The notes beneath the pieces are model-generated. The model was not told where the DNA came from, made no database searches, and was given only the letters and a program-made list of their open reading frames with translations. A stretch of DNA of 64,000 nucleotides from Clostridiales bacterium (GTDB lineage Bacteria; Bacillota; Clostridia; Lachnospirales; Lachnospiraceae), in the NCBI GenBank assembly GCA_023663185.1, contig JAMPHY010000003.1, positions 62,001-126,000 of the forward strand, in the 5' to 3' direction. Every line of letters begins with the position of its first letter. Position 1 is the stretch's first letter. The position numbers and the translations under genes were made by a program. This document shows positions 1-64,000 of the stretch, one piece after another.

Positions 1-398
1 GGATCTTCGCGCTCCGTATACGCCATCACTATTCCGTCCACATCACGATACCTGCAATGCTCTAAATAGGTCATGTTATGATTTCCAATTCTTTTATTGA
101 TAAAGATAATTTCATATCCCCTTTTTTCCACTGATTTTTTCAGGGAATTGATTATCTTTGGGAAAAATTCGTCCGTCAGTCCTGTGCCTTCTTCATCGCC
201 AATCAATACGCCGATACTGTAACTGTGCTTCGAGCGCAGCGCCCTTGCCGTAGCGCTTGGAAGATATCCCATCTCGTCTGCGATTTTCCGGATTCTTATT
301 TTAGTCTCTTCGCCGATATCGGACTTTCCATTCAGCGCCTTACTGACGGTAGCAACAGATACCCCGCAGCTTTTTGCCACTTCTTTTATTGAAACCAT
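1..398 (-). CDS. LacI-family transcriptional regulator, partial (N-terminal part)
   Basis: The reading frame starts with ATG at 396-398 on the minus strand and stays open to the left edge, giving about 132 residues. Residues 2-55 form a typical LacI helix-turn-helix with hinge helix: IKEVAKSCGVSVATVSKAL, then a conserved GYLPSATARAL segment. The start of the periplasmic-binding-like effector domain follows (SIGVLIGDE..., EIIFINKRIGNH). Family members bind palindromic operators and respond to sugars or nucleobases. It lies 53 bases downstream of purA in the same direction, so it may be co-transcribed with the purine genes. A PurR-like role is possible, but the ligand-binding part is outside the window and the ligand cannot be named. 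Confidence 0.9.
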   Translation of the reverse strand, partial: MVSIKEVAKSCGVSVATVSKALNGKSDIGEETKIRIRKIADEMGYLPSATARALRSKHSYSIGVLIGDEEGTGLTDEFFPKIINSLKKSVEKRGYEIIFINKRIGNHNMTYLEHCRYRDVDGIVMAYTERED

Positions 399-451
399 AC
401 GCTTCTATCCTATATAAATTATCTGCTTAACGTACTCTTGCGGTACATAAA

Positions 452-1744
452 CTATTTGCTAAACTTACTCTTACGATATATAATATCGTCGCGCCCCGGA
501 CCGTTTGACACCATCGTAATCGGATAGCCGATTTGTTCTTCGATAAATTCTATATAATTACGGCAGTTTTCCGGCAGCTCTTCGTAGTTCTTGATACCGC
601 GTATCTCGCATTTCCAGCCCGGAAGCGTCTTTAATACGGGTTTTGCCTTTTCAAGTTTAACGGTAACAGGGAAGTCGGTTGTTACTTCTCCATCTATTTC
701 ATATCCTACGCAGACCGGAATCTCATCAAGATAACCGAGCACGTCTAATACCGTAAATGCCACGTCGGTTGCTCCCTGTAATCTGCAGCCGTATTTGGAA
801 GCCACGCAGTCAAACCAACCCATACGTCTCGGACGTCCGGTAGTTGCGCCGTATTCACCGCCGTCTCCGCCGCGTCGTCTAAGTTCGTCCGCTTCATCGC
901 CGAATATCTCCGATACGAAAGCTCCTGCGCCGACTGCTGAAGAGTACGCCTTGCATACAGTCACAATCTGCTTGATTTCATAAGGCGGAATCCCCGCTCC
1001 TATCGCGCCGTAAGCTGCCAATGTGGAAGATGACGTTACCATCGGATAGATACCGTGGTCTGTATCTTTAAGCGTTCCAAGCTGTCCCTCCAAAAGAATG
1101 GTCTTACCTTCTTTAAGCGCTTTATCAAGATATGCGGAAACATCGCATACATACGGTTTAATGATATCTCTGTACTGGTGCAGCGTATCTAACAGCTCTT
1201 CTTGCACAATCAGCGGTTTGTGGTAAAGATGTTCTAACATAATGTTTTTGGTTACGCATATTCTCTCCACTTTTTCTTTCAAGGTTTCTTCGTCAAACAG
1301 TTCGCTGACCTGAAAGCCGACTTTAGCATATTTATCCGAATAAAACGGGGCAATTCCTGACTTGGTAGAGCCAAAGGATTTACCGCCGAGCCTTTCCTCT
1401 TCATACTGGTCGAACAGTTTATGATAAGGCATTACAATCTGGCATCTGTCGGAAACCAGAATCTTTGGCATCGGCACATTTCTGTCCGTAATCGACTTTA
1501 TTTCATTGAATAAAATCGGAATATCAAGAGCCACTCCATTGCCGATAATGCTTGTAGTATGTCCGTAGAAAACTCCCGACGGCAGTGTATGGAGGGCAAA
1601 CTTTCCATAATTATTGACGATTGTATGTCCGGCGTTGGCGCCACCCTGATAACGAATTACTATGTCCGCCTCTTTCGCCATCATATCGGTAATCTTGCCC
1701 TTGCCTTCGTCTCCCCAGTTAGCGCCTACTATTGCTTTTACCAT
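452..1744 (-). CDS. purA: Adenylosuccinate synthetase PurA
   Basis: PurA joins IMP and aspartate using GTP to form adenylosuccinate, the first step from IMP to AMP, in the cytoplasm. The 430-residue length is normal for the family. The N-terminal GTP-binding loop GDEGKGK is at residues 11-17, with the catalytic Asp12, and His40 is in GGANAGHT. The conserved segments for IMP and GTP binding (GSTKSGI, GATTGRPRRMGWFD) are present. It is the last biosynthetic gene of the purC-purF-purB-purA order on this strand, 68 bases after purB, with a GGAGGAGATAT-type ribosome binding site before the ATG. Confidence 0.97.
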   Translation of the reverse strand: MVKAIVGANWGDEGKGKITDMMAKEADIVIRYQGGANAGHTIVNNYGKFALHTLPSGVFYGHTTSIIGNGVALDIPILFNEIKSITDRNVPMPKILVSDRCQIVMPYHKLFDQYEEERLGGKSFGSTKSGIAPFYSDKYAKVGFQVSELFDEETLKEKVERICVTKNIMLEHLYHKPLIVQEELLDTLHQYRDIIKPYVCDVSAYLDKALKEGKTILLEGQLGTLKDTDHGIYPMVTSSSTLAAYGAIGAGIPPYEIKQIVTVCKAYSSAVGAGAFVSEIFGDEADELRRRGGDGGEYGATTGRPRRMGWFDCVASKYGCRLQGATDVAFTVLDVLGYLDEIPVCVGYEIDGEVTTDFPVTVKLEKAKPVLKTLPGWKCEIRGIKNYEELPENCRNYIEFIEEQIGYPITMVSNGPGRDDIIYRKSKFSK

Positions 1745-1812
1745 AATATCTCCTCCTGTTTCACATTTTATATTACAATCTACACTTGTAATAAAATATT
1801 AAATAGTATTTA

Positions 1813-3264
1813 CTATACGCTTATCTCCGCCTTAACTCCGAGCAAATCCTTATTCTCTTCAAGAATCGGCTTTACAACTTCTTTAATAAACTTCTCCACC
1901 TGTGCGGGCGCACAGCCTATATATTTAGAAGGCTCCATCGTCTTTTGCAAATCTTCAAGCTTCATATTAAACGCCGGTTCTTCGGCAATCAGCTCTAACA
2001 GATTATTCTCTTTTCCTTCCCTCTTGACATTGGCTCCCGCTATCATGGACAGTTCGCGGATTTTCTCATGAAGTTCCTGACGGTTGCCGCCCATCTTGAC
2101 AGCGTCCATCATAATATTTTCAGTCGCCATAAACGGCAGCTCGCTCAGCAGATGTTTAGTAATGACCTTATCATATACTACGAGTCCGTCTACTACATTT
2201 ATGCACAAATCCAGAATGCCGTCAATAGCAAGAAACGCTTCCGGAATCGAAAGTCTCTTATTGGCGGAATCGTCCAAAGTCCTTTCAAACCACTGTGTTG
2301 CGGAAGTAACCGCAGGATTAAGTGCGTCCACCATCACGAATCTTGAGAGTGAAGCAATTCTTTCACTTCTCATGGGGTTACGCTTATAAGCCATTGCCGA
2401 GGAACCAATCTGGCTTTTCTCAAAAGGCTCCTCCACTTCTTTTAAATGCTGGAGCAGTCTTATATCATTGGACATCTTATGCGCCGACGCCGCTATCCCT
2501 GCTAAAATATTGCAGACTCTTGTATCGACTTTACGTGAGTAAGTCTGCCCCGACACCGAATAGCATTTTTCAAAGCCCATCTTCTTAGCAATCATAGGAT
2601 CAATCTTATCGACAGTCTCTTGATTTCCGTTAAACAACTCAAGAAACGACGCCTGCGTGCCGGTGGTTCCTTTAGAGCCTAAGAGCTTCATCGTAGAAAG
2701 CACATAATCAAGGTCTTCTAAATCAAGACAGAACTCATGCGCCCACAGCGCCGCCCTCTTTCCGACCGTCGTAGGCTGCGCCGGCTGGAAATGCGTAAAG
2801 GCAAGCGTAGGAAGCCCTTTATATTTATCGGCAAAATCCGCCAGATTCGCAATCACATTTACCAATTTCTTTTTTACCAGTCTAAGTGCCTGCGTCATCA
2901 CAATAATATCAGTATTATCGCCCACATAGCATGAAGTCGCGCCTAAGTGGATTATCCCCGCTGCTTTCGGGCACTGTTGTCCATAGGCGTACACATGGCT
3001 CATAACGTCGTGGCGCACTTCCTTCTCTCTTGCCTTGGCGACGTCATAATTTATATCTTCGGCGTGGCTCTTAAGCTCGTCAATCTGCTCTTTAGTAATA
3101 ACGGGTTTACCGTTCTGGCTAAGCCCCAGTTCCATTTCCGTCTCTGCTAACGCAATCCACAGCTTTCTCCACGTCCTGAATTTCATATCCGGTGAAAAAA
3201 TATACTGCATTTCCTTGCTGGCATATCTTTCCGATAACGGACTTACATATCTGTCTGTGTCCAT
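1813..3264 (-). CDS. purB: Adenylosuccinate lyase PurB
   Basis: PurB releases fumarate from SAICAR and from adenylosuccinate, so it acts both in de novo IMP synthesis and in AMP formation. At 483 residues it is longer than the roughly 430-residue Bacillus type. The fumarase/aspartase-superfamily signature reads GSSAMAYKRNPMRSE, which is close to the form I know from eukaryotic ADSL enzymes. The catalytic segments GATSCYVGDN, THFQPAQPTT and the signature loop with its Ser are all visible. It sits between purF and purA with short gaps of 35 and 68 bases, consistent with one transcript. Confidence 0.96.
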   Translation of the reverse strand: MDTDRYVSPLSERYASKEMQYIFSPDMKFRTWRKLWIALAETEMELGLSQNGKPVITKEQIDELKSHAEDINYDVAKAREKEVRHDVMSHVYAYGQQCPKAAGIIHLGATSCYVGDNTDIIVMTQALRLVKKKLVNVIANLADFADKYKGLPTLAFTHFQPAQPTTVGKRAALWAHEFCLDLEDLDYVLSTMKLLGSKGTTGTQASFLELFNGNQETVDKIDPMIAKKMGFEKCYSVSGQTYSRKVDTRVCNILAGIAASAHKMSNDIRLLQHLKEVEEPFEKSQIGSSAMAYKRNPMRSERIASLSRFVMVDALNPAVTSATQWFERTLDDSANKRLSIPEAFLAIDGILDLCINVVDGLVVYDKVITKHLLSELPFMATENIMMDAVKMGGNRQELHEKIRELSMIAGANVKREGKENNLLELIAEEPAFNMKLEDLQKTMEPSKYIGCAPAQVEKFIKEVVKPILEENKDLLGVKAEISV

Positions 3265-3299
3265 AAAATAATCCTGTTCCTTTCTTTACTTGTTACTCT

Positions 3300-4736
3300 C
3301 TATTTTTCAAACTCTCCACGGATATCCTCTTTTGGCGGCTCTATGGGATAATTGCCAGTAAAGCAGCCCTTGCATATTCCCAGACGTCCCGCAATCTCAT
3401 CAAGCCGCTCTATGCGCAGATATCCAAGTGAATCCGCCCCGATTATCTCACAGATTTCATCTATGGAACGATTATAGGCAATAAGCTGCTCCCTTGCGGG
3501 TACGTCCGTACCGAAATAACACGGCCACAGAAACGGCGGTGAACTCACCCGCATATGTACCTCTGTAGCGCCTGCCTCACGCAGCATCTTCACGATTCTG
3601 TCAGATGTAGTCCCTCTTACTATTGAATCGTCTATCATAACAATCCGCTTGCCTCTAACAGCCTCGGTAACAGCATTTAACTTCACTTGCACGCTGCTTT
3701 CGCGGTTCTTCTGTCTGGGCTTGATAAAAGTACGCCCCACATATGTATTTTTTACAAAAGCCTGCCCATACGGAATGCCCGACTGCATGGAAAACCCTAG
3801 CGCTGCACAGTTTCCCGACTCCGGCACTCCCACCACTAAATCCGCCTCTATAGGCGAATCAATGGCAAGGTATTTTCCCGCCATAATGCGTGAATCGTAT
3901 ACGCTCACGCCGTCAATATGACTGTCAGGTCTTGCAAAATAGATATATTCAAATACACATCTTGCATGTTTATCCTTAGCTATACAAAGACGTCTGTCGG
4001 ACTCAATTCCTTTCTCCTGAGAAATCGTCACAATCTCTCCCGGCTCCACGTCCCTTATATATTCCGCGCCGATTGTATCAAGCGCGCAGGTTTCCGAGGC
4101 TAACACATAAGCGTTATCCCGCTTCCCGATACATAGCGGTCTGAAGCCGTATGGATCCCTTGCGCCTATCAGCTTGCGCGGCGACATAATAATCAGGGAA
4201 TAAGCCCCTTTAATCTTAAGCATGGCGCGTCCTACGGCCTCTTCCACAGTACCGCAGTTAAGACGCTCCCTTGCTATATGGTAAGCAATAACTTCTGAAT
4301 CTATGGTAGTCTGAAATATTGCCCCTGTGTATTCCAGTTCGTGCCGCAGCTCCGGCGCATTGATTAAATTGCCGTTATGCGCCAAACCCAGCGTCCCTTT
4401 CACATAATTTAATACTAACGGCTGCGCGTTTTCCCTTGTGCTGCTGCCCGCCGTCGAATATCTGACGTGCCCTACTCCGATATCGCCTTTGAGCCTTTCT
4501 AACATATCGGGCGTAAATACTTCGTTTAAAAGCCCCATTTCCTTAACGCTTGACACTTTTCCTTTAGGACCGTTTGTATCACTTACCGCTATGCCGCAGC
4601 TCTCCTGACCTCTATGCTGCAAGGCAAACAATCCGTAATAAATCGTAGATGCCACGTCGTTGCCGTCAAAATCATAGATACCAAAAACACCACATTCTTC
4701 CCCTAGTTTGTCTGATTTTTCGATATCCTTTATCAC
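3300..4736 (-). CDS. purF: Amidophosphoribosyltransferase PurF
   Basis: PurF makes phosphoribosylamine from PRPP and glutamine, the committed step of purine synthesis. The 478-residue protein has an N-terminal glutaminase domain whose nucleophile is expected to be Cys15 (ECGVFGIYD) after a 14-residue propeptide that is removed in this class. The C-terminal phosphoribosyltransferase domain carries the PRPP motif VMIDDSIVRGTTS at about residues 366-378. Cys260, Cys406, Cys455 and Cys458 (the last two in CKGC) match the four ligands of the oxygen-sensitive 4Fe-4S cluster of Bacillus-type PurF. The gene lies between purC and purB in the purine operon. Confidence 0.97.
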   Translation of the reverse strand: MIKDIEKSDKLGEECGVFGIYDFDGNDVASTIYYGLFALQHRGQESCGIAVSDTNGPKGKVSSVKEMGLLNEVFTPDMLERLKGDIGVGHVRYSTAGSSTRENAQPLVLNYVKGTLGLAHNGNLINAPELRHELEYTGAIFQTTIDSEVIAYHIARERLNCGTVEEAVGRAMLKIKGAYSLIIMSPRKLIGARDPYGFRPLCIGKRDNAYVLASETCALDTIGAEYIRDVEPGEIVTISQEKGIESDRRLCIAKDKHARCVFEYIYFARPDSHIDGVSVYDSRIMAGKYLAIDSPIEADLVVGVPESGNCAALGFSMQSGIPYGQAFVKNTYVGRTFIKPRQKNRESSVQVKLNAVTEAVRGKRIVMIDDSIVRGTTSDRIVKMLREAGATEVHMRVSSPPFLWPCYFGTDVPAREQLIAYNRSIDEICEIIGADSLGYLRIERLDEIAGRLGICKGCFTGNYPIEPPKEDIRGEFEK

Positions 4737-4806
4737 TTTACAACCTTATTCCGCAACTGTTAATATTTTCACAGTCACCTTATTCCTTTCTTTTTATATT
4801 ATGCAG

Positions 4807-5511
4807 TTATAACCCAAGCCTCTTAAATACTTCGTTATACGCTTCTTCCACATTTCCTAAGTCTCTACGGAAGCGGTCTTTATCCAGCTTTTCATTGGTA
4901 TGTACGTCCCATAACCTACAGGTATCAGGGCTGGTTTCATCAGCAAGGATAATCTGTCCATGATAACGCCCAAACTCAATCTTAAAGTCAATCAGCTTGA
5001 TATCCGCCTGTAAAAAGTACTTTTTCAATACTTCGTTTACTTTAAACGCATATTTCTTGATGGTCTCAATTTCCTCCCATGTCGCAAGTTCAAGCGCCAC
5101 CGCAAAATAACTGTTGATTAACGGATCGCCAAGCTCGTCGTTTTTATAGCTAAACTCAATCGTAGGCTCGGCAAAAGGCGTACCCTCCGGCACTCCAAGC
5201 CTCTTAGAAAAGCTGCCTGCCGCCACGTTACGAATAATTACCTCAAGCGGCACTATCTCCACTTTCTTTACCGCCGTCTCCCTATCGCTTAGTTCCTCGA
5301 TAAAATGTGTCGGCACACCTTCTTTTTCAAGAAGCTGGAAAACACGGTTCGTCATCTTATTATTGATAACGCCCTTCCCAACAATCGTCCCCTTCTTCTC
5401 TCCATTAAACGCCGTCGCATCATCTTTGTAATCCACAATTAATACATCGGGATTTTCCGTCGCAAACACTTTCTTTGCCTTTCCTTCATAAAGCTGTTCT
5501 AATTTTTCCAT
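4807..5511 (-). CDS. purC: SAICAR synthetase PurC
   Basis: PurC ligates aspartate to CAIR with ATP to give SAICAR. The 234-residue length and the opening YEGKAKKVF and DATAFNGEK motifs are typical of the bacterial monofunctional enzyme. The conserved [11 protein letters not shown] motif lies near the C-terminus. It is the first gene of the purC-purF-purB-purA operon, with a strong GGGAGG ribosome binding site before the ATG. Its 197-base upstream region is mostly taken up by a long inverted-repeat element (5549-5684). I see no purine riboswitch there. Confidence 0.96.
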
Positions 5512-5548
5512 TATTTTCCTCCCTTATATTACTATGCTCAGCCTAGAT

Positions 5549-5684
5549 GGGCATGAACTCATATGTTTCTTTGAGCGGCCCTTGTAAAACGCCGGTACTT
5601 AGCGAGGTATTTTCGAGCTTAGTACCGCTGCGTTTTGCACGGAGCGAAAGCGTGCCACTCATAGAAATATATGAGTTCATGCCC
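5549..5684. repeat. Dispersed long hairpin element, family A, copy 1
   Basis: The 22-bp outer arms (5549-5570 and 5663-5684) are complementary except at one position. Inside, a second long stem pairs CCTTGTAAAACG plus CGGTACTTAG with CTTAGTACCG plus CGTTTTGCACGG. A short GCACG/CGTGC hairpin follows. A second copy at 21991-22142 has a nearly identical core but different outer arms that still pair with each other. The element fills the gap upstream of purC. It may be a structured RNA or a non-autonomous mobile repeat. Confidence 0.8.
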
Positions 5685-5708
5685 CACATAACCGTGCCTA
5701 GTAATATT

Positions 5709-6911
5709 CTACAAGCTTTTCTCATACTTTTCAACTGTTTCAAGAATTTCCCCCGCATATTTCGGATAACGCTTAACAAGCTCCTTAATATCGTTCTGCG
5801 CGCCGCCCGCCACGGTCTCTTTATTATACTCTATCCGCTTGCGCAGCGACTGTCTCCTTATTATCAACCCATGCCTGATTTCCACCATATCCCTGTGGTC
5901 TAAAATCGCCTCAGTTTGATGAAGCCAGACCTCCGGATAAGCTATACGGTATTTTTTCAACATTTTGAGCAGCTCCTGCTGCGCAGCGTCAAGCTCCAAC
6001 TCCGCCTGTCTATACTTCTCTCTTTCTTCCTTTTCCTTAGCATACTTCTGCCACAACTCCTCAAGCTCGGCATAGCTTTTTACATTATATTTAATATAGA
6101 GATAGTCCAAAAGGTTTTTGTTATTTACATACCTGATTTTGACTCTGTTCTGCAATAAAATAATCTTATTGATGCCAAGCTCTACCTTTTTAAGCTCCTT
6201 TTGGGCGTCGCTGTGCTTAACGTAAATAAACGTAATCGTAACTGCTGCCGCCAACGCCGTAACTAAGTATCCGACCTCGGTATCCATATCGAGCAGCATT
6301 TGTAAGATAAAAAGGAGTAAAAAGCACAGTATAAACGCCGTAGTGCAAATAACTGCCATACCCCTTGTATCAGCGAGCATATTCGTCATTTCCTTCTTGC
6401 GATACAGATATGCGTGCTTCTCACCGTCTAAACGGTTTAAATCCTTTTTCACAAGCTCCTGATAATCTTCCGCCTCTTTAAGCTTGATTCTGCCTTCGTC
6501 TATTTCGCCAATCATGCGCTCCATCTGATTAAAACGTTCATCACTCATCTGGCGTTTTCTCTCAACGAAATCGTCCCTGCTATCCTGCAATAACGCCACT
6601 CTCTTAGCGCAGGTTTTTAAGTATTCCGCGTCATTATCTGGGAGCGCTTCAATCTCTTCCATATCTTCAAGATAGGAAGTCACAAGATTGTACTCATAGT
6701 CCAAATTTTCCATCTCTTTAGAGGCTTCCGCTATCTTCTCAAGGCAGTTGCGGACATACTCTCCCCTAAGCTCTCGATTATCAAAATCCCTGATTTGCAC
6801 TTCGGGGACATTTTCGGAATTTTCGACGTCCTTCCAATATTCCTCGTCGTCATAATCTGCGTCCGCTATCATATCACGCCATTTTTTAAATAATTTTTTA
6901 ATAAGTCCCAT
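5709..6911 (-). CDS. Coiled-coil protein with a two-helix membrane hairpin, unknown function
   Basis: I do not recognise a named family. The 400-residue protein begins with a charged region and a long predicted coiled coil (about residues 50-175, rich in E, K, R and L). Two hydrophobic helices at about 185-206 and 211-231 form a membrane hairpin. A second coiled-coil region (about 235-400) completes it. Both ends should therefore face the cytoplasm. It is the last gene of a four-gene minus-strand set with the 281-aa TPR-like protein, the 441-aa actin/Hsp70-like protein and the 1189-aa repeat protein. The spacing and conserved orientation suggest a shared complex, but the job is unknown. Confidence 0.75.
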   Translation of the reverse strand: MGLIKKLFKKWRDMIADADYDDEEYWKDVENSENVPEVQIRDFDNRELRGEYVRNCLEKIAEASKEMENLDYEYNLVTSYLEDMEEIEALPDNDAEYLKTCAKRVALLQDSRDDFVERKRQMSDERFNQMERMIGEIDEGRIKLKEAEDYQELVKKDLNRLDGEKHAYLYRKKEMTNMLADTRGMAVICTTAFILCFLLLFILQMLLDMDTEVGYLVTALAAAVTITFIYVKHSDAQKELKKVELGINKIILLQNRVKIRYVNNKNLLDYLYIKYNVKSYAELEELWQKYAKEKEEREKYRQAELELDAAQQELLKMLKKYRIAYPEVWLHQTEAILDHRDMVEIRHGLIIRRQSLRKRIEYNKETVAGGAQNDIKELVKRYPKYAGEILETVEKYEKSL

Positions 6912-6964
6912 ACAATAACCTTACTCTTTCCTCAGCCTGTCTGTAAAAAGTTCATTTTCACATT

Positions 6965-7810
6965 TTACCTGCTTAACGTCTCTCTGTACGCTTCTTTAAG
7001 TTCTTCGGTCAATTTCTCTATTTCGTCATAATACGCTATATCACCGTCGCTTAGGCTGCCTTCCTCTTTACACACTTTTAATGTGAAAAGCATTCTGTTT
7101 ACCTGCGTAGCCTCAAATCTGCCTGCCGCCTGCTCCACCATATGCTCTACATTCATAGACGCTTCGTGAAATTCGGGGTGGTTGGCAATATATTCGACAT
7201 ATTCGCTATCGCCGTCTTTCATTCTGCGCGCTATAAGAAACTGTTCAAGGCTCTCTTCTCTTCCGTTTATTTTATACGCTTCCATGAATTTTTCCTGTGC
7301 AAGCGCAAACATAAAAAGCTTGGCATATATCACTCCCATATTATGAAGTATGCTGCCTCTAAGCTCCTTCTCGGTATCGGGCAGCCGCATAAGCAGCTCG
7401 TCGTATCTCTCAAGCGCTATTGTATAATGCTTATTTTGCAGCATATAATCCGCTTTCGCCTTCTGTTTCTCATACGGATTAAGCCCTTCATTATTTCTTA
7501 TTACCGTCTTAGTATGCTCAATCACTTCCACAGAATACAGTCCTGCATATTCCAATATAGTGCCTGCGTATATATCCGCCGATGATTTCTTGTCCGCAAT
7601 GGCACGGAGCATATGCGCAAGCTCAGTCAGCCCGCATTGATTCATAAGCCAGTCGCCAAGCCTGCCGTCCATAATATTCTCATCTACAAACTCGGCGTTT
7701 TCCACCAGACAATAGCAGAGTTCCTCCAGCGAATACAGGTTTACATAAGTTTTATCAAAAAAATATGGAATTTTCGCATAATTTCCCGTACCAAGTATGA
7801 TTTTCCCCAT
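6965..7810 (-). CDS. TPR-like helical protein, unknown function
   Basis: The 281-residue protein shows no signal peptide or membrane segment. The middle part (about residues 115-195) looks like tetratricopeptide-type helical pairs: ADYMLQNKHYTIALERYDELL is followed by SILHNMGVIYAKLFMFALAQEKFMEAYKIN, with A, Y, G and A at TPR-like positions. The N-terminal 110 residues are a separate helical region, and the C-terminus is a charged helix. It sits between the coiled-coil membrane protein gene and the actin/Hsp70-like gene, 53 and 75 bases away. A scaffold or adaptor role is a reasonable guess only. Confidence 0.75.
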   Translation of the reverse strand: MGKIILGTGNYAKIPYFFDKTYVNLYSLEELCYCLVENAEFVDENIMDGRLGDWLMNQCGLTELAHMLRAIADKKSSADIYAGTILEYAGLYSVEVIEHTKTVIRNNEGLNPYEKQKAKADYMLQNKHYTIALERYDELLMRLPDTEKELRGSILHNMGVIYAKLFMFALAQEKFMEAYKINGREESLEQFLIARRMKDGDSEYVEYIANHPEFHEASMNVEHMVEQAAGRFEATQVNRMLFTLKVCKEEGSLSDGDIAYYDEIEKLTEELKEAYRETLSR

Positions 7811-7861
7811 CTATTCGCTTTCCTTTCTTTCGTATTATACTATTTGGCACTTTTGTAATCA

Positions 7862-7878
7862 GAGTTTAGTCTAAACTC
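7862..7878. repeat. 17-bp perfect palindrome
   Basis: GAGTTTAG, one T, then CTAAACTC form a perfect inverted repeat just after the stop of the 441-aa gene. The arm matches the outer arm of hairpin family B copy 1 (26045-26129). It could be a leftover of such an element with its core lost, or chance. Confidence 0.45.
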
Positions 7879-7885
7879 GTGTTTT

Positions 7886-9211
7886 CTATGTGACGGCGAA
7901 CTGCTTTTTCCATGTCTTACCGCCCACCGGAAACAATTCTCCAAAGCCTAAATCCGTTATCTTCACTTCTACTTGCTTTGCAGAAACCATTTTAATTTCC
8001 ATCTCAAACCTGCTGAATGCGCCCTCCCTGATAGGGGCGTCCTCTAAAACAATCTCCTGAATCTGCGCACGCTCTCCCATAGTAAGCGGCGTAATCAGAA
8101 ATGAAATAATATTGTCATCTCCCTCAAGCAGAAAATCACATTCCTTATGTACCTCGTACCAGTTCTCGCCCGCGTCAAGCAGCGCATAGTACGATTCCTT
8201 TCCACGCCGCAGCACGTTCATTCCCACATTGGACTTCAATTTGTCCGGTCCTAAGAAAATATGCTCCCTGCCCGCTTCGCTGGGTTCAAACCTTTCAATC
8301 AGCGCAAAACAAGCGCCTTTACAGAAAAGATTATTTCCCTGAAAAACCCTTCTGTTACGGCATAAGAAACGCAGCGATTCCTTCGCCCATTCGCTTTTAA
8401 ATCCGTCTCCTAACAGATACGCCGCCGACACGATTCTATCCTCACATTGTTTCTTAAGAATATCATGGAACTTGCTGTCGGCTTCCGCATATATTTCTTC
8501 TTTAATGCCGTTTTCCTCCTGCCCGCCCGGAAGCGTTACCATTCCATAGACCTGTTCTTCAATCAGCACCACTATCGGAGTAGTTTTTTTATTGCGCTCC
8601 ATGCGGTATGTCTTAAGCCTCACTCCGTTATGCTCGCAGGCAAGCACCTGATAATTCCAGAGCTCTTCCGGCTGGTGCAGTACGAAATAATAAAAGCTCT
8701 CAATATGACTCTGGAAGTAAATATGCGGCGTCTTAAGATTTAAGTTTGCCACCGCCTGCGACAATATCTCCACCATTCTGTCGTCTAACTCGTCCACCGT
8801 AAACATAAATGCGTCAATGATGTCCGTAGAGGCTGCAAAGCTCATAAGCGCAAGGCTTCTTTTGATAAATAGTGTAAGAAGCGCTGCCGGATCATATGTT
8901 GCCTCTTCTATAACAAGCATGTCGCCTTTTCTGGCAAGCTCCACTAAGTCTTTAACAAGACTTCCTTCCCCATTCTCCGCCCTAAGAGCCTCCCTGCCGT
9001 AAAGCCACTGATTTACGCCTTTTTTCTTAAATAATACCGTGGGAATGTTATACTGCTTCGTTCCTACCACAGTCGCCACGCTTTCCACGGGGTCCTCGGA
9101 GTCGTCCCCGTACACGCTATAACTTATCTGCGAGAAATCGTTTCCCAAATCATATCCGGCAAGGATACTGCCTTTATGCACTTTTACATCGTTTTTCCTG
9201 TCAAAGAACAT
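7886..9211 (-). CDS. Actin/Hsp70-like fold protein (probably DUF5716 family)
   Basis: This 441-residue protein has near its N-terminus ILAGYDLGNDFSQISYS, which resembles the phosphate-1 loop (D-x-G) of the actin/Hsp70/sugar-kinase superfamily. IPTVLFKKKGVNQWLYGREA follows and resembles the substrate-proximal strand of Hsp70-like proteins. The C-terminal part (about 350-440) is beta-rich, recalling an Hsp70 substrate-binding-like tail. From memory this matches the clostridial family DUF5716, usually found next to the very large DUF5717 protein, as here (59 bases apart). No biochemical function is known to me. A nucleotide-driven scaffold or chaperone-like role is inference. Confidence 0.7.
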   Translation of the reverse strand: MFFDRKNDVKVHKGSILAGYDLGNDFSQISYSVYGDDSEDPVESVATVVGTKQYNIPTVLFKKKGVNQWLYGREALRAENGEGSLVKDLVELARKGDMLVIEEATYDPAALLTLFIKRSLALMSFAASTDIIDAFMFTVDELDDRMVEILSQAVANLNLKTPHIYFQSHIESFYYFVLHQPEELWNYQVLACEHNGVRLKTYRMERNKKTTPIVVLIEEQVYGMVTLPGGQEENGIKEEIYAEADSKFHDILKKQCEDRIVSAAYLLGDGFKSEWAKESLRFLCRNRRVFQGNNLFCKGACFALIERFEPSEAGREHIFLGPDKLKSNVGMNVLRRGKESYYALLDAGENWYEVHKECDFLLEGDDNIISFLITPLTMGERAQIQEIVLEDAPIREGAFSRFEMEIKMVSAKQVEVKITDLGFGELFPVGGKTWKKQFAVT

Positions 9212-9269
9212 ATTAGATGCCCTTGCTCCTTTCTCTGCTCACGTTTTGCGACTTTTTTCTTAAATATTC

Positions 9270-12200
9270 CTAAATAGCCTTAAACAGCATATCTGCCATA
9301 AAATCTTTCTTATAATATTCTTCCAGCAGGCTATCGACCGTATCATAATCCTGCAAGGTCTTGCCAATCATGATATCGTTTAACATACCGAAACGGCTGC
9401 TCTCATGCACTTCGTCGCCTATATCGCTTCTGCTTATCGTGCCGCTCTGTGTCACCTGCTCCCTGCCGTCTACCTCTTCCGTAATATAATATTGCAGGCG
9501 TTCGCCAAAGAAAAGAATAAATTCTTTCACACAGATACCGCCAAACATGTCCTTCATATTTTCACGACTATACTCCTGACCCTTATCGCCTTCCTTATGA
9601 ATAAGGTAGTGGATTGTAGCGCGGTGTCCGGGAGCCGCCCTGTACTCTAAAATCGACTTATCCTGCAGGATATCAAGCGCAGGCAGATATCCGTGGTATT
9701 CCTTAAAAAGCGGCAGTATTATCTGCTGCGAGAGCATATCCTGTAAAAGAACGCAGATTATAAGCTTAATCTCTTCCGTTATTTCGCTGCGGTTTTCAGC
9801 ATAGTATTTCAGATAGGCAAGTTTACATACCTTGTGCATATCCTCTTTTTCCTTGCTAAGCCCCTGAATACACTTAAACAAAAACGGCTCCGTAATTTTC
9901 TCATGTATAACATAGTCATAGCAGCACTGACAGATAAAGGCAAGAATGACCTCGTCCCTTCCACCCGCCTTCATATACGAGCTGAATATATCCATCTTCT
10001 CGCCCACATACGAGCCGGTATAAAGCATCTGTATAATAATCCTTTCGCTCAGTTCATAGGGCTCTACGCCGAAATCACACGCCGCCTTCCATATATCCCG
10101 CATGTCCTTCGTACTGCCGTTATAAAAGCGTATCAGATATTTAAGTACATTTTCATCGTACTTTCCCCTTTTCATGACATAGTGGAGAATTTCCGTCATG
10201 AAAACATTTTCCTCCTGCACGTCTTCTGCTAAAAGTCTGCTGGACATTCTTACAAGCGTCTTAGCGTCCATTCCGTATGGTCCGATACGCAGTACCCACT
10301 CATAAGCCTCCTCATACATTCCTCTAAGCACCATAATACGCACTACTTCTTTCCTATCGTTTGAGGCGATATCCTCAAGCCTTAAAGTCGAAAGATACTC
10401 GTCAAGCTCCCATGTGCGATCTGTATCATAATAATATTTAACAAGCTTAATCCTTATCTCCTGACGATATTTATCCAAGAGAAAATCCGTATCTGCAAGA
10501 TGCTTAAACTGCTCCGCATTATCTTCCGAAACAACAAGGGAATTTTTATTCGCATAACACATATGAATGTCATATCCAAGATGAGTATTAATATACGGCT
10601 TCGCAAGCTCCATAAGATTTCCGGCTGCAAGCAAACGCTCAGTATGATAATGAATACTGCTGGCATAACGGTTTCTATATCCGTCCTCTAGAATAATTCG
10701 ACATTCCTCATCATAAATCGGCACCTGCGCGTGCCTTCCTGAAACCGCATACGCCATCTGTCCCGCAGCATACGGATATACCAGAATGACCTGCCGCACT
10801 TCATCGCTTTCTATTATGATGTCCTGAGTAAATATTAAAGACACTAACCCCTTTGCCGTCTCTTCATCGACCATCGAGCGCGTTAAAATATTCCGGTACA
10901 AATAGGCAAGATGCTTATTGATTCTACCGTTCTTTATCTGCTCTATGACAAAACGCTCCATCGCGGGCAGGTAGTTTATATAAATCTCCGGTATCATGTC
11001 CTTACGCTTGTGCACATACGCATAAAGATAAGCGGTAATCTCATAATTCAAATCGCTTTGATATGAAAAATACATAAGCACCATCTTAGGCAGCGTTTCT
11101 TTGCCGTCTAAAGACAGCGACTTCATATAAAATTCATACAGTCCGGTAATCCGCAGATTTTGCTCTACCCCTAAACGATACCACTTAAGATACTTCTCAC
11201 CATACAGATTTCCTTTAATGAGAATAGTACAAATTGCCTGAAGAATATCATTCTGCGGCTTTTTATCATAACAGGTAACAAGGATATCAAATAAAATCCG
11301 TGAAAAATCCTTCCTTTTCTGTGCTAAATATATGAGCTGGATTACTACATCGTCTTTAAGCAATTCATTTTTTGCCGCATAGTTAAGTATCTGCAGCTCA
11401 AATTCGTCCAGTTTAAGCAGCATCGCCGGATTCATAGCAAGCACATTCCATGCCTCCATATAAAATATGGGGCTGTTGCATTTATTTTCAAAAAGCTCCT
11501 CAAACAACGTCCATCTTCTTGAGGCATTATTAATATATTCGTCCGCAATAAACAGAAGTATCCATGCAATACGCCAGTTGCCGCGGTTTCGTTCATATAT
11601 CCTTGATATTACCTGCGCCGTATCAACCGTATCTTCTTCCTGTCTGCTGCATAACGCCGTAAGATACAGATAATAACAAAAGTATTCCGGTTTTTCATCT
11701 CTTAGCGCTCTTACGGCTTCCTCGTCCTGTTCGAGAATCCACCTTGCCTCGTTAAAACGCTCCTGAGTTATGTACATATGCGCCTGAAAAAGTCCTGTAG
11801 ATAAGTCCTTACCATACAGCCCTTTCAAACGATCTATCAGTTTGCCTGTCTCATCTAACCATGTCTTCGTACTAATCTTCTTTAGACGGAAATTCTGATA
11901 AAACTGAACAAGCTGCACAATGACGCGCTTTCTCTCTTTATAAATTCCATGAAGCTTACGCGCCGACTCAGCGCGCTTTACAACCGTTACCGGAACAGTA
12001 ATCGTATGATTAGCGCTTGTAAGTCTGATACAGCCGTAATTATTTCCCGCATGAAGTCTATCGTCAAGTATGTAATAATATAATCTAAACATATTTCCGA
12101 GGAACTTATCGTCCGATATCTCGTCTTCGTCTATATTTAAAAAGTCCCCTTCCGTCTCAATGCGAAGCTGCGTATATCCCCAGCCGTTGCGGTTAATCAC

Positions 12201-12839
12201 AAGCGCATAACGTGCAAGCGCCTCTGGATTTTCTATCACAATATCCATTTCTTCCGGAATAAATTCCACCGGCTTCTTTTTATTGATGGTAAGCAGAAAT
12301 TCTTCTACATTGTGTTCATTACCATAGACTTTAGAAAGTCCTTTATATGCGTTATAGTACTGCCTGTCGTTGCCGGTAAATATCTGCTCAAATTCCTTAC
12401 TATAGAATAACTTTACGGCTTCTTGCCACTCGCTCTTTGCCAGATTCGTAAAATGAAACAGATTTCTTATATCTCCTATACTGGAAGTAACCGCGCCTTT
12501 TATTACGGTAACGGAAAAAGGGAGATAGTACTCTCCCTGATTTGATATAATATTAAAGGCGCCTTTTATCTCGTCGCCGATTTCCATTGCAGAAGCGTCA
12601 ACCCTATAATAAATATCGTCCTGACTTCCGCTAAAAGACGGGGTAAGACACTCCATGCGCAAATCCGTGGAAATAACATGTCCCTCTGTCAAAGCGCCCT
12701 CCGGCGCATAAATAGTAAATACGCCTTCTTCAACGTCTCCGGGCTTAAGCGAAATATCAACACGCGGGCATGAAAAATCCACGGAAGTATTGTCGGTTCT
12801 GAAATTCCCTTCTAGTATCTGTTGGATAATCTGTTTCAA
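9270..12839 (-). CDS. Very large helical-repeat protein (probably DUF5717 family)
   Basis: The 1189-residue protein starts at a TTG codon with a weak ribosome binding site. Residues about 20-115 look like a beta-sandwich domain (SCPRVDISLKPGDVEEGVFTIY, then GAFNIISNQGEYYLPFSVTV). A second beta-rich segment is near 230-290. The remaining roughly 850 residues read as alternating amphipathic helices like a solenoid of TPR or HEAT type. No signal peptide or membrane segment is visible. It heads the four-gene cluster with the actin/Hsp70-like, TPR-like and coiled-coil membrane proteins. From memory it matches the family DUF5717 of Lachnospiraceae. The function is unknown. Confidence 0.72.
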   Translation of the reverse strand: MKQIIQQILEGNFRTDNTSVDFSCPRVDISLKPGDVEEGVFTIYAPEGALTEGHVISTDLRMECLTPSFSGSQDDIYYRVDASAMEIGDEIKGAFNIISNQGEYYLPFSVTVIKGAVTSSIGDIRNLFHFTNLAKSEWQEAVKLFYSKEFEQIFTGNDRQYYNAYKGLSKVYGNEHNVEEFLLTINKKKPVEFIPEEMDIVIENPEALARYALVINRNGWGYTQLRIETEGDFLNIDEDEISDDKFLGNMFRLYYYILDDRLHAGNNYGCIRLTSANHTITVPVTVVKRAESARKLHGIYKERKRVIVQLVQFYQNFRLKKISTKTWLDETGKLIDRLKGLYGKDLSTGLFQAHMYITQERFNEARWILEQDEEAVRALRDEKPEYFCYYLYLTALCSRQEEDTVDTAQVISRIYERNRGNWRIAWILLFIADEYINNASRRWTLFEELFENKCNSPIFYMEAWNVLAMNPAMLLKLDEFELQILNYAAKNELLKDDVVIQLIYLAQKRKDFSRILFDILVTCYDKKPQNDILQAICTILIKGNLYGEKYLKWYRLGVEQNLRITGLYEFYMKSLSLDGKETLPKMVLMYFSYQSDLNYEITAYLYAYVHKRKDMIPEIYINYLPAMERFVIEQIKNGRINKHLAYLYRNILTRSMVDEETAKGLVSLIFTQDIIIESDEVRQVILVYPYAAGQMAYAVSGRHAQVPIYDEECRIILEDGYRNRYASSIHYHTERLLAAGNLMELAKPYINTHLGYDIHMCYANKNSLVVSEDNAEQFKHLADTDFLLDKYRQEIRIKLVKYYYDTDRTWELDEYLSTLRLEDIASNDRKEVVRIMVLRGMYEEAYEWVLRIGPYGMDAKTLVRMSSRLLAEDVQEENVFMTEILHYVMKRGKYDENVLKYLIRFYNGSTKDMRDIWKAACDFGVEPYELSERIIIQMLYTGSYVGEKMDIFSSYMKAGGRDEVILAFICQCCYDYVIHEKITEPFLFKCIQGLSKEKEDMHKVCKLAYLKYYAENRSEITEEIKLIICVLLQDMLSQQIILPLFKEYHGYLPALDILQDKSILEYRAAPGHRATIHYLIHKEGDKGQEYSRENMKDMFGGICVKEFILFFGERLQYYITEEVDGREQVTQSGTISRSDIGDEVHESSRFGMLNDIMIGKTLQDYDTVDSLLEEYYKKDFMADMLFKAI

Positions 12840-12879
12840 CTTTAAGTACCACGCCTTATTGTAATATTACTATATATAT

Positions 12880-13962
12880 TTAATTTCCTTTAATTGTAAT
12901 AGCATGCAGATATGCGTCCGAACCGCGTGCACAAGATACGGTAATCTGTTTGCCGCTTGTGAGCACCTTACAGTTGCTAACGCTGCTAACTGCATCGAGT
13001 TTAAGAATCATTTCACCCTGCGCAGTATTGAGATATAATACATCTTCTGTTGACTTACTGCTGACAGTTCCGGTTACGGTCATCGGTGAAGAAGTATCTA
13101 TCTGCGCTGCCGCCGCTGCCGTCTTACTTCCCAAAATCACTGCCGCATGCATATAAGCGTCTGAACCGCGGTATGCGGTAAGTGTCAGATTACGTCCCGG
13201 TGTAAGAACCATACCTAATCTTGAATCCGTATTAGCGTCAATGACAATCTGCATTTCTCCGCCTGAGGTATTAAGACACAATAATTTCTCTGTAGTATTA
13301 TTTCCTATCGTACCTGTAAATACTGTAGTCTGAGCCGTTACTGCATTTGCCGGAGTAGGCGTATATCCCGTTGATACTCCGCTTGAGGTTGAGCCTGAGC
13401 CGATTGAACCTGCCGGATCATCAATGATTACCGCATGAAGATAGGCATCGGAACCACGCCCACAGGTAATAGTGTATGTTTTGTTTACTAAAAGAACAGG
13501 TCCTGCGTTCATCTTAGTAGTATCGTCCAGCTTAATATGCATCTCGCCGCTGCCGGGTACATTAAAGTAAAGCATTTTATCGGTTGATTTGGTGCTTATC
13601 GTTCCCGATGCTTTAAAAGTATTAGTCGTATCAACAGTAGCATTTCCTTCCGGTTCGTCAGTAAAAATCTTTACCGCATGAAGATAAGAATCATTACCAT
13701 ATGCTACGGACACATATATACGGCGATTAGGATTTAAGACTTTAATGCCGCTGACATCAGTACTTTGGTCTATCTTAATCTGCATCATGCCTTCATTGGT
13801 AGAAAGATATAATACATTTCCCGACGTTTTACTTGATATGGTTCCCTGCACAGTAGCTATAATATCCGCCGCTTCTGCTTGTATCCGGTTGAACGGCATA
13901 ACCATAATGCCCAGCATAAAGCAGACTGCAAGCCACAATTTTACATTTTTAAGTTTTTTCAT
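12880..13962 (-). CDS. Secreted protein of four repeated domains
   Basis: The 360-residue protein opens with a signal peptide (charged MKKLKNVK, a hydrophobic run to about residue 23, and a likely cleavage near AEA at 29-31). Four copies of a domain of about 70 residues follow. Each begins GT(I/V)S or GTIG, contains LYL-type and G-E-M-x-I-K-(I/L)-D motifs, and ends with the nearly invariant RGSDAYLHA or YGNDSYLHA. A linker rich in S, T, G and P separates repeats 2 and 3. The pattern suggests small beta-barrel modules exposed at the cell surface. I see no sortase motif or catalytic residues. It lies 40 bases upstream of the 1189-aa gene on the same strand. Confidence 0.8.
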   Translation of the reverse strand: MKKLKNVKLWLAVCFMLGIMVMPFNRIQAEAADIIATVQGTISSKTSGNVLYLSTNEGMMQIKIDQSTDVSGIKVLNPNRRIYVSVAYGNDSYLHAVKIFTDEPEGNATVDTTNTFKASGTISTKSTDKMLYFNVPGSGEMHIKLDDTTKMNAGPVLLVNKTYTITCGRGSDAYLHAVIIDDPAGSIGSGSTSSGVSTGYTPTPANAVTAQTTVFTGTIGNNTTEKLLCLNTSGGEMQIVIDANTDSRLGMVLTPGRNLTLTAYRGSDAYMHAAVILGSKTAAAAAQIDTSSPMTVTGTVSSKSTEDVLYLNTAQGEMILKLDAVSSVSNCKVLTSGKQITVSCARGSDAYLHAITIKGN

Positions 13963-14013
13963 TTCACATTTTACCTCCCTGAATTAATATTGATGCTATG
14001 TTATGTAAACACA

Positions 14014-14310
14014 TTATATAGAATATATTATACAATATATAGCGTAAGAAGGCAATAGGGTATGTGAAAAAAATGGAAAAAATATATAGTTTGGTTTTGA
14101 TGACATGGACACATATAGTTCCATTTCACCCTCTGAAAATCCTTTTCTTATCAGCCATGTATAAGAAGGCAACTGGCACCTTGCAGTATCAAAGCCATCT
14201 TCCGTAGGACGTTCAAAGTGAACTTCTACTTTTTGGATTCCATCTTCTTCAAAAGTCTGTGTATGTACAATCTCCGTACCATCTGCCAAAGTGATATAAG
14301 GATAAACCAT
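14014..14310 (-). CDS. Small hypothetical protein, probably C-terminally degraded
   Basis: I place the start at the ATG at 14308-14310, nine bases after an AGGAG site. An in-frame TTG upstream directly abuts that site. The first 65-70 residues are a well-behaved acidic domain (VYPYITLADGTEIVHTQ, VEVHFERPTEDGFDTARC, LPSYTW). From about residue 72 the sequence turns into aromatic and hydrophobic residues encoded by AT-rich DNA (SKPNYIFFPFFSHTLLPSY). This looks like a truncated gene reading on into former intergenic DNA. I do not know the function. It may be a remnant. Confidence 0.5.
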   Translation of the reverse strand: MVYPYITLADGTEIVHTQTFEEDGIQKVEVHFERPTEDGFDTARCQLPSYTWLIRKGFSEGEMELYVSMSSKPNYIFFPFFSHTLLPSYAIYCIIYSI

Positions 14311-14377
14311 GAGCCGCAACTCCTTTTCGTTTTAGTATATCATGCTCTTCTATTCATATATCTGCTACGCTTATTTT

Positions 14378-15343
14378 TTAATACTCTTTTGACAAAGATT
14401 TTTTGTTCATATCAAACTGCTGATAATATACAGGAATATTATATCTGTCTCGCAGCCCTGTCAGATATTGTATATCCTGTCTGGTCGCTTCTAACGCTGT
14501 CACAATGATAAGTTTGTCAGCATTATTTTTATTGGGATAATGGTTATATTCCAAAAGCTGACCTAGAGCCTGTCTTATTGCTAGTCTTACGTTATCCGCT
14601 GTTTTTAATTCAAAATATACCTTATTCCCCTGCCGGTCTACTGCCTTTATATCAACAAAATCTTTATCTGTTACAACATCTTTGTAACCCTTGCTTCTTA
14701 GATATTCTACCAATTCATTTGATAACTCGTTGTGTTTCAACTTCATTATGTATTCAGACTTGGCTGCTTCTACAACCCCTATTTTCTTTTGTGGTAAAAT
14801 ATCTGCAACATAGTCATAATAGCCTGGAAGCGTTTTCACATAATTATTATCAATCTCTTTGTCGGCTAATGGGATGTCGCTTTCTGGATGCGCAAGCAGA
14901 TATTTATCAATCATGGGTTTTTCATGCGTAACAAAATCTTTCAGAGTTTCAATATAGTTCATGCCCGATGGATAATACCATTTCCATTTATTTGTATTTG
15001 GCGAAAATTCCTCAAATATCTTGCCTGTGTCCTCTAGCATATCTTTAATTGCAAGAATATAAGGCAATTTCGTGGAGTCATTCCTACAACACAGGGTAAT
15101 AGATGCTTCTCCTGATGTATTACAATCCCAGTTAATCAGATAAATCTTGTCAACTATATCTGTTTTGTTCCAGAAAGAAATCACAATATAATCTTCGCTA
15201 CCGCGAAAATACATGCCTTTTTCAAGTCTGCCCTTATTATTTATTTTTCTCGGCACAAAATAGAAATTATCATGTTCTAGCTGCCATTTTAAAAGGAAGT
15301 CCAAGCAATTCCTGTGCATTTCAATAATATTAAGCTTACTCAT
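14378..15343 (-). CDS. PD-(D/E)XK nuclease-like protein
   Basis: The 321-residue protein has an N-terminal alpha/beta region with many aromatic residues (about 1-190). Its C-terminal domain has restriction-endonuclease hallmarks: FVDIKAVDRQGNKVYFELK gives the D...E-x-K pattern at about residues 228-244. An alpha helix with IRQALGQLLEYNHY follows, matching the Q-x-x-x-Y helix of many such nucleases. No methyltransferase or helicase is adjacent, so it is not an obvious restriction system. Family members also act in repair and in defence. DNA cleavage is inferred from the motif only. Confidence 0.65.
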   Translation of the reverse strand: MSKLNIIEMHRNCLDFLLKWQLEHDNFYFVPRKINNKGRLEKGMYFRGSEDYIVISFWNKTDIVDKIYLINWDCNTSGEASITLCCRNDSTKLPYILAIKDMLEDTGKIFEEFSPNTNKWKWYYPSGMNYIETLKDFVTHEKPMIDKYLLAHPESDIPLADKEIDNNYVKTLPGYYDYVADILPQKKIGVVEAAKSEYIMKLKHNELSNELVEYLRSKGYKDVVTDKDFVDIKAVDRQGNKVYFELKTADNVRLAIRQALGQLLEYNHYPNKNNADKLIIVTALEATRQDIQYLTGLRDRYNIPVYYQQFDMNKKSLSKEY

Positions 15344-15459
15344 TATTATTCTACCCTTATCATAAATATATTTTTGTTTCTATTTTATACGAGAGTTTAC
15401 ATATTATCAATATTTCAATCTGTCTATAAAAAGAATTAACAGAAGTTTTATCTAAAAAT

Positions 15460-15483
15460 TTGCCCCCCTGCTATGCAGGAGGG
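15460..15483 (-). terminator. Rho-independent terminator after the SleC-like gene
   Basis: On the minus strand CCCTCCTGC, a three-base loop and GCAGGGGGG form a nine-pair hairpin with one U-G pair, followed by CAAATTTTT. It lies 55 bases downstream of the stop at 15538. The plus strand also has a T-rich tract after the hairpin, so it may work both ways. Confidence 0.75.
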
Positions 15484-15537
15484 TATTTTTGTCTATTGCA
15501 CAGTTCAACAGCGTCATAGATATCTTGAATTAAATTA

Positions 15538-16803
15538 TTATCCGGGTTCAGATATGCGGCTGACGCCTACATAGATACGTGAAATCTCATACCATGTAGG
15601 GAAATCCACAATCCCGGTCTGCGGAAGCCCGAAAACCTTCTGGAATACGCGCACCGCTTCCGCCGTATCGCTTCCGTAAACACCGTCCACCGCCACTGTG
15701 GGAATCGCCGGATAATTCTGCGCAATACGGTTGAGCTGCTGCTGAATCTGTCTTACCTTATCTCCCGATGCACCGATGCTCAGATTGTAGCCTGGAAAAG
15801 AAGACGGCACTCCTGAAACGCTGACCGCTGTATTTATATACATATCATTACCGTAGTAATATCTGATTATCTCGATTGCCGAATAACCCTCATCGCCAAG
15901 ATATTTGGAGCCCCACTGGCTTAAACCGTTGCATGTCACTCTCCTGCCGTCGCAGTATGAAGTGAAAATGGGCTGTCTAACTCCCGGTCTTGATAAATAA
16001 TTCAAAAAGATACTGTCTACAAGTCTGTCAATATTTTCATAGGTATTTCTGCCGCGAATCCATTTCTGGTCGTATGCAGTTGAAGATGTAATTGTGAAAT
16101 TATATCCTTGATTCCTATACCATTCTGTATATACCCTGTTTAGTGTAAAGGACATAATTGCTAGAATATTGGCGTAAATAGTGCTTTCAGGCCATGTCGC
16201 GTATATTTCAGAAGAAGCCACGTTTTTAATGTATTCCTTGTAGTTTACATAATAGTTGGGCGCGCTGCTATCAGACGGCACTCCGTCATGTACAACCACA
16301 TATTCCGGCACGACTACGCGGCTAAGCACAATTTCGCCGGTCTCATCTATCGGCTTTATTTCATCTTCGGGAATTTTGGGCGGATATTCGCCGTACAGGG
16401 TATGGTCGGGAATCAATATTATTTCTTCTTCTGCGTTTGCCGTTTCCGTAGGAATCATGCGGATATTTTGTACCGCCGTCACATCAGGCAGCACTTCCAC
16501 TCCGGAAATCTGCACAGGCTCGTAGCCTTCCGCCTCTACGGTCAGATTATATTCCGAATACGGCATCGGAGAATCGGGGGTAAGGCTATATGAAAGTGGC
16601 GGCGCCATAAGTTCAACTTCCTGAGCCTGCCCCGAACTATCCGTATTAAGAGTTTCCAACGTCGTCTGCGGAGTGCCGGTATATGCAATGGTAATAACGG
16701 CGTTCTGAATCGGTATAAAGCCGATGTCCGAAGTTACGTTAATCTGCAGTCTACCGGTCACTTCGCCTTCCGTCTGTGCGCTTTTTATCGCTTTTGGGTT
16801 CAT
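15538..16803 (-). CDS. SleC-like spore cortex protein with SpoIID-like and peptidoglycan-binding domains
   Basis: The N-terminal 110 residues look like a carboxypeptidase-regulatory (beta-sandwich) domain: GFIPIQNAVITIAYTG, YSEYNLTVEAEGYEP. A middle region (about 190-330) resembles SpoIID/amidase-enhancer proteins (YIKNVASSEIYATWPESTIYANILAIMSFTLNR, CNGLSQWGSKYLGDEG). The C-terminal 70 residues are a PG_binding_1 domain (GASGDKVRQIQQQLNRI, AVDGVYGSDTAEAVRVFQ). The layout resembles clostridial SleC-type spore cortex-lytic precursors. No signal peptide is visible, consistent with synthesis inside the sporangium. Catalytic activity cannot be assigned from sequence alone. Confidence 0.8.
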   Translation of the reverse strand: MNPKAIKSAQTEGEVTGRLQINVTSDIGFIPIQNAVITIAYTGTPQTTLETLNTDSSGQAQEVELMAPPLSYSLTPDSPMPYSEYNLTVEAEGYEPVQISGVEVLPDVTAVQNIRMIPTETANAEEEIILIPDHTLYGEYPPKIPEDEIKPIDETGEIVLSRVVVPEYVVVHDGVPSDSSAPNYYVNYKEYIKNVASSEIYATWPESTIYANILAIMSFTLNRVYTEWYRNQGYNFTITSSTAYDQKWIRGRNTYENIDRLVDSIFLNYLSRPGVRQPIFTSYCDGRRVTCNGLSQWGSKYLGDEGYSAIEIIRYYYGNDMYINTAVSVSGVPSSFPGYNLSIGASGDKVRQIQQQLNRIAQNYPAIPTVAVDGVYGSDTAEAVRVFQKVFGLPQTGIVDFPTWYEISRIYVGVSRISEPG

Positions 16804-16856
16804 ATATTTACCTGCTTAAACCTTATTATCTTTCTAGTTATTATATGCAGGCATTT

Positions 16857-18998
16857 CTATTTTGTCAGCAGCATCATAATATCATTGCTTCTTGCGACGA
16901 ATTTCGTCATAGCCTCCGGTTCAAGCGGAGCCTGCTGTAACAGCGCAAGGTCGTAGAGCTGTTCGCAAATCATTTTCACATTATCTCCGTCCTTATGCTC
17001 AAGCACATACTGAACAAGCGGGTGGTTGGCGTTTAAAATCAGGGTTTCGCCTTCCTTGTTGCCGAACATTCCCATGTCCATGCCCTGAACCGCATACATC
17101 TTCATCATATCCTGCATTCTTCTGGTCTCTTCGGACAGGGTTATCATGGAAGATATTTTCTTATTTTTAAGCTTCTCCACCTTAACGGTTATGCCGTCCT
17201 TCTTAAGCGCTTTCTTCATAATCTTGGAGATTTCTTCCGTCTGCTCTTCTAACTCTTTCTCCGCCTTCTTACTTGTCTTAGACTTAAAAGTATCCGTCAA
17301 GTCGGCGTCTATCCTCTGGAACTTAATGCCTTCGTTCTTCGCTTCAAGCTGCGAGACAAACGGCTGGTCGATGTTATGGGTAAGTATAACCGCGTCCATC
17401 TTCGCTGCCTTAAACATATTTATATACTGGCTCTGCTGCTTTTCGTCGGTTACATAGTAGATGACCTTTTCTTTCTTTTCTGTTTCCGACTCCTCAGCGT
17501 TCTCATCTGACTCTCCTGTATTCTCGTCTACAACTTCGGCTTCAACCTTTTCTCCATTCTCATCTACGGCATCGGCTTCAACCTTTTCTCCATTTTCGTC
17601 TACCACCTCAGCTTCAACCTTCTCGCCGTTTTCATCAGTTGCAGAAGCTTCCGCCTCGTCCGGATCGATTTTATTCACTTCCAGACATTCAGGCAGGGTA
17701 AGATACTGACCGTCCAAATTCTTAAACAAGATATAATCGGTCATCTTTTCACAGAACTTATCGTCCTTTAAGCAGCCAAATTTAATGAATGGGCTTATAT
17801 CGTCCCAGTATTTCTCATACTCTTCTTTCTCGGTCTTGCACATGCCGGAAAGCTTATCTGCGACTTTTTTCGTAATATACTCGCTGATTTTATTTACAAA
17901 TCCGTCGTTCTGCAATGCGCTTCTTGAGACGTTGAGCGGCAAATCAGGACAGTCTATAACGCCCTTAAGCAGCATTAAAAATTCGGGAATGACTTCTTTA
18001 ATATTATCCGCGATAAATACCTGACTGTTGTAGAGTTTAATAGTGCCCTCGATGGATTCATATTCCATGTTAATCTTCGGGAAATACAATATACCCTTTA
18101 AGTTAAAAGGATAATCCATATTCAGATGAATCCAGAACAAAGGCTCTTTGTAATCCTGGAATACCTTGCGGTAAAATTCCAGATATTCTTCCTTTGTGCA
18201 TTCATTCGGGTGCTTAGCCCACAGCGGATTAGTCTCGTTCAAAAGTTCGGGACGCTTCTTAATCTTTAACTTCTGCTCGTCCTCTTCCTTCTCTTTCTTG
18301 ATTTCTTCAACTACCTCGTCGGTATCAAGCTTCTCAGCTTCCGTAATGGTCTGTGTATCCGTTGAATTTGCTTTAGAAAGATAAATTTCTATTGGCATGA
18401 AGGAGCAGTATTTCTTAACAACTTCCCTTGCCTTGTATTCGTTGCAGAACTCCAGACAGTCTTCATTGATAAAAAGGGTAATCTCCGTGCCTACTTCGCT
18501 TCTGTCGCCCTCTTTCATATCAAATTCCGTACCGCCGTCACACTCCCAATGAACAGCCTGCGCGCCTTCCTGATAGGAAAGGGAATCAATATGCACCTCA
18601 TCTGCTACCATGAAGGCAGAATAAAATCCCAAGCCGAAATGTCCGATAATCTGGTCGTCGTTTGTCTTGTCCTTATATTTCTCAATAAAATCCGACGCAC
18701 CCGAAAATGCAATCTGATTAATATATTCCTCAACCTCGTCCGCGGTCATGCCAAGTCCATTATCAATTACTTTAAGAGTCTTCTCTTCCGGATTTACAAT
18801 GACCTGAATCTTCGCCTTATAGCCATCGGGCAGGGTATACTCGCCCATCATATCCAGCTTTTTCAATTTTGTGACTGCATCACAGCCATTAGAAATCAGT
18901 TCACGGAAGAAAATGTCATGGTCCGAATACAACCACTTCTTGATAATAGGAAAAATATTGTCGCTGTTAATAGATAAATTGCCATGTTTTGCTGCCAT
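16857..18998 (-). CDS. htpG: Molecular chaperone HtpG (Hsp90)
   Basis: HtpG is a cytosolic ATP-dependent chaperone dimer. The N-terminal GHKL ATPase is clear: FFRELISNGCDA (E33, N37), DNGLGM (79-84) and GHFGLGFYSAFM (119-130). The middle domain has the conserved segment SRSALQNDGFV. At 713 residues it is longer than the usual 620-640, because of an acidic insert at about residues 442-511 containing four 12-residue repeats, placed just before the strand KVIYYVTDE. The gene has its own promoter (19039-19067) and a perfect CIRCE operator (19075-19101), so heat induction through HrcA is likely. Confidence 0.97.
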   Translation of the reverse strand: MAAKHGNLSINSDNIFPIIKKWLYSDHDIFFRELISNGCDAVTKLKKLDMMGEYTLPDGYKAKIQVIVNPEEKTLKVIDNGLGMTADEVEEYINQIAFSGASDFIEKYKDKTNDDQIIGHFGLGFYSAFMVADEVHIDSLSYQEGAQAVHWECDGGTEFDMKEGDRSEVGTEITLFINEDCLEFCNEYKAREVVKKYCSFMPIEIYLSKANSTDTQTITEAEKLDTDEVVEEIKKEKEEDEQKLKIKKRPELLNETNPLWAKHPNECTKEEYLEFYRKVFQDYKEPLFWIHLNMDYPFNLKGILYFPKINMEYESIEGTIKLYNSQVFIADNIKEVIPEFLMLLKGVIDCPDLPLNVSRSALQNDGFVNKISEYITKKVADKLSGMCKTEKEEYEKYWDDISPFIKFGCLKDDKFCEKMTDYILFKNLDGQYLTLPECLEVNKIDPDEAEASATDENGEKVEAEVVDENGEKVEADAVDENGEKVEAEVVDENTGESDENAEESETEKKEKVIYYVTDEKQQSQYINMFKAAKMDAVILTHNIDQPFVSQLEAKNEGIKFQRIDADLTDTFKSKTSKKAEKELEEQTEEISKIMKKALKKDGITVKVEKLKNKKISSMITLSEETRRMQDMMKMYAVQGMDMGMFGNKEGETLILNANHPLVQYVLEHKDGDNVKMICEQLYDLALLQQAPLEPEAMTKFVARSNDIMMLLTK
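17521..17646 (-). repeat. 36-bp tandem repeat inside htpG
   Basis: About three and a half 36-bp units encode four near-identical 12-residue blocks of the type DENGEKVEAEVV at residues 452-491 of HtpG. Differences between units are mostly at third codon positions, so the array is in frame and could change copy number without breaking the gene. Confidence 0.85.
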
Positions 18999-19038
18999 AT
19001 AATCACGTTCCTTTCTGTTGTTTCAATATCTAAAAATC

Positions 19039-19067
19039 AGTTTAATGCGACACATGAGAAATGTCAA
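19039..19067 (-). promoter_or_regulatory. Sigma-A promoter of htpG
   Basis: On the minus strand TTGACA (19062-19067), a 17-base spacer and TAAACT (19039-19044) form a good housekeeping promoter. Transcription should start near 19032, about 34 bases before the htpG ATG. Confidence 0.7.
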
Positions 19068-19074
19068 GAAAAAA

Positions 19075-19101
19075 TTAGCACTCATTTATCTTGAGTGCTA
19101 A
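19075..19101 (-). promoter_or_regulatory. CIRCE operator (HrcA binding site)
   Basis: The inverted repeat TTAGCACTC-N9-GAGTGCTAA matches the CIRCE consensus at all 18 arm positions with the standard nine-base spacer. It lies seven bases upstream of the -35 box of htpG. HrcA repression of groE and dnaK operons through CIRCE is well established in Firmicutes. Control of htpG this way is less usual. Confidence 0.95.
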
Positions 19102-19195
19102 CAATATCTTTGAAACCTTTTATTTTAGCGGTTTTGCGGATTTATAAATTTTTTCTAAACACAGATTTTATGCAAAATCAACTTAACTGCAATGT

Positions 19196-19519
19196 TTACA
19201 AAATAATGGGTTGAGTTCCTACCTTCTTTTTCTTCTGCTCCATTTTATTTTTTTCCATAAGTCTTTTTTTCAAATCCTCTGGAATTTCTTTCCCCTGATT
19301 AGCATAAATTATTGCCTGTAAAGCATCTTCGTCCTCATGTTCGTCTTTAATATCAAATTTTGATATACTAATACCAAGCCTCTCCAGTTCTTCTGCAATC
19401 TTCATTCTTCTTCCTATTTCCACTTCCGTAACAGGCTCCTGACCATATGTTATATGAGGAGTCAACGGTTTTTCTACTTTGTCAAAAATATCATCTATAT
19501 TTATCATTTTAGTTTCCAT
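19196..19519 (-). CDS. Small charged protein partnered with a JAMM-like gene
   Basis: I choose the ATG at 19519 (METKMINIDD), nine bases after a GGAGG site that lies inside the end of the upstream gene. The ATG at 19525 is too close to that site. The protein has 107 residues and is highly charged: an acidic middle (DIKDEHEDEDALQ) and a lysine-rich tail (KNKMEQKKKKVG). A segment, EIGRRMKIAEELERLGIS, may be a helix with DNA- or protein-binding character. The start is coupled to the JAMM-like gene upstream, so the two probably work together. I do not recognise the family. Confidence 0.65.
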   Translation of the reverse strand: METKMINIDDIFDKVEKPLTPHITYGQEPVTEVEIGRRMKIAEELERLGISISKFDIKDEHEDEDALQAIIYANQGKEIPEDLKKRLMEKNKMEQKKKKVGTQPIIL

Positions 19520-19521
19520 AA

Positions 19522-20109
19522 TCATCTGCCTCCAATATCATATTTTATCTTAATTTCAGCACAATTTTTCAATAATTCCCGCATTGCCATTGTTCCATTA
19601 TTCTTGTATTCTTTATATTTCCTGACTGCCAGACTGCTATAATAAATCAGCGCCTCTCCTTTGTCAAATCCATTTAGTTTTGTCAGTACCCTTACATTTC
19701 CATCATTTCCTACTACAGTCATTATATACAAAGAATCATTCAGGCAGAATGTTTTAAAATCCGTGCCTGAAAATGTTCCTGTACTTGGATGGTTATGTAT
19801 AAACATCATCGTGTTTTTACTTGAACCCTTCATTGCCTTATAAGCATCCGGATTACTTCTTGTCTCTATCTCATTCGCTTCCCCTAGAATAACCCATGTA
19901 TCCCAATGAACTATATCAATCAAAATCCCAACCTCTTTTGAATCATTTTTTTCTTTTGATATGGAAAGAAGCCTTTTATGTTGTTCCTGTAAAAATAAAT
20001 TTTCTTTCTCTGAAAACCCCGATAATTTAATTTTAGGAATTTTAGAAATAGCTATATCCGTTATTTTAATTGGTCTATTCTTTTTCTTTTGTCCGAAATC
20101 TTCCGCCAA
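19522..20109 (-). CDS. JAMM/JAB-type metalloprotease-like protein
   Basis: The 195-residue protein contains HNHPSTGTFSGTD at residues 105-117, which fits the JAMM zinc motif H-x-H-P...S-x-x-D. The spacing between the second His and the Asp is one residue shorter than in RadC or Rpn11, a form I associate with JAB domains of phage and toxin-like proteins. The N-terminus is lysine-rich with no signal peptide. JAMM domains cleave isopeptide or peptide bonds or act in DNA-linked contexts. The target is unknown here. The stop overlaps the possible first ATG of the 107-aa partner gene, so the pair is translationally coupled. Confidence 0.75.
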   Translation of the reverse strand: MAEDFGQKKKNRPIKITDIAISKIPKIKLSGFSEKENLFLQEQHKRLLSISKEKNDSKEVGILIDIVHWDTWVILGEANEIETRSNPDAYKAMKGSSKNTMMFIHNHPSTGTFSGTDFKTFCLNDSLYIMTVVGNDGNVRVLTKLNGFDKGEALIYYSSLAVRKYKEYKNNGTMAMRELLKNCAEIKIKYDIGGR

Positions 20110-20247
20110 AATTTGTCTCCTGTTACCTATACTGACCTGCCATCTTTCAAGTTACTATATAAATATAATACCATTTCTTCTTGTTAATATCAACAACCTC
20201 ACAAGTCTGTTGCACATAATCAACTTTGAAGAGCGTGAATTGGCTCG

Positions 20248-21312
20248 TTACTCGCTAAAATACATATTATATACATCAAAAAAACTTAAGGTCGTAACAT
20301 TTTCATCATGGATAAAATGAACGTTCTCCCACAACTCTTCATTGAGCTTCTTCGTCAGGTCATTGACAAATGCGCTGTATTCCTGCCCGAAAACCTCCGC
20401 CCTACGCTGTTCAACGATTTTCACCTTATTACTATCAGTCTCTTCCTTATCAAACGCGCTGATACATTTAATAATCTGATATCCGGCTTCGGTCTCCACT
20501 ACTTCGCTGATTTCTCCGTTTCCAAGATTAAACGCCGCTTCTTCAAGCGCCGAATCCATCTCTCCTTTGCCAAAAGAATATGTGCTTTTACTATCTTCAT
20601 TATATTTCACTACAAGCTCGTCAAAGTCTTCCCCTTCTGTCGCCCTCTCCCATACTTCACACGCCAGCATATAGGTTTCTTCTTTAGACTTCTGCGTATA
20701 TTCTATTTTTTTACCGGTTCCGTCTGTGGCGTAGGTTTTAAATAAAATATGCTGCACCGTAATAGTCCGCGCCTCGTCGTCGCTTATTTCAGGATTTATG
20801 TCCTTGATAATATATTTATAGACCTTATCCGCAAGGGCGTACTCTTTATAAAGCCCCTCGATAGTATCCTTATCTACCCCCATTGCCTCTATTTCCGTCT
20901 CATTTAACGAATTAAAGTAAACCTCGGCGGCGTTTCCCGCCTGCTGCTCTTCTTCTTCGGAAAGTTCCACCTCATACTGCTGCGCCATAAGTTTCATGGT
21001 TTTTATCTGCGCAATCTGCGCTAAAGCTATGTCCTTGACATTCTCTTCTAAAGTAATATCACCCAGATTGGCATTCCAAATCTCAGCGCCATAAATCCTC
21101 TCATACTGGTTCTGGATATTGGTAAGATACACCATTATCTCCGGCTGCGTGCAGGAAACAGAACCAATACGGAATATCTCGTCTTTCTCAAATCCCGTAG
21201 TCAGCACCACGTTCACGCCATCCTTGCTTTTCGTCCCGCAAGCTGAGAGTTGGGAGAGCGCTGCGCATATGAGTAAAATAATTATGCTTATTTTTATCCG
21301 TTTTTTCGTCAT
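20248..21312 (-). CDS. PrsA/SurA-like peptidyl-prolyl isomerase lipoprotein
   Basis: The 354-residue protein starts with a lipoprotein signal peptide (MTKKRIK, a hydrophobic run and lipobox LSAC with Cys at about 25), so it should be anchored outside the membrane. The N-terminal chaperone region is helical (about 60-170). A parvulin-type PPIase domain follows at about 180-305: ITVQHILFKT, FDELVVKYNEDSKS, GKGEMDSALEEAAFNLGNGEISEVVETEAGYQIIK. Proteins of this kind help fold exported proteins. It lies upstream of the JAMM pair with a 138-base gap, so it is probably its own unit. Confidence 0.88.
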   Translation of the reverse strand: MTKKRIKISIIILLICAALSQLSACGTKSKDGVNVVLTTGFEKDEIFRIGSVSCTQPEIMVYLTNIQNQYERIYGAEIWNANLGDITLEENVKDIALAQIAQIKTMKLMAQQYEVELSEEEEQQAGNAAEVYFNSLNETEIEAMGVDKDTIEGLYKEYALADKVYKYIIKDINPEISDDEARTITVQHILFKTYATDGTGKKIEYTQKSKEETYMLACEVWERATEGEDFDELVVKYNEDSKSTYSFGKGEMDSALEEAAFNLGNGEISEVVETEAGYQIIKCISAFDKEETDSNKVKIVEQRRAEVFGQEYSAFVNDLTKKLNEELWENVHFIHDENVTTLSFFDVYNMYFSE

Positions 21313-21378
21313 ATTTTCTCCGTTTTTAAATTATAAAAGTGTTCCTATTCGGTGTTCTATAAACCAGAATTTATAGTG

Positions 21379-21876
21379 CTACAAAGATTTCGAGTAACAT
21401 ATTTCTTGTGCGCCTAATCCCTGTTTCAAATGCTCTGTTGCACAAAATCCCTTTGCTTCATAGAACATTCTTGCTCTTATATTGTCAAAGAAAACCCATA
21501 AAACAACTTCAGAAAATCCCTCATCTTTTATATCTGACAACACTCGCTCCATCATCAAACTGCCATAGCCTTTCTGCCAGTTGTGCGGTAGGCTATGAAT
21601 GCAGATAAACTCTGCTTTCCCATACATGTCTGAGTCACGGGCAGCATCCCACCAGGCAATACAATGCGGTTGACCATCGAGTGTCAGAATATAGCCATTT
21701 CCTTTCTTTTCTTCCAATAGTTTCTTATACATGCTTATTGCTTGGTCCATGTTGGTATATCTATCCAATGTGTTTTTATCCAGTATGTTTTGAAACGCGG
21801 CTTTCCAGCTTTCTGTCTGGACATATGCAAGCACGGATTCGTCTCCAGCTTGAACTCTTCTAATGAAAACACTCAT
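21379..21876 (-). CDS. GNAT-family N-acetyltransferase
   Basis: The start is taken at the ATG 21874-21876 (MSVFIRRVQAGDE), preceded by a GGGGG site at proper distance. A longer frame upstream has no such site. The 165-residue protein has the GNAT fold: a beta strand with IRRVQAGDESVLAYV, the acetyl-CoA loop as LPHNWQKGYGSLMMERVL (Q/R-x-x-G-x-G/S form), and the C-terminal strand VVLWVFFDNIRARMFYEAKGF. It should transfer an acetyl group from acetyl-CoA to an amine, but the substrate cannot be told. It stands alone between the PrsA-like gene and hairpin element A copy 2. Confidence 0.85.
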   Translation of the reverse strand: MSVFIRRVQAGDESVLAYVQTESWKAAFQNILDKNTLDRYTNMDQAISMYKKLLEEKKGNGYILTLDGQPHCIAWWDAARDSDMYGKAEFICIHSLPHNWQKGYGSLMMERVLSDIKDEGFSEVVLWVFFDNIRARMFYEAKGFCATEHLKQGLGAQEICYSKSL

Positions 21877-21990
21877 GTTCTTGCCCCCATAAATCCCCGA
21901 TTTTCTGATATCACTATATCCTATTTTTAACAGATACACAATTCCAAAAAGAACTTTACCTAAAGCAAATCATAACGTTCAAGTCTACAA

Positions 21991-22142
21991 GCGGCATGGA
22001 TACATATGGTTTCCCGCCGCGGTCCTTGGAAAACGCCGGTACTTAGTGAAAAAGCTGCTTTTTAGCTTTTGAACTTAGTACCGCTGCGATTTTCCACGGA
22101 ACGAGAGTGTGCCGCAAGGGAAACCATATGTGTCCATGCCGC
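21991..22142. repeat. Dispersed long hairpin element, family A, copy 2
   Basis: The 25-bp outer arms (21991-22015 and 22118-22142) pair with one G-U type difference. The core repeats copy 1 (5549-5684): CGCCGGTACTTAG ... CTTAGTACCGCTGCG, then CCACGGAACGA-type sequence. The apical part is longer (AAAAAGC/GCTTTTT-like stem). The outer arms differ from copy 1, yet remain complementary. It fills the 283-base gap between the PHP gene and the GNAT gene. I see nothing else in that gap. Confidence 0.8.
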
Positions 22143-22159
22143 CCCCGCCAGCCATTACC

Positions 22160-22915
22160 TTATAACCTTTCCCCACTTTTATCATACCAACACTCCCCAT
22201 CCGTCAACACATAATCCTCCCCCGACAAAACCGCATTTATATAATCCTTTGCCGATTCAAGCCTTCTTTTAAAAGCAACGCCAGCTCCAAACAATTCCGT
22301 ACTATGTATATCCGAACCAGCCGTCATCGGCAGCTTATGTTTCGTCGCATATGCAATCGCCCTTTTATCATAATCCGGATTATTATGCCCCGTACTTCGC
22401 GGGTTAGAATGCGCGCCGTTTATTCCTTCTACCCCGTCCACCAATTCAGGAAACAAACGAACCTGCGAGATATACCCTGCTTCGCGGCAAGGGTGTGCAT
22501 GTATAACCATGCCGCCGCTTTGGTGTATGAGTTTGTACTGCCCTTCTATATCAGCGTTTAGGATATCCGGGTTATTAAGCATCCACTCTTTATCAATGCC
22601 ATATATAAGAAATTCGGTGCCTGAAAAGCCCGCTTCATACCCGAAAAAAACGTCCAAGCCGATTTTATCCCCTTCGTCTTTGGCGTTCTCATATCCTTTG
22701 CAGAAATCGTTTACCCACTCTTTCCACGGCTTACTTCTGTCTATTGCGGTATTCCCGCCCCAGTTATGATCTGTCACAAAAATACCCGTGTATCCGTATT
22801 CTTTACACGCCCTCGCCATTTCCTTTCCGGCGGAGTGCGCGCATGCGCTTGCCTCCGCCGTGTGCAGATGTGTTTCATACAAATACGGATATCGGGTTTT
22901 TATTTCTTCGTACAT
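22160..22915 (-). CDS. PHP-domain phosphoesterase
   Basis: The 251-residue protein has the metal-binding motifs of the polymerase-and-histidinol-phosphatase superfamily in order: ETHLHTAEAS (about 14-23), TDHNW (about 48), GYEAGFSG (about 92), HAHPCREAGY (about 139) and GSDIHS (about 200). Free-standing PHP proteins of this size hydrolyse phosphoesters such as nucleotide or sugar phosphates in the cytoplasm with two or three metal ions. The exact substrate is not evident. It lies 26 bases downstream of ilvE on the same strand and may share its transcript. Confidence 0.88.
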   Translation of the reverse strand: MYEEIKTRYPYLYETHLHTAEASACAHSAGKEMARACKEYGYTGIFVTDHNWGGNTAIDRSKPWKEWVNDFCKGYENAKDEGDKIGLDVFFGYEAGFSGTEFLIYGIDKEWMLNNPDILNADIEGQYKLIHQSGGMVIHAHPCREAGYISQVRLFPELVDGVEGINGAHSNPRSTGHNNPDYDKRAIAYATKHKLPMTAGSDIHSTELFGAGVAFKRRLESAKDYINAVLSGEDYVLTDGECWYDKSGERL

Positions 22916-22941
22916 TTATTTATATCTCCAACAATGATACT

Positions 22942-23967
22942 TTATTTTATCACATGAATCCAGCCTGCAGGCGCCTCTATGCGTCCCATCTGAATGCCTG
23001 TCAACGTGTCGTACAGTTTTCTTGTGACAGGTCCCATTTCATTCATGCCGCTTGGAAGCAGTATCTCTTTGCCGTGGTCCACAATCTTTCCTACCGGAGA
23101 AATAACCGCAGCCGTGCCGCACAGACCGCACTCAGCAAATTCCTTAACCTCTTCAAGTGCAACCGCTCTTTCTTCAACCTCCAGACCAAGATATTCCTTC
23201 GCCACAGTCATAAGCGAACGGCGTGTAATTGAAGGTAAAATGCTGTTAGATTTCGGCGTTACAACCTTGTTATCCTTAGTTACAAAAAGGAAGTTAGCGC
23301 CGCCTGTCTCCTCAACATAGGTTCTGGTCGCTGCATCAAGATACATATTTTCATCATAACCGTCCTCATGCGCCGTCACGATAGCATACAAGCTCATTGC
23401 ATAATTAAGTCCCGCTTTAATATGTCCTGTGCCGTTCGGCGCTGCCCTGTCATAATCGCTTACTCTGATTGTCAGCGGTTTAGCGCCGCCTTTAAAGTAA
23501 GGACCTACCGGAGTCGTAAATACCCTGAACTGATATTCATCAGCCGGCTTTACGCCGATTACCGCTGAACTTCCGAACATATACGGACGGATATACAATG
23601 TCGCCCCCGAACCATAGGGCGGAACATAAGCTTCATTAGCCGCTACAGTCTGCGTTACCGCCTGAACAAAGCGCTCTTTAGGGAATATCGGCATTTCAAG
23701 CCTTTTACATGAATCTTCCATACGCTGCGCGTTCAAATCAGGACGGAAGGTAACGATATGTCCGTCCTCCGTAGTATACGCCTTCATTCCTTCAAAACAG
23801 GTCTGCGCATACTGCAGCACCCCCGCGCACTCATTGATAGTGATTGAGGCATCGGAGATAAGCTCTCCCTCGTCCCATGCTCCATTTTTATAATTTGATA
23901 CATATCTCTTATCTGTTTCACAATAACCAAATCCGAGATTCGCCCAATCCAAATTTTTCTTTTCCAT
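22942..23967 (-). CDS. ilvE: Branched-chain amino acid aminotransferase IlvE
   Basis: IlvE interconverts leucine, isoleucine and valine with their 2-oxo acids using PLP and glutamate. The 341-residue protein matches the BCAT class IV fold: YAQTCFEGMKAY near the N-terminus, the PLP lysine in GHIKAGLNYAMSL, and the conserved EETGGANFLFV and SILPSITRRSLM segments. Length is normal for the long bacterial BCAT-II type. A likely promoter overlaps the end of the upstream kinase gene (24020-24047). No T-box leader is visible in the short 5' region. Confidence 0.96.
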   Translation of the reverse strand: MEKKNLDWANLGFGYCETDKRYVSNYKNGAWDEGELISDASITINECAGVLQYAQTCFEGMKAYTTEDGHIVTFRPDLNAQRMEDSCKRLEMPIFPKERFVQAVTQTVAANEAYVPPYGSGATLYIRPYMFGSSAVIGVKPADEYQFRVFTTPVGPYFKGGAKPLTIRVSDYDRAAPNGTGHIKAGLNYAMSLYAIVTAHEDGYDENMYLDAATRTYVEETGGANFLFVTKDNKVVTPKSNSILPSITRRSLMTVAKEYLGLEVEERAVALEEVKEFAECGLCGTAAVISPVGKIVDHGKEILLPSGMNEMGPVTRKLYDTLTGIQMGRIEAPAGWIHVIK

Positions 23968-24019
23968 GATAATCGTCCTTCTTCCTCAATGTATGTTGTT
24001 AAAAATATGTTATTAATAA

Positions 24020-24047
24020 GTATTATACTTTTCTTTTTAAAAGTCAA
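24020..24047 (-). promoter_or_regulatory. Probable promoter of ilvE
   Basis: On the minus strand TTGACT (24042-24047), a 16-base spacer and TAATAC (24020-24025) precede ilvE. A better-looking TATAAT overlaps but would give only a 14-base spacer. The -35 box overlaps the stop codon of the upstream kinase gene. Confidence 0.5.
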
Positions 24048-26017
24048 CCCTTTAATATAGAAGCCAAAATATCCATCGCCACATCATATGCAAAATCATT
24101 GACCGCCTTTTCACACATGCGTATCGCTTTTTTATCCTTTTCAGGAATCCTGTACTGTTTCAGCCTCTTTAAGCTTTCCACCGCGCCGTCGCCGTCGAAA
24201 TCGTCAAGCTGTTTATTCAGATTTTCCAACGCCTTCCGCCATTCACTATCCGAGATGGATATTTTTTCCTTCGGCGCTTCTACGACTTCTTCTTTTTGCT
24301 CAGGTACGTCATGAGTGAAATATTTATCCAGATTTTCTCCCAACGTCCGCATCATGCTGAAAAGAATCGGCGTCTGTACTTCCACTTCCTCAAGCCTGCC
24401 GCCCTTGCTCTTTTTCTCCAGTTCAAAAGCTTCTTCTGCAAGTTCGTCCGCACCTACGTTGCGCGCATTTCCTTTAAGGGCGTGCGCTATGATGGCGTAG
24501 CCGTATATGTCTTCCTTATCAAGCATTGCTTTAAGCTGCGCTTCTTTCTCCGGCAGCATGGCACGGAAATCGCGCAGCACCTTTTTATATAAAGCACGGC
24601 TGCCGCCCATATATTTAAGTCCGTGGGAAAAGTTTATACCCATATCAATAAGGGTTTCTTCGTCCATGCTGATAGCTTCCTCTTCCACTTCAACCTCATC
24701 AGACGTTTCCGTGTTGCCGGAGAGATATACAAGTTCATGTGGAAGATATTTTATCAGCATATCCTCCAGCTTTTCAGACTCTATGGGCTTCGTCAGATAA
24801 TCCTCAAAGCCTTCTTTTAAATAAAATTCCCTTGCGCCCACTACTGCATTTGCAGTCAGGGCGATAATCGGAATATCTCTTGATGGATTACCCTCAAGCG
24901 CCCTTATCGCGTGCATGGTCTGAACGCCGTCCATAACCGGCATCATATGGTCCATGCAGATAAGATGGTATTCCTTATGCTTAAGCATTTCCAGACATTC
25001 TTCTCCGCTTGAGGCTACATCAATCTGCAGTCTTGTCTTACGCAGCAAATCCTGTGCTACCGCCAAATTCATCGCGTTATCGTCCACTATCAGTATTCTT
25101 GCAAGCGGGGCAATGAATTTCTCCCGATATCCCTTTGACGTACTGACGCTTCTATTATACTGCTTCTGGAAGTCTCCAAGCGGCGAAGGGTCTATCACCT
25201 TCTGGGGAATGGCGAAGGAAAATGTCGAGCCCTTGCCATATTCGCTCTTTACCTCTATTTTGCCGCCCATCAGCTCTACAAGTTTAGTTGTTACCGCCAG
25301 ACCTAGTCCGGTGCCTTCTTCGCTGCGCCCCGCTTCCATATCGAGTCTTGTAAAAGTACCGAAAATTTTATCTATGTCCTCTTCTTTTATCCCGACGCCC
25401 GTATCTTCGACCGCGATTTCCAGCATAATCTCGTCTTTATCATGCTGCTTCCATGAAAGGTGCAGGGTAACGCTGCCGGATTTGGTATATTTTACGGCGT
25501 TAGATAAAAGATTGCCTACAATCTGCCTCAGATGAATTTCATCGCCCGACAGCTTATAGGGCACGTCTGCGGCGATATCCAAGATAAGACGCAGTTTTTT
25601 CCTTCTTAAAGGTATCGATACGCTGTTTATCAAGTCATTTAAAAGCGAGCTGATATCATAAATACCGTTAAGCAGCTCCATTTTTCCCGACTGAATCCTT
25701 GAAAAATCCAGAATGTCACTGATAAGCGAAAGAAGAATGTCGCCCGCATGTTTTATATCCAGAGCGTATCCCCTGATGGTCTCGTCCTGACTCTCCCTGA
25801 TAATCAGTTCGTTAAGGCCGAGCATGGTATTAATCGGCGTTCTGATTTCATGCGACATATTTGCGAGGAATATATCTCTGGCGCGTCCCGCCTTATCCGC
25901 ATCGTCTATGGCGCGTTTTAGCTCCTCGTTCTTCTTTTCCAACTCATCTTTTGCAAGTAAAATAGAAACTGCCTGACTTTCAAGTTTGGTGGTAAATTTT
26001 GTTTTGCGTTCGCTCAT
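24044..26017 (-). CDS. Cytoplasmic hybrid histidine kinase with receiver and HPt domains
   Basis: The 657-residue protein begins with a short coiled coil, then HisKA with the phospho-His in NMSHEIRTPINTMLGL (about residue 55). HATPase_c follows (about 160-275: GNLLSNAVKYTKSG, EDTGVGIKEED, GTGLGLAV). The receiver (about 308-425) has its phospho-Asp in CMDHMMPVMDG. An HPt domain has its His at about 512 (AHALKGNARN). A further helical tail ends the protein. No membrane segment or sensor domain is present, so input must come from a partner. A partner response regulator with an output domain is not nearby. Confidence 0.93.
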   Translation of the reverse strand: MSERKTKFTTKLESQAVSILLAKDELEKKNEELKRAIDDADKAGRARDIFLANMSHEIRTPINTMLGLNELIIRESQDETIRGYALDIKHAGDILLSLISDILDFSRIQSGKMELLNGIYDISSLLNDLINSVSIPLRRKKLRLILDIAADVPYKLSGDEIHLRQIVGNLLSNAVKYTKSGSVTLHLSWKQHDKDEIMLEIAVEDTGVGIKEEDIDKIFGTFTRLDMEAGRSEEGTGLGLAVTTKLVELMGGKIEVKSEYGKGSTFSFAIPQKVIDPSPLGDFQKQYNRSVSTSKGYREKFIAPLARILIVDDNAMNLAVAQDLLRKTRLQIDVASSGEECLEMLKHKEYHLICMDHMMPVMDGVQTMHAIRALEGNPSRDIPIIALTANAVVGAREFYLKEGFEDYLTKPIESEKLEDMLIKYLPHELVYLSGNTETSDEVEVEEEAISMDEETLIDMGINFSHGLKYMGGSRALYKKVLRDFRAMLPEKEAQLKAMLDKEDIYGYAIIAHALKGNARNVGADELAEEAFELEKKSKGGRLEEVEVQTPILFSMMRTLGENLDKYFTHDVPEQKEEVVEAPKEKISISDSEWRKALENLNKQLDDFDGDGAVESLKRLKQYRIPEKDKKAIRMCEKAVNDFAYDVAMDILASILKG

Positions 26018-26044
26018 GCTTAATCTCCTATAGTTTTATGTTAC

Positions 26045-26129
26045 GAGTTTAGGCAAAATGAACAAAAACGGGGCTCCATGCCTGAGAAGCGGTAAGTCGC
26101 CCCTTATTTTGTTCATTTCACCTAAACTC
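26045..26129. repeat. Dispersed hairpin element, family B, copy 1
   Basis: The outer arm GAGTTTAGG pairs with CCTAAACTC. Inward, AAATGAACAAAA pairs with TTTTGTTCATTT, then GGGG with CCCC. The loop reads like that of copy 2 at 35034-35119 (TCCATGCCT, then GGTAAGTC). The right end overlaps the last codons and the stop of folA, so folA reads into the element. It could also end transcription, since GGGG...CCCC is followed by T-rich sequence on both strands. Confidence 0.8.
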
Positions 26130-26618
26130 TGGTTTTCTTTCATACTTCACAAATCGATAAGCAATATCGAAGTATGTCTGCTCCTCGCCGTCTGCGGTAA
26201 TTTCCCACTCTTCAAGTTCATCAAGATTCGGGAAGTATGCGTCCGCCTCGTAGTTATGCTCTATTTTTGTCACATGCACCACGTCGCAGTAGGGGAGCAT
26301 CGTGCGGTAAACGCTCTCGCCCCCGATGATATAGACGTCCTCCGTTTTATACTTTTTTAATTCTTCTAATAGTTCGTCAATACTGTGTACGATGTCTGCA
26401 CCCTTCACCCTATAGCCTTGATTGGCGGAAAGAATAATATTCGTCCTGCCTTCAAGCGGCATTCCCTGCGGGAAAGTTTCTAACGTCTTTCTTCCTAAAA
26501 CAACCACCTTCCCCATTGTCTCTTTTCTGAACATCTTATGGTCGTTTGGTATGCGGATAAGCAGACCGCCTTTATTGCCAATCGCCCAGTTTTCGTCTAC
26601 TGCAACTATCATGTTCAT
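26118..26618 (-). CDS. folA: Dihydrofolate reductase FolA
   Basis: FolA reduces dihydrofolate to tetrahydrofolate with NADPH. The 166-residue length is standard. MNMIVAVDENWAIGNKGGLL at the N-terminus, the catalytic-loop region, GRKTLETFP (about 43-51) and IIGGESVYRTMLPYCD (about 98) are typical. The family's conserved acidic residue near position 27 is not obvious here (IRIPNDHKMF), so the alignment should be checked. It follows thyA by 45 bases on the same strand, the usual pairing. Its last codons (P-E-F-R-stop) lie inside hairpin element B copy 1, which suggests the element supplied the present 3' end. Confidence 0.95.
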   Translation of the reverse strand: MNMIVAVDENWAIGNKGGLLIRIPNDHKMFRKETMGKVVVLGRKTLETFPQGMPLEGRTNIILSANQGYRVKGADIVHSIDELLEELKKYKTEDVYIIGGESVYRTMLPYCDVVHVTKIEHNYEADAYFPNLDELEEWEITADGEEQTYFDIAYRFVKYERKPEFR

Positions 26619-26663
26619 TATAATAACCTCTACTCTCCTATTATGGCATAGTTTATATAAAAA

Positions 26664-27512
26664 TCATATTGCTATCGGGATATTTTCTATCTGCGGACCT
26701 GTCACATAATTTTCCAGACTCACATCATTTCTGGTAAATTGATAGAAGTCTTTTATCTCCGGATTAAGCGTAAACTTCGGCGCGTCATACGGCTGCCGCT
26801 CAATCAATTCTTTAATAATCGGAATATGTCTGTCATAGATATGCGCGTCCGCTATCACATGGACCAGCTCGCCGACCTTCATATCGCAGACCTGCGCAAG
26901 CATATGCACAAGCACCGCATACTGCACCACATTCCAGTTATTCGCCGCCAACACGTCCTGCGAACGCTGATTGAGGATTGCATTAAGTGTAAGCTTATCT
27001 TCGCCTTTTTTCTGCGTTACGTTAAAAGTCATACTGTACGCGCACGGATAAAGCCGCATTTCATGTAAATCCTGATGTACATAAATATTCGTCATTATGC
27101 GTCTGCTGAAAGGATTGTTCTTAAGGTCATAGATTACCCTGTCAACCTGATCCATCTCACCTTCTTTATACTGGTGCTTTACGGACATCTGATATCCGTA
27201 TGCCTTGCCAATGGAGCCATCTTCGCCCGCCCATTCGTCCCATATATGACTGTGCAGATCATGAATATTGTTAGACTTTTTCTGCCATATCCACAACATC
27301 TCGTCAGTCGCACTCTTAAGCGCGGTCTTTCTTAAGGTAATGATAGGAAATTCCTGTGACAAATCATATCTGTTCACTACGCCAAACTTCTTCACCGTAT
27401 ACGCCGGAGTCCCGTCTTCCCAATGGGGCCTTACCTTCTCTCCTTCGGTGCTCGTCCCGTTTTCCAGAATGTCTTTGCACATATTTATAAATACTGTATC
27501 CGCCAGACTCAT
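26664..27512 (-). CDS. thyA: Thymidylate synthase ThyA
   Basis: ThyA methylates dUMP to dTMP using methylene-tetrahydrofolate, which it turns to dihydrofolate for the next gene, folA. The 282-residue protein has the phosphate-binding RRI segment, the nucleophile in RLYPCAYSMTFNV, and the conserved QRSQDVLAANNWNVVQYAVLVHMLAQ and HIYDRH segments. The Cys context LYPCAY and the NNWN box differ from the E. coli form (LAPCH, FN), marking a divergent ThyA subgroup. A GAGGAG ribosome binding site precedes the ATG. Confidence 0.94.
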   Translation of the reverse strand: MSLADTVFINMCKDILENGTSTEGEKVRPHWEDGTPAYTVKKFGVVNRYDLSQEFPIITLRKTALKSATDEMLWIWQKKSNNIHDLHSHIWDEWAGEDGSIGKAYGYQMSVKHQYKEGEMDQVDRVIYDLKNNPFSRRIMTNIYVHQDLHEMRLYPCAYSMTFNVTQKKGEDKLTLNAILNQRSQDVLAANNWNVVQYAVLVHMLAQVCDMKVGELVHVIADAHIYDRHIPIIKELIERQPYDAPKFTLNPEIKDFYQFTRNDVSLENYVTGPQIENIPIAI

Positions 27513-27565
27513 TTATTTACGTTTCTCCTCTCTTTATGCTGCCGACTTCGTTCTCCTGCCGCCCT

Positions 27566-29164
27566 CTACCTGTCATACTTATCACAAATCGCGTTAATCT
27601 GGTCTGCAAACCTTGCCAAGTCCTTATTTGCGCCGCCTTCATTCTTCTTAATAACAGCCAAAAGTCTCTGTCCTGCTGCCACAAGCCTTGCAAATACATC
27701 TGACATACCGTGGATTTTCTTCTTAAGCACAACCGGTTCAGCTTCATAAATGAACCTGCCTTCAAGCAAATCATATCTTGTTCCGCTGTACGGCGCATAA
27801 GCGTCCAGCTTATACTCGTTTCTTAGGCACTCTGTAAAAATCTTACATATACTGTCCTCACCATGTACGACAAACACCTTTTGTGGCTTCTTCTCAAAGC
27901 CGTTGATAAAGCGAATCAGCCCCGCTTTGTCGGCGTGTCCGCTCATACCTACGAGCTTCTCTATTTTAGCCCTAATCTCAATCGTCTCACCAAAAAGCTT
28001 AACCTCTTTTATGCCTTCTACAATGGCACGCCCCAACGTGCCGACCGCCTGATATCCTACAAAAAGTATCGTACACTCCGGCCGCCACAGATTATGTTTC
28101 AGATGGTGCCTGATACGCCCCGCCTCGCACATGCCGGACGCGGAGATAATAACCTTCGGTTCGTTCTCAAAGTTGATTGCCTTTGATTCGTCGCTTGTAA
28201 TCGCTAAATGCAATCCCGGAAACATAATCGGGTTAATGCCTTTTCTTATAAGCTCAAGCGCCTCTTCGTCGAAACAATCCATACTGTTATTCTGGAAAAT
28301 TCCCGTCGCTTCCACGGCAAGCGGACTATCCACATAAACCGGAAAGTCTTCATGCCCTGTTACAAGCCGCTCTTCCTTAATATGACGTAAGAAATACAGC
28401 ATTTCTTGCGTCCTGCCTACTGCAAAAGACGGAATTACAACATTGCCACCTTTATCAAATGTTCTCTTTAAAATCCTTACTAACTCCGGTATATAATCGG
28501 GGTTGCCGTCGCCGTGGTACTTGTCGCCGTATGTAGATTCCATAATGACATAATCGGCTTCCGGCGTGTACTGCGGATTTTTGATAAGCGGCTGGTTGAT
28601 ATTTCCGATATCCCCTGAAAAAACAAGCTTCTTAGTAATGCCGTCCTCTGTTGCCCATACCTCGATACTTGCGGAGCCTAAAAGATGTCCGATATCTGTA
28701 AAGCGTATCTCTACGCCTTTGCATACGCTCACCATTTTATTATATGAACACGGTATCAGCCTCTTAATCACCCCGTCGGCGTCTTCCATCGTATAAAGCG
28801 GCGGAACCTCTACATTATCCGCTGTTCTTTTCGCCTTGCGGTTCTTCCACTCGGCTTCCTGCATCTGAATATGCGCGCTGTCTCTTAACATAATGCTGCA
28901 CAAATCCGCCGTAGCGTCCGTAGTATATATATTGCCGCGAAAGCCTCTTGCATACAGAAACGGCAGCATTCCCGAATGGTCGATATGCGCGTGCGTAAGA
29001 AAAATATAATCTATCAGCGCGGGTTCTACCGGCAGCTCGGATTTTTCAAATCTCTGAGTGCCCTGATCCATTCCATAATCCACTAAAATATTTGTCTCAT
29101 TAACTCTAAGATAATGGCAGCTTCCCGTTACCTCGTGGTCCGCCCCGATAAACATAAGTTCCAT
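27566..29164 (-). CDS. MBL-fold beta-CASP ribonuclease-like protein
   Basis: The start is placed at the second ATG (MELMFIGADHEVTGS), eight bases after AAGGAG. Metallo-beta-lactamase motifs are complete: THAHIDHSG, DIGHLLGS and SGDIG. The beta-CASP insert shows PSFAVGRTQE and SASGMCEAGRIRHHL, and the C-terminal RMMBL part has SGHADKAGL and VHGED. Such proteins of the CPSF/Ysh1 group cleave RNA. A C-terminal extension of about 80 residues (MSDVFARLVAAGQRLLAVI onwards) is not part of the core. It precedes thyA by 53 bases and may be co-transcribed. Confidence 0.9.
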   Translation of the reverse strand: MELMFIGADHEVTGSCHYLRVNETNILVDYGMDQGTQRFEKSELPVEPALIDYIFLTHAHIDHSGMLPFLYARGFRGNIYTTDATADLCSIMLRDSAHIQMQEAEWKNRKAKRTADNVEVPPLYTMEDADGVIKRLIPCSYNKMVSVCKGVEIRFTDIGHLLGSASIEVWATEDGITKKLVFSGDIGNINQPLIKNPQYTPEADYVIMESTYGDKYHGDGNPDYIPELVRILKRTFDKGGNVVIPSFAVGRTQEMLYFLRHIKEERLVTGHEDFPVYVDSPLAVEATGIFQNNSMDCFDEEALELIRKGINPIMFPGLHLAITSDESKAINFENEPKVIISASGMCEAGRIRHHLKHNLWRPECTILFVGYQAVGTLGRAIVEGIKEVKLFGETIEIRAKIEKLVGMSGHADKAGLIRFINGFEKKPQKVFVVHGEDSICKIFTECLRNEYKLDAYAPYSGTRYDLLEGRFIYEAEPVVLKKKIHGMSDVFARLVAAGQRLLAVIKKNEGGANKDLARFADQINAICDKYDR

Positions 29165-29296
29165 ACGCATTTCTCCTTAATATTTTATTCCTACTTTATA
29201 TATTATCATTTTTTAGGCAATGCGTACAGTAGTCATTTTACAAATATTTACATATTATATAACAAAATACAACAGTCTAAAAAATGGAGGTCTATT

Positions 29297-29932
29297 ATGT
29301 TTATCACAATTATGCCTGTACTGCTTTTTATGTTGGCGGTCTCCATCGACTCTTTAAGCGCGGGATTTGCCTATGGCACTTCCAAAGTTAAAATAAAACC
29401 CCTCTCCTTGCTGCTCCTTGTTTTTATTCCGTCCCTATGTATCACACTGATGACAAAGGCAGGCTCGCTAATCTTCTCGCTTATTCCGGCAGCGCTCCTT
29501 TCCGTTCTTTCTTTCCTGATTCTGTGCGCCCTTAGTCTGACTAAACTTTTTGAAAGCCTTATCCGCCATCTTTCCGGTAAATATGCAGACACGGTCGGTA
29601 ACTGGGCGTGTAAGATAAAGCAGATGAATATTATTTTCACCATCTACTTTTCTCCGGAAGACGCCAATAAGCAGGATACCCAAATCTTAAGCGCTAAAGA
29701 AGCCCTCTTCTTAAGCCTCGCGCTATCGCTTGACAGTATCCTTGCAAGTATGGCGTTTTCCTTTCAGGTTTCTTACCTGAGCGCGTTTTTCCTTCTAGCC
29801 ATGCTTTTTCATTTTCTGCTTTTTATGGCGGGTTATCTTCTGGGAATGCTGATGTCGAGAAAATTTTCCATCGACCTTTCATGGCTAAGCGGTCTCTTCC
29901 TTCTGCTGCTGGCAATACTGACTCTGCTCTAA
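29297..29932 (+). CDS. ytaF: Sporulation membrane protein YtaF (MntP-like fold)
   Basis: The ATG at 29297 follows a GGAGG site by six bases. The longer open frame upstream lacks one and encodes no conserved sequence. The 211-residue protein has about six hydrophobic helices in two similar halves, each with an acidic S-x-D-S signature: LAVSIDSLSAGFAYG near the N-terminus and LALSLDSILASMAFS near residue 145. This is the pattern of YtaF/MntP cation-efflux-like proteins. YtaF is made in sporulation in Bacillus. The substrate is unproven. It is a plus-strand gene whose last 48 bases overlap the 3' end of the convergent P-type ATPase gene. Confidence 0.85.
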   Translation: MFITIMPVLLFMLAVSIDSLSAGFAYGTSKVKIKPLSLLLLVFIPSLCITLMTKAGSLIFSLIPAALLSVLSFLILCALSLTKLFESLIRHLSGKYADTVGNWACKIKQMNIIFTIYFSPEDANKQDTQILSAKEALFLSLALSLDSILASMAFSFQVSYLSAFFLLAMLFHFLLFMAGYLLGMLMSRKFSIDLSWLSGLFLLLLAILTLL

Positions 29933-32629
29933 GCGTCTATGGGATACCGCCACTAAAAGCTCATGCACGATTACCGGCGTAAGCGATAGCGCAAGCAGTT
30001 GCAGCCATTCCATACCTGTAGGCTTAACCGTGCCGAACAGTTCCACGAGTGGATTTATCTCTGTCACTATAAATTGTAGAAACAGTCCAAACGCCAGCGC
30101 AAAGAGCATGAAAGGATTTTTCTTGTGGTTCATTTTAAAAATCGAACGGTTGACGTCCCGCATTCCGACCGCATGGAAAAGCTGACTCATGCCAAGCACC
30201 ATAAACGCATGTGTCTGCGCCTTTGCTAAAACGCTTGCAATCTGATAGCTCTCTATCATGTTATGTAAACTAACCGGAAGATTTTCTGCAATCAGCCTAT
30301 CATACGGCACCTTAAGAAACGCCGCCAGACTCACGCCCCCGATTACGAGTCCGTAGCAGATGACGCACATAAGCCCGCCTTTAGCAAAAAGCGATTCCCC
30401 CTTCCTTCTGGGCGGCTCCTTCATAAGAAGTTCCGATTCATTATCGTCCACCCCCAGCGCCAGTGCAGGAAGCGAGTCCGTAATCAGATTAATCCAAAGT
30501 ATGAAGCTTGCCTTTAATGGACTAGGCAGCCCCGTTACAATCGTAAGCAGCATGGTCATAATCTCACCCAGATTGGAAGAAAGCAGAAAAAGCACGGATT
30601 TTCTGATATTTTCATATATCCCTCTGCCCTCTTTAATCGCAAGCTTTATCGTGGCAAAGTTATCGTCCATCAGCACGAAATCCGCGGCGTTTCTTGCAAC
30701 GTCCGTTCCATTTAGTCCCATAGCTATGCCGATATCCGCTGCCTGTAAAGAGGGCGCGTCGTTTACGCCGTCCCCCGTCATTGCCACTGTTTTGTCAAGC
30801 GTCTTAAACCCATTGACAATCCTCACTTTATGCTCTGGCGTCACTCTGGCAAATACCTTAAGCTTAGGCAGTTTTCTAAGGAACTCTTCTTCGCTCATTT
30901 CGTCTAATTCCCTGCCCGTAATACACTCCCCTACAGAAGAGGCGATATTTAACTGCTTGGCAATCGAAAGCGCGGTATTCTTATGGTCTCCCGTAATCAT
31001 CACGGTTTCTACTCCTGCTCCTTTAAATTCTTTTACTGCGTCAACCGCCTCCACTCTTACCGGATCCTGCATGCTCACCAACCCCAAAAAGACCATATCC
31101 TTCTCCTGCATCTTCCCGTCCGGCTCCATAGCAACCGCTAACACCCTTCTGCCATCGCTCATCAATCTTTCCAATACACGCCTGATTGACGCCTTATCGC
31201 TTTCACCAAGCGTATACTCTCTCCCGCCTCGGTAGATATAAGTACAGCAATCGAGAATTTTCTCCGCTGCGCCCTTAGAATATGAAATACTTCCGCCGCC
31301 CCTCATGCTCATTCTATGGCGGGTAGTCATCATTTTTCTGTCTGAATCAAATCCCTTTTCGTCCTCCCTGATAAACTGCCGTCTGAGCATCGCAACCGGA
31401 ACATTGCAGTCCGACGCCATATGTATAAGCGCCATTTCAGTTGGTTCGCCAAACTCTCCCTCTAGGGAATAGTCTCCGTCATTACACAGAATACACCCTA
31501 ACATAAACTGTCCTGCGCTGCTCTCTATCCCCTCTTCGTCCTGCCACAACTCATTGGCAAAGACGCCTGCGAATTTCTCCTTCTCTATCATTCTGCCGTC
31601 GATATAACATTCAGTGACGGTCATCTTATTCTGCGTCAGCGTACCGGTCTTGTCCGAACAAACTACCTCTACCGCCCCTAACGTCTCTACGGACGATAGC
31701 TTTCTTACGATTGTCTTAGCGCGCACCATACGCGATACGCTTAGTGCAAGCACAATGGTAACGATTGCCGGAAGTCCTTCCGGTACTGCGGCTACTGTAA
31801 GAGATACAGAGGTGATAAGCATCTCCCCGATATTGCGCTTCTGCAATACGGCTATGATAAAGAGCATGGCGCAGATTGCCACCGCCAGAATGCTTAACAC
31901 CTTACCAAGCTCGCCTAACTTCATCTGCAAGGGCGTCAGCTTTTCTTTAGTCTTATGGAGCATGTCCGCAATATTGCCTATCCTTGTGTCCATACCGATT
32001 GCCGTTACGACGCCTTTCCCCCTGCCCCTTGTCACGAAGGTGGACATATACGCCATATTTGCATGGCTGTTGTCGCCTTGCGATGTTTCTATATAGTCTG
32101 CTTCCTTTTCTACCGGGGCGGACTCTCCCGTTAAGGTAGACTCTTCTATCTGAATCCCCTGCGTCTCTATAAGACGCAAATCCGCCGGCACCATACTTCC
32201 TGCTTCCAATACTACGATATCTCCGATAACCAACTCTTCCGCCGATATTTTGACAGTTTTTCCCTCTCTTATCACCAATGCCTGCGGAGCGGAGATTTTC
32301 TTTAATGCCTCTACCGCCTTTCCTGCCTTTCCCTCCTGAATGACTCCTATCGTCGCATTTAATACCACTACGGTAATTATTATGGCGGCGTCACCCACCT
32401 CTCCTAAGAGAATCGAAATCGCCATCGCTGCAATCAGAATTAAAATCAGCGGATCATTAAGCTGCGCTAATATCATCTGCCATACGCTTCTTTTCTCCTG
32501 CTCCTTCAAGCGATTAGCACCCTGCCTTGCACTCCGCGCCATCACTTCACGCTTGTCCAGCCCCTTTTCCCTATCAGACTTTAAAATTCTGACTGTTTCC
32601 GCCGCAGTTTTCATTTCATACATATTCAA
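29885..32629 (-). CDS. Calcium-type P-type ATPase
   Basis: The 914-residue protein is a complete P2-type cation pump. It has an N-terminal cation-ATPase domain, the actuator TLTGESAPVEK, the phosphorylation site CSDKTGTLTQNKM, and the hinge TGDGVNDAPSLQAADIG. About ten membrane helices include PEGLPAIVTIVLALSV in helix 4 and the helix 6 segment NLITDSLPALALGVD. The PEGLP and N...D residues match calcium-transporting SERCA/PMCA-like bacterial enzymes such as PacL or YloB. It should export calcium from the cytoplasm using ATP. It stands alone and converges on ytaF. Confidence 0.93.
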   Translation of the reverse strand: MNMYEMKTAAETVRILKSDREKGLDKREVMARSARQGANRLKEQEKRSVWQMILAQLNDPLILILIAAMAISILLGEVGDAAIIITVVVLNATIGVIQEGKAGKAVEALKKISAPQALVIREGKTVKISAEELVIGDIVVLEAGSMVPADLRLIETQGIQIEESTLTGESAPVEKEADYIETSQGDNSHANMAYMSTFVTRGRGKGVVTAIGMDTRIGNIADMLHKTKEKLTPLQMKLGELGKVLSILAVAICAMLFIIAVLQKRNIGEMLITSVSLTVAAVPEGLPAIVTIVLALSVSRMVRAKTIVRKLSSVETLGAVEVVCSDKTGTLTQNKMTVTECYIDGRMIEKEKFAGVFANELWQDEEGIESSAGQFMLGCILCNDGDYSLEGEFGEPTEMALIHMASDCNVPVAMLRRQFIREDEKGFDSDRKMMTTRHRMSMRGGGSISYSKGAAEKILDCCTYIYRGGREYTLGESDKASIRRVLERLMSDGRRVLAVAMEPDGKMQEKDMVFLGLVSMQDPVRVEAVDAVKEFKGAGVETVMITGDHKNTALSIAKQLNIASSVGECITGRELDEMSEEEFLRKLPKLKVFARVTPEHKVRIVNGFKTLDKTVAMTGDGVNDAPSLQAADIGIAMGLNGTDVARNAADFVLMDDNFATIKLAIKEGRGIYENIRKSVLFLLSSNLGEIMTMLLTIVTGLPSPLKASFILWINLITDSLPALALGVDDNESELLMKEPPRRKGESLFAKGGLMCVICYGLVIGGVSLAAFLKVPYDRLIAENLPVSLHNMIESYQIASVLAKAQTHAFMVLGMSQLFHAVGMRDVNRSIFKMNHKKNPFMLFALAFGLFLQFIVTEINPLVELFGTVKPTGMEWLQLLALSLTPVIVHELLVAVSHRRLEQSQYCQQQKEETA

Positions 32630-32761
32630 ACCATGCCCCTTTCAACAGCTTGTCACGCTTCTTTCTCTATACTTTATGCTTGCGAAGATAAAGATATGAG
32701 TATCATTAAACAGACAAAAAAAGGAATTTTTCTAAAAAAACAAAAAATTTCAAAAAGAAAG

Positions 32762-32790
32762 TAGACTTTTTTGTTAAAAGGATTTATTAT
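32762..32790 (+). promoter_or_regulatory. Probable promoter of the membrane hybrid kinase gene
   Basis: TAGACT (32762-32767), a 17-base spacer and TATTAT (32785-32790) make a plausible housekeeping promoter 54 bases before the GTG start. Upstream is an A/T-rich tract that may help. Confidence 0.5.
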
Positions 32791-32843
32791 ATACGATGGA
32801 ACAAGGTAATAATATGTAGTAATTTTAGTAAGAGGTACGGCAA

Positions 32844-35021
32844 GTGAAAGAGAAACACCGATTATTTTATATTTTAATCATTGTTTCTGCAGTAATGATA
32901 GTCTGTCTGGCGGCGTTTATCTATGTCAGACGGATGGATAAAATAATCTCAAGAAACATCATAAATTCTATAAGTGAAATCGCAGAGCACGATAAAGAAG
33001 CAATTCAGACATATATTGAAATCTGCTGGAAAGACCTTTATGAGATTGAAGAACGCTTCAAAAGTTTTGAATGCAAGACTATCGAAGAAGCTGAAACAAG
33101 AATGAATCTGGAGTGTGCATCGAGCGGTTTTACTCATATTTATCTGGTCGCTGAAAACGGCACCGTCTACACTGATAAATATGTAATCTATACGCCCGGC
33201 GTGGATACTGTAAATAGGAATTTGGATTTCCTTCCTTATTTTAAGGACGGCGAAGAAAAAATTGTCGTTCGCTTTGATGACAAAGTTGAGGGCGGCTGGC
33301 TGTCGAAGGAAAACATTTTATACGGAATCAGATTAAACGATTACAGTATCGACGGCGTAAAGATGTTTGCGCTTATCGGAATCAGCGATATCTCCTCAAT
33401 TCAGGATAATATGGTAATCGACAGCTTCATTAAAGACGGAAAAAGCCGCGGTCACAGCGCTCTGATAGATATGAGCGGCAATTATATCGTCAATGTTAAT
33501 AAAGGGATTTACTTAAACGCACATGACAATCTGTACGACCATCTTTCGAGTTCTGAAAGCTCGGAGCTTACAAACGAGGAAGTACATAATAAACTTCTAA
33601 ACGGTGAAACCTTTGGCTTCTACCATTCGCATTATGGAGAAAAAGGCAAGGAGCTCTTCTATTTCATACCGCTTGAAAACAATTTCAAGCTGTATTTTGT
33701 CATGTCCGTAAACGACGAAGTTTTTATCGAACAACGCTGGACATTTATATCACTTAGCATAACGGTCGCAATAATCGCTATGTCCGCTATTATCGCTATG
33801 CTTCTGATTATTATGAGACTCAGGGTAAAAACCGCGCGCTCTACGGAAGCAGCGAAATCCCAGAAAGAATTTCTTTCTAACATGAGCCATGAGATACGCA
33901 CGCCCTTAAACGGTCTGATTGGCATGAACCATCTGATTATGGCAAATATCGACGATGAAAGCCAAAAGCCGCAGATTAAAGAATGGCTTACTAAAACCCA
34001 TAGCACAGCAAACTATTTGTTATCGTTAGTAAACGATATATTGGATATGTCCAAGCTTCAAGCGGGAAAAGTAGATATTGTGGAAGAGCCGATGCTTATC
34101 TCTGCCATGATTGATGAAATCGCAGCAATGCAGGCGGACAATATTAAAAACCGCGGCGTAGAATTTAGTGTAGAAAAAGATATTATCGAACCCTGTATCG
34201 AGGGCGATATAACCAGAACTAAACAGATTCTTATGAATATCGTCGGCAACGCCGCTAAGTTTACGCCCAAAGGCAAATGGATACGCCTATCCGTCACACA
34301 GGAGAAAAAAGATGATACACATGTAATTACAACCTACCGCTGTGAAGATTCCGGCATCGGAATGTCAAAGGAATATACTACCAAAATTTTCGACTCCTTC
34401 AGCCAAGAAAGAAATCGCAATGATAATGGCATAAAAGGAACCGGACTCGGTATGGCAATCAGCAAACTGCTTGCTAATGCAATGGGCGGAGATATCACCG
34501 TGGAGAGCAAACTTAACGTCGGAAGTACCTTCACGGTCACTATTCCTTCTAAGATAGTGACAAATATCCCCTCAGAGCTTGAGAGCCAGAGCATTGCAAC
34601 GGATACGTCTGACTCAGACCAGCCGCCGTGTCGAGCGGACGGCTCACCGATTAAGATACTCGTTGCCGAAGACGTAGAACTCAACGCCGAAATCCTTTTA
34701 GAAATTCTCAAAATGGAAGGATTCGAGACTGCTCTTGCGCAAAACGGACAAGAAGCTCTGGATATGTTTAAACAATCGGCAATCGGAGAATATGACATTA
34801 TCCTTATGGATATGCAAATGCCCGTTATGGACGGCTGCAGCGCAGCAAAAGAAATCCGTAAACTTGACAGGGCTGACGCTAAGAGTATCGTAATTTACGC
34901 CTGCACCGCCAACATGTTCCAAGAGGACAGGGAGCAGGCGCTTGGCAGCGGAATGAACGACTTTTTAACTAAGCCGATTGATGTCAATGTACTGCTTAAG
35001 AAGTTGAGAATGAATGGTTGA
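32844..35021 (+). CDS. Membrane-bound hybrid histidine kinase with extracellular sensor
   Basis: Translation starts at a GTG codon after AGAGG. The 725-residue protein has a first membrane helix (about 8-28), an extracellular Cache-like sensor region (about 30-298, with ALIDMSGNYIVN typical of dCache folds), and a second helix (about 301-325). HisKA (His at about 349 in NMSHEIRTPLNGLIG), HATPase_c (MNIVGNAAKFTPKG, CEDSGIGMSKE, GTGLGMAIS) and a receiver domain with phospho-Asp at about 656 (LMDMQMPVMDG) follow. It lacks an HPt domain. The next gene encodes an orphan sugar-binding lipoprotein that may present ligand to this sensor. Confidence 0.93.
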   Translation: MKEKHRLFYILIIVSAVMIVCLAAFIYVRRMDKIISRNIINSISEIAEHDKEAIQTYIEICWKDLYEIEERFKSFECKTIEEAETRMNLECASSGFTHIYLVAENGTVYTDKYVIYTPGVDTVNRNLDFLPYFKDGEEKIVVRFDDKVEGGWLSKENILYGIRLNDYSIDGVKMFALIGISDISSIQDNMVIDSFIKDGKSRGHSALIDMSGNYIVNVNKGIYLNAHDNLYDHLSSSESSELTNEEVHNKLLNGETFGFYHSHYGEKGKELFYFIPLENNFKLYFVMSVNDEVFIEQRWTFISLSITVAIIAMSAIIAMLLIIMRLRVKTARSTEAAKSQKEFLSNMSHEIRTPLNGLIGMNHLIMANIDDESQKPQIKEWLTKTHSTANYLLSLVNDILDMSKLQAGKVDIVEEPMLISAMIDEIAAMQADNIKNRGVEFSVEKDIIEPCIEGDITRTKQILMNIVGNAAKFTPKGKWIRLSVTQEKKDDTHVITTYRCEDSGIGMSKEYTTKIFDSFSQERNRNDNGIKGTGLGMAISKLLANAMGGDITVESKLNVGSTFTVTIPSKIVTNIPSELESQSIATDTSDSDQPPCRADGSPIKILVAEDVELNAEILLEILKMEGFETALAQNGQEALDMFKQSAIGEYDIILMDMQMPVMDGCSAAKEIRKLDRADAKSIVIYACTANMFQEDREQALGSGMNDFLTKPIDVNVLLKKLRMNG

Positions 35022-35033
35022 ATGTGCTGGGAC

Positions 35034-35119
35034 GAGTTCAAGCTAAATGAACAAAAACGGGGTTCCATGCCTAAAAAGCAGGTAAGTCACCCCTTATTTT
35101 GTTCATTTAGCTTGAACTC
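35034..35119. repeat. Dispersed hairpin element, family B, copy 2
   Basis: The outer arm GAGTTCAAGCTAAATGAAC pairs perfectly with its partner at 35101-35119. The inner stem is AACAAAA with TTTTGTT, then GGGG with CCCC, and the loop matches copy 1 (26045-26129). Compared with copy 1 the outer arm has changed on both sides together (TTCAAGCTAAA versus TTTAGGCAAAA). It lies between the kinase and the solute-binding protein gene. Confidence 0.8.
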
Positions 35120-35149
35120 TGACTATCAAAATAAATGGAGGAAACTATT

Positions 35150-36472
35150 ATGAAAAGAAAAATACTCTCTGTGGCGCTTGCTCTAATCCTATGCGTCGGC
35201 ACTTTAAGCGGCTGTGGCAAAGAAACTAAAAAAGAAGTAACCCTGCTTATCAAGGTTCCCAATTTAGTAATGAATTCCGTCAGCAACCCCGAAATCGTGG
35301 ATTCAGGCGATTTTTTACAGCATGCGGGAACAGAATTTGCGGCGCAGTATGAAAATGCAAACGTTACAATCAGAGTAGAATCCTTTGATTATGTAGACGA
35401 AGTAGCTGCAATTACAGGCAGCTTCAATACGTCGGACTCACCGGACATTCTCTATGAAGGCTATTTCAACATGGCGTCTTACCTGCATACCGGCAAGGTC
35501 GTGCCATTGGACGATATCATTTCAGACGAACTTAGAAACGATATCGACGCTTCATCATGGGCAATGAGCATGGTAAACGGCAAGACCTATATGATGCCAT
35601 TTTTAAGCATGCAGAATATTCTGATTTACAATAAAGAGCTTTTCAACGAATGCGGTCTGGAAAAATACACTACCGATGAAATTACGATACAGAACTGGAC
35701 GTTAGATGAATGGACCGACATTCTGGATACGCTTGCGGCGGGGCTTCCATCTCAGTCATATCCAATGATGATGTATGGCAAGAATAATCAGGGCGACACC
35801 CACATTATGTCCTATATCCGCGCCTTCGGCAGCACAATTTTTGATACGGACGGTAATTTCGACTTTGAAAGCGACGAGGCTCTCAAAGCATTAGAATGGC
35901 TGCAATCCGGCGTAGATAAAGGCTGGTATCCGCCCCACCCCGAAAATCTGGAAATTTCAGACTGTAACGAATTATTCAGCAATGGACAGCTTGCAATCCA
36001 TATATTTAATAATGCTAATTTTACCCTTTATGACAATATGGAAAATTATGGTTATGTAAACTTCCCCGGCAACGTCGCAACCTCTTTCGTCACCGGTTTT
36101 GAAGTATTTGACAATGGCGATGAGCTAAAAATGCAGGCAGCAAAAGATTTCATCAAATATATTTATGAAAACGATAAATGGCTGGACATGTCCGCAGGAA
36201 ATATTCCTGTAAGTAGAAAAGTGTCGCAAAAGTATCAGAACCAGATTACAATGCTCGATGAATTTACCGAAAATTCCGTCAATGTAGTGGATTTCATGAA
36301 CAACAGCCCCAACTGGCAGGGCAACGATACTTCCGTCCGCAGCGTGTTCTGGCCTAATATCCATGAACTGTTGGAAAAAAACGTCACCCCGGCAGAATGC
36401 GCCAAGATGTTGAATGAGTCTTGCAACGCCGCTTTGGAGACGGGGCGGGAGGATAGTGTGCTGCATGAGTAG
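35150..36472 (+). CDS. Family 1 extracellular solute-binding lipoprotein (sugar ABC type)
   Basis: The start at 35150 (MKRKILSVALALILCVG) follows GGAGG at good distance. An upstream in-frame ATG does not. A lipobox LSGC puts the lipidated Cys at about residue 22 of the 440-residue protein. The body fits family 1 sugar-binding proteins: IRVESFDYVDEVAAITGSFNTSDSPDILYEG, ILIYNKELFNECGLEKY, TIQNWTLDEWTDILDTL, FIKYIYENDKWLDMSAGNIPVSRK. No permease or ATPase gene is adjacent. It follows the membrane hybrid kinase, so a ligand-presenting role is possible. Confidence 0.88.
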   Translation: MKRKILSVALALILCVGTLSGCGKETKKEVTLLIKVPNLVMNSVSNPEIVDSGDFLQHAGTEFAAQYENANVTIRVESFDYVDEVAAITGSFNTSDSPDILYEGYFNMASYLHTGKVVPLDDIISDELRNDIDASSWAMSMVNGKTYMMPFLSMQNILIYNKELFNECGLEKYTTDEITIQNWTLDEWTDILDTLAAGLPSQSYPMMMYGKNNQGDTHIMSYIRAFGSTIFDTDGNFDFESDEALKALEWLQSGVDKGWYPPHPENLEISDCNELFSNGQLAIHIFNNANFTLYDNMENYGYVNFPGNVATSFVTGFEVFDNGDELKMQAAKDFIKYIYENDKWLDMSAGNIPVSRKVSQKYQNQITMLDEFTENSVNVVDFMNNSPNWQGNDTSVRSVFWPNIHELLEKNVTPAECAKMLNESCNAALETGREDSVLHE

Positions 36473-36495
36473 AGCAGACTTATAAAAAGCCTACT

Positions 36496-37437
36496 TTACA
36501 AGCTTTCACATTCTTTGGCAAAATATCTTCCAATTTTAGCAATAAATTCCAGCGCCTCGTACTTCATTTCCTCAGGGAACGAGTTAAGTACAGGCGCTGT
36601 TTCAAAGCTAAGCGCCCCACTATATCCAATCCTTTTAAGACCATTAATAAATCCTTCCCAATCCGTAGAGGGCAAATTCTCCCGCGTCTTAGTAAATGTA
36701 AATGGAATCTGGTGCAAATCCGAAATACCGTCATTATCATGAATATGCAGTACCTTAAGATGATTACCAAGCGTCGTAATAAATTTTTCCATATCAATGC
36801 CGACAAGGTTAGCATGACCTGTATCAAAACAGAAACCTAAAACTTCCGCATTATACTTATCATTTATCCGCTCTATCCGTTCAACAGCTTTTGCAGCATT
36901 ACAACATGGTCCTTCCACAAGATGCCCGCCTATGCTATCATACAGGTTTTCGATACATATGGTTATTCCCATCTCTTTAGCATATGGCGCAATGGAATCA
37001 ATAAACTTCTCCGTCTCCTGCCATTCCAATTCCTCCGAACCTAAGAAATACGCAAGTTTAAAACCATGTATAACAATATATGGACATTCCAAAAACGCGC
37101 ATACATTCATGCTCTTAGGCGCGACCTTTTTCCAAAGATAGTCATTAATCGCCTTATCCGCCTTCGGAACATATATGGGATACGGCATGTGCATCTGATT
37201 GATTGTAATACCCGCTGCCTTCGCTCCACTTTTATGCGGCGCAAAGAAATCCTCAAGTTCTTTAACGGATTTATCAAAAAAAGTATTAAGTTCAGACTTA
37301 TAAAGCTTAGTATTTAACAGATAACCGTTTAAACTAAAATCCGCATTGGAAAATCCCGCGCGTTTCAGCATCTTAAAGCCTGCTTCCGGGTTATCGTCAT
37401 TTATGGCGTTTTTGGTTTGAACTCCGATACCAATCAT
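36496..37437 (-). CDS. TIM-barrel sugar phosphate isomerase/epimerase
   Basis: I place the start at 37437 (MIGIGVQTKN). It follows the upstream stop by one base and has a GGAG site inside that gene's end. The 313-residue protein is an AP-endonuclease-2/xylose-isomerase-like barrel. Metal-binding and catalytic segments are ITICIENLYDS, GFCFDTGHANLVG, VLHIHDNDG and LSFETAP. Such enzymes interconvert keto and aldo sugars or epimerise them. It is the last gene of the long minus-strand glycan locus and directly follows a second barrel protein, so both probably act on the same sugar or polyol. Confidence 0.85.
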   Translation of the reverse strand: MIGIGVQTKNAINDDNPEAGFKMLKRAGFSNADFSLNGYLLNTKLYKSELNTFFDKSVKELEDFFAPHKSGAKAAGITINQMHMPYPIYVPKADKAINDYLWKKVAPKSMNVCAFLECPYIVIHGFKLAYFLGSEELEWQETEKFIDSIAPYAKEMGITICIENLYDSIGGHLVEGPCCNAAKAVERIERINDKYNAEVLGFCFDTGHANLVGIDMEKFITTLGNHLKVLHIHDNDGISDLHQIPFTFTKTRENLPSTDWEGFINGLKRIGYSGALSFETAPVLNSFPEEMKYEALEFIAKIGRYFAKECESL

Positions 37438-37438
37438 C

Positions 37439-38746
37439 TTACTCTCCGGCTCCTTCCCAATATTCCAACCGTTCAAAATAGAACGACGGCATATACTCAT
37501 CATTAAAATACTCTATCGGATTGCCAATCCCCATATTACGCAGCTGGTCCTCGATTTCCTTATAGTAGATATTACAGATAAATACCGCACAGTCAGGTTC
37601 AAGCTCCTTAAGCGCCTCCGGCGGTCTTATCTTTAGTCCTTCAAACTGCTCTCCCCAACGCGCACTATTATTATCGCAGGTAAAAAGCGGCGGAAACTCT
37701 TCTCCATAACATTTCATAAAATTGCGGCACATATTTCCCGCACCAAATAAGACACGCTTGTCATATTTTTTCAATGCGCTTTTTATGCCTATCTGCCATT
37801 TAAAATATTCTGCAATAGTCTTCGCAAACGGTAAAATCTGTGGACGCAGCAGCGGTGGAATTGCGGCGGCTGTACTGCTAAAATCCATAATAAGAGCCCC
37901 GTCAAAACAGATTTCACGCAGTCCCCTTATGAGTCCAAGCCAGTCTGTCTGCGGTTTTTCATTGCCGACGACTGTATACGGAAGTAACGACTCCTCATTA
38001 TGTCCGTCACAGTCGCGTAAGATTACAGCTTTTATGCGGTTTTTAAGCGTAAGTATAAAATCCTGAATGTTCTGGGCACATAAACTGCATACGCCGACGT
38101 CCATACAGAAACCGAAACGCTCCTCTCCTACTTCCTCATTCAGCCTGTCAACCCATTCGACAGCTTCCGCTGCGTCGCTACAGATTCCGCGCACAAAATG
38201 ACCGTTTATATTAAAGCATTGATTTTCAAGAAGAATTGTAACGTCATGCTCCTTTGCCACAGCAGCAAGCTTAAGATAATACTCTCTGTTGGCATTCCAT
38301 TCATCGCCATGCGCTTCCCCTGTAAAAAGCGGTCTGACAATCAGATATTTACAGACGATATGTCCGCAGACCTTTATGCTCTCCATTGTCAGCTTTAACA
38401 ACAATCCATTCAAATCATCGCGCTCGGTATTCCTTCTAAGATAAGGCGCGCGCGCTGCCGGTATAGTAACATTTGTCGTCCTACACAGTTCAAACAATAC
38501 CTCAAGACTCTCCGCCATCTTCTCAGGATTTTCGGAAATCTTAATTATTTCCTTTTTCTCCGACCTCCGAATAATACTCTTATCTGTCTCCGCTATTTTT
38601 TTACCAAAATTTTCTAACTCCCACGGCGAACATCTCATAGCAATATCAAGCAGTATCTTATCGAATCCGCCTTTCTTTATGTCTAAAAGCCCCTTCTTGG
38701 GACGCTCTATTCCCATAAAGCTTGACGGCGCACATATAATTTCCAA
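37439..38746 (-). CDS. TIM-barrel isomerase fused to a Rossmann-like domain
   Basis: Residues 1-320 of the 435-residue protein form an isomerase-like barrel similar to the next gene (TILLENQCFNINGHFV, FGFCMDVGVCSLCAQN, AVILRDCDGHN, GALIMDFS). The expected HIHDNDG motif is changed to LRDCDGHN, so activity could differ. Residues about 329-415 are the Rossmann-like module seen through this locus: KRVLFGAGNMCRNFMKCY, then FTCDNNSARWGEQFEG, AVFICNIYYKEIEDQLRNMGI. A binding role for NAD, a nucleotide-sugar or a partner protein is possible but unproven. It lies 33 bases after the four-domain protein gene. Confidence 0.8.
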   Translation of the reverse strand: MEIICAPSSFMGIERPKKGLLDIKKGGFDKILLDIAMRCSPWELENFGKKIAETDKSIIRRSEKKEIIKISENPEKMAESLEVLFELCRTTNVTIPAARAPYLRRNTERDDLNGLLLKLTMESIKVCGHIVCKYLIVRPLFTGEAHGDEWNANREYYLKLAAVAKEHDVTILLENQCFNINGHFVRGICSDAAEAVEWVDRLNEEVGEERFGFCMDVGVCSLCAQNIQDFILTLKNRIKAVILRDCDGHNEESLLPYTVVGNEKPQTDWLGLIRGLREICFDGALIMDFSSTAAAIPPLLRPQILPFAKTIAEYFKWQIGIKSALKKYDKRVLFGAGNMCRNFMKCYGEEFPPLFTCDNNSARWGEQFEGLKIRPPEALKELEPDCAVFICNIYYKEIEDQLRNMGIGNPIEYFNDEYMPSFYFERLEYWEGAGE

Positions 38747-38779
38747 TTATTTATCCTCCATGCCGATTTTTACTTTTTC

Positions 38780-41089
38780 TTACTTTTCCCCGCTTAAATG
38801 CTCCTTAATCTCCGTTGAACTCGTAGTTTCCGTATAAGGAAAGAATACCATATCAGAACCATGCTTCTGTAAAAATACCTTCTTGGCAAGCCAGACAGGG
38901 TCATTCGCATAATCGCTGCCTGAAAACTGAGCATCAAAATGATACGTATGCCACGCATATTCTGTATCCGGATTATCAACCGGAATCTCAACCGCTTCGT
39001 CTACATACTTGCATGCCTGTACAATTGTAAGACGTTCATCAAACGGTATATATGGGCGCGTCTTTTTGCTCCTGATTATCTGTTCATCGGTCACAACCCC
39101 TACAATCAGATAATCACATTGCTCCTTCGCCCGCTTGAAAATATTCAAATGTCCTATATGAAACAAATCAAATACGCCCGCCACATAGCCTATATGATAC
39201 TTTTTAGGCGTCTCTTCCTGCGGCTTATATACCTGCTTAAGCGGTCTTACATACTCAAGTCTCGGATCATACACAGAAATATCCCTAATTCCCATCTCCT
39301 TTAACTGAGTAAGAACATCATCAAAAAACTTAATGCAGATAAACACCTTAAACGCTGCCTCTGTCTCCTCTAAAATTGACGGCGGATAAATCTCTATTCC
39401 CTGTAATTTTTCTCCCCATCTATCCGGATTATTATCAAGAATCCCTGCAATTTCATAATACTGTCCAAACTGCTCAATAAACTTCTCCGAATACTGCCCT
39501 GAGCCAAAAAGATACAGCTTTTTACTGCCTATTCCCTTAAAAATATCCTTAAACAGACGCTCATACTCCTCCTGAGAATAATCCATTCTATGCCTATTGG
39601 AAATCATAGTACTTGCGTCCCTTCTATGCTGCTTATGATAACCGGCAAGCTCCCTGTCATTCCGCAGTCTTTCTAAAAATTCATTGCCTCTGCCATACCA
39701 AGTCTTCTGATATTCGTAAAGCTTAAAATATTTAAGCAATTCCTCTAGCGGATATATTTTACCCAAATCAGGATTATCCCTGTATATAAAATTGATTGTC
39801 CTGATAAAAATAGCATTTGCCGGACAGTTCTCTATATAGAACTCCTGATCGAAAAACACGAAGCCTGCTTCTGTATGGAAACAATTGATGGAAACCATAT
39901 CTATGTAGCCTCTTTTTAAGATTACCCCGATATTTTCCTTTTCTTCTTTTGTACCAAACGCCCGCTTCTGCCATTGGTCGATGTTCGGATCATCTTTCTT
40001 ACGTTTCTGCCAACGCGGTTCAAACTGCCGCCAGTTCACTTCCTCATAGGGTACGTGCTCGGAAGATGCAAGTATCATATCACGGAACTTCTCAAGCTCA
40101 TTTATGAATTTCTGCTTATCAGTTCTAAGTGTTTCCCTGAAATAATCCGTTGCCATCTTTCCTTCAATATAAGGCATCGTATAAGTATCACCTTCAAGAC
40201 TTCCCTCCACTATAGGAACGCCATGTTTACGAAGATATTCTGCATTTTCAAATAAGCTTCCTACCTTCTGCCTTCCTTCCGGATGCAAAGCCCTTTTCAC
40301 TACCTGCTTATGAGATTTTATAATAGTAGCCATAGCTCCCTCACGGTCGCGCTCACCCTGCACAGTAATCTGGTCTATATCCAATATTTCTCCCCCTACA
40401 GTACATTCTATAAAAAAAGCGTTTGCCATTTGATGAAACATATGATTTTCCATCAGCGTTTCATATAAACGCTCTTCCTCAAGAAACAACGTTTCCGGAC
40501 TCTTATACTGCGGAAATACCCGTAAATCAATCGCCTCATTCGGTATATAGTCTTCTGCAATCAAAATCTGTGGTCTTACAAGTTCAGGCATAACCGCATA
40601 AAATCTGCGTTTGCTAAAGCCTGCATACGACAGCATTTTCTCATATTCCGCCTTAGAGTAGGCACGCCCTCCGATTACCTTTTTCCTCTGCTCGCTTACC
40701 TTTATATATCCATCAATTCCGTCCAGCACATGCCCCGAAAATGAATCCTTGTCGCCGCAGAAATAACGGATTGCAAGGCGGTTTTCTGCACCAAGTAAAA
40801 GTTTGCCCGATGATTTAAGCAGTCTTTTAAGCTTATCAAGCAGCTCCTTTGGTTCTTCGCTTCTTTCGATAATGCCTGCCGCCACAATATAATCAAACTC
40901 ACCCTCGATTGTATGAAGCTTAGAAAGTTCCGCCTTTACTACCCTGATATCTTTTTCCTCAAGTGCTTCAAAAAACACCTCGCATTCCGGCTTTCCCCCC
41001 GAAACAAAGAGAACTTCCGCATCTGCCTGAAAGCTATACCAGTTAATCAAGGCATTAGGTAAATCCCTGATAATTTCATCTGCATTCAT
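38780..41089 (-). CDS. Four-domain protein: methyltransferase-like, kinase-like, Rossmann-like and TagD-like cytidylyltransferase
   Basis: The 769-residue protein joins four parts. Residues about 20-165 look like a SAM methyltransferase with a weak glycine motif (EVLFVSGGKPEC, FDYIVAAGIIE). Residues about 240-430 resemble a kinase: Lys at 264-266 (VVKRAL), D397-x4-N402 (DMVSIN) and D414 (FFDQEF) fit the catalytic loop and the metal Asp. Residues 523-610 are the recurrent Rossmann-like module (LYLFGSGQYSEKF, GILDNNPDRWGE). Residues 632-769 are a glycerol-3-phosphate-cytidylyltransferase-like domain with HIGH at 644-647 and TSSTEI near the end. It could make and process a CDP-activated polyol. 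Confidence 0.82.
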   Translation of the reverse strand: MNADEIIRDLPNALINWYSFQADAEVLFVSGGKPECEVFFEALEEKDIRVVKAELSKLHTIEGEFDYIVAAGIIERSEEPKELLDKLKRLLKSSGKLLLGAENRLAIRYFCGDKDSFSGHVLDGIDGYIKVSEQRKKVIGGRAYSKAEYEKMLSYAGFSKRRFYAVMPELVRPQILIAEDYIPNEAIDLRVFPQYKSPETLFLEEERLYETLMENHMFHQMANAFFIECTVGGEILDIDQITVQGERDREGAMATIIKSHKQVVKRALHPEGRQKVGSLFENAEYLRKHGVPIVEGSLEGDTYTMPYIEGKMATDYFRETLRTDKQKFINELEKFRDMILASSEHVPYEEVNWRQFEPRWQKRKKDDPNIDQWQKRAFGTKEEKENIGVILKRGYIDMVSINCFHTEAGFVFFDQEFYIENCPANAIFIRTINFIYRDNPDLGKIYPLEELLKYFKLYEYQKTWYGRGNEFLERLRNDRELAGYHKQHRRDASTMISNRHRMDYSQEEYERLFKDIFKGIGSKKLYLFGSGQYSEKFIEQFGQYYEIAGILDNNPDRWGEKLQGIEIYPPSILEETEAAFKVFICIKFFDDVLTQLKEMGIRDISVYDPRLEYVRPLKQVYKPQEETPKKYHIGYVAGVFDLFHIGHLNIFKRAKEQCDYLIVGVVTDEQIIRSKKTRPYIPFDERLTIVQACKYVDEAVEIPVDNPDTEYAWHTYHFDAQFSGSDYANDPVWLAKKVFLQKHGSDMVFFPYTETTSSTEIKEHLSGEK

Positions 41090-41090
41090 A

Positions 41091-42155
41091 TTAAAAAGCC
41101 TGCCTTTCTCTCAACTTCAAAATCCCGATTGTTCTCTCAATTCCCTTACCAATATCATATTTTCCCTTCCAGCCAAGCGCTTCTAACTTTGAAGCGTCAA
41201 GTACCGCGTACTCGATAGGAGTCTGCTCTCTTCTCTCATTTTCATCAGGCGTCTTAATTACACAGTCCACACCTGCCATATTCGCAAGAATGCCCGCAAA
41301 TTCCGCTATTGTCACTCGCGAATCCTTATTAGCGATATTATATGCTTCTCCGTTTGCACCATTAAGCATAACGGTAAATATAGCGGATACACAGTCTGCT
41401 ACATAAGTATAACTGCGCATCTGCCTGCCTTCACTGTTCAAAATTATATCTTTTCCATCTGCCGCTTCATTAAAAAACTGCGCCGTCGCACGATTGTCAT
41501 GTAATGAAGTGCACGCTCCATAGACATGACTTAAGCGCGCTGCCGCTACTGGAACATGGTACTGCTCTTTAAAAGAAGCACATAACGTTTCCGCACAGCG
41601 TTTCGCCATTGGATAACAGGAGCGCACATTCATGCTGTCCAAATATCCCGACTCCTCTTCCATAAACGCATGCCCTTTATTAGTGGACTTTCCATATATC
41701 TCCCCACTTGAAATATACAAGAATTTCTTCACTGAATTATCCCTTGCATACTGTAATAACTGATATGTGCCAAATAGAGCCGGAGTCATCGTTTCCACAG
41801 GATGCTCCCTGAAAGCCGCGGGAAAACCGTCGCCAGCTGCATGTATAATATAGTCCACGGAAGTAACTATCTGTAACGGATTTACAATATCCTGAATAAT
41901 AAAATGCAGACAATCTTCATTTATACTCGTTGCAAACCGCTCTTTAAGCCTCTTTTCATCACGCGCAAGAAGATAAATTTCAATTCCCGCATTTTTTTCT
42001 CTGTTTGCATATAACAACATGTCCGCGGCAAAAGAGCCGATTAATCCGGTTGCACCAGTAATGAGGATACTCTTATGATATATTTTATCCATATCTACAA
42101 TACTGTTTAATGCGGTTTTTAAATCTTCCACATATATCTCGTTATGAAGATACAC
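41091..42155 (-). CDS. NAD-dependent epimerase/dehydratase (extended SDR)
   Basis: Translation probably starts at GTG (42153-42155), six bases after GGAGG. The 354-residue protein has the extended SDR features: ILITGATGLIGSFAADMLL (NAD-binding glycine motif at about 30-48), catalytic YISSGEIYG region and Y-x3-K as YPMAKRCAE, and the downstream GEAYNIANKDSRVTIAEFA. Such enzymes change sugar-nucleotides by epimerisation, reduction or dehydration. It sits one base upstream of the four-domain gene and 34 bases after the cytidylyltransferase gene. A CDP-linked sugar or polyol is thus a reasonable substrate guess. Confidence 0.88.
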   Translation of the reverse strand: MYLHNEIYVEDLKTALNSIVDMDKIYHKSILITGATGLIGSFAADMLLYANREKNAGIEIYLLARDEKRLKERFATSINEDCLHFIIQDIVNPLQIVTSVDYIIHAAGDGFPAAFREHPVETMTPALFGTYQLLQYARDNSVKKFLYISSGEIYGKSTNKGHAFMEEESGYLDSMNVRSCYPMAKRCAETLCASFKEQYHVPVAAARLSHVYGACTSLHDNRATAQFFNEAADGKDIILNSEGRQMRSYTYVADCVSAIFTVMLNGANGEAYNIANKDSRVTIAEFAGILANMAGVDCVIKTPDENERREQTPIEYAVLDASKLEALGWKGKYDIGKGIERTIGILKLRERQAF

Positions 42156-42189
42156 ATTAATCCTCCATTCATACCAAACAACAGCTTTC

Positions 42190-42903
42190 TTATTTCAGCC
42201 AGTCATCCTTCTTCGCCATGAGCAGCGCCTTAAAAATTTCTATATCTTCCGTCGTGGTAATTTTAATATTTTTCTCCGAACCGGGACAGAAATACACCTT
42301 TTCTCCAAGTTCAACCATAAGCGTACATGAAGCCGTCGAATTAGTAATTCCTTTCTTTGCGGCTTCCTCATGCGCCCACAATAGTTTCTGCAAAGGAAAT
42401 GCCTGCGGCGTCTGAGTCCTAGCCAGTGATTCTCTTGAAATCACCTTGCTTGAGCTGTTCGGATTATCATCACGAAGTAACATCGCCTCAGCGCATGGAA
42501 TAACTGTAATAGCAGAGCCATGCAGCCTGCATTCCGCAAGACAGCCTGATATAATCTCCTGTGATACATTAGGCCTGATTGCGTCATGAATAAGCACCAA
42601 ATCCGAAATATCGCAATGCTCCTTCAATTCCCTAATGCCATTATATATCGACTGCTGCCCATTATCTCCGCCTGCCGTTACCCATTTCATTTTCGTAATA
42701 TTAAACTGACGCGCATAAGCCCACAAAATCTCCTGCCAGCCGTCAATGCACACCACCATAATCGCATCAATCTCAGGGTGGCTCTGAAACGCCTGCAGCG
42801 TATAAACAATAACAGGACGGTCCTTAATACTTAAAAACTGCTTCGGTATATCCTGATTCATACGCACGCCTTTGCCGCCGGCTATAATCATTGCTATGTT
42901 CAT
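42190..42903 (-). CDS. IspD/TarI-family cytidylyltransferase
   Basis: The 237-residue protein belongs to the CTP-dependent IspD/TarI family: MIIAGGKGVRMNQDIPKQFLSIKDRPVIVYTL at the N-terminus, LVLIHDAIRPNV in the middle and ITTTEDIEIFKALL at the end. Since it lies within a glycan locus with a TagB/TagF-like transferase and an SDR enzyme, a TarI-like role (CMP transfer to ribitol-5-phosphate or a related polyol phosphate) is more likely than isoprenoid synthesis. That is inference from context. It is four bases downstream of the carrier protein gene, so the two are tightly coupled. Confidence 0.85.
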   Translation of the reverse strand: MNIAMIIAGGKGVRMNQDIPKQFLSIKDRPVIVYTLQAFQSHPEIDAIMVVCIDGWQEILWAYARQFNITKMKWVTAGGDNGQQSIYNGIRELKEHCDISDLVLIHDAIRPNVSQEIISGCLAECRLHGSAITVIPCAEAMLLRDDNPNSSSKVISRESLARTQTPQAFPLQKLLWAHEEAAKKGITNSTASCTLMVELGEKVYFCPGSEKNIKITTTEDIEIFKALLMAKKDDWLK

Positions 42904-42907
42904 ATCC

Positions 42908-43138
42908 TTATTCTCCTGCCAACAATTTCTGTACCAAATTATAAATTCCTTCCACGGAATTCAAGTTTTCTGGAACTATATCGTCGGTTTCTATGTCGAT
43001 ATCATAGGCATCGGACAATTCCTCAATTAAATTGAGTATATCAAAAGAAGTTAAAATACCACCGTCAATCAACTTATTCTCATTCATAAAATCCACATCA
43101 GGTCTTAATTCTTTTAAAATTTCCAGTATTTTCTCCAA
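42908..43138 (-). CDS. Acyl/aminoacyl carrier protein
   Basis: The 76-residue acidic protein has the helical carrier fold. The phosphopantetheine serine is expected in LIDGGILTSFDILNLIEEL (Ser at about residue 32, in TSF rather than the common DSL). The form resembles DltC-like carriers (LFDSGLLDS...). It would carry an activated amino or acyl group loaded by the adenylating enzyme encoded 1.8 kb upstream in the same direction. It is followed after four bases by the TarI-like gene. No DltB- or DltD-like protein is visible in the window. Confidence 0.85.
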   Translation of the reverse strand: MEKILEILKELRPDVDFMNENKLIDGGILTSFDILNLIEELSDAYDIDIETDDIVPENLNSVEGIYNLVQKLLAGE

Positions 43139-43242
43139 TTCTGCTCACCCTTTCTTATTCTTATTTCTACAAACAACAAGCCAAATGGTTGCTTTCAAAT
43201 CTACTTGCTGCTCTTAACATATTGTCTACTGCCGCAAAACCA

Positions 43243-44826
43243 CTATGCCATCATAAACGGAATAACCCAGAAAATCAGCATAATTGCCATCATCAAAACA
43301 CCAGTCAGAATCCCAAGTAACGACCAATTCAATGTCTTCTTTACAGCTTCCTTATCACATTCACTCTCCGGAATCTTAAATAATTTTTCCCTTGCCATTT
43401 TCTCTTCCTCTGTCAGCTTCGTCAAAGAAGAACCTATGACAATCGCAATTATATTACATAAGATACCTATAATCGCGGGATCCAGATATGAAGGCAGGTT
43501 CACTCCGCCTATTGATTTTAGAAGATTAGCGGCAAGACAGCCAATCATGCCAAAAAGCATTCCGCAAAAAGCCCCTGTCTTTGTCATTCTTTTACTAAAT
43601 ATACTACCCACAGCTACCGGCATCCATGAACTTGCTGCGGCAGCTCCTCCTAGAAACATAATAATAAAAATTGCCGGTGGATTCGTTATAGCGCATACAA
43701 GCACTATTAAGCTTACCACAACCATAACAAGACGACCAATCTTAATTGATTTATCCCCCTTAGCATAAGCTAAATCATTTGCTGCGGAAGCGCCAATCAG
43801 CGATAGAAATGTTGTTGCTGACGAAATCCCCGCAGATAAAACACCGGTCATCAAAATAACACCCAAAAACGCCGGTACTGCATTCATCGCCGCCCAAATC
43901 CAGACATGAGACGACTGTTCAAGCTCAGGATTTAACACATTGATAATTACAGCCGTCATACATACAAAAAACTCTAGGATAAAAACGCCAAGAGCGGCTA
44001 TCGGCGCAGATTTCACAACCGTATGCTCGTCCTTTGCCATCATGTATCTGCTCGACTGCCACGGACCGATAGCGCACACGGAACACCATACTATTCCATA
44101 GGCTACTCCCCATATCATATTATCTATGCCCGTCTCATAAAGGGCTCCCGGACGTCCTTCCCATGTCAATAATGCCCTTGTCTCCGGAGCCTTTGCTAAT
44201 ATATTGATTGCCGAAAACCAACCGCCTGCTTTATTGGCTATAAAAAATACCGACACTAACATCGACACGGTAAACAACCCCGCCATAAGCGTATCTGTAA
44301 TCAAAACACCGCGGGAACCCGATACCACGGAAATAAATGTAAATACCACTACCGCTATTATAATACATACCTGATAGTTAATACCGGTAACTACATTCAT
44401 TAATGTCCCCACGCCCTGAATAACGGACAGCAGGTATACTGACATCATTATAATTGCTGTAACAGTCGAAAGTGTACGCATTTTCCCGGAACAAAATCTC
44501 TGACCGAAAAATTCCGGTATCGTCATTGCCCCGCTCCTTCTTAAATACCTTCCAAAAAATACTGCTCCCAATATGTATCCGGCTGACTGCATACCCGCAA
44601 ACATAATCATAGCAGATAATGCTCCTTCATATGCTTCCGCTGCATCACCCATAAACATTCCCGTACTTGTGTAGGAAGCTATCATTGAACCTGCAATTAA
44701 AGCAAGCGGCGCCTTTCTGCCCGCTACATAGAAATCTTCGGCATTTTTAACTTTTCTACTTATCAGGAAACTGATTCCCAGAAAAACCAGCATCGCAATA
44801 CACATACCTATAAAATAAATATTCAT
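43243..44826 (-). CDS. Sodium:solute symporter (SSS family)
   Basis: The 527-residue membrane protein has about 13 hydrophobic helices and the signature region of the SSS family: SRKVKNAEDFYVAGRKAPLALIAGSMIASYTSTGMFMG, then TIPEFFGQRF. It should import a small solute with sodium. Pantothenate, proline or other organic acids are family substrates, but the sequence does not settle it. Its ATG overlaps the stop of a 37-aa membrane protein gene (ATGA). It lies between the adenylating enzyme and the carrier protein genes, which suggests that it supplies the substrate loaded on the carrier. Confidence 0.9.
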   Translation of the reverse strand: MNIYFIGMCIAMLVFLGISFLISRKVKNAEDFYVAGRKAPLALIAGSMIASYTSTGMFMGDAAEAYEGALSAMIMFAGMQSAGYILGAVFFGRYLRRSGAMTIPEFFGQRFCSGKMRTLSTVTAIIMMSVYLLSVIQGVGTLMNVVTGINYQVCIIIAVVVFTFISVVSGSRGVLITDTLMAGLFTVSMLVSVFFIANKAGGWFSAINILAKAPETRALLTWEGRPGALYETGIDNMIWGVAYGIVWCSVCAIGPWQSSRYMMAKDEHTVVKSAPIAALGVFILEFFVCMTAVIINVLNPELEQSSHVWIWAAMNAVPAFLGVILMTGVLSAGISSATTFLSLIGASAANDLAYAKGDKSIKIGRLVMVVVSLIVLVCAITNPPAIFIIMFLGGAAAASSWMPVAVGSIFSKRMTKTGAFCGMLFGMIGCLAANLLKSIGGVNLPSYLDPAIIGILCNIIAIVIGSSLTKLTEEEKMAREKLFKIPESECDKEAVKKTLNWSLLGILTGVLMMAIMLIFWVIPFMMA

Positions 44827-44936
44827 TTGCGCTCACTCTCCAATACGTCTTTATATTCTTTTTTCATATGTCTGTACGCAATAAACGCAGACACTGATAT
44901 CCATAGTCCAATAAATACTGCAATAGCAATTTCCAT
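44823..44936 (-). CDS. Small membrane protein (37 aa) coupled to the symporter
   Basis: The ATG at 44934-44936 follows GGGTGATGGAGT. The 37-residue product has one membrane helix (IAIAVFIGLWISVSAFIAY) and a charged tail (RHMKKEYKDVLESERK). Its stop overlaps the start of the symporter gene (ATGA). Short one-helix partners directly upstream are a known pattern for some SSS symporters, so an accessory role in stability or assembly is likely. Confidence 0.8.
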   Translation of the reverse strand: MEIAIAVFIGLWISVSAFIAYRHMKKEYKDVLESERK

Positions 44937-44956
44937 ACTCCATCACCCTTTCTTAT

Positions 44957-46462
44957 TTAGTTGATATATAATTCTTTAAGCTTCTGCCTGTCCACTTTGC
45001 CATTTAGATTGAGCGGCATCGCATCCACCTGATACCATCTGTTCGGCATCATATATTCAGGCAGCAGTTCAAGCAGCCGCTCTCTTAGCTCCTGTTCTGT
45101 CAAAATCCCTTTATAAACCGCCACAATACACGATTTCTTTCCATCATATAAACAGCACCCTGATTCAATTTCTTCCAAAGACAACAGCGCCGTTTCAATT
45201 TCACCCAGTTCAATTCTCCGTCCCATATGCTTAATCTGAAAATCTTTTCTTGAAAGATATACCAATTCTCCGTATTCATTATAACATGCCAAATCTCCTG
45301 TTCGGTAAATAATTTCCGGATACGCACTGTTTAACGGATTTTGAACGAACGCTTCCGCCGTTTTCCCCGGTGCATTATAATATCCATAGGCAAGTCCCGT
45401 CCCCCTTACACATACCTCGCCGGATACTCCCTCGTCGGTTACAGTCCGGTCCTGCTCATCAAGTAAAAACACGTCCATATTTTCACAAGGAATCCCAATA
45501 GGCAGGGTATCCGTATTTTCAAATTTTCGGTTCACTTCATATACCGTACAGGTATCCGTCACCTCTGTAGGACCGTAAAAATTAACATACCGTGCATTCG
45601 GATATTTTTCTATCCATTTATTTAAATATTTAACCGGCATCACTTCTCCGCCAAAGAATATATTTTTTATGTCAACAGATAAATCCTTTTTTAATGCTCC
45701 AAGCGCTGCCGGAAAAATCAACGCTGACGGCACCCAATATAATGCGTTTATGTTGTTATCCGCCAGAAATTCCATCAAATACTTTGGCGTTTTAAAACAC
45801 CCTTGCGGAATAATATACATACTGGCGCCTGTTTTTATAGTGGCATATACATCCAGTATAGACATGCTAAAATATAGCGGAGTCTGATTTCCCCATACAT
45901 AACTCTCATCTAAATCAAACTTTCCCACTGTCCAGTCTATAAAATCCGCCAAGCCCCTGTGCGATATAATAACTCCTTTCGGTATCCCGGTAGAGCCCGA
46001 CGTATACAGCACGTATGCCACATCAGTATCAATAATCCGCTTCTCTACTGCAATAATATCTTCCTCAGAAATCAAACTCTGCATACAGTCTTCATATTTG
46101 ATAATAATGCAGTCTTCACCGCACAAGGTTTTCACATGTTCAAAATGCGTGTCAGTAGTAATAACTACTGCAGGCTTAAATGAATCTAATATCTTATCAA
46201 TACGTGAATCCGGCATCTCCACATCAATTACCGTATAGAAATTCCCGCTATAAGCCACCCCATAGAAAGCCGAGAGACATGCAACACCTTTATCCATAAA
46301 TATTGCAACCGGCTTTTTGGTAATTTTCTTTTCAATTAAAGCTCCTGCAATATGATAGGCTTCCTGCTTAAGTTCATAAAAAGTCAATCTCTTTGTTTCA
46401 TCAGCAAAAGCCATCTTATCTTTATATCTAACTGCCGCTTCATTTAAATAATCTGTAATCAT
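44957..46462 (-). CDS. Amino-acid adenylating enzyme (AMP-dependent ligase, DltA/NRPS-like)
   Basis: The start at 46462 (MITDYLNEAAVRYKDK) follows a GGAAAGG site. The 501-residue protein has the core motifs of adenylation domains: YVLYTSGSTGIPKGVIISHRG (A3), NFYGPTEVTDTCTVY (A5), YRTGDLACYNEYGELVYLSRKDFQIKHMGRRIELGEIE (A7-A8), and a C-terminal LNGKVDRQKL with the A10 lysine. It would activate an amino acid (or similar carboxylate) with ATP and load it on a carrier protein, probably the 76-aa one downstream. D-alanine is possible by analogy with DltA. It heads the symporter-carrier-cytidylyltransferase run. Confidence 0.88.
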   Translation of the reverse strand: MITDYLNEAAVRYKDKMAFADETKRLTFYELKQEAYHIAGALIEKKITKKPVAIFMDKGVACLSAFYGVAYSGNFYTVIDVEMPDSRIDKILDSFKPAVVITTDTHFEHVKTLCGEDCIIIKYEDCMQSLISEEDIIAVEKRIIDTDVAYVLYTSGSTGIPKGVIISHRGLADFIDWTVGKFDLDESYVWGNQTPLYFSMSILDVYATIKTGASMYIIPQGCFKTPKYLMEFLADNNINALYWVPSALIFPAALGALKKDLSVDIKNIFFGGEVMPVKYLNKWIEKYPNARYVNFYGPTEVTDTCTVYEVNRKFENTDTLPIGIPCENMDVFLLDEQDRTVTDEGVSGEVCVRGTGLAYGYYNAPGKTAEAFVQNPLNSAYPEIIYRTGDLACYNEYGELVYLSRKDFQIKHMGRRIELGEIETALLSLEEIESGCCLYDGKKSCIVAVYKGILTEQELRERLLELLPEYMMPNRWYQVDAMPLNLNGKVDRQKLKELYIN

Positions 46463-46551
46463 AATATTTTCCTTTCCGTAGAGCAATGTCACACTACAAG
46501 CAATTTATAATTCCTCTACCACCATACCAAATCGAAAATATACCACATTTA

Positions 46552-47481
46552 TCACTTTTTGGGTTTCGGATATTCTGTTGACTTAGCCACATCTGAAAGC
46601 GTTATGTTATCCCAAGACAATCTGTCAATTTCTTTTACCTTTTTTCCAAAATATTCAGAGTGGCAATACAACCCTCCTACTTTTCTTCCAACCAAATAAT
46701 CTGAAGCGTATTCAGAAAATTTCCCTTCGATTAAATTACTTACACTCTTTTTTACGCACTGCATACCAAATTTCTCTGGAAATAAGACATCTAGAGCATT
46801 CTCACTAAATTGAAAGAAATGCCATGGTCTTTCATGGCTGGAATATGAATAATGTGTCTCGACAAAAACAGCCCCCCCCATCTTCAAAAGTTTTATAATT
46901 TCTGTTGAAACTTTCCATGGCATAGCCAAATGCTCAAAAACAGCGCTACTGAAAATCAAGTCAAATTTGTGTTCAAAATATTTACTCAATTCATGCGCAT
47001 CACCGACAACGTCAACATTTTCTCCAGTATAATAATCAAATCCTATATAATTCGCATTAGAAAAAAACTTACGCATAGGATTCCCTGTCACATTTCGCGA
47101 ACCTATTTCCAATATATCAATTCCTTCCTTATTAAACATATTAGAAAGATACGATATCCAATTACCATGGCAAATATCAGTATCTACGTTGACATCACTG
47201 TGATGATATGTATCAGATTCCGCCAGCCTGTAATTCTCTATACCAAGTTCACTTAATTGTTTTTCTGCTTCCATATAATTCGCCATGGTTATTAAAATTT
47301 CATAATCTTTGTATATTTCCATATATTCGTCTATTCCTATAATAGGAATCTTATTTTCAAACAGCTTTCCACACAAATCAGGGTTATTATCCAATACGGC
47401 AACTATATCAAATTTTCTCCATGGATTGTAATAATAATTCTTTCCTCTCTTCCCAGCTCCAAATATAACTACTTTTTTCAT
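46552..47481 (-). CDS. Rossmann-like module fused to a SAM methyltransferase
   Basis: Residues 1-95 of this 309-residue protein are the recurrent Rossmann-like module at the N-terminus: VVIFGAGKRGKNYYYNPW, AVLDNNPDLCGKLFENK, ILITMANYMEAEKQLSELGI. Residues about 105-220 are a class I methyltransferase with DILEIGSRNVTGNP (motif I), GDAHELSKYFEHKFDLIFSSAVFEHL, and LLKMGGAVFVETHYS. It may methylate a sugar or glycan end. The DNA is noticeably richer in A and T than the left half of the window. Confidence 0.85.
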   Translation of the reverse strand: MKKVVIFGAGKRGKNYYYNPWRKFDIVAVLDNNPDLCGKLFENKIPIIGIDEYMEIYKDYEILITMANYMEAEKQLSELGIENYRLAESDTYHHSDVNVDTDICHGNWISYLSNMFNKEGIDILEIGSRNVTGNPMRKFFSNANYIGFDYYTGENVDVVGDAHELSKYFEHKFDLIFSSAVFEHLAMPWKVSTEIIKLLKMGGAVFVETHYSYSSHERPWHFFQFSENALDVLFPEKFGMQCVKKSVSNLIEGKFSEYASDYLVGRKVGGLYCHSEYFGKKVKEIDRLSWDNITLSDVAKSTEYPKPKK

Positions 47482-47599
47482 ATATACATTCCTCCCATTA
47501 ACAGAATTAAATAATCTTTTCTCACAATTTCTTACAATTCCTCAATTATCTGCTCATAATAATTTGTACTAATTATGCAACGTGACTACTCTCTTTTCC

Positions 47600-49312
47600 C
47601 TAACACATTATCTCTTTCTCAATATTCGTGACTGTTATGCCAAATTGATGCAAAATACTAATACACAGATTCATATATTTTTGCTCTACAGGATTATCCA
47701 GTTCTTTTATAATAAACCTATACTTAATTCCCATGAACCTGCCGTAAATCTCCCCGAATATATCACAATCATACTCCATATCATCATCACAGAATCTCTG
47801 CTTCCTGATTCCTCTGGTAATCTTCTTCGTATACAGGTATTTTCCTGCCGGAACTACTACAACTCTATCTTCTAAATCCTGCAAAGACTCTTTCACCATC
47901 TGTATCCGCTCTTCCAGAGTGTACTTTAAATTTGAATCCTCCGAAATAAACAAATACAGCTTGTCTACTTTCTGCAAGGCTGCTTCAACTGCCAATCTAT
48001 GCCTGTCAGTAAAAGGATCTGCAAGCAGCGTTATGGCCCCCCCCGTTATTGTGGAAGCATCTTCTTTTATTAAATCATTACGCTCCATATAAAGTAACAC
48101 TTCTGACATAATTTCGCTGCCGATATAATAATCCTGAATCTGTTCCGCCTTATCTGAGAGTCCTGTGGTATCAAATAATTTATGTTCTTCAAGATCATGA
48201 TAAATTCGCTCCGCTAGATGCTGATTAACTTTATAATTACAATGATCTGGAACATCTAATATACAATTTTCCAAATTTTCAACCTGTAAAAATGTATCCG
48301 TCAAGTTGCCAACATAAGCGCATTTCCCAGTTATCTCCTCACTCAACCACCTTTTGTCCACATAAATTACTGCAATATCCTTCTCACACAATTTATCCGT
48401 CATCATTCTTGAAAAGAAATTTTCCATATTAAATAATCCTTTGTTGATGACCTGAATTTGCGTTTCCGCTCGCATATTCACCATTCTTTGAAGATAGGAC
48501 TCAATAGTTTCCCCATCTTTACCATATGCTCCGGCAATTGTGCATGGTCCATAAAATACAATATGGCTATCCGGCATCTCCGGATTTCCTATAGTAATGC
48601 GATTACCGTCCACACTATTATAAAATTCTCCTTTTATGTCCACAAAGCCTGATACTCCTTTTATCCTATGGGTATGAAAGTTTCCAAACTCTTTTTTCAG
48701 GTTCATCACAACGCCCGATTCTCCCAAAAACTCATCCCATTGCTTTTCTGATAATCCTTTCCAAAAAATTTCTTCCTCATCTGTGCAGATCCCATTTCTT
48801 TTTCTTCCGGCAATTTCATTCATGATTACCGATTCTTCTGTATAATATAAAACTACTCTTGCCTTTGTATTTGTAACGAATCGGTTAAGCTCATGTTTAT
48901 GCCATTGTTCCTTCAAGTATCTGGAAACCACAAGTGATGCTATCTGATCCTTCCTGATATCATAACGCATATCTCTTGTCATTACACCTTCCAGCCTACC
49001 ACAATCGTTCACTACCGGAAATTCAAAAAAAGTTTTAAGTCTCGAAAAAAACGTCTCTGCCTTTTCTTCATCTATTTTATCAGCATATGAAAAATGAGAA
49101 TTAATCTCCAACTTATCCTTACCGTTTCCATAATACCTTTCCAAGTCTCCAATAGACACCACACCAAGCAGTATGCCGTCCTTCTCAATATACATAGCTT
49201 CCTGATTATCGTTCACAAAACTCTGATATGCAATTTCCGCTCTGTTATCTTCTTGAAAATCAGCAATATCTAAGACTGATTGCATTTCTTGTCTCGGAAT
49301 AAACTGATACAT
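47600..49312 (-). CDS. CBS-domain protein with SGNH-like middle and CitC-like nucleotidyltransferase end
   Basis: The 570-residue protein has N-terminal CBS-like repeats (about 1-120: EKDGILLGVVSIGDLERYYG, FFEFPVVNDCGRLEGVMTRDM). A middle region (about 245-345) resembles an SGNH-hydrolase fold (DSHIVFYGPCTIAGAYG, TQIQVINKG). The C-terminal region (about 424-560) resembles the nucleotidyltransferase part of citrate lyase ligase (LADPFTDRHRLAVEAALQKVDKLYLFISE). There the usual T-x-G-H is changed to T435-D-R-H438, so catalysis is doubtful. In this locus it may modify or regulate an activated precursor. I cannot name its reaction. Confidence 0.65.
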   Translation of the reverse strand: MYQFIPRQEMQSVLDIADFQEDNRAEIAYQSFVNDNQEAMYIEKDGILLGVVSIGDLERYYGNGKDKLEINSHFSYADKIDEEKAETFFSRLKTFFEFPVVNDCGRLEGVMTRDMRYDIRKDQIASLVVSRYLKEQWHKHELNRFVTNTKARVVLYYTEESVIMNEIAGRKRNGICTDEEEIFWKGLSEKQWDEFLGESGVVMNLKKEFGNFHTHRIKGVSGFVDIKGEFYNSVDGNRITIGNPEMPDSHIVFYGPCTIAGAYGKDGETIESYLQRMVNMRAETQIQVINKGLFNMENFFSRMMTDKLCEKDIAVIYVDKRWLSEEITGKCAYVGNLTDTFLQVENLENCILDVPDHCNYKVNQHLAERIYHDLEEHKLFDTTGLSDKAEQIQDYYIGSEIMSEVLLYMERNDLIKEDASTITGGAITLLADPFTDRHRLAVEAALQKVDKLYLFISEDSNLKYTLEERIQMVKESLQDLEDRVVVVPAGKYLYTKKITRGIRKQRFCDDDMEYDCDIFGEIYGRFMGIKYRFIIKELDNPVEQKYMNLCISILHQFGITVTNIEKEIMC

Positions 49313-49329
49313 GACTTCTACCTGCTTTC

Positions 49330-50616
49330 TTATATAATATAAAAATTCTTCTCTATATTACTTCCCGCCAAATATTCATGAATCCCAAGTTCTGATAATT
49401 TTTGCTCCATCTGCACATATATTTCACTTCCTTTAACTACCGCTATAATAACTAACGCATCTGAGTAGTGGGCTAACGCATCTTCTATTAAAAGAATATC
49501 CCGATTAGCCATCTTGTTTTTCGGCGGATTTTTTGATACAGCAAAACAAGCTATCTTATGATAGTATCCTTCATTACACAAATTACGTAATATACGGTCA
49601 CCCCTGTTTCCAGCTCCATAAATAATGATACTTTTGCAAGTATCCAGTTTTTGTTTTATCTCGTTTTTTTCTGCAATCATCTGATTGCAAATCTCATCAG
49701 GATTTTTAACTAATTCACGAAACCACTTATCGATTGCGATATTATCTTTTATATACGCTTTATATTTTTGGTAATCGGTAGTAAGCTGCTCGCAAAACAT
49801 TCTTTTATATTCATCAGCTATCCTATAAAATGTTCCTCTGGATCGAACTAAGCGATACATATAACAATAAGGCAAAAATCTCTCATCGCCCCTTTGCTTT
49901 AACAGCATTTCAATATATTTATACTCATTTGTCATTGCCATCATTTTTTTGGTACTCTTTACAGAAGCTTCGGGGTTATCCTGACGATAGTAATAAAATG
50001 CCTTATCAATCCACATCGCTCTTTCAGCATATATACACGTCTGTAACCAAAACCCATTATCCTGATAAGACGCTCCGGGAGTTTCCTGAAATCTGATATT
50101 TTTCTGCTTTAAGAAATTTTGTCTGTAAATCCCTGTCCAAATATTCATAAAAAAGTCAAAGAAAACGTTTCGGTCAGTTTCCTGCAAGACTTTATTATAA
50201 TAGGAATCCAGATTGTTCAAGTGTCTGTTACTCAAATAATTTGCTTTTTCTAACCAGTAATAAGCATCTGCTTTTACCATATCAAGCTCATATTGCTGCG
50301 CTGCATTATATAATGTTTCATACATATCAACGGCAATACAGTCATCGCTCTCAACAATACCAATAAATTCCCCTGCTGCCATATCTAGCCCAGTATTCAT
50401 TGAGATTCCATATCCTGCGTTCGCCTGATGCACAACACGCACCCTTGAATCTTTAGACGCATATGCATCAAGAATAACTCCACTATTGTCCGTAGAACCA
50501 TCATCAATACATATGATTTCAATATCTTCGAGGCTCTGCGCTAAAATACTCTCCATACATTTTTCTATGTATTGTTCCGAGTTGCAAACCGGAACTATAA
50601 CTGATACCTTGTGCAT
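49330..50616 (-). CDS. GT2 glycosyltransferase with C-terminal Rossmann-like module
   Basis: The start at 50616 (MHKVSVIVPVCNSEQYI) has an AAGGAG site. The longer frame does not. The GT-A domain of the 428-residue protein shows IICIDDGSTDNSG and GEFIGIVESDDCI (the D-x-D-like metal site), typical of GT2. Residues about 325-428 are the Rossmann-like module: KSIIIYGAGNRGDRILRNL, CFAVSKNPPKNK, ALVIIAVVKGSEIYVQMEQKLSELGI. It should add a sugar from a nucleotide-sugar to a lipid-linked glycan at the membrane. It is followed after 17 bases by the CBS-domain gene. Confidence 0.9.
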   Translation of the reverse strand: MHKVSVIVPVCNSEQYIEKCMESILAQSLEDIEIICIDDGSTDNSGVILDAYASKDSRVRVVHQANAGYGISMNTGLDMAAGEFIGIVESDDCIAVDMYETLYNAAQQYELDMVKADAYYWLEKANYLSNRHLNNLDSYYNKVLQETDRNVFFDFFMNIWTGIYRQNFLKQKNIRFQETPGASYQDNGFWLQTCIYAERAMWIDKAFYYYRQDNPEASVKSTKKMMAMTNEYKYIEMLLKQRGDERFLPYCYMYRLVRSRGTFYRIADEYKRMFCEQLTTDYQKYKAYIKDNIAIDKWFRELVKNPDEICNQMIAEKNEIKQKLDTCKSIIIYGAGNRGDRILRNLCNEGYYHKIACFAVSKNPPKNKMANRDILLIEDALAHYSDALVIIAVVKGSEIYVQMEQKLSELGIHEYLAGSNIEKNFYII

Positions 50617-50685
50617 CTTAGTCTCCTTTACCGTCCTTAGTCTGATATCTTTGCAAACCGCCATCTATCCATTTATCAAGGGAAG

Positions 50686-52182
50686 TCATAGCATACCCAT
50701 AATACGCAGGAAACGCTCACAATTCTTATCATCTTGATACTCATGAATATAATCTCTAACTTTCCTTCTCTGCTCAGCATATAAATCAGTTTCACTTTTC
50801 ACACCATTAATAAATTGTAACATGTCCTCATATGAATACAACTTTTCGCCCGGCATATAATCAAACGGATTATCCACTGAAAATCCCATCAGATAATCTT
50901 CCATATCATCCACCGTGTAAGCAATAGGACGGTCTAAAAGCATATAGTCAAAAGCAATAGAAGAATAATCGGAAATCAAAGCATCCGTTTCCCTCATAAG
51001 TGAATGAATTGTAAAATCATATCTATCCAACATATCCTGCGGAAGAAAAACAATATTTTTATAATTATCTACTTTATATACTGATAAATCCTGATGAGGA
51101 TGCGGCTTGATTACTAATTTCACTCCCATTTCACCTAAATACTTATCCAATATCCCTAATTCTTCTTTTGACTTTATTAATGGAATTCCTAAAGGAGCCG
51201 TATGTTTAACATCATTACGTTGTACATGTTTCGACTGCCTAAGCGTAGGCAGCCACAATATATATTTTTTATCAGGTTCCCATTTCCCTAAAGTCTGTAG
51301 TACATCTTTACGCTTATACAAGAAATCCAGTCTCGGCGAACCACAAATTATCAACTTATCTTTTGAGATACTTTCCTGTTCTGAGGCAAGGTCCACATAA
51401 TTTCGTGAAGTACAGATTGCTCCAACCACTTCCTCTGGTATACATAATTTCCCTTTTACATTTTTGAGCATAAACGTCCCATGTTTTAAGTACACGGCAA
51501 TCTGTTCATCTCTCTTTTTGGGTATTCCGTGGTTTTCGTAGTATAAGTAACGAGCGGTATTATGGTAATACTTGTCCTTCCAAATATCAAGCAAATTGGG
51601 GATTTTGTCATAAAAGTGCCTATCTATATAAGCTACATGTCTAGCATGTGTAAAATTATTTGGATGGTTGCATATCCAAACAATTTTATACTTCTTTAGC
51701 AAACCATGTTCCGACATATATTCAGACAAAGCTAGTGCATTCTCTCTATTATCCCCTTCCCCTTGAAACATTACAGTATTTCTTAAAGATAATTTTGCAA
51801 TTAATGCATCCATTTTCTTCTCTAACAAATAATAATATTCCGGACATCGGTACACAATATTATGTCTTAGTTCTGCATATCCGTCTAATTGTTTCTCCAC
51901 CTCAACATACTGCTTTATCATAATTACAATAATAGTTTTCCTGCTTATGTGATTTCGCATATATTCGGGCGAATGAACTGTAACCTTAATACCCCCCAGT
52001 GTCTTAACTGTATCCCATGTTTCCTGATTATTATCCACTATATAATCAACATATTTTTCAAAATGATATCCTTTAAACCTCAGGAATGTGCCTTCAAGTT
52101 TCTTTCCCGCCCCAAAAATAACCATTCTACTATTTTTAAGCTTGTGTAAAAGCGTACATGCGCTTATTTCTCTTGCTCTCAT
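50686..52182 (-). CDS. TagB/TagF-like polyol-phosphate transferase with N-terminal Rossmann-like module
   Basis: The ATG at 52180-52182 overlaps the stop of the upstream gene by one base (TGATG) and follows GAGG. Residues about 18-125 of the 498-residue protein are the Rossmann-like module (RMVIFGAGKKLEGTFLRFKG, DYIVDNNQETWDTVK). The rest matches CDP-glycerol:poly(glycerophosphate) glycerophosphotransferases: LPTLRQSKHVQRN, KLVIKPHPHQD, and DALISDYSSIAFDYMLLDRPI. It would move glycerol- or ribitol-phosphate from a CDP-polyol to the growing glycan. This fits the two cytidylyltransferases downstream. Confidence 0.9.
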   Translation of the reverse strand: MRAREISACTLLHKLKNSRMVIFGAGKKLEGTFLRFKGYHFEKYVDYIVDNNQETWDTVKTLGGIKVTVHSPEYMRNHISRKTIIVIMIKQYVEVEKQLDGYAELRHNIVYRCPEYYYLLEKKMDALIAKLSLRNTVMFQGEGDNRENALALSEYMSEHGLLKKYKIVWICNHPNNFTHARHVAYIDRHFYDKIPNLLDIWKDKYYHNTARYLYYENHGIPKKRDEQIAVYLKHGTFMLKNVKGKLCIPEEVVGAICTSRNYVDLASEQESISKDKLIICGSPRLDFLYKRKDVLQTLGKWEPDKKYILWLPTLRQSKHVQRNDVKHTAPLGIPLIKSKEELGILDKYLGEMGVKLVIKPHPHQDLSVYKVDNYKNIVFLPQDMLDRYDFTIHSLMRETDALISDYSSIAFDYMLLDRPIAYTVDDMEDYLMGFSVDNPFDYMPGEKLYSYEDMLQFINGVKSETDLYAEQRRKVRDYIHEYQDDKNCERFLRIMGML

Positions 52183-53789
52183 CAAAATTCCTCTTTCCGA
52201 ACAACACTCACAATTTCAGCCAATGAAATCATAGGTATATCTGTTTTCTTGCTTAACCTTTGTCTGATAGAATCTTCCTCATACACAGGTGTAATAACAA
52301 TGCAGTCTGCTTCTGGAATTTCCTTATCTCCGTTTATCATAGGAAAAGCTTCATTTATATTGTATAATCTCTTATCAATTACACAAACAATATTAATGTC
52401 GCTGCCGCTTAAATCCGCTATTAAGTGATGTGCCATTTTTCCCATTCCATATATTATAATATTTTTTATTCTCCGTTCCTCAAAATATTGCCTTATGCTA
52501 ATATTCTTTTCCCGCAAAAGCATCCATTTCTCCAAAAGCTGATAATAGGCCTTATACATTTTTGCCGTATTATCGGCTTTCATTTCTATAGCATCAAGAC
52601 TTTTTAATTTTTCTGTTTCAAACTCCGGTGTTATTTTTATGTCTTTTTTATTAACCTCTTCTATTGCATTAAGCCATATCAATCCTATATGTTCTATAGA
52701 AAATTTCTCTGCTCTTTCACGTGCTTTTTCCGCCATATTACGCCGCAATTCATTATTCTTAAGTAGATATACTATTTCATCTGCTAGTTGTATTTCTTCT
52801 TTAGTCAGTTGTTCCGTATAATATTCTTTTATATCAGGAACTAATATTCCACATTCACCTCGTATAGGCTCTAATATGTCTCCTTGTTCGCACGAGATAT
52901 TAAGCACTTCTCTAATACCCCCCGGACAATCACATGCCACCACCGGCACTCCGGCGCTAAGAGCCTCCAACGAAGCACATGATAATGATTCTAATCGTGA
53001 CGTTATCGTAAATATTTTTGCTTTTTTCAGATAATCTTGAACATTTGTAACATTCCCAACCATCTTAACATCATTTTTCAGTCCTAATTCAAGTACAAGT
53101 TTTTCCAATTTAGGTCTTAATTCTCCATCTCCTAAAATAATCAATTTACAATCAGGGCATTTTTCTTTAACTGCTTTAAACGCCCGTATGATGTGCCATT
53201 GGCGTTTTATACTATGCATCCTTCCAATAGAAATAACTATATTTTTCTTATTTTCATCTTCTTTTACCGTCATAGCATGAACCGGATTGTATATGGTTTT
53301 GGTAATATTATTCTTATCACCATAATTTTCTATCCACTCCTTTTGGCAATACTCAGACGGAAACGTAATCAAATCCGCATATTGATATAAATCACGAAAT
53401 GTACCATCAGCCCAAAATACCGATTTATCATATTTGGCATATTCAGAATTTACACTGTGCGTCGTAAGAATAATCTTATCTCGACCTTTCGCCAATATAT
53501 TAATATAGTTTGCAAACTGCATAAAACTAATAGAAATATCAATATTATACTGTTCTTTTAAGTTATGCAATTCCATTACTTTTTTTTCAATGGCGCTCTT
53601 ACCGGAACCGTCTAAATTGTATGTAAAATTCACCAATTCTCCTTTATAATTGTATCCTACATCACAAGATAAATCCGTAAAAAACACAACATTATACCCA
53701 TGTTCATAAAAATATACACTTAAATCCGCGGCACATCTCTCTGCCCCACCGCCTTGCAGACAGTTTACAATCATTCCTATAGTTTGCAT
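52182..53789 (-). CDS. GT4 glycosyltransferase with C-terminal Rossmann-like module
   Basis: The second in-frame ATG (53787-53789) lies ten bases after AAAGGA and is the better start. The 535-residue protein has a GT-B fold: VNCLQGGGAERCAADLS at the N-terminus, then IVISIGRMHSIKRQWHII, IILGDGELRPKLE, and the E-x7-E motif in SRLESLSCASLEALSAGVPVVACDCPGG. Residues about 440-530 carry the Rossmann-like module (NIIIYGMGKMAHHLIADL, CVIDKRLYNINE, DCIVITPVYEEDSIRQRL). Its N-terminal coding region contains one copy of the 26-bp direct repeat that brackets the neighbouring island. Confidence 0.9.
   Translation of the reverse strand: MQTIGMIVNCLQGGGAERCAADLSVYFYEHGYNVVFFTDLSCDVGYNYKGELVNFTYNLDGSGKSAIEKKVMELHNLKEQYNIDISISFMQFANYINILAKGRDKIILTTHSVNSEYAKYDKSVFWADGTFRDLYQYADLITFPSEYCQKEWIENYGDKNNITKTIYNPVHAMTVKEDENKKNIVISIGRMHSIKRQWHIIRAFKAVKEKCPDCKLIILGDGELRPKLEKLVLELGLKNDVKMVGNVTNVQDYLKKAKIFTITSRLESLSCASLEALSAGVPVVACDCPGGIREVLNISCEQGDILEPIRGECGILVPDIKEYYTEQLTKEEIQLADEIVYLLKNNELRRNMAEKARERAEKFSIEHIGLIWLNAIEEVNKKDIKITPEFETEKLKSLDAIEMKADNTAKMYKAYYQLLEKWMLLREKNISIRQYFEERRIKNIIIYGMGKMAHHLIADLSGSDINIVCVIDKRLYNINEAFPMINGDKEIPEADCIVITPVYEEDSIRQRLSKKTDIPMISLAEIVSVVRKEEF
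53692..53717. repeat. 26-bp direct repeat, left copy
   Basis: This 26-bp stretch is identical to 56321-56346 and in the same orientation. Here it lies inside the GT4 gene and encodes V-Y-F-Y-E-H-G-Y on the minus strand. Together the copies bracket the peptidase island (53718-56320). Confidence 0.85.
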
Positions 53790-53887
53790 ATATATTATCA
53801 TTCCTTTATAAAATTCTTTCGTTCATAGTCTTATATTTATACCTTGGAAACAAAGTTCAAAATATTCAAAATAATCGTACATTTTTC

Positions 53888-53916
53888 TTGATTTTCTCCA
53901 TATCCTATTGTAGAAT
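53888..53916 (+). promoter_or_regulatory. Promoter of the 63-aa peptide gene
   Basis: TTGATT (53888-53893), a 17-base spacer and TAGAAT (53911-53916) form a good housekeeping promoter 28 bases before the ATG. It points rightward, against all surrounding genes. Confidence 0.65.
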
Positions 53917-53943
53917 AAAATACAATAAAGAGAGGTGAAGAAT

Positions 53944-54135
53944 ATGGCTAAGAGTAAAAAATTATCATCTTCAAAGGCATCCGGCAGACATTTTGAAATA
54001 AAAGCGAAACCAATATCACGGAGTATGGAAAAACGCCTTTCTATGGCTTCCGCTGTTGCCAATGTAAAAATTTCACATAATAACCAGATTTATTCAGCCT
54101 CTAACAGTCATGCCTCTTATTATGCTACCAAATGA
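53944..54135 (+). CDS. Small basic protein (63 aa) in the peptidase island
   Basis: The ATG at 53944 follows GAGAGGTG by about six bases. A promoter (53888-53916) and a strong terminator (54146-54180) frame it closely, so this short plus-strand gene is well supported. The product is rich in Lys and Ser at the N-terminus (MAKSKKLSSSKASGRH), has a helical middle (RSMEKRLSMASAVANV) and a Ser/Asn/Tyr-rich end (YSASNSHASYYATK). It has no Cys, no signal peptide and no double-glycine leader. It converges on the membrane protein and C39-like peptidase genes. It could be a substrate or regulator of the peptidase, but no family is recognised. Confidence 0.7.
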   Translation: MAKSKKLSSSKASGRHFEIKAKPISRSMEKRLSMASAVANVKISHNNQIYSASNSHASYYATK

Positions 54136-54145
54136 GTAAATCTTC

Positions 54146-54180
54146 TACCCAGATGAAATATCTGGGTATTTTTATATTTT
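54146..54180 (+). terminator. Rho-independent terminator of the 63-aa peptide gene
   Basis: TACCCAGAT and ATCTGGGTA form a nine-pair stem with a GAAAT loop (54146-54168), followed by TTTTTATATTTT. It begins 11 bases after the stop of the peptide gene. The T tract runs into the stop of the convergent gene at 54172. Confidence 0.9.
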
Positions 54181-54771
54181 CACTTCTTCCATAAGTGTAA
54201 TTTTTCCGCTCTGTATCTGAATTACCTTCAGTTTCGCCAAACCATTTATTGCCGTATAAAATTCTTGTACCAGATCATCAACCCTAAGATTATCTTCTAT
54301 CTCAGTACTCACCTTTTCTCTCAAAATATCTTCCTGTATTGACCTGCATTTCTTTACCTCATAACCATTATTATGCAAAAACATTACTATTATCCCCATT
54401 GCCGGAGACAGCTTCACTTTACATTTTCGCAGTTCAGAAAAAATTGTCAATACAACCATAATAATAGCCCATTTATCAAATATTATAATACCGGGTACAT
54501 TTGATAATAATAAAAGGATAAATTCAAAGTTAAACCTAATATTGGGTAGTTTTGTAGTTCTATAACTTCCTTCCCCATAATCAATACATGAATATGAAGG
54601 TTCTTCCGTCTGATCATCAATGACCGATCTTCTTATTATACTTTGTACAGTATTTATCCCTACTGCCTGTTCATTAGTATTTTTATAATAAGCTCTTTGA
54701 TATTCTTCCAGTGCTTTATCCTGTTCACCTACAACCCTTTCCAAATAATCATATAATGTAAAATCAATCAT
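54172..54771 (-). CDS. Small membrane protein in the peptidase island, unknown function
   Basis: The 199-residue protein begins MIDFTLYDYLERVVG after a GGGGGG site. A hydrophobic stretch of two short helices (FEFILLLLSNVPGIIIFD and WAIIMVVLTIFSEL, about 82-115) makes it a membrane protein. The remaining parts are charged and probably cytoplasmic. Its start lies inside the end of the upstream 489-aa peptidase-like gene (8-base overlap), so they are made together. The first codons and leader (AATATATGATTGA) closely resemble those of that gene, as if the translation start had been duplicated. No known family is recognised. Confidence 0.75.
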   Translation of the reverse strand: MIDFTLYDYLERVVGEQDKALEEYQRAYYKNTNEQAVGINTVQSIIRRSVIDDQTEEPSYSCIDYGEGSYRTTKLPNIRFNFEFILLLLSNVPGIIIFDKWAIIMVVLTIFSELRKCKVKLSPAMGIIVMFLHNNGYEVKKCRSIQEDILREKVSTEIEDNLRVDDLVQEFYTAINGLAKLKVIQIQSGKITLMEEVKI

Positions 54772-56233
54772 ATATTTCCCCCCAAACCATAGTTTCTTTC
54801 AATTTAATATTATTAATATCTTGCAAATTATTTTCATATATACGGTACGGTCCAATATCACATGGAAGGTATGATAATTTTCTCTCGTACTCCATCAGCT
54901 TTATTGATTCTGAATCCTGAATCATCAGCCATGGGACATCATCACGTGTTCCAACTGTAGAATCAGCTATTACCCTTGCAGACATTAAACCTTTTTTGCT
55001 CTCCTCAATAGTAGACAAATCAATACACCAAATAAACCGCGGCATATCCATTAAGAGCAGCCTTTCTTTTAGTACTGAATTCATTAAATTGTTCCTTTTA
55101 GCCTTTTCCTTAAAAGAATTAGAACTGGTTAAATAAATTCTACAGATTTGCGTTCCATTCAATTTCATTATTTTTTCAGATATCAATGCCATAAATTTCT
55201 CATATATTTCATTAAACCCTAATAATACTTTCTGACAGTAAGGCACTATCAAATAATTTATCTCTTTCAAAGCATAATCTATATCTTTATCTGAACATGG
55301 CATCTCAATATCAACCTGCTTATACGGAAAATGATTATCATCCATTGCATACACCGTAGTAATCAAAGAAGAATGTAAGATAATATCACTATTAGGTTCT
55401 TTCAACTTACTAATATCGCCAGTCAGCATATCATAATCTACCCGCCCATGTCCAAAAAGTGTAACAGCATGCCGCTTCTTATTCATTGTTGCAACAATCG
55501 GTATGCCCGATTCAATATATGCAATGATTTCTTTAACAAAATAATGTAGCTTGTTATACTCATCACCCAATAAAACAGGAGAAAAATTATACAAATCTAA
55601 CGTATCAACAATTTGATTTGGCGTTAATCCTTTTGATGGTATCTTCCTTCCCCTGTCATTTTGAACCATCTCAACAATCTCGCCCATCACAGTGTCCCTA
55701 TGTCCTTTATAACGATTTCCGTAATACCTTAAAATACTCCACATCGCCACATGCGCACATACAGAAACATCCGTCTCCTGTTTCATCCACGGAAATACAT
55801 CCACGAGTAATTTCTCACCAAAAACATCTGCTGAAAAAGTATCTAGCATCAGATAAGCATCTACTCCTTCGTCAATCAACAACTTCGGTGATAAATAGGT
55901 TTTTCCAATTTTTGAATCCTTTATGCCTTCACGCAATGATATATATCCATAATATATTCTGGAATTACTTTCTTTATTTATTTCTCCAAAAAAATGAAGT
56001 CTAAAACATACTTTAGAATGTATCGTATGTTGTTTTGAATAAAAGGTATAATATGTACTCAAATAGTCTTTTTCATAGTATGGGTATTCTATCAATAATG
56101 CGGCAGCCTTTGTTCCTATATATTTTTTCAAAATAGACACAACGCTCAAATCTATATGTGTTTCATCAATATAATCCAACAGTTGGTCGTAATCATCTAT
56201 CGTATTTATTTCAATTTTTCCAAAGTCAATCAT
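54764..56233 (-). CDS. C39-like cysteine peptidase domain protein
   Basis: I see a papain/C39-type catalytic set in this 489-residue protein. Q152 and C159 lie in KQETDVSVCAHVAMWSILRYYG (the family's Q-x6-C spacing). H255 lies in KRHAVTLFGHGR. An Asp/Asn follows at 298-300 in AMDDNHFPYKQV. The regions before (1-140) and after (310-489) are not recognised. No signal peptide or ABC domain is present, unlike bacteriocin-exporting C39 proteins. It has its own promoter (56257-56285) and is coupled to the 199-aa membrane protein. It may cut or modify a peptide such as the 63-aa product, which is inference only. Confidence 0.65.
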   Translation of the reverse strand: MIDFGKIEINTIDDYDQLLDYIDETHIDLSVVSILKKYIGTKAAALLIEYPYYEKDYLSTYYTFYSKQHTIHSKVCFRLHFFGEINKESNSRIYYGYISLREGIKDSKIGKTYLSPKLLIDEGVDAYLMLDTFSADVFGEKLLVDVFPWMKQETDVSVCAHVAMWSILRYYGNRYKGHRDTVMGEIVEMVQNDRGRKIPSKGLTPNQIVDTLDLYNFSPVLLGDEYNKLHYFVKEIIAYIESGIPIVATMNKKRHAVTLFGHGRVDYDMLTGDISKLKEPNSDIILHSSLITTVYAMDDNHFPYKQVDIEMPCSDKDIDYALKEINYLIVPYCQKVLLGFNEIYEKFMALISEKIMKLNGTQICRIYLTSSNSFKEKAKRNNLMNSVLKERLLLMDMPRFIWCIDLSTIEESKKGLMSARVIADSTVGTRDDVPWLMIQDSESIKLMEYERKLSYLPCDIGPYRIYENNLQDINNIKLKETMVWGEIYD

Positions 56234-56256
56234 ATATTTCTCCCATCTTTACCCAC

Positions 56257-56285
56257 ATCATACTACGCACCTGTAGATTCGTCAA
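56257..56285 (-). promoter_or_regulatory. Promoter of the peptidase-membrane protein pair
   Basis: On the minus strand TTGACG (56280-56285), a 17-base spacer and TATGAT (56257-56262) lie 24 bases before the ATG at 56233. The island thus has its own promoter independent of the glycosyltransferase operon. Confidence 0.6.
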
Positions 56286-56320
56286 TTAAGCCTGTCAAAA
56301 TCTTTTACTGGAAAAGGAAT

Positions 56321-56346
56321 TTATACCCATGTTCATAAAAATATAC
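56321..56346. repeat. 26-bp direct repeat, right copy
   Basis: This copy is identical to 53692-53717. It lies just after the stop of the GT4 gene at 56353 and before the island promoter. It still reads in frame as V-Y-F-Y-E-H-G-Y, so it is probably a fragment of a glycosyltransferase N-terminus. Confidence 0.85.
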
Positions 56347-56352
56347 TCTGTA

Positions 56353-57510
56353 TTATTTTTGATATTCATGTATTACCTTTTCATAATATTCTACCAACTG
56401 TTTTACCACGATATCCGGTGATAACATAGCTATTCGTTTCTTTGCATTATCCTGAATCAATTGTCTTTTTTCGGAAGGCAGAGCCATCACTTTATGAACT
56501 GCCTCTACTAATGATACATAATCCCCTATTTCACATAGAAATCCACTTATTTCATCATCTATAAGTTGCTCAAAGCTGGCTCCTCTCGTCCCAATAACTA
56601 TCTGACCAAGAGCCATACATTCTATACACGCATTAGACAAATTTTCTGTTAATGACGGCAGCATAACCGCTATAGCGTTTTTAATAATCGGTCTCAGTTT
56701 AGCAAATCCTATCGCAGAATTATAAATAATTCTATCTGCATACTCCCCTGCATTTCGCCTTATTAAACTTACCAGATGATAATCACCATCACCTATAATT
56801 CCTATGTATAAATCTGTATACTTTTCTAATATAATATGTGCCGCATCAGCTATTTCACATAGCCCTTTATACTTGATTAATGTTCCATAAAAAAGAAGAT
56901 ATCTTTTTCCTTTATAATACTCATTAAATATTGTAAAATCTTCTTTTTTATCATCTAATAAAAAGGGCGATTCTATAACGTCAACCTTGACTCCCGTGTC
57001 CTCTGAAACTCTATTTGCCGCTACATATGACGGTCCGAATACCGCATCCGAATTCCGAATAGCTGCTATTTCCATTTCAGCTCTTACTTCTTGTTCAGCC
57101 TCGCCGCCATCAAACGGAACCATTTTTGCATATGAAGACAGTCGGGTAACTGCCGGTGCGGATATGTTGTGAAAATATGCAAGACCAAACAAACTGGTGT
57201 ATTGGACAATATCAATTTTTTCTTTTGATGCCAATTCGGACAACCTGTCACTAAGAATAATACCGTCTCTTATATTTGATGCAACAACATCCTTTTTACA
57301 ATCACTATATCTTTTTATAATTGGTCGCCTTACTCTGTACACATTAATACCATAAATCTCATAATCTACTGTACGGTTTGAGCATGTAATCACGCTGACC
57401 TTATGCCCCATACTAATAAGTGACTTTGATACTCTTAACAGATATTGAGGCAGCCCTGTTGTGGGACCATTGTTATCTATAAAATCAATTGTTACAAACA
57501 CAATATGCAT
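56353..57510 (-). CDS. GT4 glycosyltransferase
   Basis: The 385-residue protein has a GT-B fold of family GT4: IDNNGPTTGLPQYLLRVSKSLISMGHKV at the N-terminus, LLFYGTLIKYKGLCEIADAA, YIGIIGDGDYHLV, and an E-x7-E site in LPSLTENLSNACIECMALGQIVIGTRGASFEQLI. It should transfer a sugar from a nucleotide-sugar. It has no Rossmann-like module of its own, but the gene eight bases upstream encodes exactly that module alone, so the two may work as a split version of the fused GT4 at 52182-53789. Confidence 0.9.
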   Translation of the reverse strand: MHIVFVTIDFIDNNGPTTGLPQYLLRVSKSLISMGHKVSVITCSNRTVDYEIYGINVYRVRRPIIKRYSDCKKDVVASNIRDGIILSDRLSELASKEKIDIVQYTSLFGLAYFHNISAPAVTRLSSYAKMVPFDGGEAEQEVRAEMEIAAIRNSDAVFGPSYVAANRVSEDTGVKVDVIESPFLLDDKKEDFTIFNEYYKGKRYLLFYGTLIKYKGLCEIADAAHIILEKYTDLYIGIIGDGDYHLVSLIRRNAGEYADRIIYNSAIGFAKLRPIIKNAIAVMLPSLTENLSNACIECMALGQIVIGTRGASFEQLIDDEISGFLCEIGDYVSLVEAVHKVMALPSEKRQLIQDNAKKRIAMLSPDIVVKQLVEYYEKVIHEYQK

Positions 57511-57518
57511 AATCTCAC

Positions 57519-57953
57519 CTATAAACTTAGAATTACTTCTTCCAATGAAACAATTTTGGAACTTGTCAGTTTTTCTAATTTTTCTTTAATTGATTTATAT
57601 TCCATAATAGGAGTTACGACTATTACATCCGCTTCGGGAATATTACTAATGTCATTCATTAAGTCATGTTCAGCATTATTATATCGAATTATATTTTTGT
57701 CGATTGTGTAAATAACAGGAAACGAGCTGTTTTCTAATTGAGTCATTAAATGATTGCCTAAGAAACCAGTTCCATATATTGCAGCTTGATTATAGCCATT
57801 ATCAATAAAGAACGAAGATATATCTCGCCCTTCCTCAATAGCTTTCATCCAAAAATGCAGTAAATAAAAAAAATTTATGAATTTCTCTTTACATTTTTGC
57901 TCAGCTTCATTATCTATCTGATATATGCTTAAATCTATAATTTGTTCTTTCAA
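57519..57953 (-). CDS. Stand-alone Rossmann-like module
   Basis: Translation starts at TTG (57951-57953), nine bases after GGGAGG. The 144-residue protein has a helical lead-in (KFINFFYLLHFWMKAIEEGRDISSFF) and then the module: QAAIYGTGFLGNHLMTQL, YTIDKNIIRYNNAEHD, EADVIVVTPIMEYKSIKEKLEKL. The lead-in and module match the last 130 residues of the fused GT4 at 52182-53789 (YYQLLEKWMLLREKNISIRQYF...). It is eight bases upstream of a GT4 that lacks the module, so it may act in trans with it. The ligand is unknown. Confidence 0.8.
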   Translation of the reverse strand: MKEQIIDLSIYQIDNEAEQKCKEKFINFFYLLHFWMKAIEEGRDISSFFIDNGYNQAAIYGTGFLGNHLMTQLENSSFPVIYTIDKNIIRYNNAEHDLMNDISNIPEADVIVVTPIMEYKSIKEKLEKLTSSKIVSLEEVILSL

Positions 57954-58022
57954 GATTTAAAACCTCCCATTAATTTTAAAATCCCATTATTATATACATA
58001 GAAAAAACTTGAAATTTAAAAT

Positions 58023-59402
58023 CTATAACAATTCACATACATCCTTAATTCTATTAGTAAATTTTTCCTTAGTAAACCATTGCTCATAAGTTTCTCTTGC
58101 CTTTTCAGCAATTGATATCAATTTTTCTTTGTTCTCTAAACACCAACAAATGACCTTAGCTAATCCCTCACTATCTTCACTTTTAAAGACTAGTCCATTG
58201 TATTGATGCCTTATATATGCCGCCATACCTATAGCATCCGAAACAATACAAGGCTTTTCCAGCATCATTGCTTCCGTTGCGACCAATGACAGTGTCTCAC
58301 GACGAGATGGAACTATTACTATATCAGCTTCAGAATATACCTCAAACAGGTTTTTCCTTGACAATTCGCCAAGATATTGACAATTAGCATTTTTATCAAT
58401 ACGATCCCTAATCCTTTTTCCATACTCAGTATCATATGCCTTGCCCGCGAATAAAAACCTACATCGACTCGTAGCTTTCTCTGAAATATAGACTAAAGCA
58501 TCCAGTAAAACATCTATCCCTTTCAGTACATTATGACCGGCAGCAACCATAAAGGTTATAGTCGCGTTTTCCACACATAATTTATTTCCTTTATAACTAT
58601 CGCCAATCCCAAATGGCAAAAGTTCTATTTTCTTTTCTGTTTGAAAGATACTCTGAAAATTATTTCTTGCTACACCACTTACTGCACCGATTATTAATTG
58701 ATTGCTTTTAATTCCATTCACAATTTCATCATACCAATATTCATATGGTACATACGAATCTATACTGTCATGAATCCACAAATACACCTTCCTCTTTTGT
58801 GCCAGCTTAATAGCACACCGTAGCATTACAATTGTGTTTGCAAAAACATAAGTATACCCACTTGTCCACTCCAAATTTTCCATGCTCATAAACTCAAGAT
58901 AATCTACAACAACTACTTTTATACCTTCTTCTATCGAAATCTCATCCAACAATTTGCGTTCTGCACTAGGAACAACGATTGTAATCATGTAACCTTCCTG
59001 CCTCAGCACGTATGCCAAAATCATGCAAGTTATAGCACCACCGTGATACCCAAAATCATTTGACATTATCAGCACATTTTTAGCCAACTCAGCCATTTGT
59101 ATATTAGGTACTTTTACAGGTAAACTTCCAATATAATCTTTATAATGAACAATCTTCTCCGATTGAATTCCCATTATAAGCAACTGTTGCCTTATATCAA
59201 TAACATAGCTACTTGCAATAACTATACAATCATAATGGTACTGCTCTATATGTTCCGGAATGTCTACTACATATCCATCCATTAAAGTCCCGAAAATTTC
59301 CCGATTGTTATCTACTAAAGCCACAACCTCTGTATCTTCCCCATAAAAATAACATTTCACTTTATTATATATTTTCCCTATACCAAATATGATAATTTTC
59401 AT
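58023..59402 (-). CDS. GT4 glycosyltransferase with N-terminal Rossmann-like module
   Basis: Residues 1-95 of this 459-residue protein are the Rossmann-like module (MKIIIFGIGKIYNKVKCYF, ALVDNNREIFGTLMDGY, DCIVIASSYVIDIRQQLLIMGI). Residues about 110-459 are a GT4 enzyme: NDFGYHGGAITCMILAYVLR, TFMVAAGHNVLKGIDVLLDAL, FLFAGKAYDTEYGKRI, and E-x7-E in VPSRRETLSLVATEAMMLEKPCIVSDAIG. It should add a sugar to the surface glycan at the cytoplasmic face. The translation start context (GGTGAGATTATG) is the same as that of the GT4 gene at 57510. Confidence 0.9.
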   Translation of the reverse strand: MKIIIFGIGKIYNKVKCYFYGEDTEVVALVDNNREIFGTLMDGYVVDIPEHIEQYHYDCIVIASSYVIDIRQQLLIMGIQSEKIVHYKDYIGSLPVKVPNIQMAELAKNVLIMSNDFGYHGGAITCMILAYVLRQEGYMITIVVPSAERKLLDEISIEEGIKVVVVDYLEFMSMENLEWTSGYTYVFANTIVMLRCAIKLAQKRKVYLWIHDSIDSYVPYEYWYDEIVNGIKSNQLIIGAVSGVARNNFQSIFQTEKKIELLPFGIGDSYKGNKLCVENATITFMVAAGHNVLKGIDVLLDALVYISEKATSRCRFLFAGKAYDTEYGKRIRDRIDKNANCQYLGELSRKNLFEVYSEADIVIVPSRRETLSLVATEAMMLEKPCIVSDAIGMAAYIRHQYNGLVFKSEDSEGLAKVICWCLENKEKLISIAEKARETYEQWFTKEKFTNRIKDVCELL

Positions 59403-59527
59403 AATCTCACCTATTCACTAGCTTAAACGTTATTCTTTCTTGCACTAATGCCATATATAATTGCTATATATTTACAACATTCAATATTTCAATATCAAAA
59501 ACAAACATATTTTCTAAACTCCCTGTC

Positions 59528-60637
59528 TTATTTTCTCTGCCCCAGAAGTAGTTGTGACGCATTTATTTTTTTCCTTATTATTGGATATACTTCATCAAAT
59601 GCTTTTTTCCCCAATGCTAAAATAATACCATCCTGTTTATCAAAAATCACATTCTCATATTCAAAAACATTATCATCAATTTCTGTTTTTTTCATCACCA
59701 AAAAGCCTTCATATTTCCAACCTTTATAACTAAAGTATCCGGCCATTCCTTGTCCATAATTACCATGACCATATATATATATTCTCTTATGTCCGTTATA
59801 AAATCGCTCAATGCCAGTGCTTTTAAAAGGATAAAGCACATCATTGTTTCCTTCTGCTTGAAGCCTCTTAAGATGAATATCAATCAGCTTAGTATCATAA
59901 CCTGTATTGTGTATTACATAATTTATAACCATTTCGACATTCTTAAAATTGCATAATGATATGGCCTTTCTCTTAATTACTGGAAATCTTATATTTCTAA
60001 CCAATTCATATGGGTAATTTATATATGGATTTCCAACATATTCTATTTCTGCACTATCCGTTAGCGCTCCACTTTTAAAACCATTTTGAGTAAAAAACAC
60101 CGAAAAATTAAGCTCAAAGCATTTAATTGCCTCTTGTAGAGTACTCGGATATTTAAGATTTCTCCAAAATTCTTCCCACAATTCAGACATAATTAATGAT
60201 TTTCTGCACACCAAAAAGAATGATTGAATATGCGAAGGTATTATATTCCCTTCCATTTGAGCATTAATATTTCTTGACAATCCCCAAAAATCCACATCTA
60301 ACTCTTCCATTTTGTTAAAAGTCTCTTTCCAAGAATACAACGGACCATAAAATGTATCATTAAATAAAACTATTTCATCCCATTGCCTGAAATCTTCTTC
60401 TGCTAAATACTTTGTAAAAATATCCTTATATGCCCCCGCATCAAATCCAACATTTTCGCGTACATAAATATCATATGAATATTTTTTTAATTTATTATAT
60501 TCATTATTTCTAATTCCACCGTTTATGATAATTACCACTCTTTGCAAGACTTCCTGCATACTATCTAGTAGCACTTCTACATATTTATCTACAATTCCAG
60601 AGGCATCATAAAAAACAAAAATTCCCATTCTTTTCAT
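59528..60637 (-). CDS. RgpF-like glycosyltransferase with C-terminal Rossmann-like module
   Basis: The start is uncertain. I use the ATG at 60637 (MKRMGIFVFYDASG), 12 bases after AGGAG. A TTG at 60646 is only three bases from it. Residues 1-260 resemble rhamnan synthesis protein F: GIVDKYVEVLLDSMQEVLQRVVIIINGG, YVRENVGFDAGAYKDIF, DEIVLFNDTFYGPLY. Residues about 275-369 are the Rossmann-like module (KRIYIYGHGNYGQGMAGYFSYKG, GIILALGKKAFDEVYPIIRK). RgpF-type proteins add rhamnose or related sugars in cell-wall polysaccharides. The sugar here is unknown. Confidence 0.82.
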   Translation of the reverse strand: MKRMGIFVFYDASGIVDKYVEVLLDSMQEVLQRVVIIINGGIRNNEYNKLKKYSYDIYVRENVGFDAGAYKDIFTKYLAEEDFRQWDEIVLFNDTFYGPLYSWKETFNKMEELDVDFWGLSRNINAQMEGNIIPSHIQSFFLVCRKSLIMSELWEEFWRNLKYPSTLQEAIKCFELNFSVFFTQNGFKSGALTDSAEIEYVGNPYINYPYELVRNIRFPVIKRKAISLCNFKNVEMVINYVIHNTGYDTKLIDIHLKRLQAEGNNDVLYPFKSTGIERFYNGHKRIYIYGHGNYGQGMAGYFSYKGWKYEGFLVMKKTEIDDNVFEYENVIFDKQDGIILALGKKAFDEVYPIIRKKINASQLLLGQRK

Positions 60638-60760
60638 ATGTAACAAGTTCTCCTATACTTTTAAACAACAGACAATTCCATATTTTCCTCAAGCTCATCA
60701 TACACAAATCCCAAAATGATTCTTCAGTACCAATGTTGTATCCATTTCTTTCTGTTATAC

Positions 60761-61954
60761 CTATTCTCTCATACAAAAGTAATTATTTATTCCCATTTTT
60801 TCCAATGCATTCACAATTGTTTGAGTAGCCTGTCGGCTCACAGCAACAATAATTCCCATTCCATTTTCATAAATTAACTGTTCAATCCCTAATACCGGTA
60901 TTGGCATATTATTATAATCTTGGTCTTTTTGTGAAACCAAAAAATTCCGTGGTACATATCCCATATCTGTTAAATATCGATAAACACCCATACCTATTTT
61001 ACCTGCACCGTAAATATAAATAACCTTATGTACAGAAACATAGTCTATTAGCTCCTTTAGGCGTTTAATGCCAAACAAATTACAAACTTCATATCTGTCC
61101 TTAATTATTGGAAATGACTTTCTCCTGCACTCTATCAAGAAATTCATATAAACAGTCGCATATGTATTATTCATAACAGTACAAGAATGATATCCCGCAT
61201 CCTCTGCTAAATATCCAAAAATACGTTCTACCGCATAACTCTTTGCATTTTCTGGCAGCGGTTCGTCATCAAAATCCTCATAATTCCATTCTTTTACCAA
61301 TATCTTTTTAATTGCACAGGTTCGTGCCCAAAAACATGTTCCTAACGCAATCGGTTGGTTTTCAATATCCGAATCTATATCCACACAAACTTTAAGTTCC
61401 TCTGCCAATTTTCGAGTTTGAAACACATTGGGTTCAATCCACGAATTATACGGGGCAAAAAACTCTCCTATAGGCTCTGGCGGAACCAGCAATCCCAAAC
61501 TCTTATCCCTATCAAATGTTGCAAGAATATCAAAAAAATACCCTGTACCTTTTTCACCTAACATATTACCCCATAAATTATCAATCCATAATGTAATATC
61601 CTTTTTCTCCCTTTCTCGTTTTTCTTTCTTATCATGTAAGAAACACACATACTCATACTGTAACATTATTTCTCTATAAGTCACCAAAAGCGACGTTATA
61701 TCTCTTCCACGATTTTCTTTATGGCAAACAGTAATATTCCTTTTCTGTTCTACTGCATATTTATTAACCTTATCTTCAACCCATTTATCTGAAGATGATA
61801 TATATATAGGGATACTTTTAGGAATACGGTTAATATATGTAAAATATTTATCTAAGGTATCCCGATAGTGCAAATGAATAAATACTGCTGCCTGCCCGGC
61901 ATATATATCATAGTTATATTTTGATTCTCCTGATAAAATCATTATTTGTTGCAT
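60761..61954 (-). CDS. RgpF-like glycan synthesis protein with C-terminal Rossmann-like module
   Basis: The start at 61954 (MQQIMILSGESKY) follows GGGAG by six bases and leaves a 25-base gap to the upstream gene. The longer frame would overlap it. The body of the 397-residue protein matches the RgpF family: AVFIHLHYRDTLDKYFTYI, CHKENRGRDITSLLVTYREIMLQYEYVCFLHDKKEKRE, WIDNLWGNMLG, FWARTCAIKKIL. Residues about 300-397 are the Rossmann-like module (KVIYIYGAGKIGMGVYRYL, IIVAVSRQATQTIVNALEKMGI). It probably builds or extends a deoxyhexose-containing glycan. Confidence 0.85.
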   Translation of the reverse strand: MQQIMILSGESKYNYDIYAGQAAVFIHLHYRDTLDKYFTYINRIPKSIPIYISSSDKWVEDKVNKYAVEQKRNITVCHKENRGRDITSLLVTYREIMLQYEYVCFLHDKKEKREREKKDITLWIDNLWGNMLGEKGTGYFFDILATFDRDKSLGLLVPPEPIGEFFAPYNSWIEPNVFQTRKLAEELKVCVDIDSDIENQPIALGTCFWARTCAIKKILVKEWNYEDFDDEPLPENAKSYAVERIFGYLAEDAGYHSCTVMNNTYATVYMNFLIECRRKSFPIIKDRYEVCNLFGIKRLKELIDYVSVHKVIYIYGAGKIGMGVYRYLTDMGYVPRNFLVSQKDQDYNNMPIPVLGIEQLIYENGMGIIVAVSRQATQTIVNALEKMGINNYFCMRE

Positions 61955-61979
61955 AATCAACTCCCTCAAATCATATTCG

Positions 61980-62915
61980 TCATTCCCAAATATCACACCG
62001 CTTCATTCTGTCTGCCCAACTATTTTTACATACATATTTCAGTTCTTTGATATTATCATCATTTTTATCCTGTGCTTGTGCAATAATCTTCATCAATACT
62101 TTCTGAACTTCCAACAATCTTTCCAACGGTAATGCGCTGGTGCCTTCCTCGTCGAACACCTCACAAAACAATGCCTGCTCTCTGTCATCCAAAACAAATC
62201 CCTGCATTTTCAATGATTCCTTTTGTATCTCGGCAATTTTTTCTACCCGTTCTGCCCTGTGTTTCTCACGCGCTTTTAATGTTGTATTCGCACCATGTCT
62301 TCTCCACTTTGAAAGCACCCTGTCAATGTTAGCAAGTTGTCCACATGCTGCACATTCTGTCCAAAATTTATAATCCTGCATCCCAAGAAATCCCTCGCGA
62401 TAAAACAAATTATTTTTTTCTACAAATTCTCTTCTATACATAGAAGTTGCATTATGAATCCTATCCCTAAATAGCAACTCTGCCTTTATTCGCTTAGGAT
62501 TGCAAATGACCTCACGTCTATATGATATAATTTTCCCACTCTCATCTATGCTTATGTCGCCCCCTCCAACCACATCTATGTCAGGATGGCTTTCCAGATA
62601 ATCATATTCCAATTGCAACCTGTTTTTCATAGCGATATCGTCATCGTCCATAAGAGCAATATACTTACCTTTAGCATGACGGAGTCCTACATTGGTCGCA
62701 TACGCAATTCCTCTATTGCAATCATTTTCTAACACTCTAATCCTTGAGTCGTGAAAAGCATGCACTATATCCATACTGCTATCTTCACCTTTATCATCAA
62801 TAACCAACAGTTCAAAATCCTGAAGAGTCTGATTCAAAATGGATTTCACTGCTTCCCCCACATACTTTTCTGCACAATATACAGGCATTATTACACTGAT
62901 ACCCTTTTCCGACAT
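61980..62915 (-). CDS. GT2 glycosyltransferase
   Basis: The 311-residue protein is a GT-A, GT2 enzyme: ISVIMPVYCAEKYVGEAVKSILNQTLQDFELLVIDDKGEDSS, RGIAYATNVGLRHAKGKYIALMDDDDIAM (metal-binding DDD), and the following helix with TSMYRREFVEKN. A C-terminal helical tail is rich in E and K. It should transfer a hexose or similar to a lipid-linked acceptor. It is the first complete gene of the locus read from the right edge and carries no Rossmann-like module. Confidence 0.92.
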   Translation of the reverse strand: MSEKGISVIMPVYCAEKYVGEAVKSILNQTLQDFELLVIDDKGEDSSMDIVHAFHDSRIRVLENDCNRGIAYATNVGLRHAKGKYIALMDDDDIAMKNRLQLEYDYLESHPDIDVVGGGDISIDESGKIISYRREVICNPKRIKAELLFRDRIHNATSMYRREFVEKNNLFYREGFLGMQDYKFWTECAACGQLANIDRVLSKWRRHGANTTLKAREKHRAERVEKIAEIQKESLKMQGFVLDDREQALFCEVFDEEGTSALPLERLLEVQKVLMKIIAQAQDKNDDNIKELKYVCKNSWADRMKRCDIWE

Positions 62916-63018
62916 TTCTATTCGCCCCTTATATAATCCGTTAACCCAATAAAATTCAATTATCCATCAAAAAAATCTTTTTCGCGTATACCGATAATTA
63001 CATATCAATTTCAGCAAA

Positions 63019-64000
63019 CTACATATTAATACTATCTGTTTTGCACACTGTTATATTATTCTTAATTATCTTAAAATACTTCCATGTCAGTTCCTTATTT
63101 TGGATTATATTATCCGTCTCCGTCAATAATAATTCCATATAACCATCTGAATATATAATTAACTTATACCCATCATCAAAAATAAATCCTTCAAAAGCTA
63201 ATAGACATCTATCCTGTCCCATTTTTTTATATAAATAACGAAAATCCGGATTATACAATTCGTTTCTAGCAATCTTTATATAAGAATTTTGAGGCACATT
63301 ATATGCCTTTTTATTTAACAAACTCATTATTATATCATTTAAAGACATCAATGATATCAACGTCTTACATCTTCCATGTTCCATATCCGGAGAGTAAATA
63401 ATATATGGGATACGTATCCATTCTTCGTCATAAATAAGCTTCGATTTTTTTACTTCATCTATTCTACAGTTTTCATCAAGAATTAAGTTACCATGATCAG
63501 CATACACCAACATCCGACATCTCATCGCGCCAAAAATTGGAGAAACAACATCATCAAGATATCTGAGTGAATCGGAATGCTGCTTTTCATAGTTTGTTCT
63601 AAGTCTTTCTCCCTTCTGTGGCAGAAAATCAAACAACATTGCCGTACCCTCGCAAACCAATTTGCCATCTGTATATGGATTTGAAAAAGTATAATGACTT
63701 TCATACAACTCATGAATATAATAAAAACCATTTTTCTCATCTACTGCATCCAAAATAAAACTCCATATTTTTTCTGTAACAGTCTGACAAACTCCACTAT
63801 ATGTGATGTCTTCTCCATCAATATAATGCTCAGCATCTGTATAAAAATAAATATGACGTTCCTGTTTTTTTGCTTCCTGAATAAAAGAACATTCATCTTC
63901 AATAATATAATTTCTGGTATAATTAGCTGTTCTCATATCATCATTTCCACTATATACTGGTATTAAGCTTTCAAAAGTAGAAGTAGAAAACGAATACGCA
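63019..64000 (-). CDS. AlkP/sulfatase-superfamily protein, partial
   Basis: The frame is open to the right edge of the window, so the N-terminus is missing. An internal ATG at 63936 is not the true start. The first visible residues YSFSTSTFESLIPVYSGN resemble the nucleophile region (Thr/Ser) of sulfatases and LTA-synthase-like enzymes. RMLVYADHGNLI carries the metal-binding D-H-G, and RIPYIIYSPDMEHG with MSLNDIIMSLL follows as in that superfamily. Such proteins transfer or remove sulfate or phosphate groups, including polyol-phosphates, on surface glycans. In this locus it may modify the polymer. Confidence 0.75.
   Translation of the reverse strand, partial: AYSFSTSTFESLIPVYSGNDDMRTANYTRNYIIEDECSFIQEAKKQERHIYFYTDAEHYIDGEDITYSGVCQTVTEKIWSFILDAVDEKNGFYYIHELYESHYTFSNPYTDGKLVCEGTAMLFDFLPQKGERLRTNYEKQHSDSLRYLDDVVSPIFGAMRCRMLVYADHGNLILDENCRIDEVKKSKLIYDEEWIRIPYIIYSPDMEHGRCKTLISLMSLNDIIMSLLNKKAYNVPQNSYIKIARNELYNPDFRYLYKKMGQDRCLLAFEGFIFDDGYKLIIYSDGYMELLLTETDNIIQNKELTWKYFKIIKNNITVCKTDSINM

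Follow-up and report, generated by a model that had tools for sequence, protein, structure and literature searches.

The window analysed here, 64,000 nucleotides of a Lachnospiraceae genome, carries a glycan locus in which ten proteins, all encoded on the minus strand, share one small domain, hereafter the module. C-terminal copies are found on a TIM barrel that resembles ketose 3-epimerases but is probably a pseudoenzyme, its metal site being degenerate (37439-38746; module at 37508-37768, i-E 1.4e-26), on a GT2 glycosyltransferase (49330-50664; module 49366-49641, i-E 4.1e-15), on a GT4 glycosyltransferase with a helical W-M linker (52182-53801; module 52221-52472, i-E 1.9e-16) and on the two halves of an RgpF protein, the first matching profile positions 1-242 of 503 (59528-60646; module 59552-59794, i-E 2.4e-11) and the second positions 260-503 of 503 (60761-61996; module 60770-61030, i-E 8.1e-18). 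N-terminal copies precede a methyltransferase (46552-47481; module 47221-47481, i-E 3e-22), a Glyphos_transf domain of the TagB/F type (50686-52185; module 51853-52137, i-E 1.1e-14) and a second GT4 glycosyltransferase (58023-59402; module 59148-59402, i-E 8.1e-20). In 38780-41089 the module is internal (39269-39529, i-E 3.3e-24), between a methyltransferase-like part and a C-terminal cytidylyltransferase-like domain, and in 57519-57953 it stands alone (57543-57797, i-E 2.6e-16), behind a long helix and the W-M linker in the structure model.

All ten open reading frames (ORFs) of the initial annotation are present, with the module C-terminal in five, N-terminal in three, internal in one and alone in one, as it had claimed; its coordinates were about right, although some ends were off by a few codons, for example in the 49330, 52182, 59528 and 60761 genes. 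Its list was incomplete, since five further module proteins lie directly to the right of the window, for a locus total of 15. A sulfatase-like gene is cut by the window edge (63019-64000, minus strand; PF00884 at 24.8 bits, cut-off 25), and its N-terminal module falls outside, at 64435-64683 in window numbering (i-E 6.6e-10). Two links in cis were considered and dropped: flagellin gave eight matches in the genome and none on this contig, and for a lipid-linked pathway, PF02397, PF01943 and PF01061 had no match on the contig (C33) at E 0.001. PADLOC defence models had no match in the four of the ten module proteins scanned.

The module copies share common descent. Profile HMMs built from nine segments recovered the held-out tenth in ten of ten cases among 290 window ORFs, with domain i-E values from 5.9e-14 to 4.4e-5, the weakest for 59528-60646. 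Among the matches listed, the best non-member reached E 0.25 (first four per model) and the best reversed ORF E 0.11 (first two per model). The genome as a whole (3.8 Mb, 94.8% complete) gave 13 matches to the ten-segment profile at E 0.01, and every one fell inside C33:99487-132277. Together, these searches reject chance similarity and generic Rossmann background, and establish one homologous module on unrelated partners, confined in this genome to one glycan locus. A second profile, A5, comprising the whole 38780-41089 protein and the modules of 100 relatives (101 rows), gave four matches in the genome, all on C33, from eight candidates at first look; A5 is the poorer model because an entire protein serves as its first row, and its result here is weaker than that of the ten-segment profile. 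No Pfam model covers the module well: none scored above cut-off on the module segment in any of the ten window proteins, the nearest being C2185-like_N on 58023-59402 (26.9 bits, cut-off 27).

The module is a half-Rossmann domain of about 85-90 residues, akin to CoA_binding_3, PglD_N and C2185-like_N. Structure prediction, which the initial annotation had named as a check, agreed: two AlphaFold models (pLDDT 91.5 and 86.7) are of Rossmann type, with a beta-alpha-beta start, a G-x-G loop and an acidic end to strand 2. A Foldseek search with the stand-alone model returned weak, generic Rossmann matches (best E 3.2e-3) and no specific relative. A search of PDB sequences with A5 matched 3nkl (1.3e-11), Rex (6.7e-10), VioB (4.3e-7), 2g6t (4e-6), residues about 148-240 of WbaP (3e-4) and 4rv9 (0.014).

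Comparison with known families shows both likenesses and differences. CoA_binding_3 (PF13727), which occurs on PglF-like dehydratases and on large phosphoglycosyl transferases, WbaP among them, is likewise an accessory Rossmann-type domain of glycan enzymes, and the module profile matches WbaP and 3nkl. However, its Pfam model fits at most one of the 101 module rows at E 0.01, as judged from its absence among 25 families listed of 28, and the module is carried here by a wide range of enzymes, with 15 module proteins in a single locus. Nor does the secondary structure of either AlphaFold model include a hairpin following strand 5, in contrast to the WbaP domain of unknown function (DUF), whose C-terminal β-hairpin is reported to cross over in the dimer and to be missing from some EpsZ-type DUFs (PMC10942596, PMC12802240). 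Within this genome, PF13727 matched one place, on contig C54, and none in the module locus. PglD_N (PF17836; PglD, NeuD and VioB acetyltransferases) has the same motif order as the module and matches 22 of the 101 rows at E 0.01, with one relative (L065:17032-18153) above the curated cut-off (32.3 against 23.4) and two window proteins below it (14.9 and 13.3 bits). PglD_N is usually fused to a left-handed β-helix acetyltransferase, whereas no acetyltransferase partner occurred among the ten window proteins and 20 relatives scanned whole. C2185-like_N (PF22674), also an N-terminal half-Rossmann domain, matches 12 of the 101 rows at E 0.01 and leaves 89 unmatched; the solved protein 2g6t, labelled uncharacterised and presumably protein C2185 itself, matches the module profile over residues 1-102. 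Methyltransf_14, the C-terminal domain of sugar C-methyltransferases, matches 12 rows at E 0.01 (best 7e-11) but is named for one enzyme class, in contrast to the many that bear the module. The NADH-binding domain of Rex and the regulatory domains of TrkA/Ktr, which also matched, are ligand-sensing Rossmann domains linked either to a DNA-binding domain or to transporters and are not known to sit on glycan enzymes. These solved relatives bind different ligands, so that of the module cannot be read off them. The initial annotation knew of no described function, which holds for this exact module in the literature titles and abstracts searched, none of which concerned it; the related CoA_binding_3 domain of WbaP does have a reported one (PMC10942596).

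The motifs first described, an (F/Y)G-x-G-type loop followed by D-N-N, D-K or similar, held unevenly in the alignment of the ten segments. The (F/Y)G-x-G loop is present in all ten, but D-N-N in five and D-K in two, and the acidic residue after strand 2 is absent in the 49330, 59528 and 60761 proteins. Among 287 modules, 194 combine G-x-G with the acidic residue. By partner group, each named from one scanned representative, the full motif occurs in 11/11 TIM, 11/11 cytidylyltransferase, 7/7 TylF, 7/7 radical-SAM, 16/18 FkbM, 45/61 GT2 and 19/24 GT4 modules; the 93 modules without it include 9/11 of the RgpF group, 7/7 of DUF4422 and 23/39 stand-alone copies. Conservation is concentrated on the ligand side of the sheet, most clearly in the type represented by 37439-38746 (p1 type, 54 sequences), where 17 of the 28 loop positions on that side never vary, compared with 2 of 33 on the other (permutation p 0.0014).

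The catalytic partner in the p1 type had been called an isomerase. The epimerase-like TIM barrel stands, but with its degenerate metal site, as read from sequence, the protein is probably a pseudoenzyme: both histidines of the H-x-H motif are lost in 11 of 11 sequences. All 55 pairs compared agree better over the module than over the barrel (66% against 42%). The gene adjoins a TIM-barrel paralogue on the same strand with intact metal-site motifs and without the module (36496-37503; PF01261, 1.4e-21), and in 70 of 74 named loci a relative of this paralogue is found no more than 300 nt from the p1-type gene.

In a survey of 398 genomes that scored at most 11 candidates per genome, the ten-row profile matched in 69, a figure that overstates the spread of the module because single Rex-like ORFs (about 210-230 residues, recognised by length and position only) also matched; at least three matches occurred in 14 genomes, our own included. 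These Rex-like matches, the commonness of Rossmann folds in general and the generic Foldseek result would suit NAD-binding domains that were recruited independently, or survive as remnants, and have no role in common. Such an origin is already highly improbable in the face of the complete leave-one-out recovery with no other window ORF near, the lack of an E 0.01 match elsewhere in the genome and the stronger constraint on the p1-type module than on its partner.

Nine Rex-like loci were removed before the motif counts above and before the counts of partner groups, nearest neighbours and genomes with a stand-alone copy given below. In relatives, the module was found with 63 partner groups and also alone. 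Its nearest neighbour was a module of the same partner group in 149 of 287 cases and of the same genome in 23 of 287. Homogenisation within a genome was not seen, modules with different partners being as alike within genomes (mean identity 0.194) as between them (0.196). When relatives were sought by the partner alone, with the module masked, they carried it in 84/85 cases for 37439, 67/68 for 38780, 1/1 for 46552, 61/61 for 49330, 2/4 for 50686, 7/7 for 52182, 11/11 for 58023, 11/12 for 59528 and 6/6 for 60761, a count that is biased, since the search covered only loci that the module or the p1-type protein had served to select, some of them overlapping.

In acetyltransferases of the PglD/VioB type, the N-terminal domain probably holds the nucleotide half of the substrate, and the module could likewise hold the nucleotide half of a nucleotide sugar for its own catalytic domain. 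The PglD_N and Methyltransf_14 matches, the VioB match and the tendency of modules to follow partner type are consistent with this; GT2 and GT4 enzymes, however, generally have their own donor sites, and neither the stand-alone copy nor the probably inactive epimerase has an obvious substrate, which makes such a role rather unlikely.

An N-terminal membrane segment is predicted in 17 of 30 stand-alone copies (16 of 29 without near-identical ones), compared with 8 of 398 enzymes that bear the module and, among ORFs of 120-200 residues, 94 of 714. Of the 18 genomes that encode five or more untruncated module proteins, 17 have a stand-alone copy (permutation p 0.0034). The same W-M linker lies ahead of stand-alone and C-terminal copies (30 of each, near-identical ones removed). 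These features, together with the loss of the crevice motif in some partner groups, would fit a pure docking tag that binds no ligand and gathers the enzymes at the membrane by like-with-like contacts to an anchored stand-alone copy. We regard this as possible but not likely: different-partner modules are equally alike within and between genomes, p1-type conservation lies on the ligand side, the window's own stand-alone copy has no membrane segment by hydrophobicity prediction, and module ORFs under 200 residues number only 19 of 376 in the named loci, in 17 of 80 loci, some of them cut at edges.

We tentatively favour, at a probability of roughly 0.42, an accessory, non-catalytic module for nucleotide sensing and contact that numerous enzymes of a single glycan pathway have acquired. 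The common ligand suggested by the initial annotation, still putative, gains support from the ligand-side conservation and from the reported nucleotide sensing of the WbaP DUF. In that report, the DUF is stabilised by UMP, UDP and UTP and destabilised by UDP-Gal, UMP inhibits the enzyme but may also act at its active site, and most inter-chain contacts lie in the DUF, which carries the dimer contact (PMC10942596). Against the favoured reading count the 93 modules without the full motif, the poor fit of the CoA_binding_3 model and the missing hairpin, the differing ligands of the solved relatives, and the module-to-partner constraint in several groups described below. In most copies of the module, the crevice formed by G-x-G after strand 1 and D-N-N or D-K after strand 2 would bind a small nucleotide-type ligand, perhaps one shared across the pathway; a nucleotide by-product and a nucleotide sugar are candidates. 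By analogy with the WbaP DUF, the module may relay the ligand state to the enzyme that bears it and to adjacent modules. Where the crevice is degenerate, as in the RgpF halves, the DUF4422 proteins and many stand-alone copies, the module would mainly provide contacts, and the stand-alone copy, often predicted to be membrane-anchored in relatives, would act as a hub. If ligand sensing, contacts and hub are as proposed, the most likely role would therefore be shared feedback and assembly, not catalysis. We further speculate, with considerable doubt, that the stand-alone, often membrane-anchored module recruits the enzymes, that a nucleotide by-product bound in the crevice switches the assembly on or off, and that the dead epimerase is kept for its module as a scaffold part.

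At stake is how soluble glycan enzymes stay together and matched to demand. The shared module may let one cell signal or a shared hub govern a whole assembly line in this gut bacterium; if the modules on glycosyltransferases, methyltransferases, cytidylyltransferases and a pseudoenzyme read one ligand or hub, a single control point could serve the pathway, and the module would offer a portable component from which to build sugar assembly lines. In gut Lachnospiraceae, a G-x-G and D-N-N module next to an uncharacterised enzyme would also serve as a marker of glycan genes.

The balance of constraint between module and partner varies among the enzymes. In the FkbM group the module is the less conserved of the two, being ahead of its partner in 24 of 153 pairs, and the same holds for DUF4422 proteins (1 of 21), as well as among relatives of 49330 (3 of 61), 52182 (1 of 7) and 60761 (1 of 6), and the two are about equally conserved among relatives of 38780, where the module is higher in 28 of 67.

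Ten window proteins had been proposed to share a small Rossmann-like module of about 90 residues, and segments were cut from these ORFs and then aligned. The glycines of a G-x-G motif are the sole invariant columns of the alignment, with 14-34% identity to the first row; because identity was this low, we used a leave-one-out test, setting a nine-segment profile against the held-out tenth. Searched against the 290 window ORFs, the nine-row profiles recovered the held-out segment each time (domain E 5.9e-14 to 4.4e-5), with the best non-member at 0.25 and the best reversed ORF at 0.11 among the matches listed, bearing out a module common to the ten proteins. The epimerase 41091-42155, an ordinary NAD-binding protein in the same operon as the module genes, is absent from the window ORFs matched by the ten-row profile. 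The locus clustering that the initial annotation proposed to look for was found in the source assembly (3.83 Mb, 94.8% complete), where all 13 ten-row-profile matches at E 0.01 lie within positions 99487-132277 of the window's own contig. A refined profile adds five more module proteins, immediately beyond the right edge of the window (sulfatase-like, TylF group, FkbM group and two more), making 15 in all, the weakest being 68283-69326 (i-E 1.7e-6). With 32 Pfam GT2 matches spread over seven contigs of this genome, what the module marks is this locus and not glycan genes at large. It is real and of striking scale, and is explained in kind, not in detail: we regard it as a putative ligand-sensing and contact module, accessory to the enzymes of one pathway and drawn from a known superfamily, that may sense, dock or do both.

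The superfamily was identified with an alignment that combined full-length 38780-41089 with 100 modules of relatives, out of a choice of 148; the profile of this alignment matched 3nkl, Rex, VioB, 2g6t and residues ~148-240 of WbaP in the PDB. At E 0.01, PglD_N was matched by 22 of the alignment's 101 members, CoA_binding by 13, and Methyltransf_14 and C2185-like_N by 12 each. The comparison with PglD-N and CoA-binding folds proposed earlier thus points to Rossmann-superfamily relatives; a Pfam search and two structure models do not place the module in the WbaP DUF family, PF13727. The WbaP DUF is the best precedent for a possible role of the module. The WbaP study reports that UMP, UDP and UTP stabilise the isolated DUF and UDP-Gal destabilises it, that UMP inhibits WbaP with an apparent IC50 of 4.1 uM, perhaps in part at the active site, that inter-chain contacts lie mostly in the DUF, and that the domain also occurs in PglF-like dehydratases (PMC10942596). 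DUF contacts have also been modelled for EpsZ and its partner EpsW (PMC12802240).

We counted conserved loop positions in a structure model of p1, the 37439-38746 protein with a barrel and C-terminal module (mean pLDDT 91.5). With loops assigned from the model's secondary structure and limits set by hand, 17 of 28 loop positions on the ligand side of the sheet are invariant among 54 p1-type sequences, versus 2 of 33 on the opposite side (permutation p 0.0014). Mean information over all 287 retained modules is likewise 1.41 versus 0.88 bits (p 0.01). The conserved GAGNMCR, CDNN, CN and NDE motifs follow strands 1, 2, 4 and 5, respectively, a set that in the model has the pattern of a putative binding crevice. 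The full pair of G-x-G and an acidic residue occurs in 194/287 modules, but in only 2/11 of the RgpF group, 0/7 of DUF4422 and 16/39 of the stand-alone copies (module in an ORF <200 aa).

Among related genomes, 26 of 41, the source genome included, have a match at 1e-4, among them 20/24 other genomes of the genus, with up to 25 copies. Phylum-wide, 69/398 genomes match at 1e-5, many through single Rex-like ORFs, and 14/398 have three or more matches. The p1-type alignment, used as a query, brought up 188 relatives, of which we kept 80, mostly labelled Lachnospiraceae (Dorea, Roseburia, Butyrivibrio, Acetatifactor, Lacrimispora, Hungatella and MAGs); three MAGs labelled Selenomonadaceae and one rumen MAG labelled Desulfovibrio are also among them. 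Full loci (54, ~21 kb each) carry a mean of 5.65 module proteins, and 351/478 same-strand neighbouring module genes lie <100 nt apart or overlap, a count in which some pairs may be doubled as loci partly overlap. The 296 modules comprise 121 C-terminal, 113 N-terminal and 23 internal copies and 39 in ORFs <200 aa, some of them cut at locus edges; removal of nine Rex-like loci left 287 modules in 284 proteins from 46 genomes. When the partner regions of 110 aa or more (245 proteins) were grouped by phmmer at E 1e-6, 63 groups resulted, 34 with a single protein each; this is likely an overcount, as some groups would be joined by profile methods. Among the Pfam labels of 20 representatives are GT2, GT4, FkbM and TylF methyltransferases, cytidylyltransferase, TIM barrel, DUF4422, radical SAM, Gly_transf_sug, HAD, TupA ATP-grasp, DUF268 and DUF1796, two representatives having no Pfam label; the window proteins add RgpF and Glyphos_transf.

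By BLOSUM score, the nearest module has the same partner group in 149/287 cases, against a mean of 22.9 and a maximum of 43 in shuffles, and comes from the same genome in 23/287 (shuffles: mean 13.3, maximum 26); many of the fusions are thus old. Modules on different partners are 0.194 identical within a genome versus 0.196 between genomes, so overall identity gives no sign that the modules of one locus have adapted to one another. This speaks against a locus-specific tag, but not against a general contact surface.

The p1 barrel is ketose 3-epimerase-like (Foldseek: UlaE 7.7e-13). Its metal site was compared with that of the adjoining 36496-37503 and related proteins (11 rows, of which one is a duplicate), in which all residues are intact; the residues compared are metal and substrate ligands in sugar epimerases. 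Both histidines of H-x-H and that of D-x-G-H are gone in 11/11 p1-type proteins, and the last glutamate is Asp in nine, Asn in one and Ala in one; the first glutamate is retained in 8/11 and the aspartate in 10/11. From these sequences we infer that the p1-type barrel lacks catalytic activity. In the 80 loci kept around p1-type relatives, the pattern (LIVM)-H-(IVLM)-H-(DE) occurs in 0/74 p1-type proteins, and H-(IVLM)-H in 77/79 intact-type ORFs. The adjoining intact and degenerate barrels (36496-37503 and 37439-38746) form a pair kept in 70/74 cases, with the genes <=300 nt apart, which suggests a heteromeric or regulatory pseudoenzyme. Mean identity within the p1 type is 66% for the module versus 42% for the barrel (module higher in 55/55 pairs), and relatives are 69% and 51% identical to the window p1, respectively (module higher in 80/80); in p1-type sequences the module is the part that is kept. 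Elsewhere, sequence comparison gives a mixed picture. The module is more conserved than its partner in 41/55 cytidylyltransferase, 21/33 RgpF, 111/165 GT4, 11/21 radical SAM, 24/153 FkbM and 1/21 DUF4422 pairs. Against single window proteins, named by their start, it is higher in 28/67 (38780), 3/61 (49330), 0/2 (50686), 1/7 (52182), 11/11 (58023), 5/9 (59528) and 1/6 (60761).

Stand-alone copies number one to three in 17/18 genomes with at least five untruncated module proteins (permutation p 0.0034), one genome (G003) having none; in the 80 loci they make up 19/376 module ORFs, over 17 loci, some edge-cut. Among ten scanned, no Pfam family scored above cut-off. By a simple hydrophobicity test, crude and with many borderline values, 17/30 copies whose module is preceded by 40 or more residues have a predicted membrane segment (16/29 with near-identical copies removed), as do 8/398 module enzymes and 94/714 like-sized ORFs; the window's own copy, 57519-57953, is negative. 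Its model has a 33-residue helix before the module (pLDDT 86.7), and a W-M helical linker stands directly before 30 stand-alone modules and as many C-terminal ones, counted with near-identical cases removed.

The window's 218-kb contig has no match to an initiating phosphoglycosyl transferase (PF02397), Wzx-type flippase (PF01943) or ABC-2 exporter (PF01061), although glycosyltransferases abound in the locus. The cytidylyltransferase-like 38780-41089 has a methyltransferase-like start, and its middle part (~residues 200-500) has no Pfam coverage at E 1. Within the glycan operon, 54172-56233 holds two genes, one weakly C39-peptidase-like (20.8 bits, cut-off 24) and the other with no Pfam match. 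RgpF is split in two, 59528-60646 covering Pfam RgpF positions 1-242 and 60761-61996 positions 260-503, and each half carries its own module. Right of the window and upstream of the operon, a secreted-looking repeat protein (17568-19010 of locus L050) has a start that by eye resembles a signal peptide, and could be a candidate glycosylation target.
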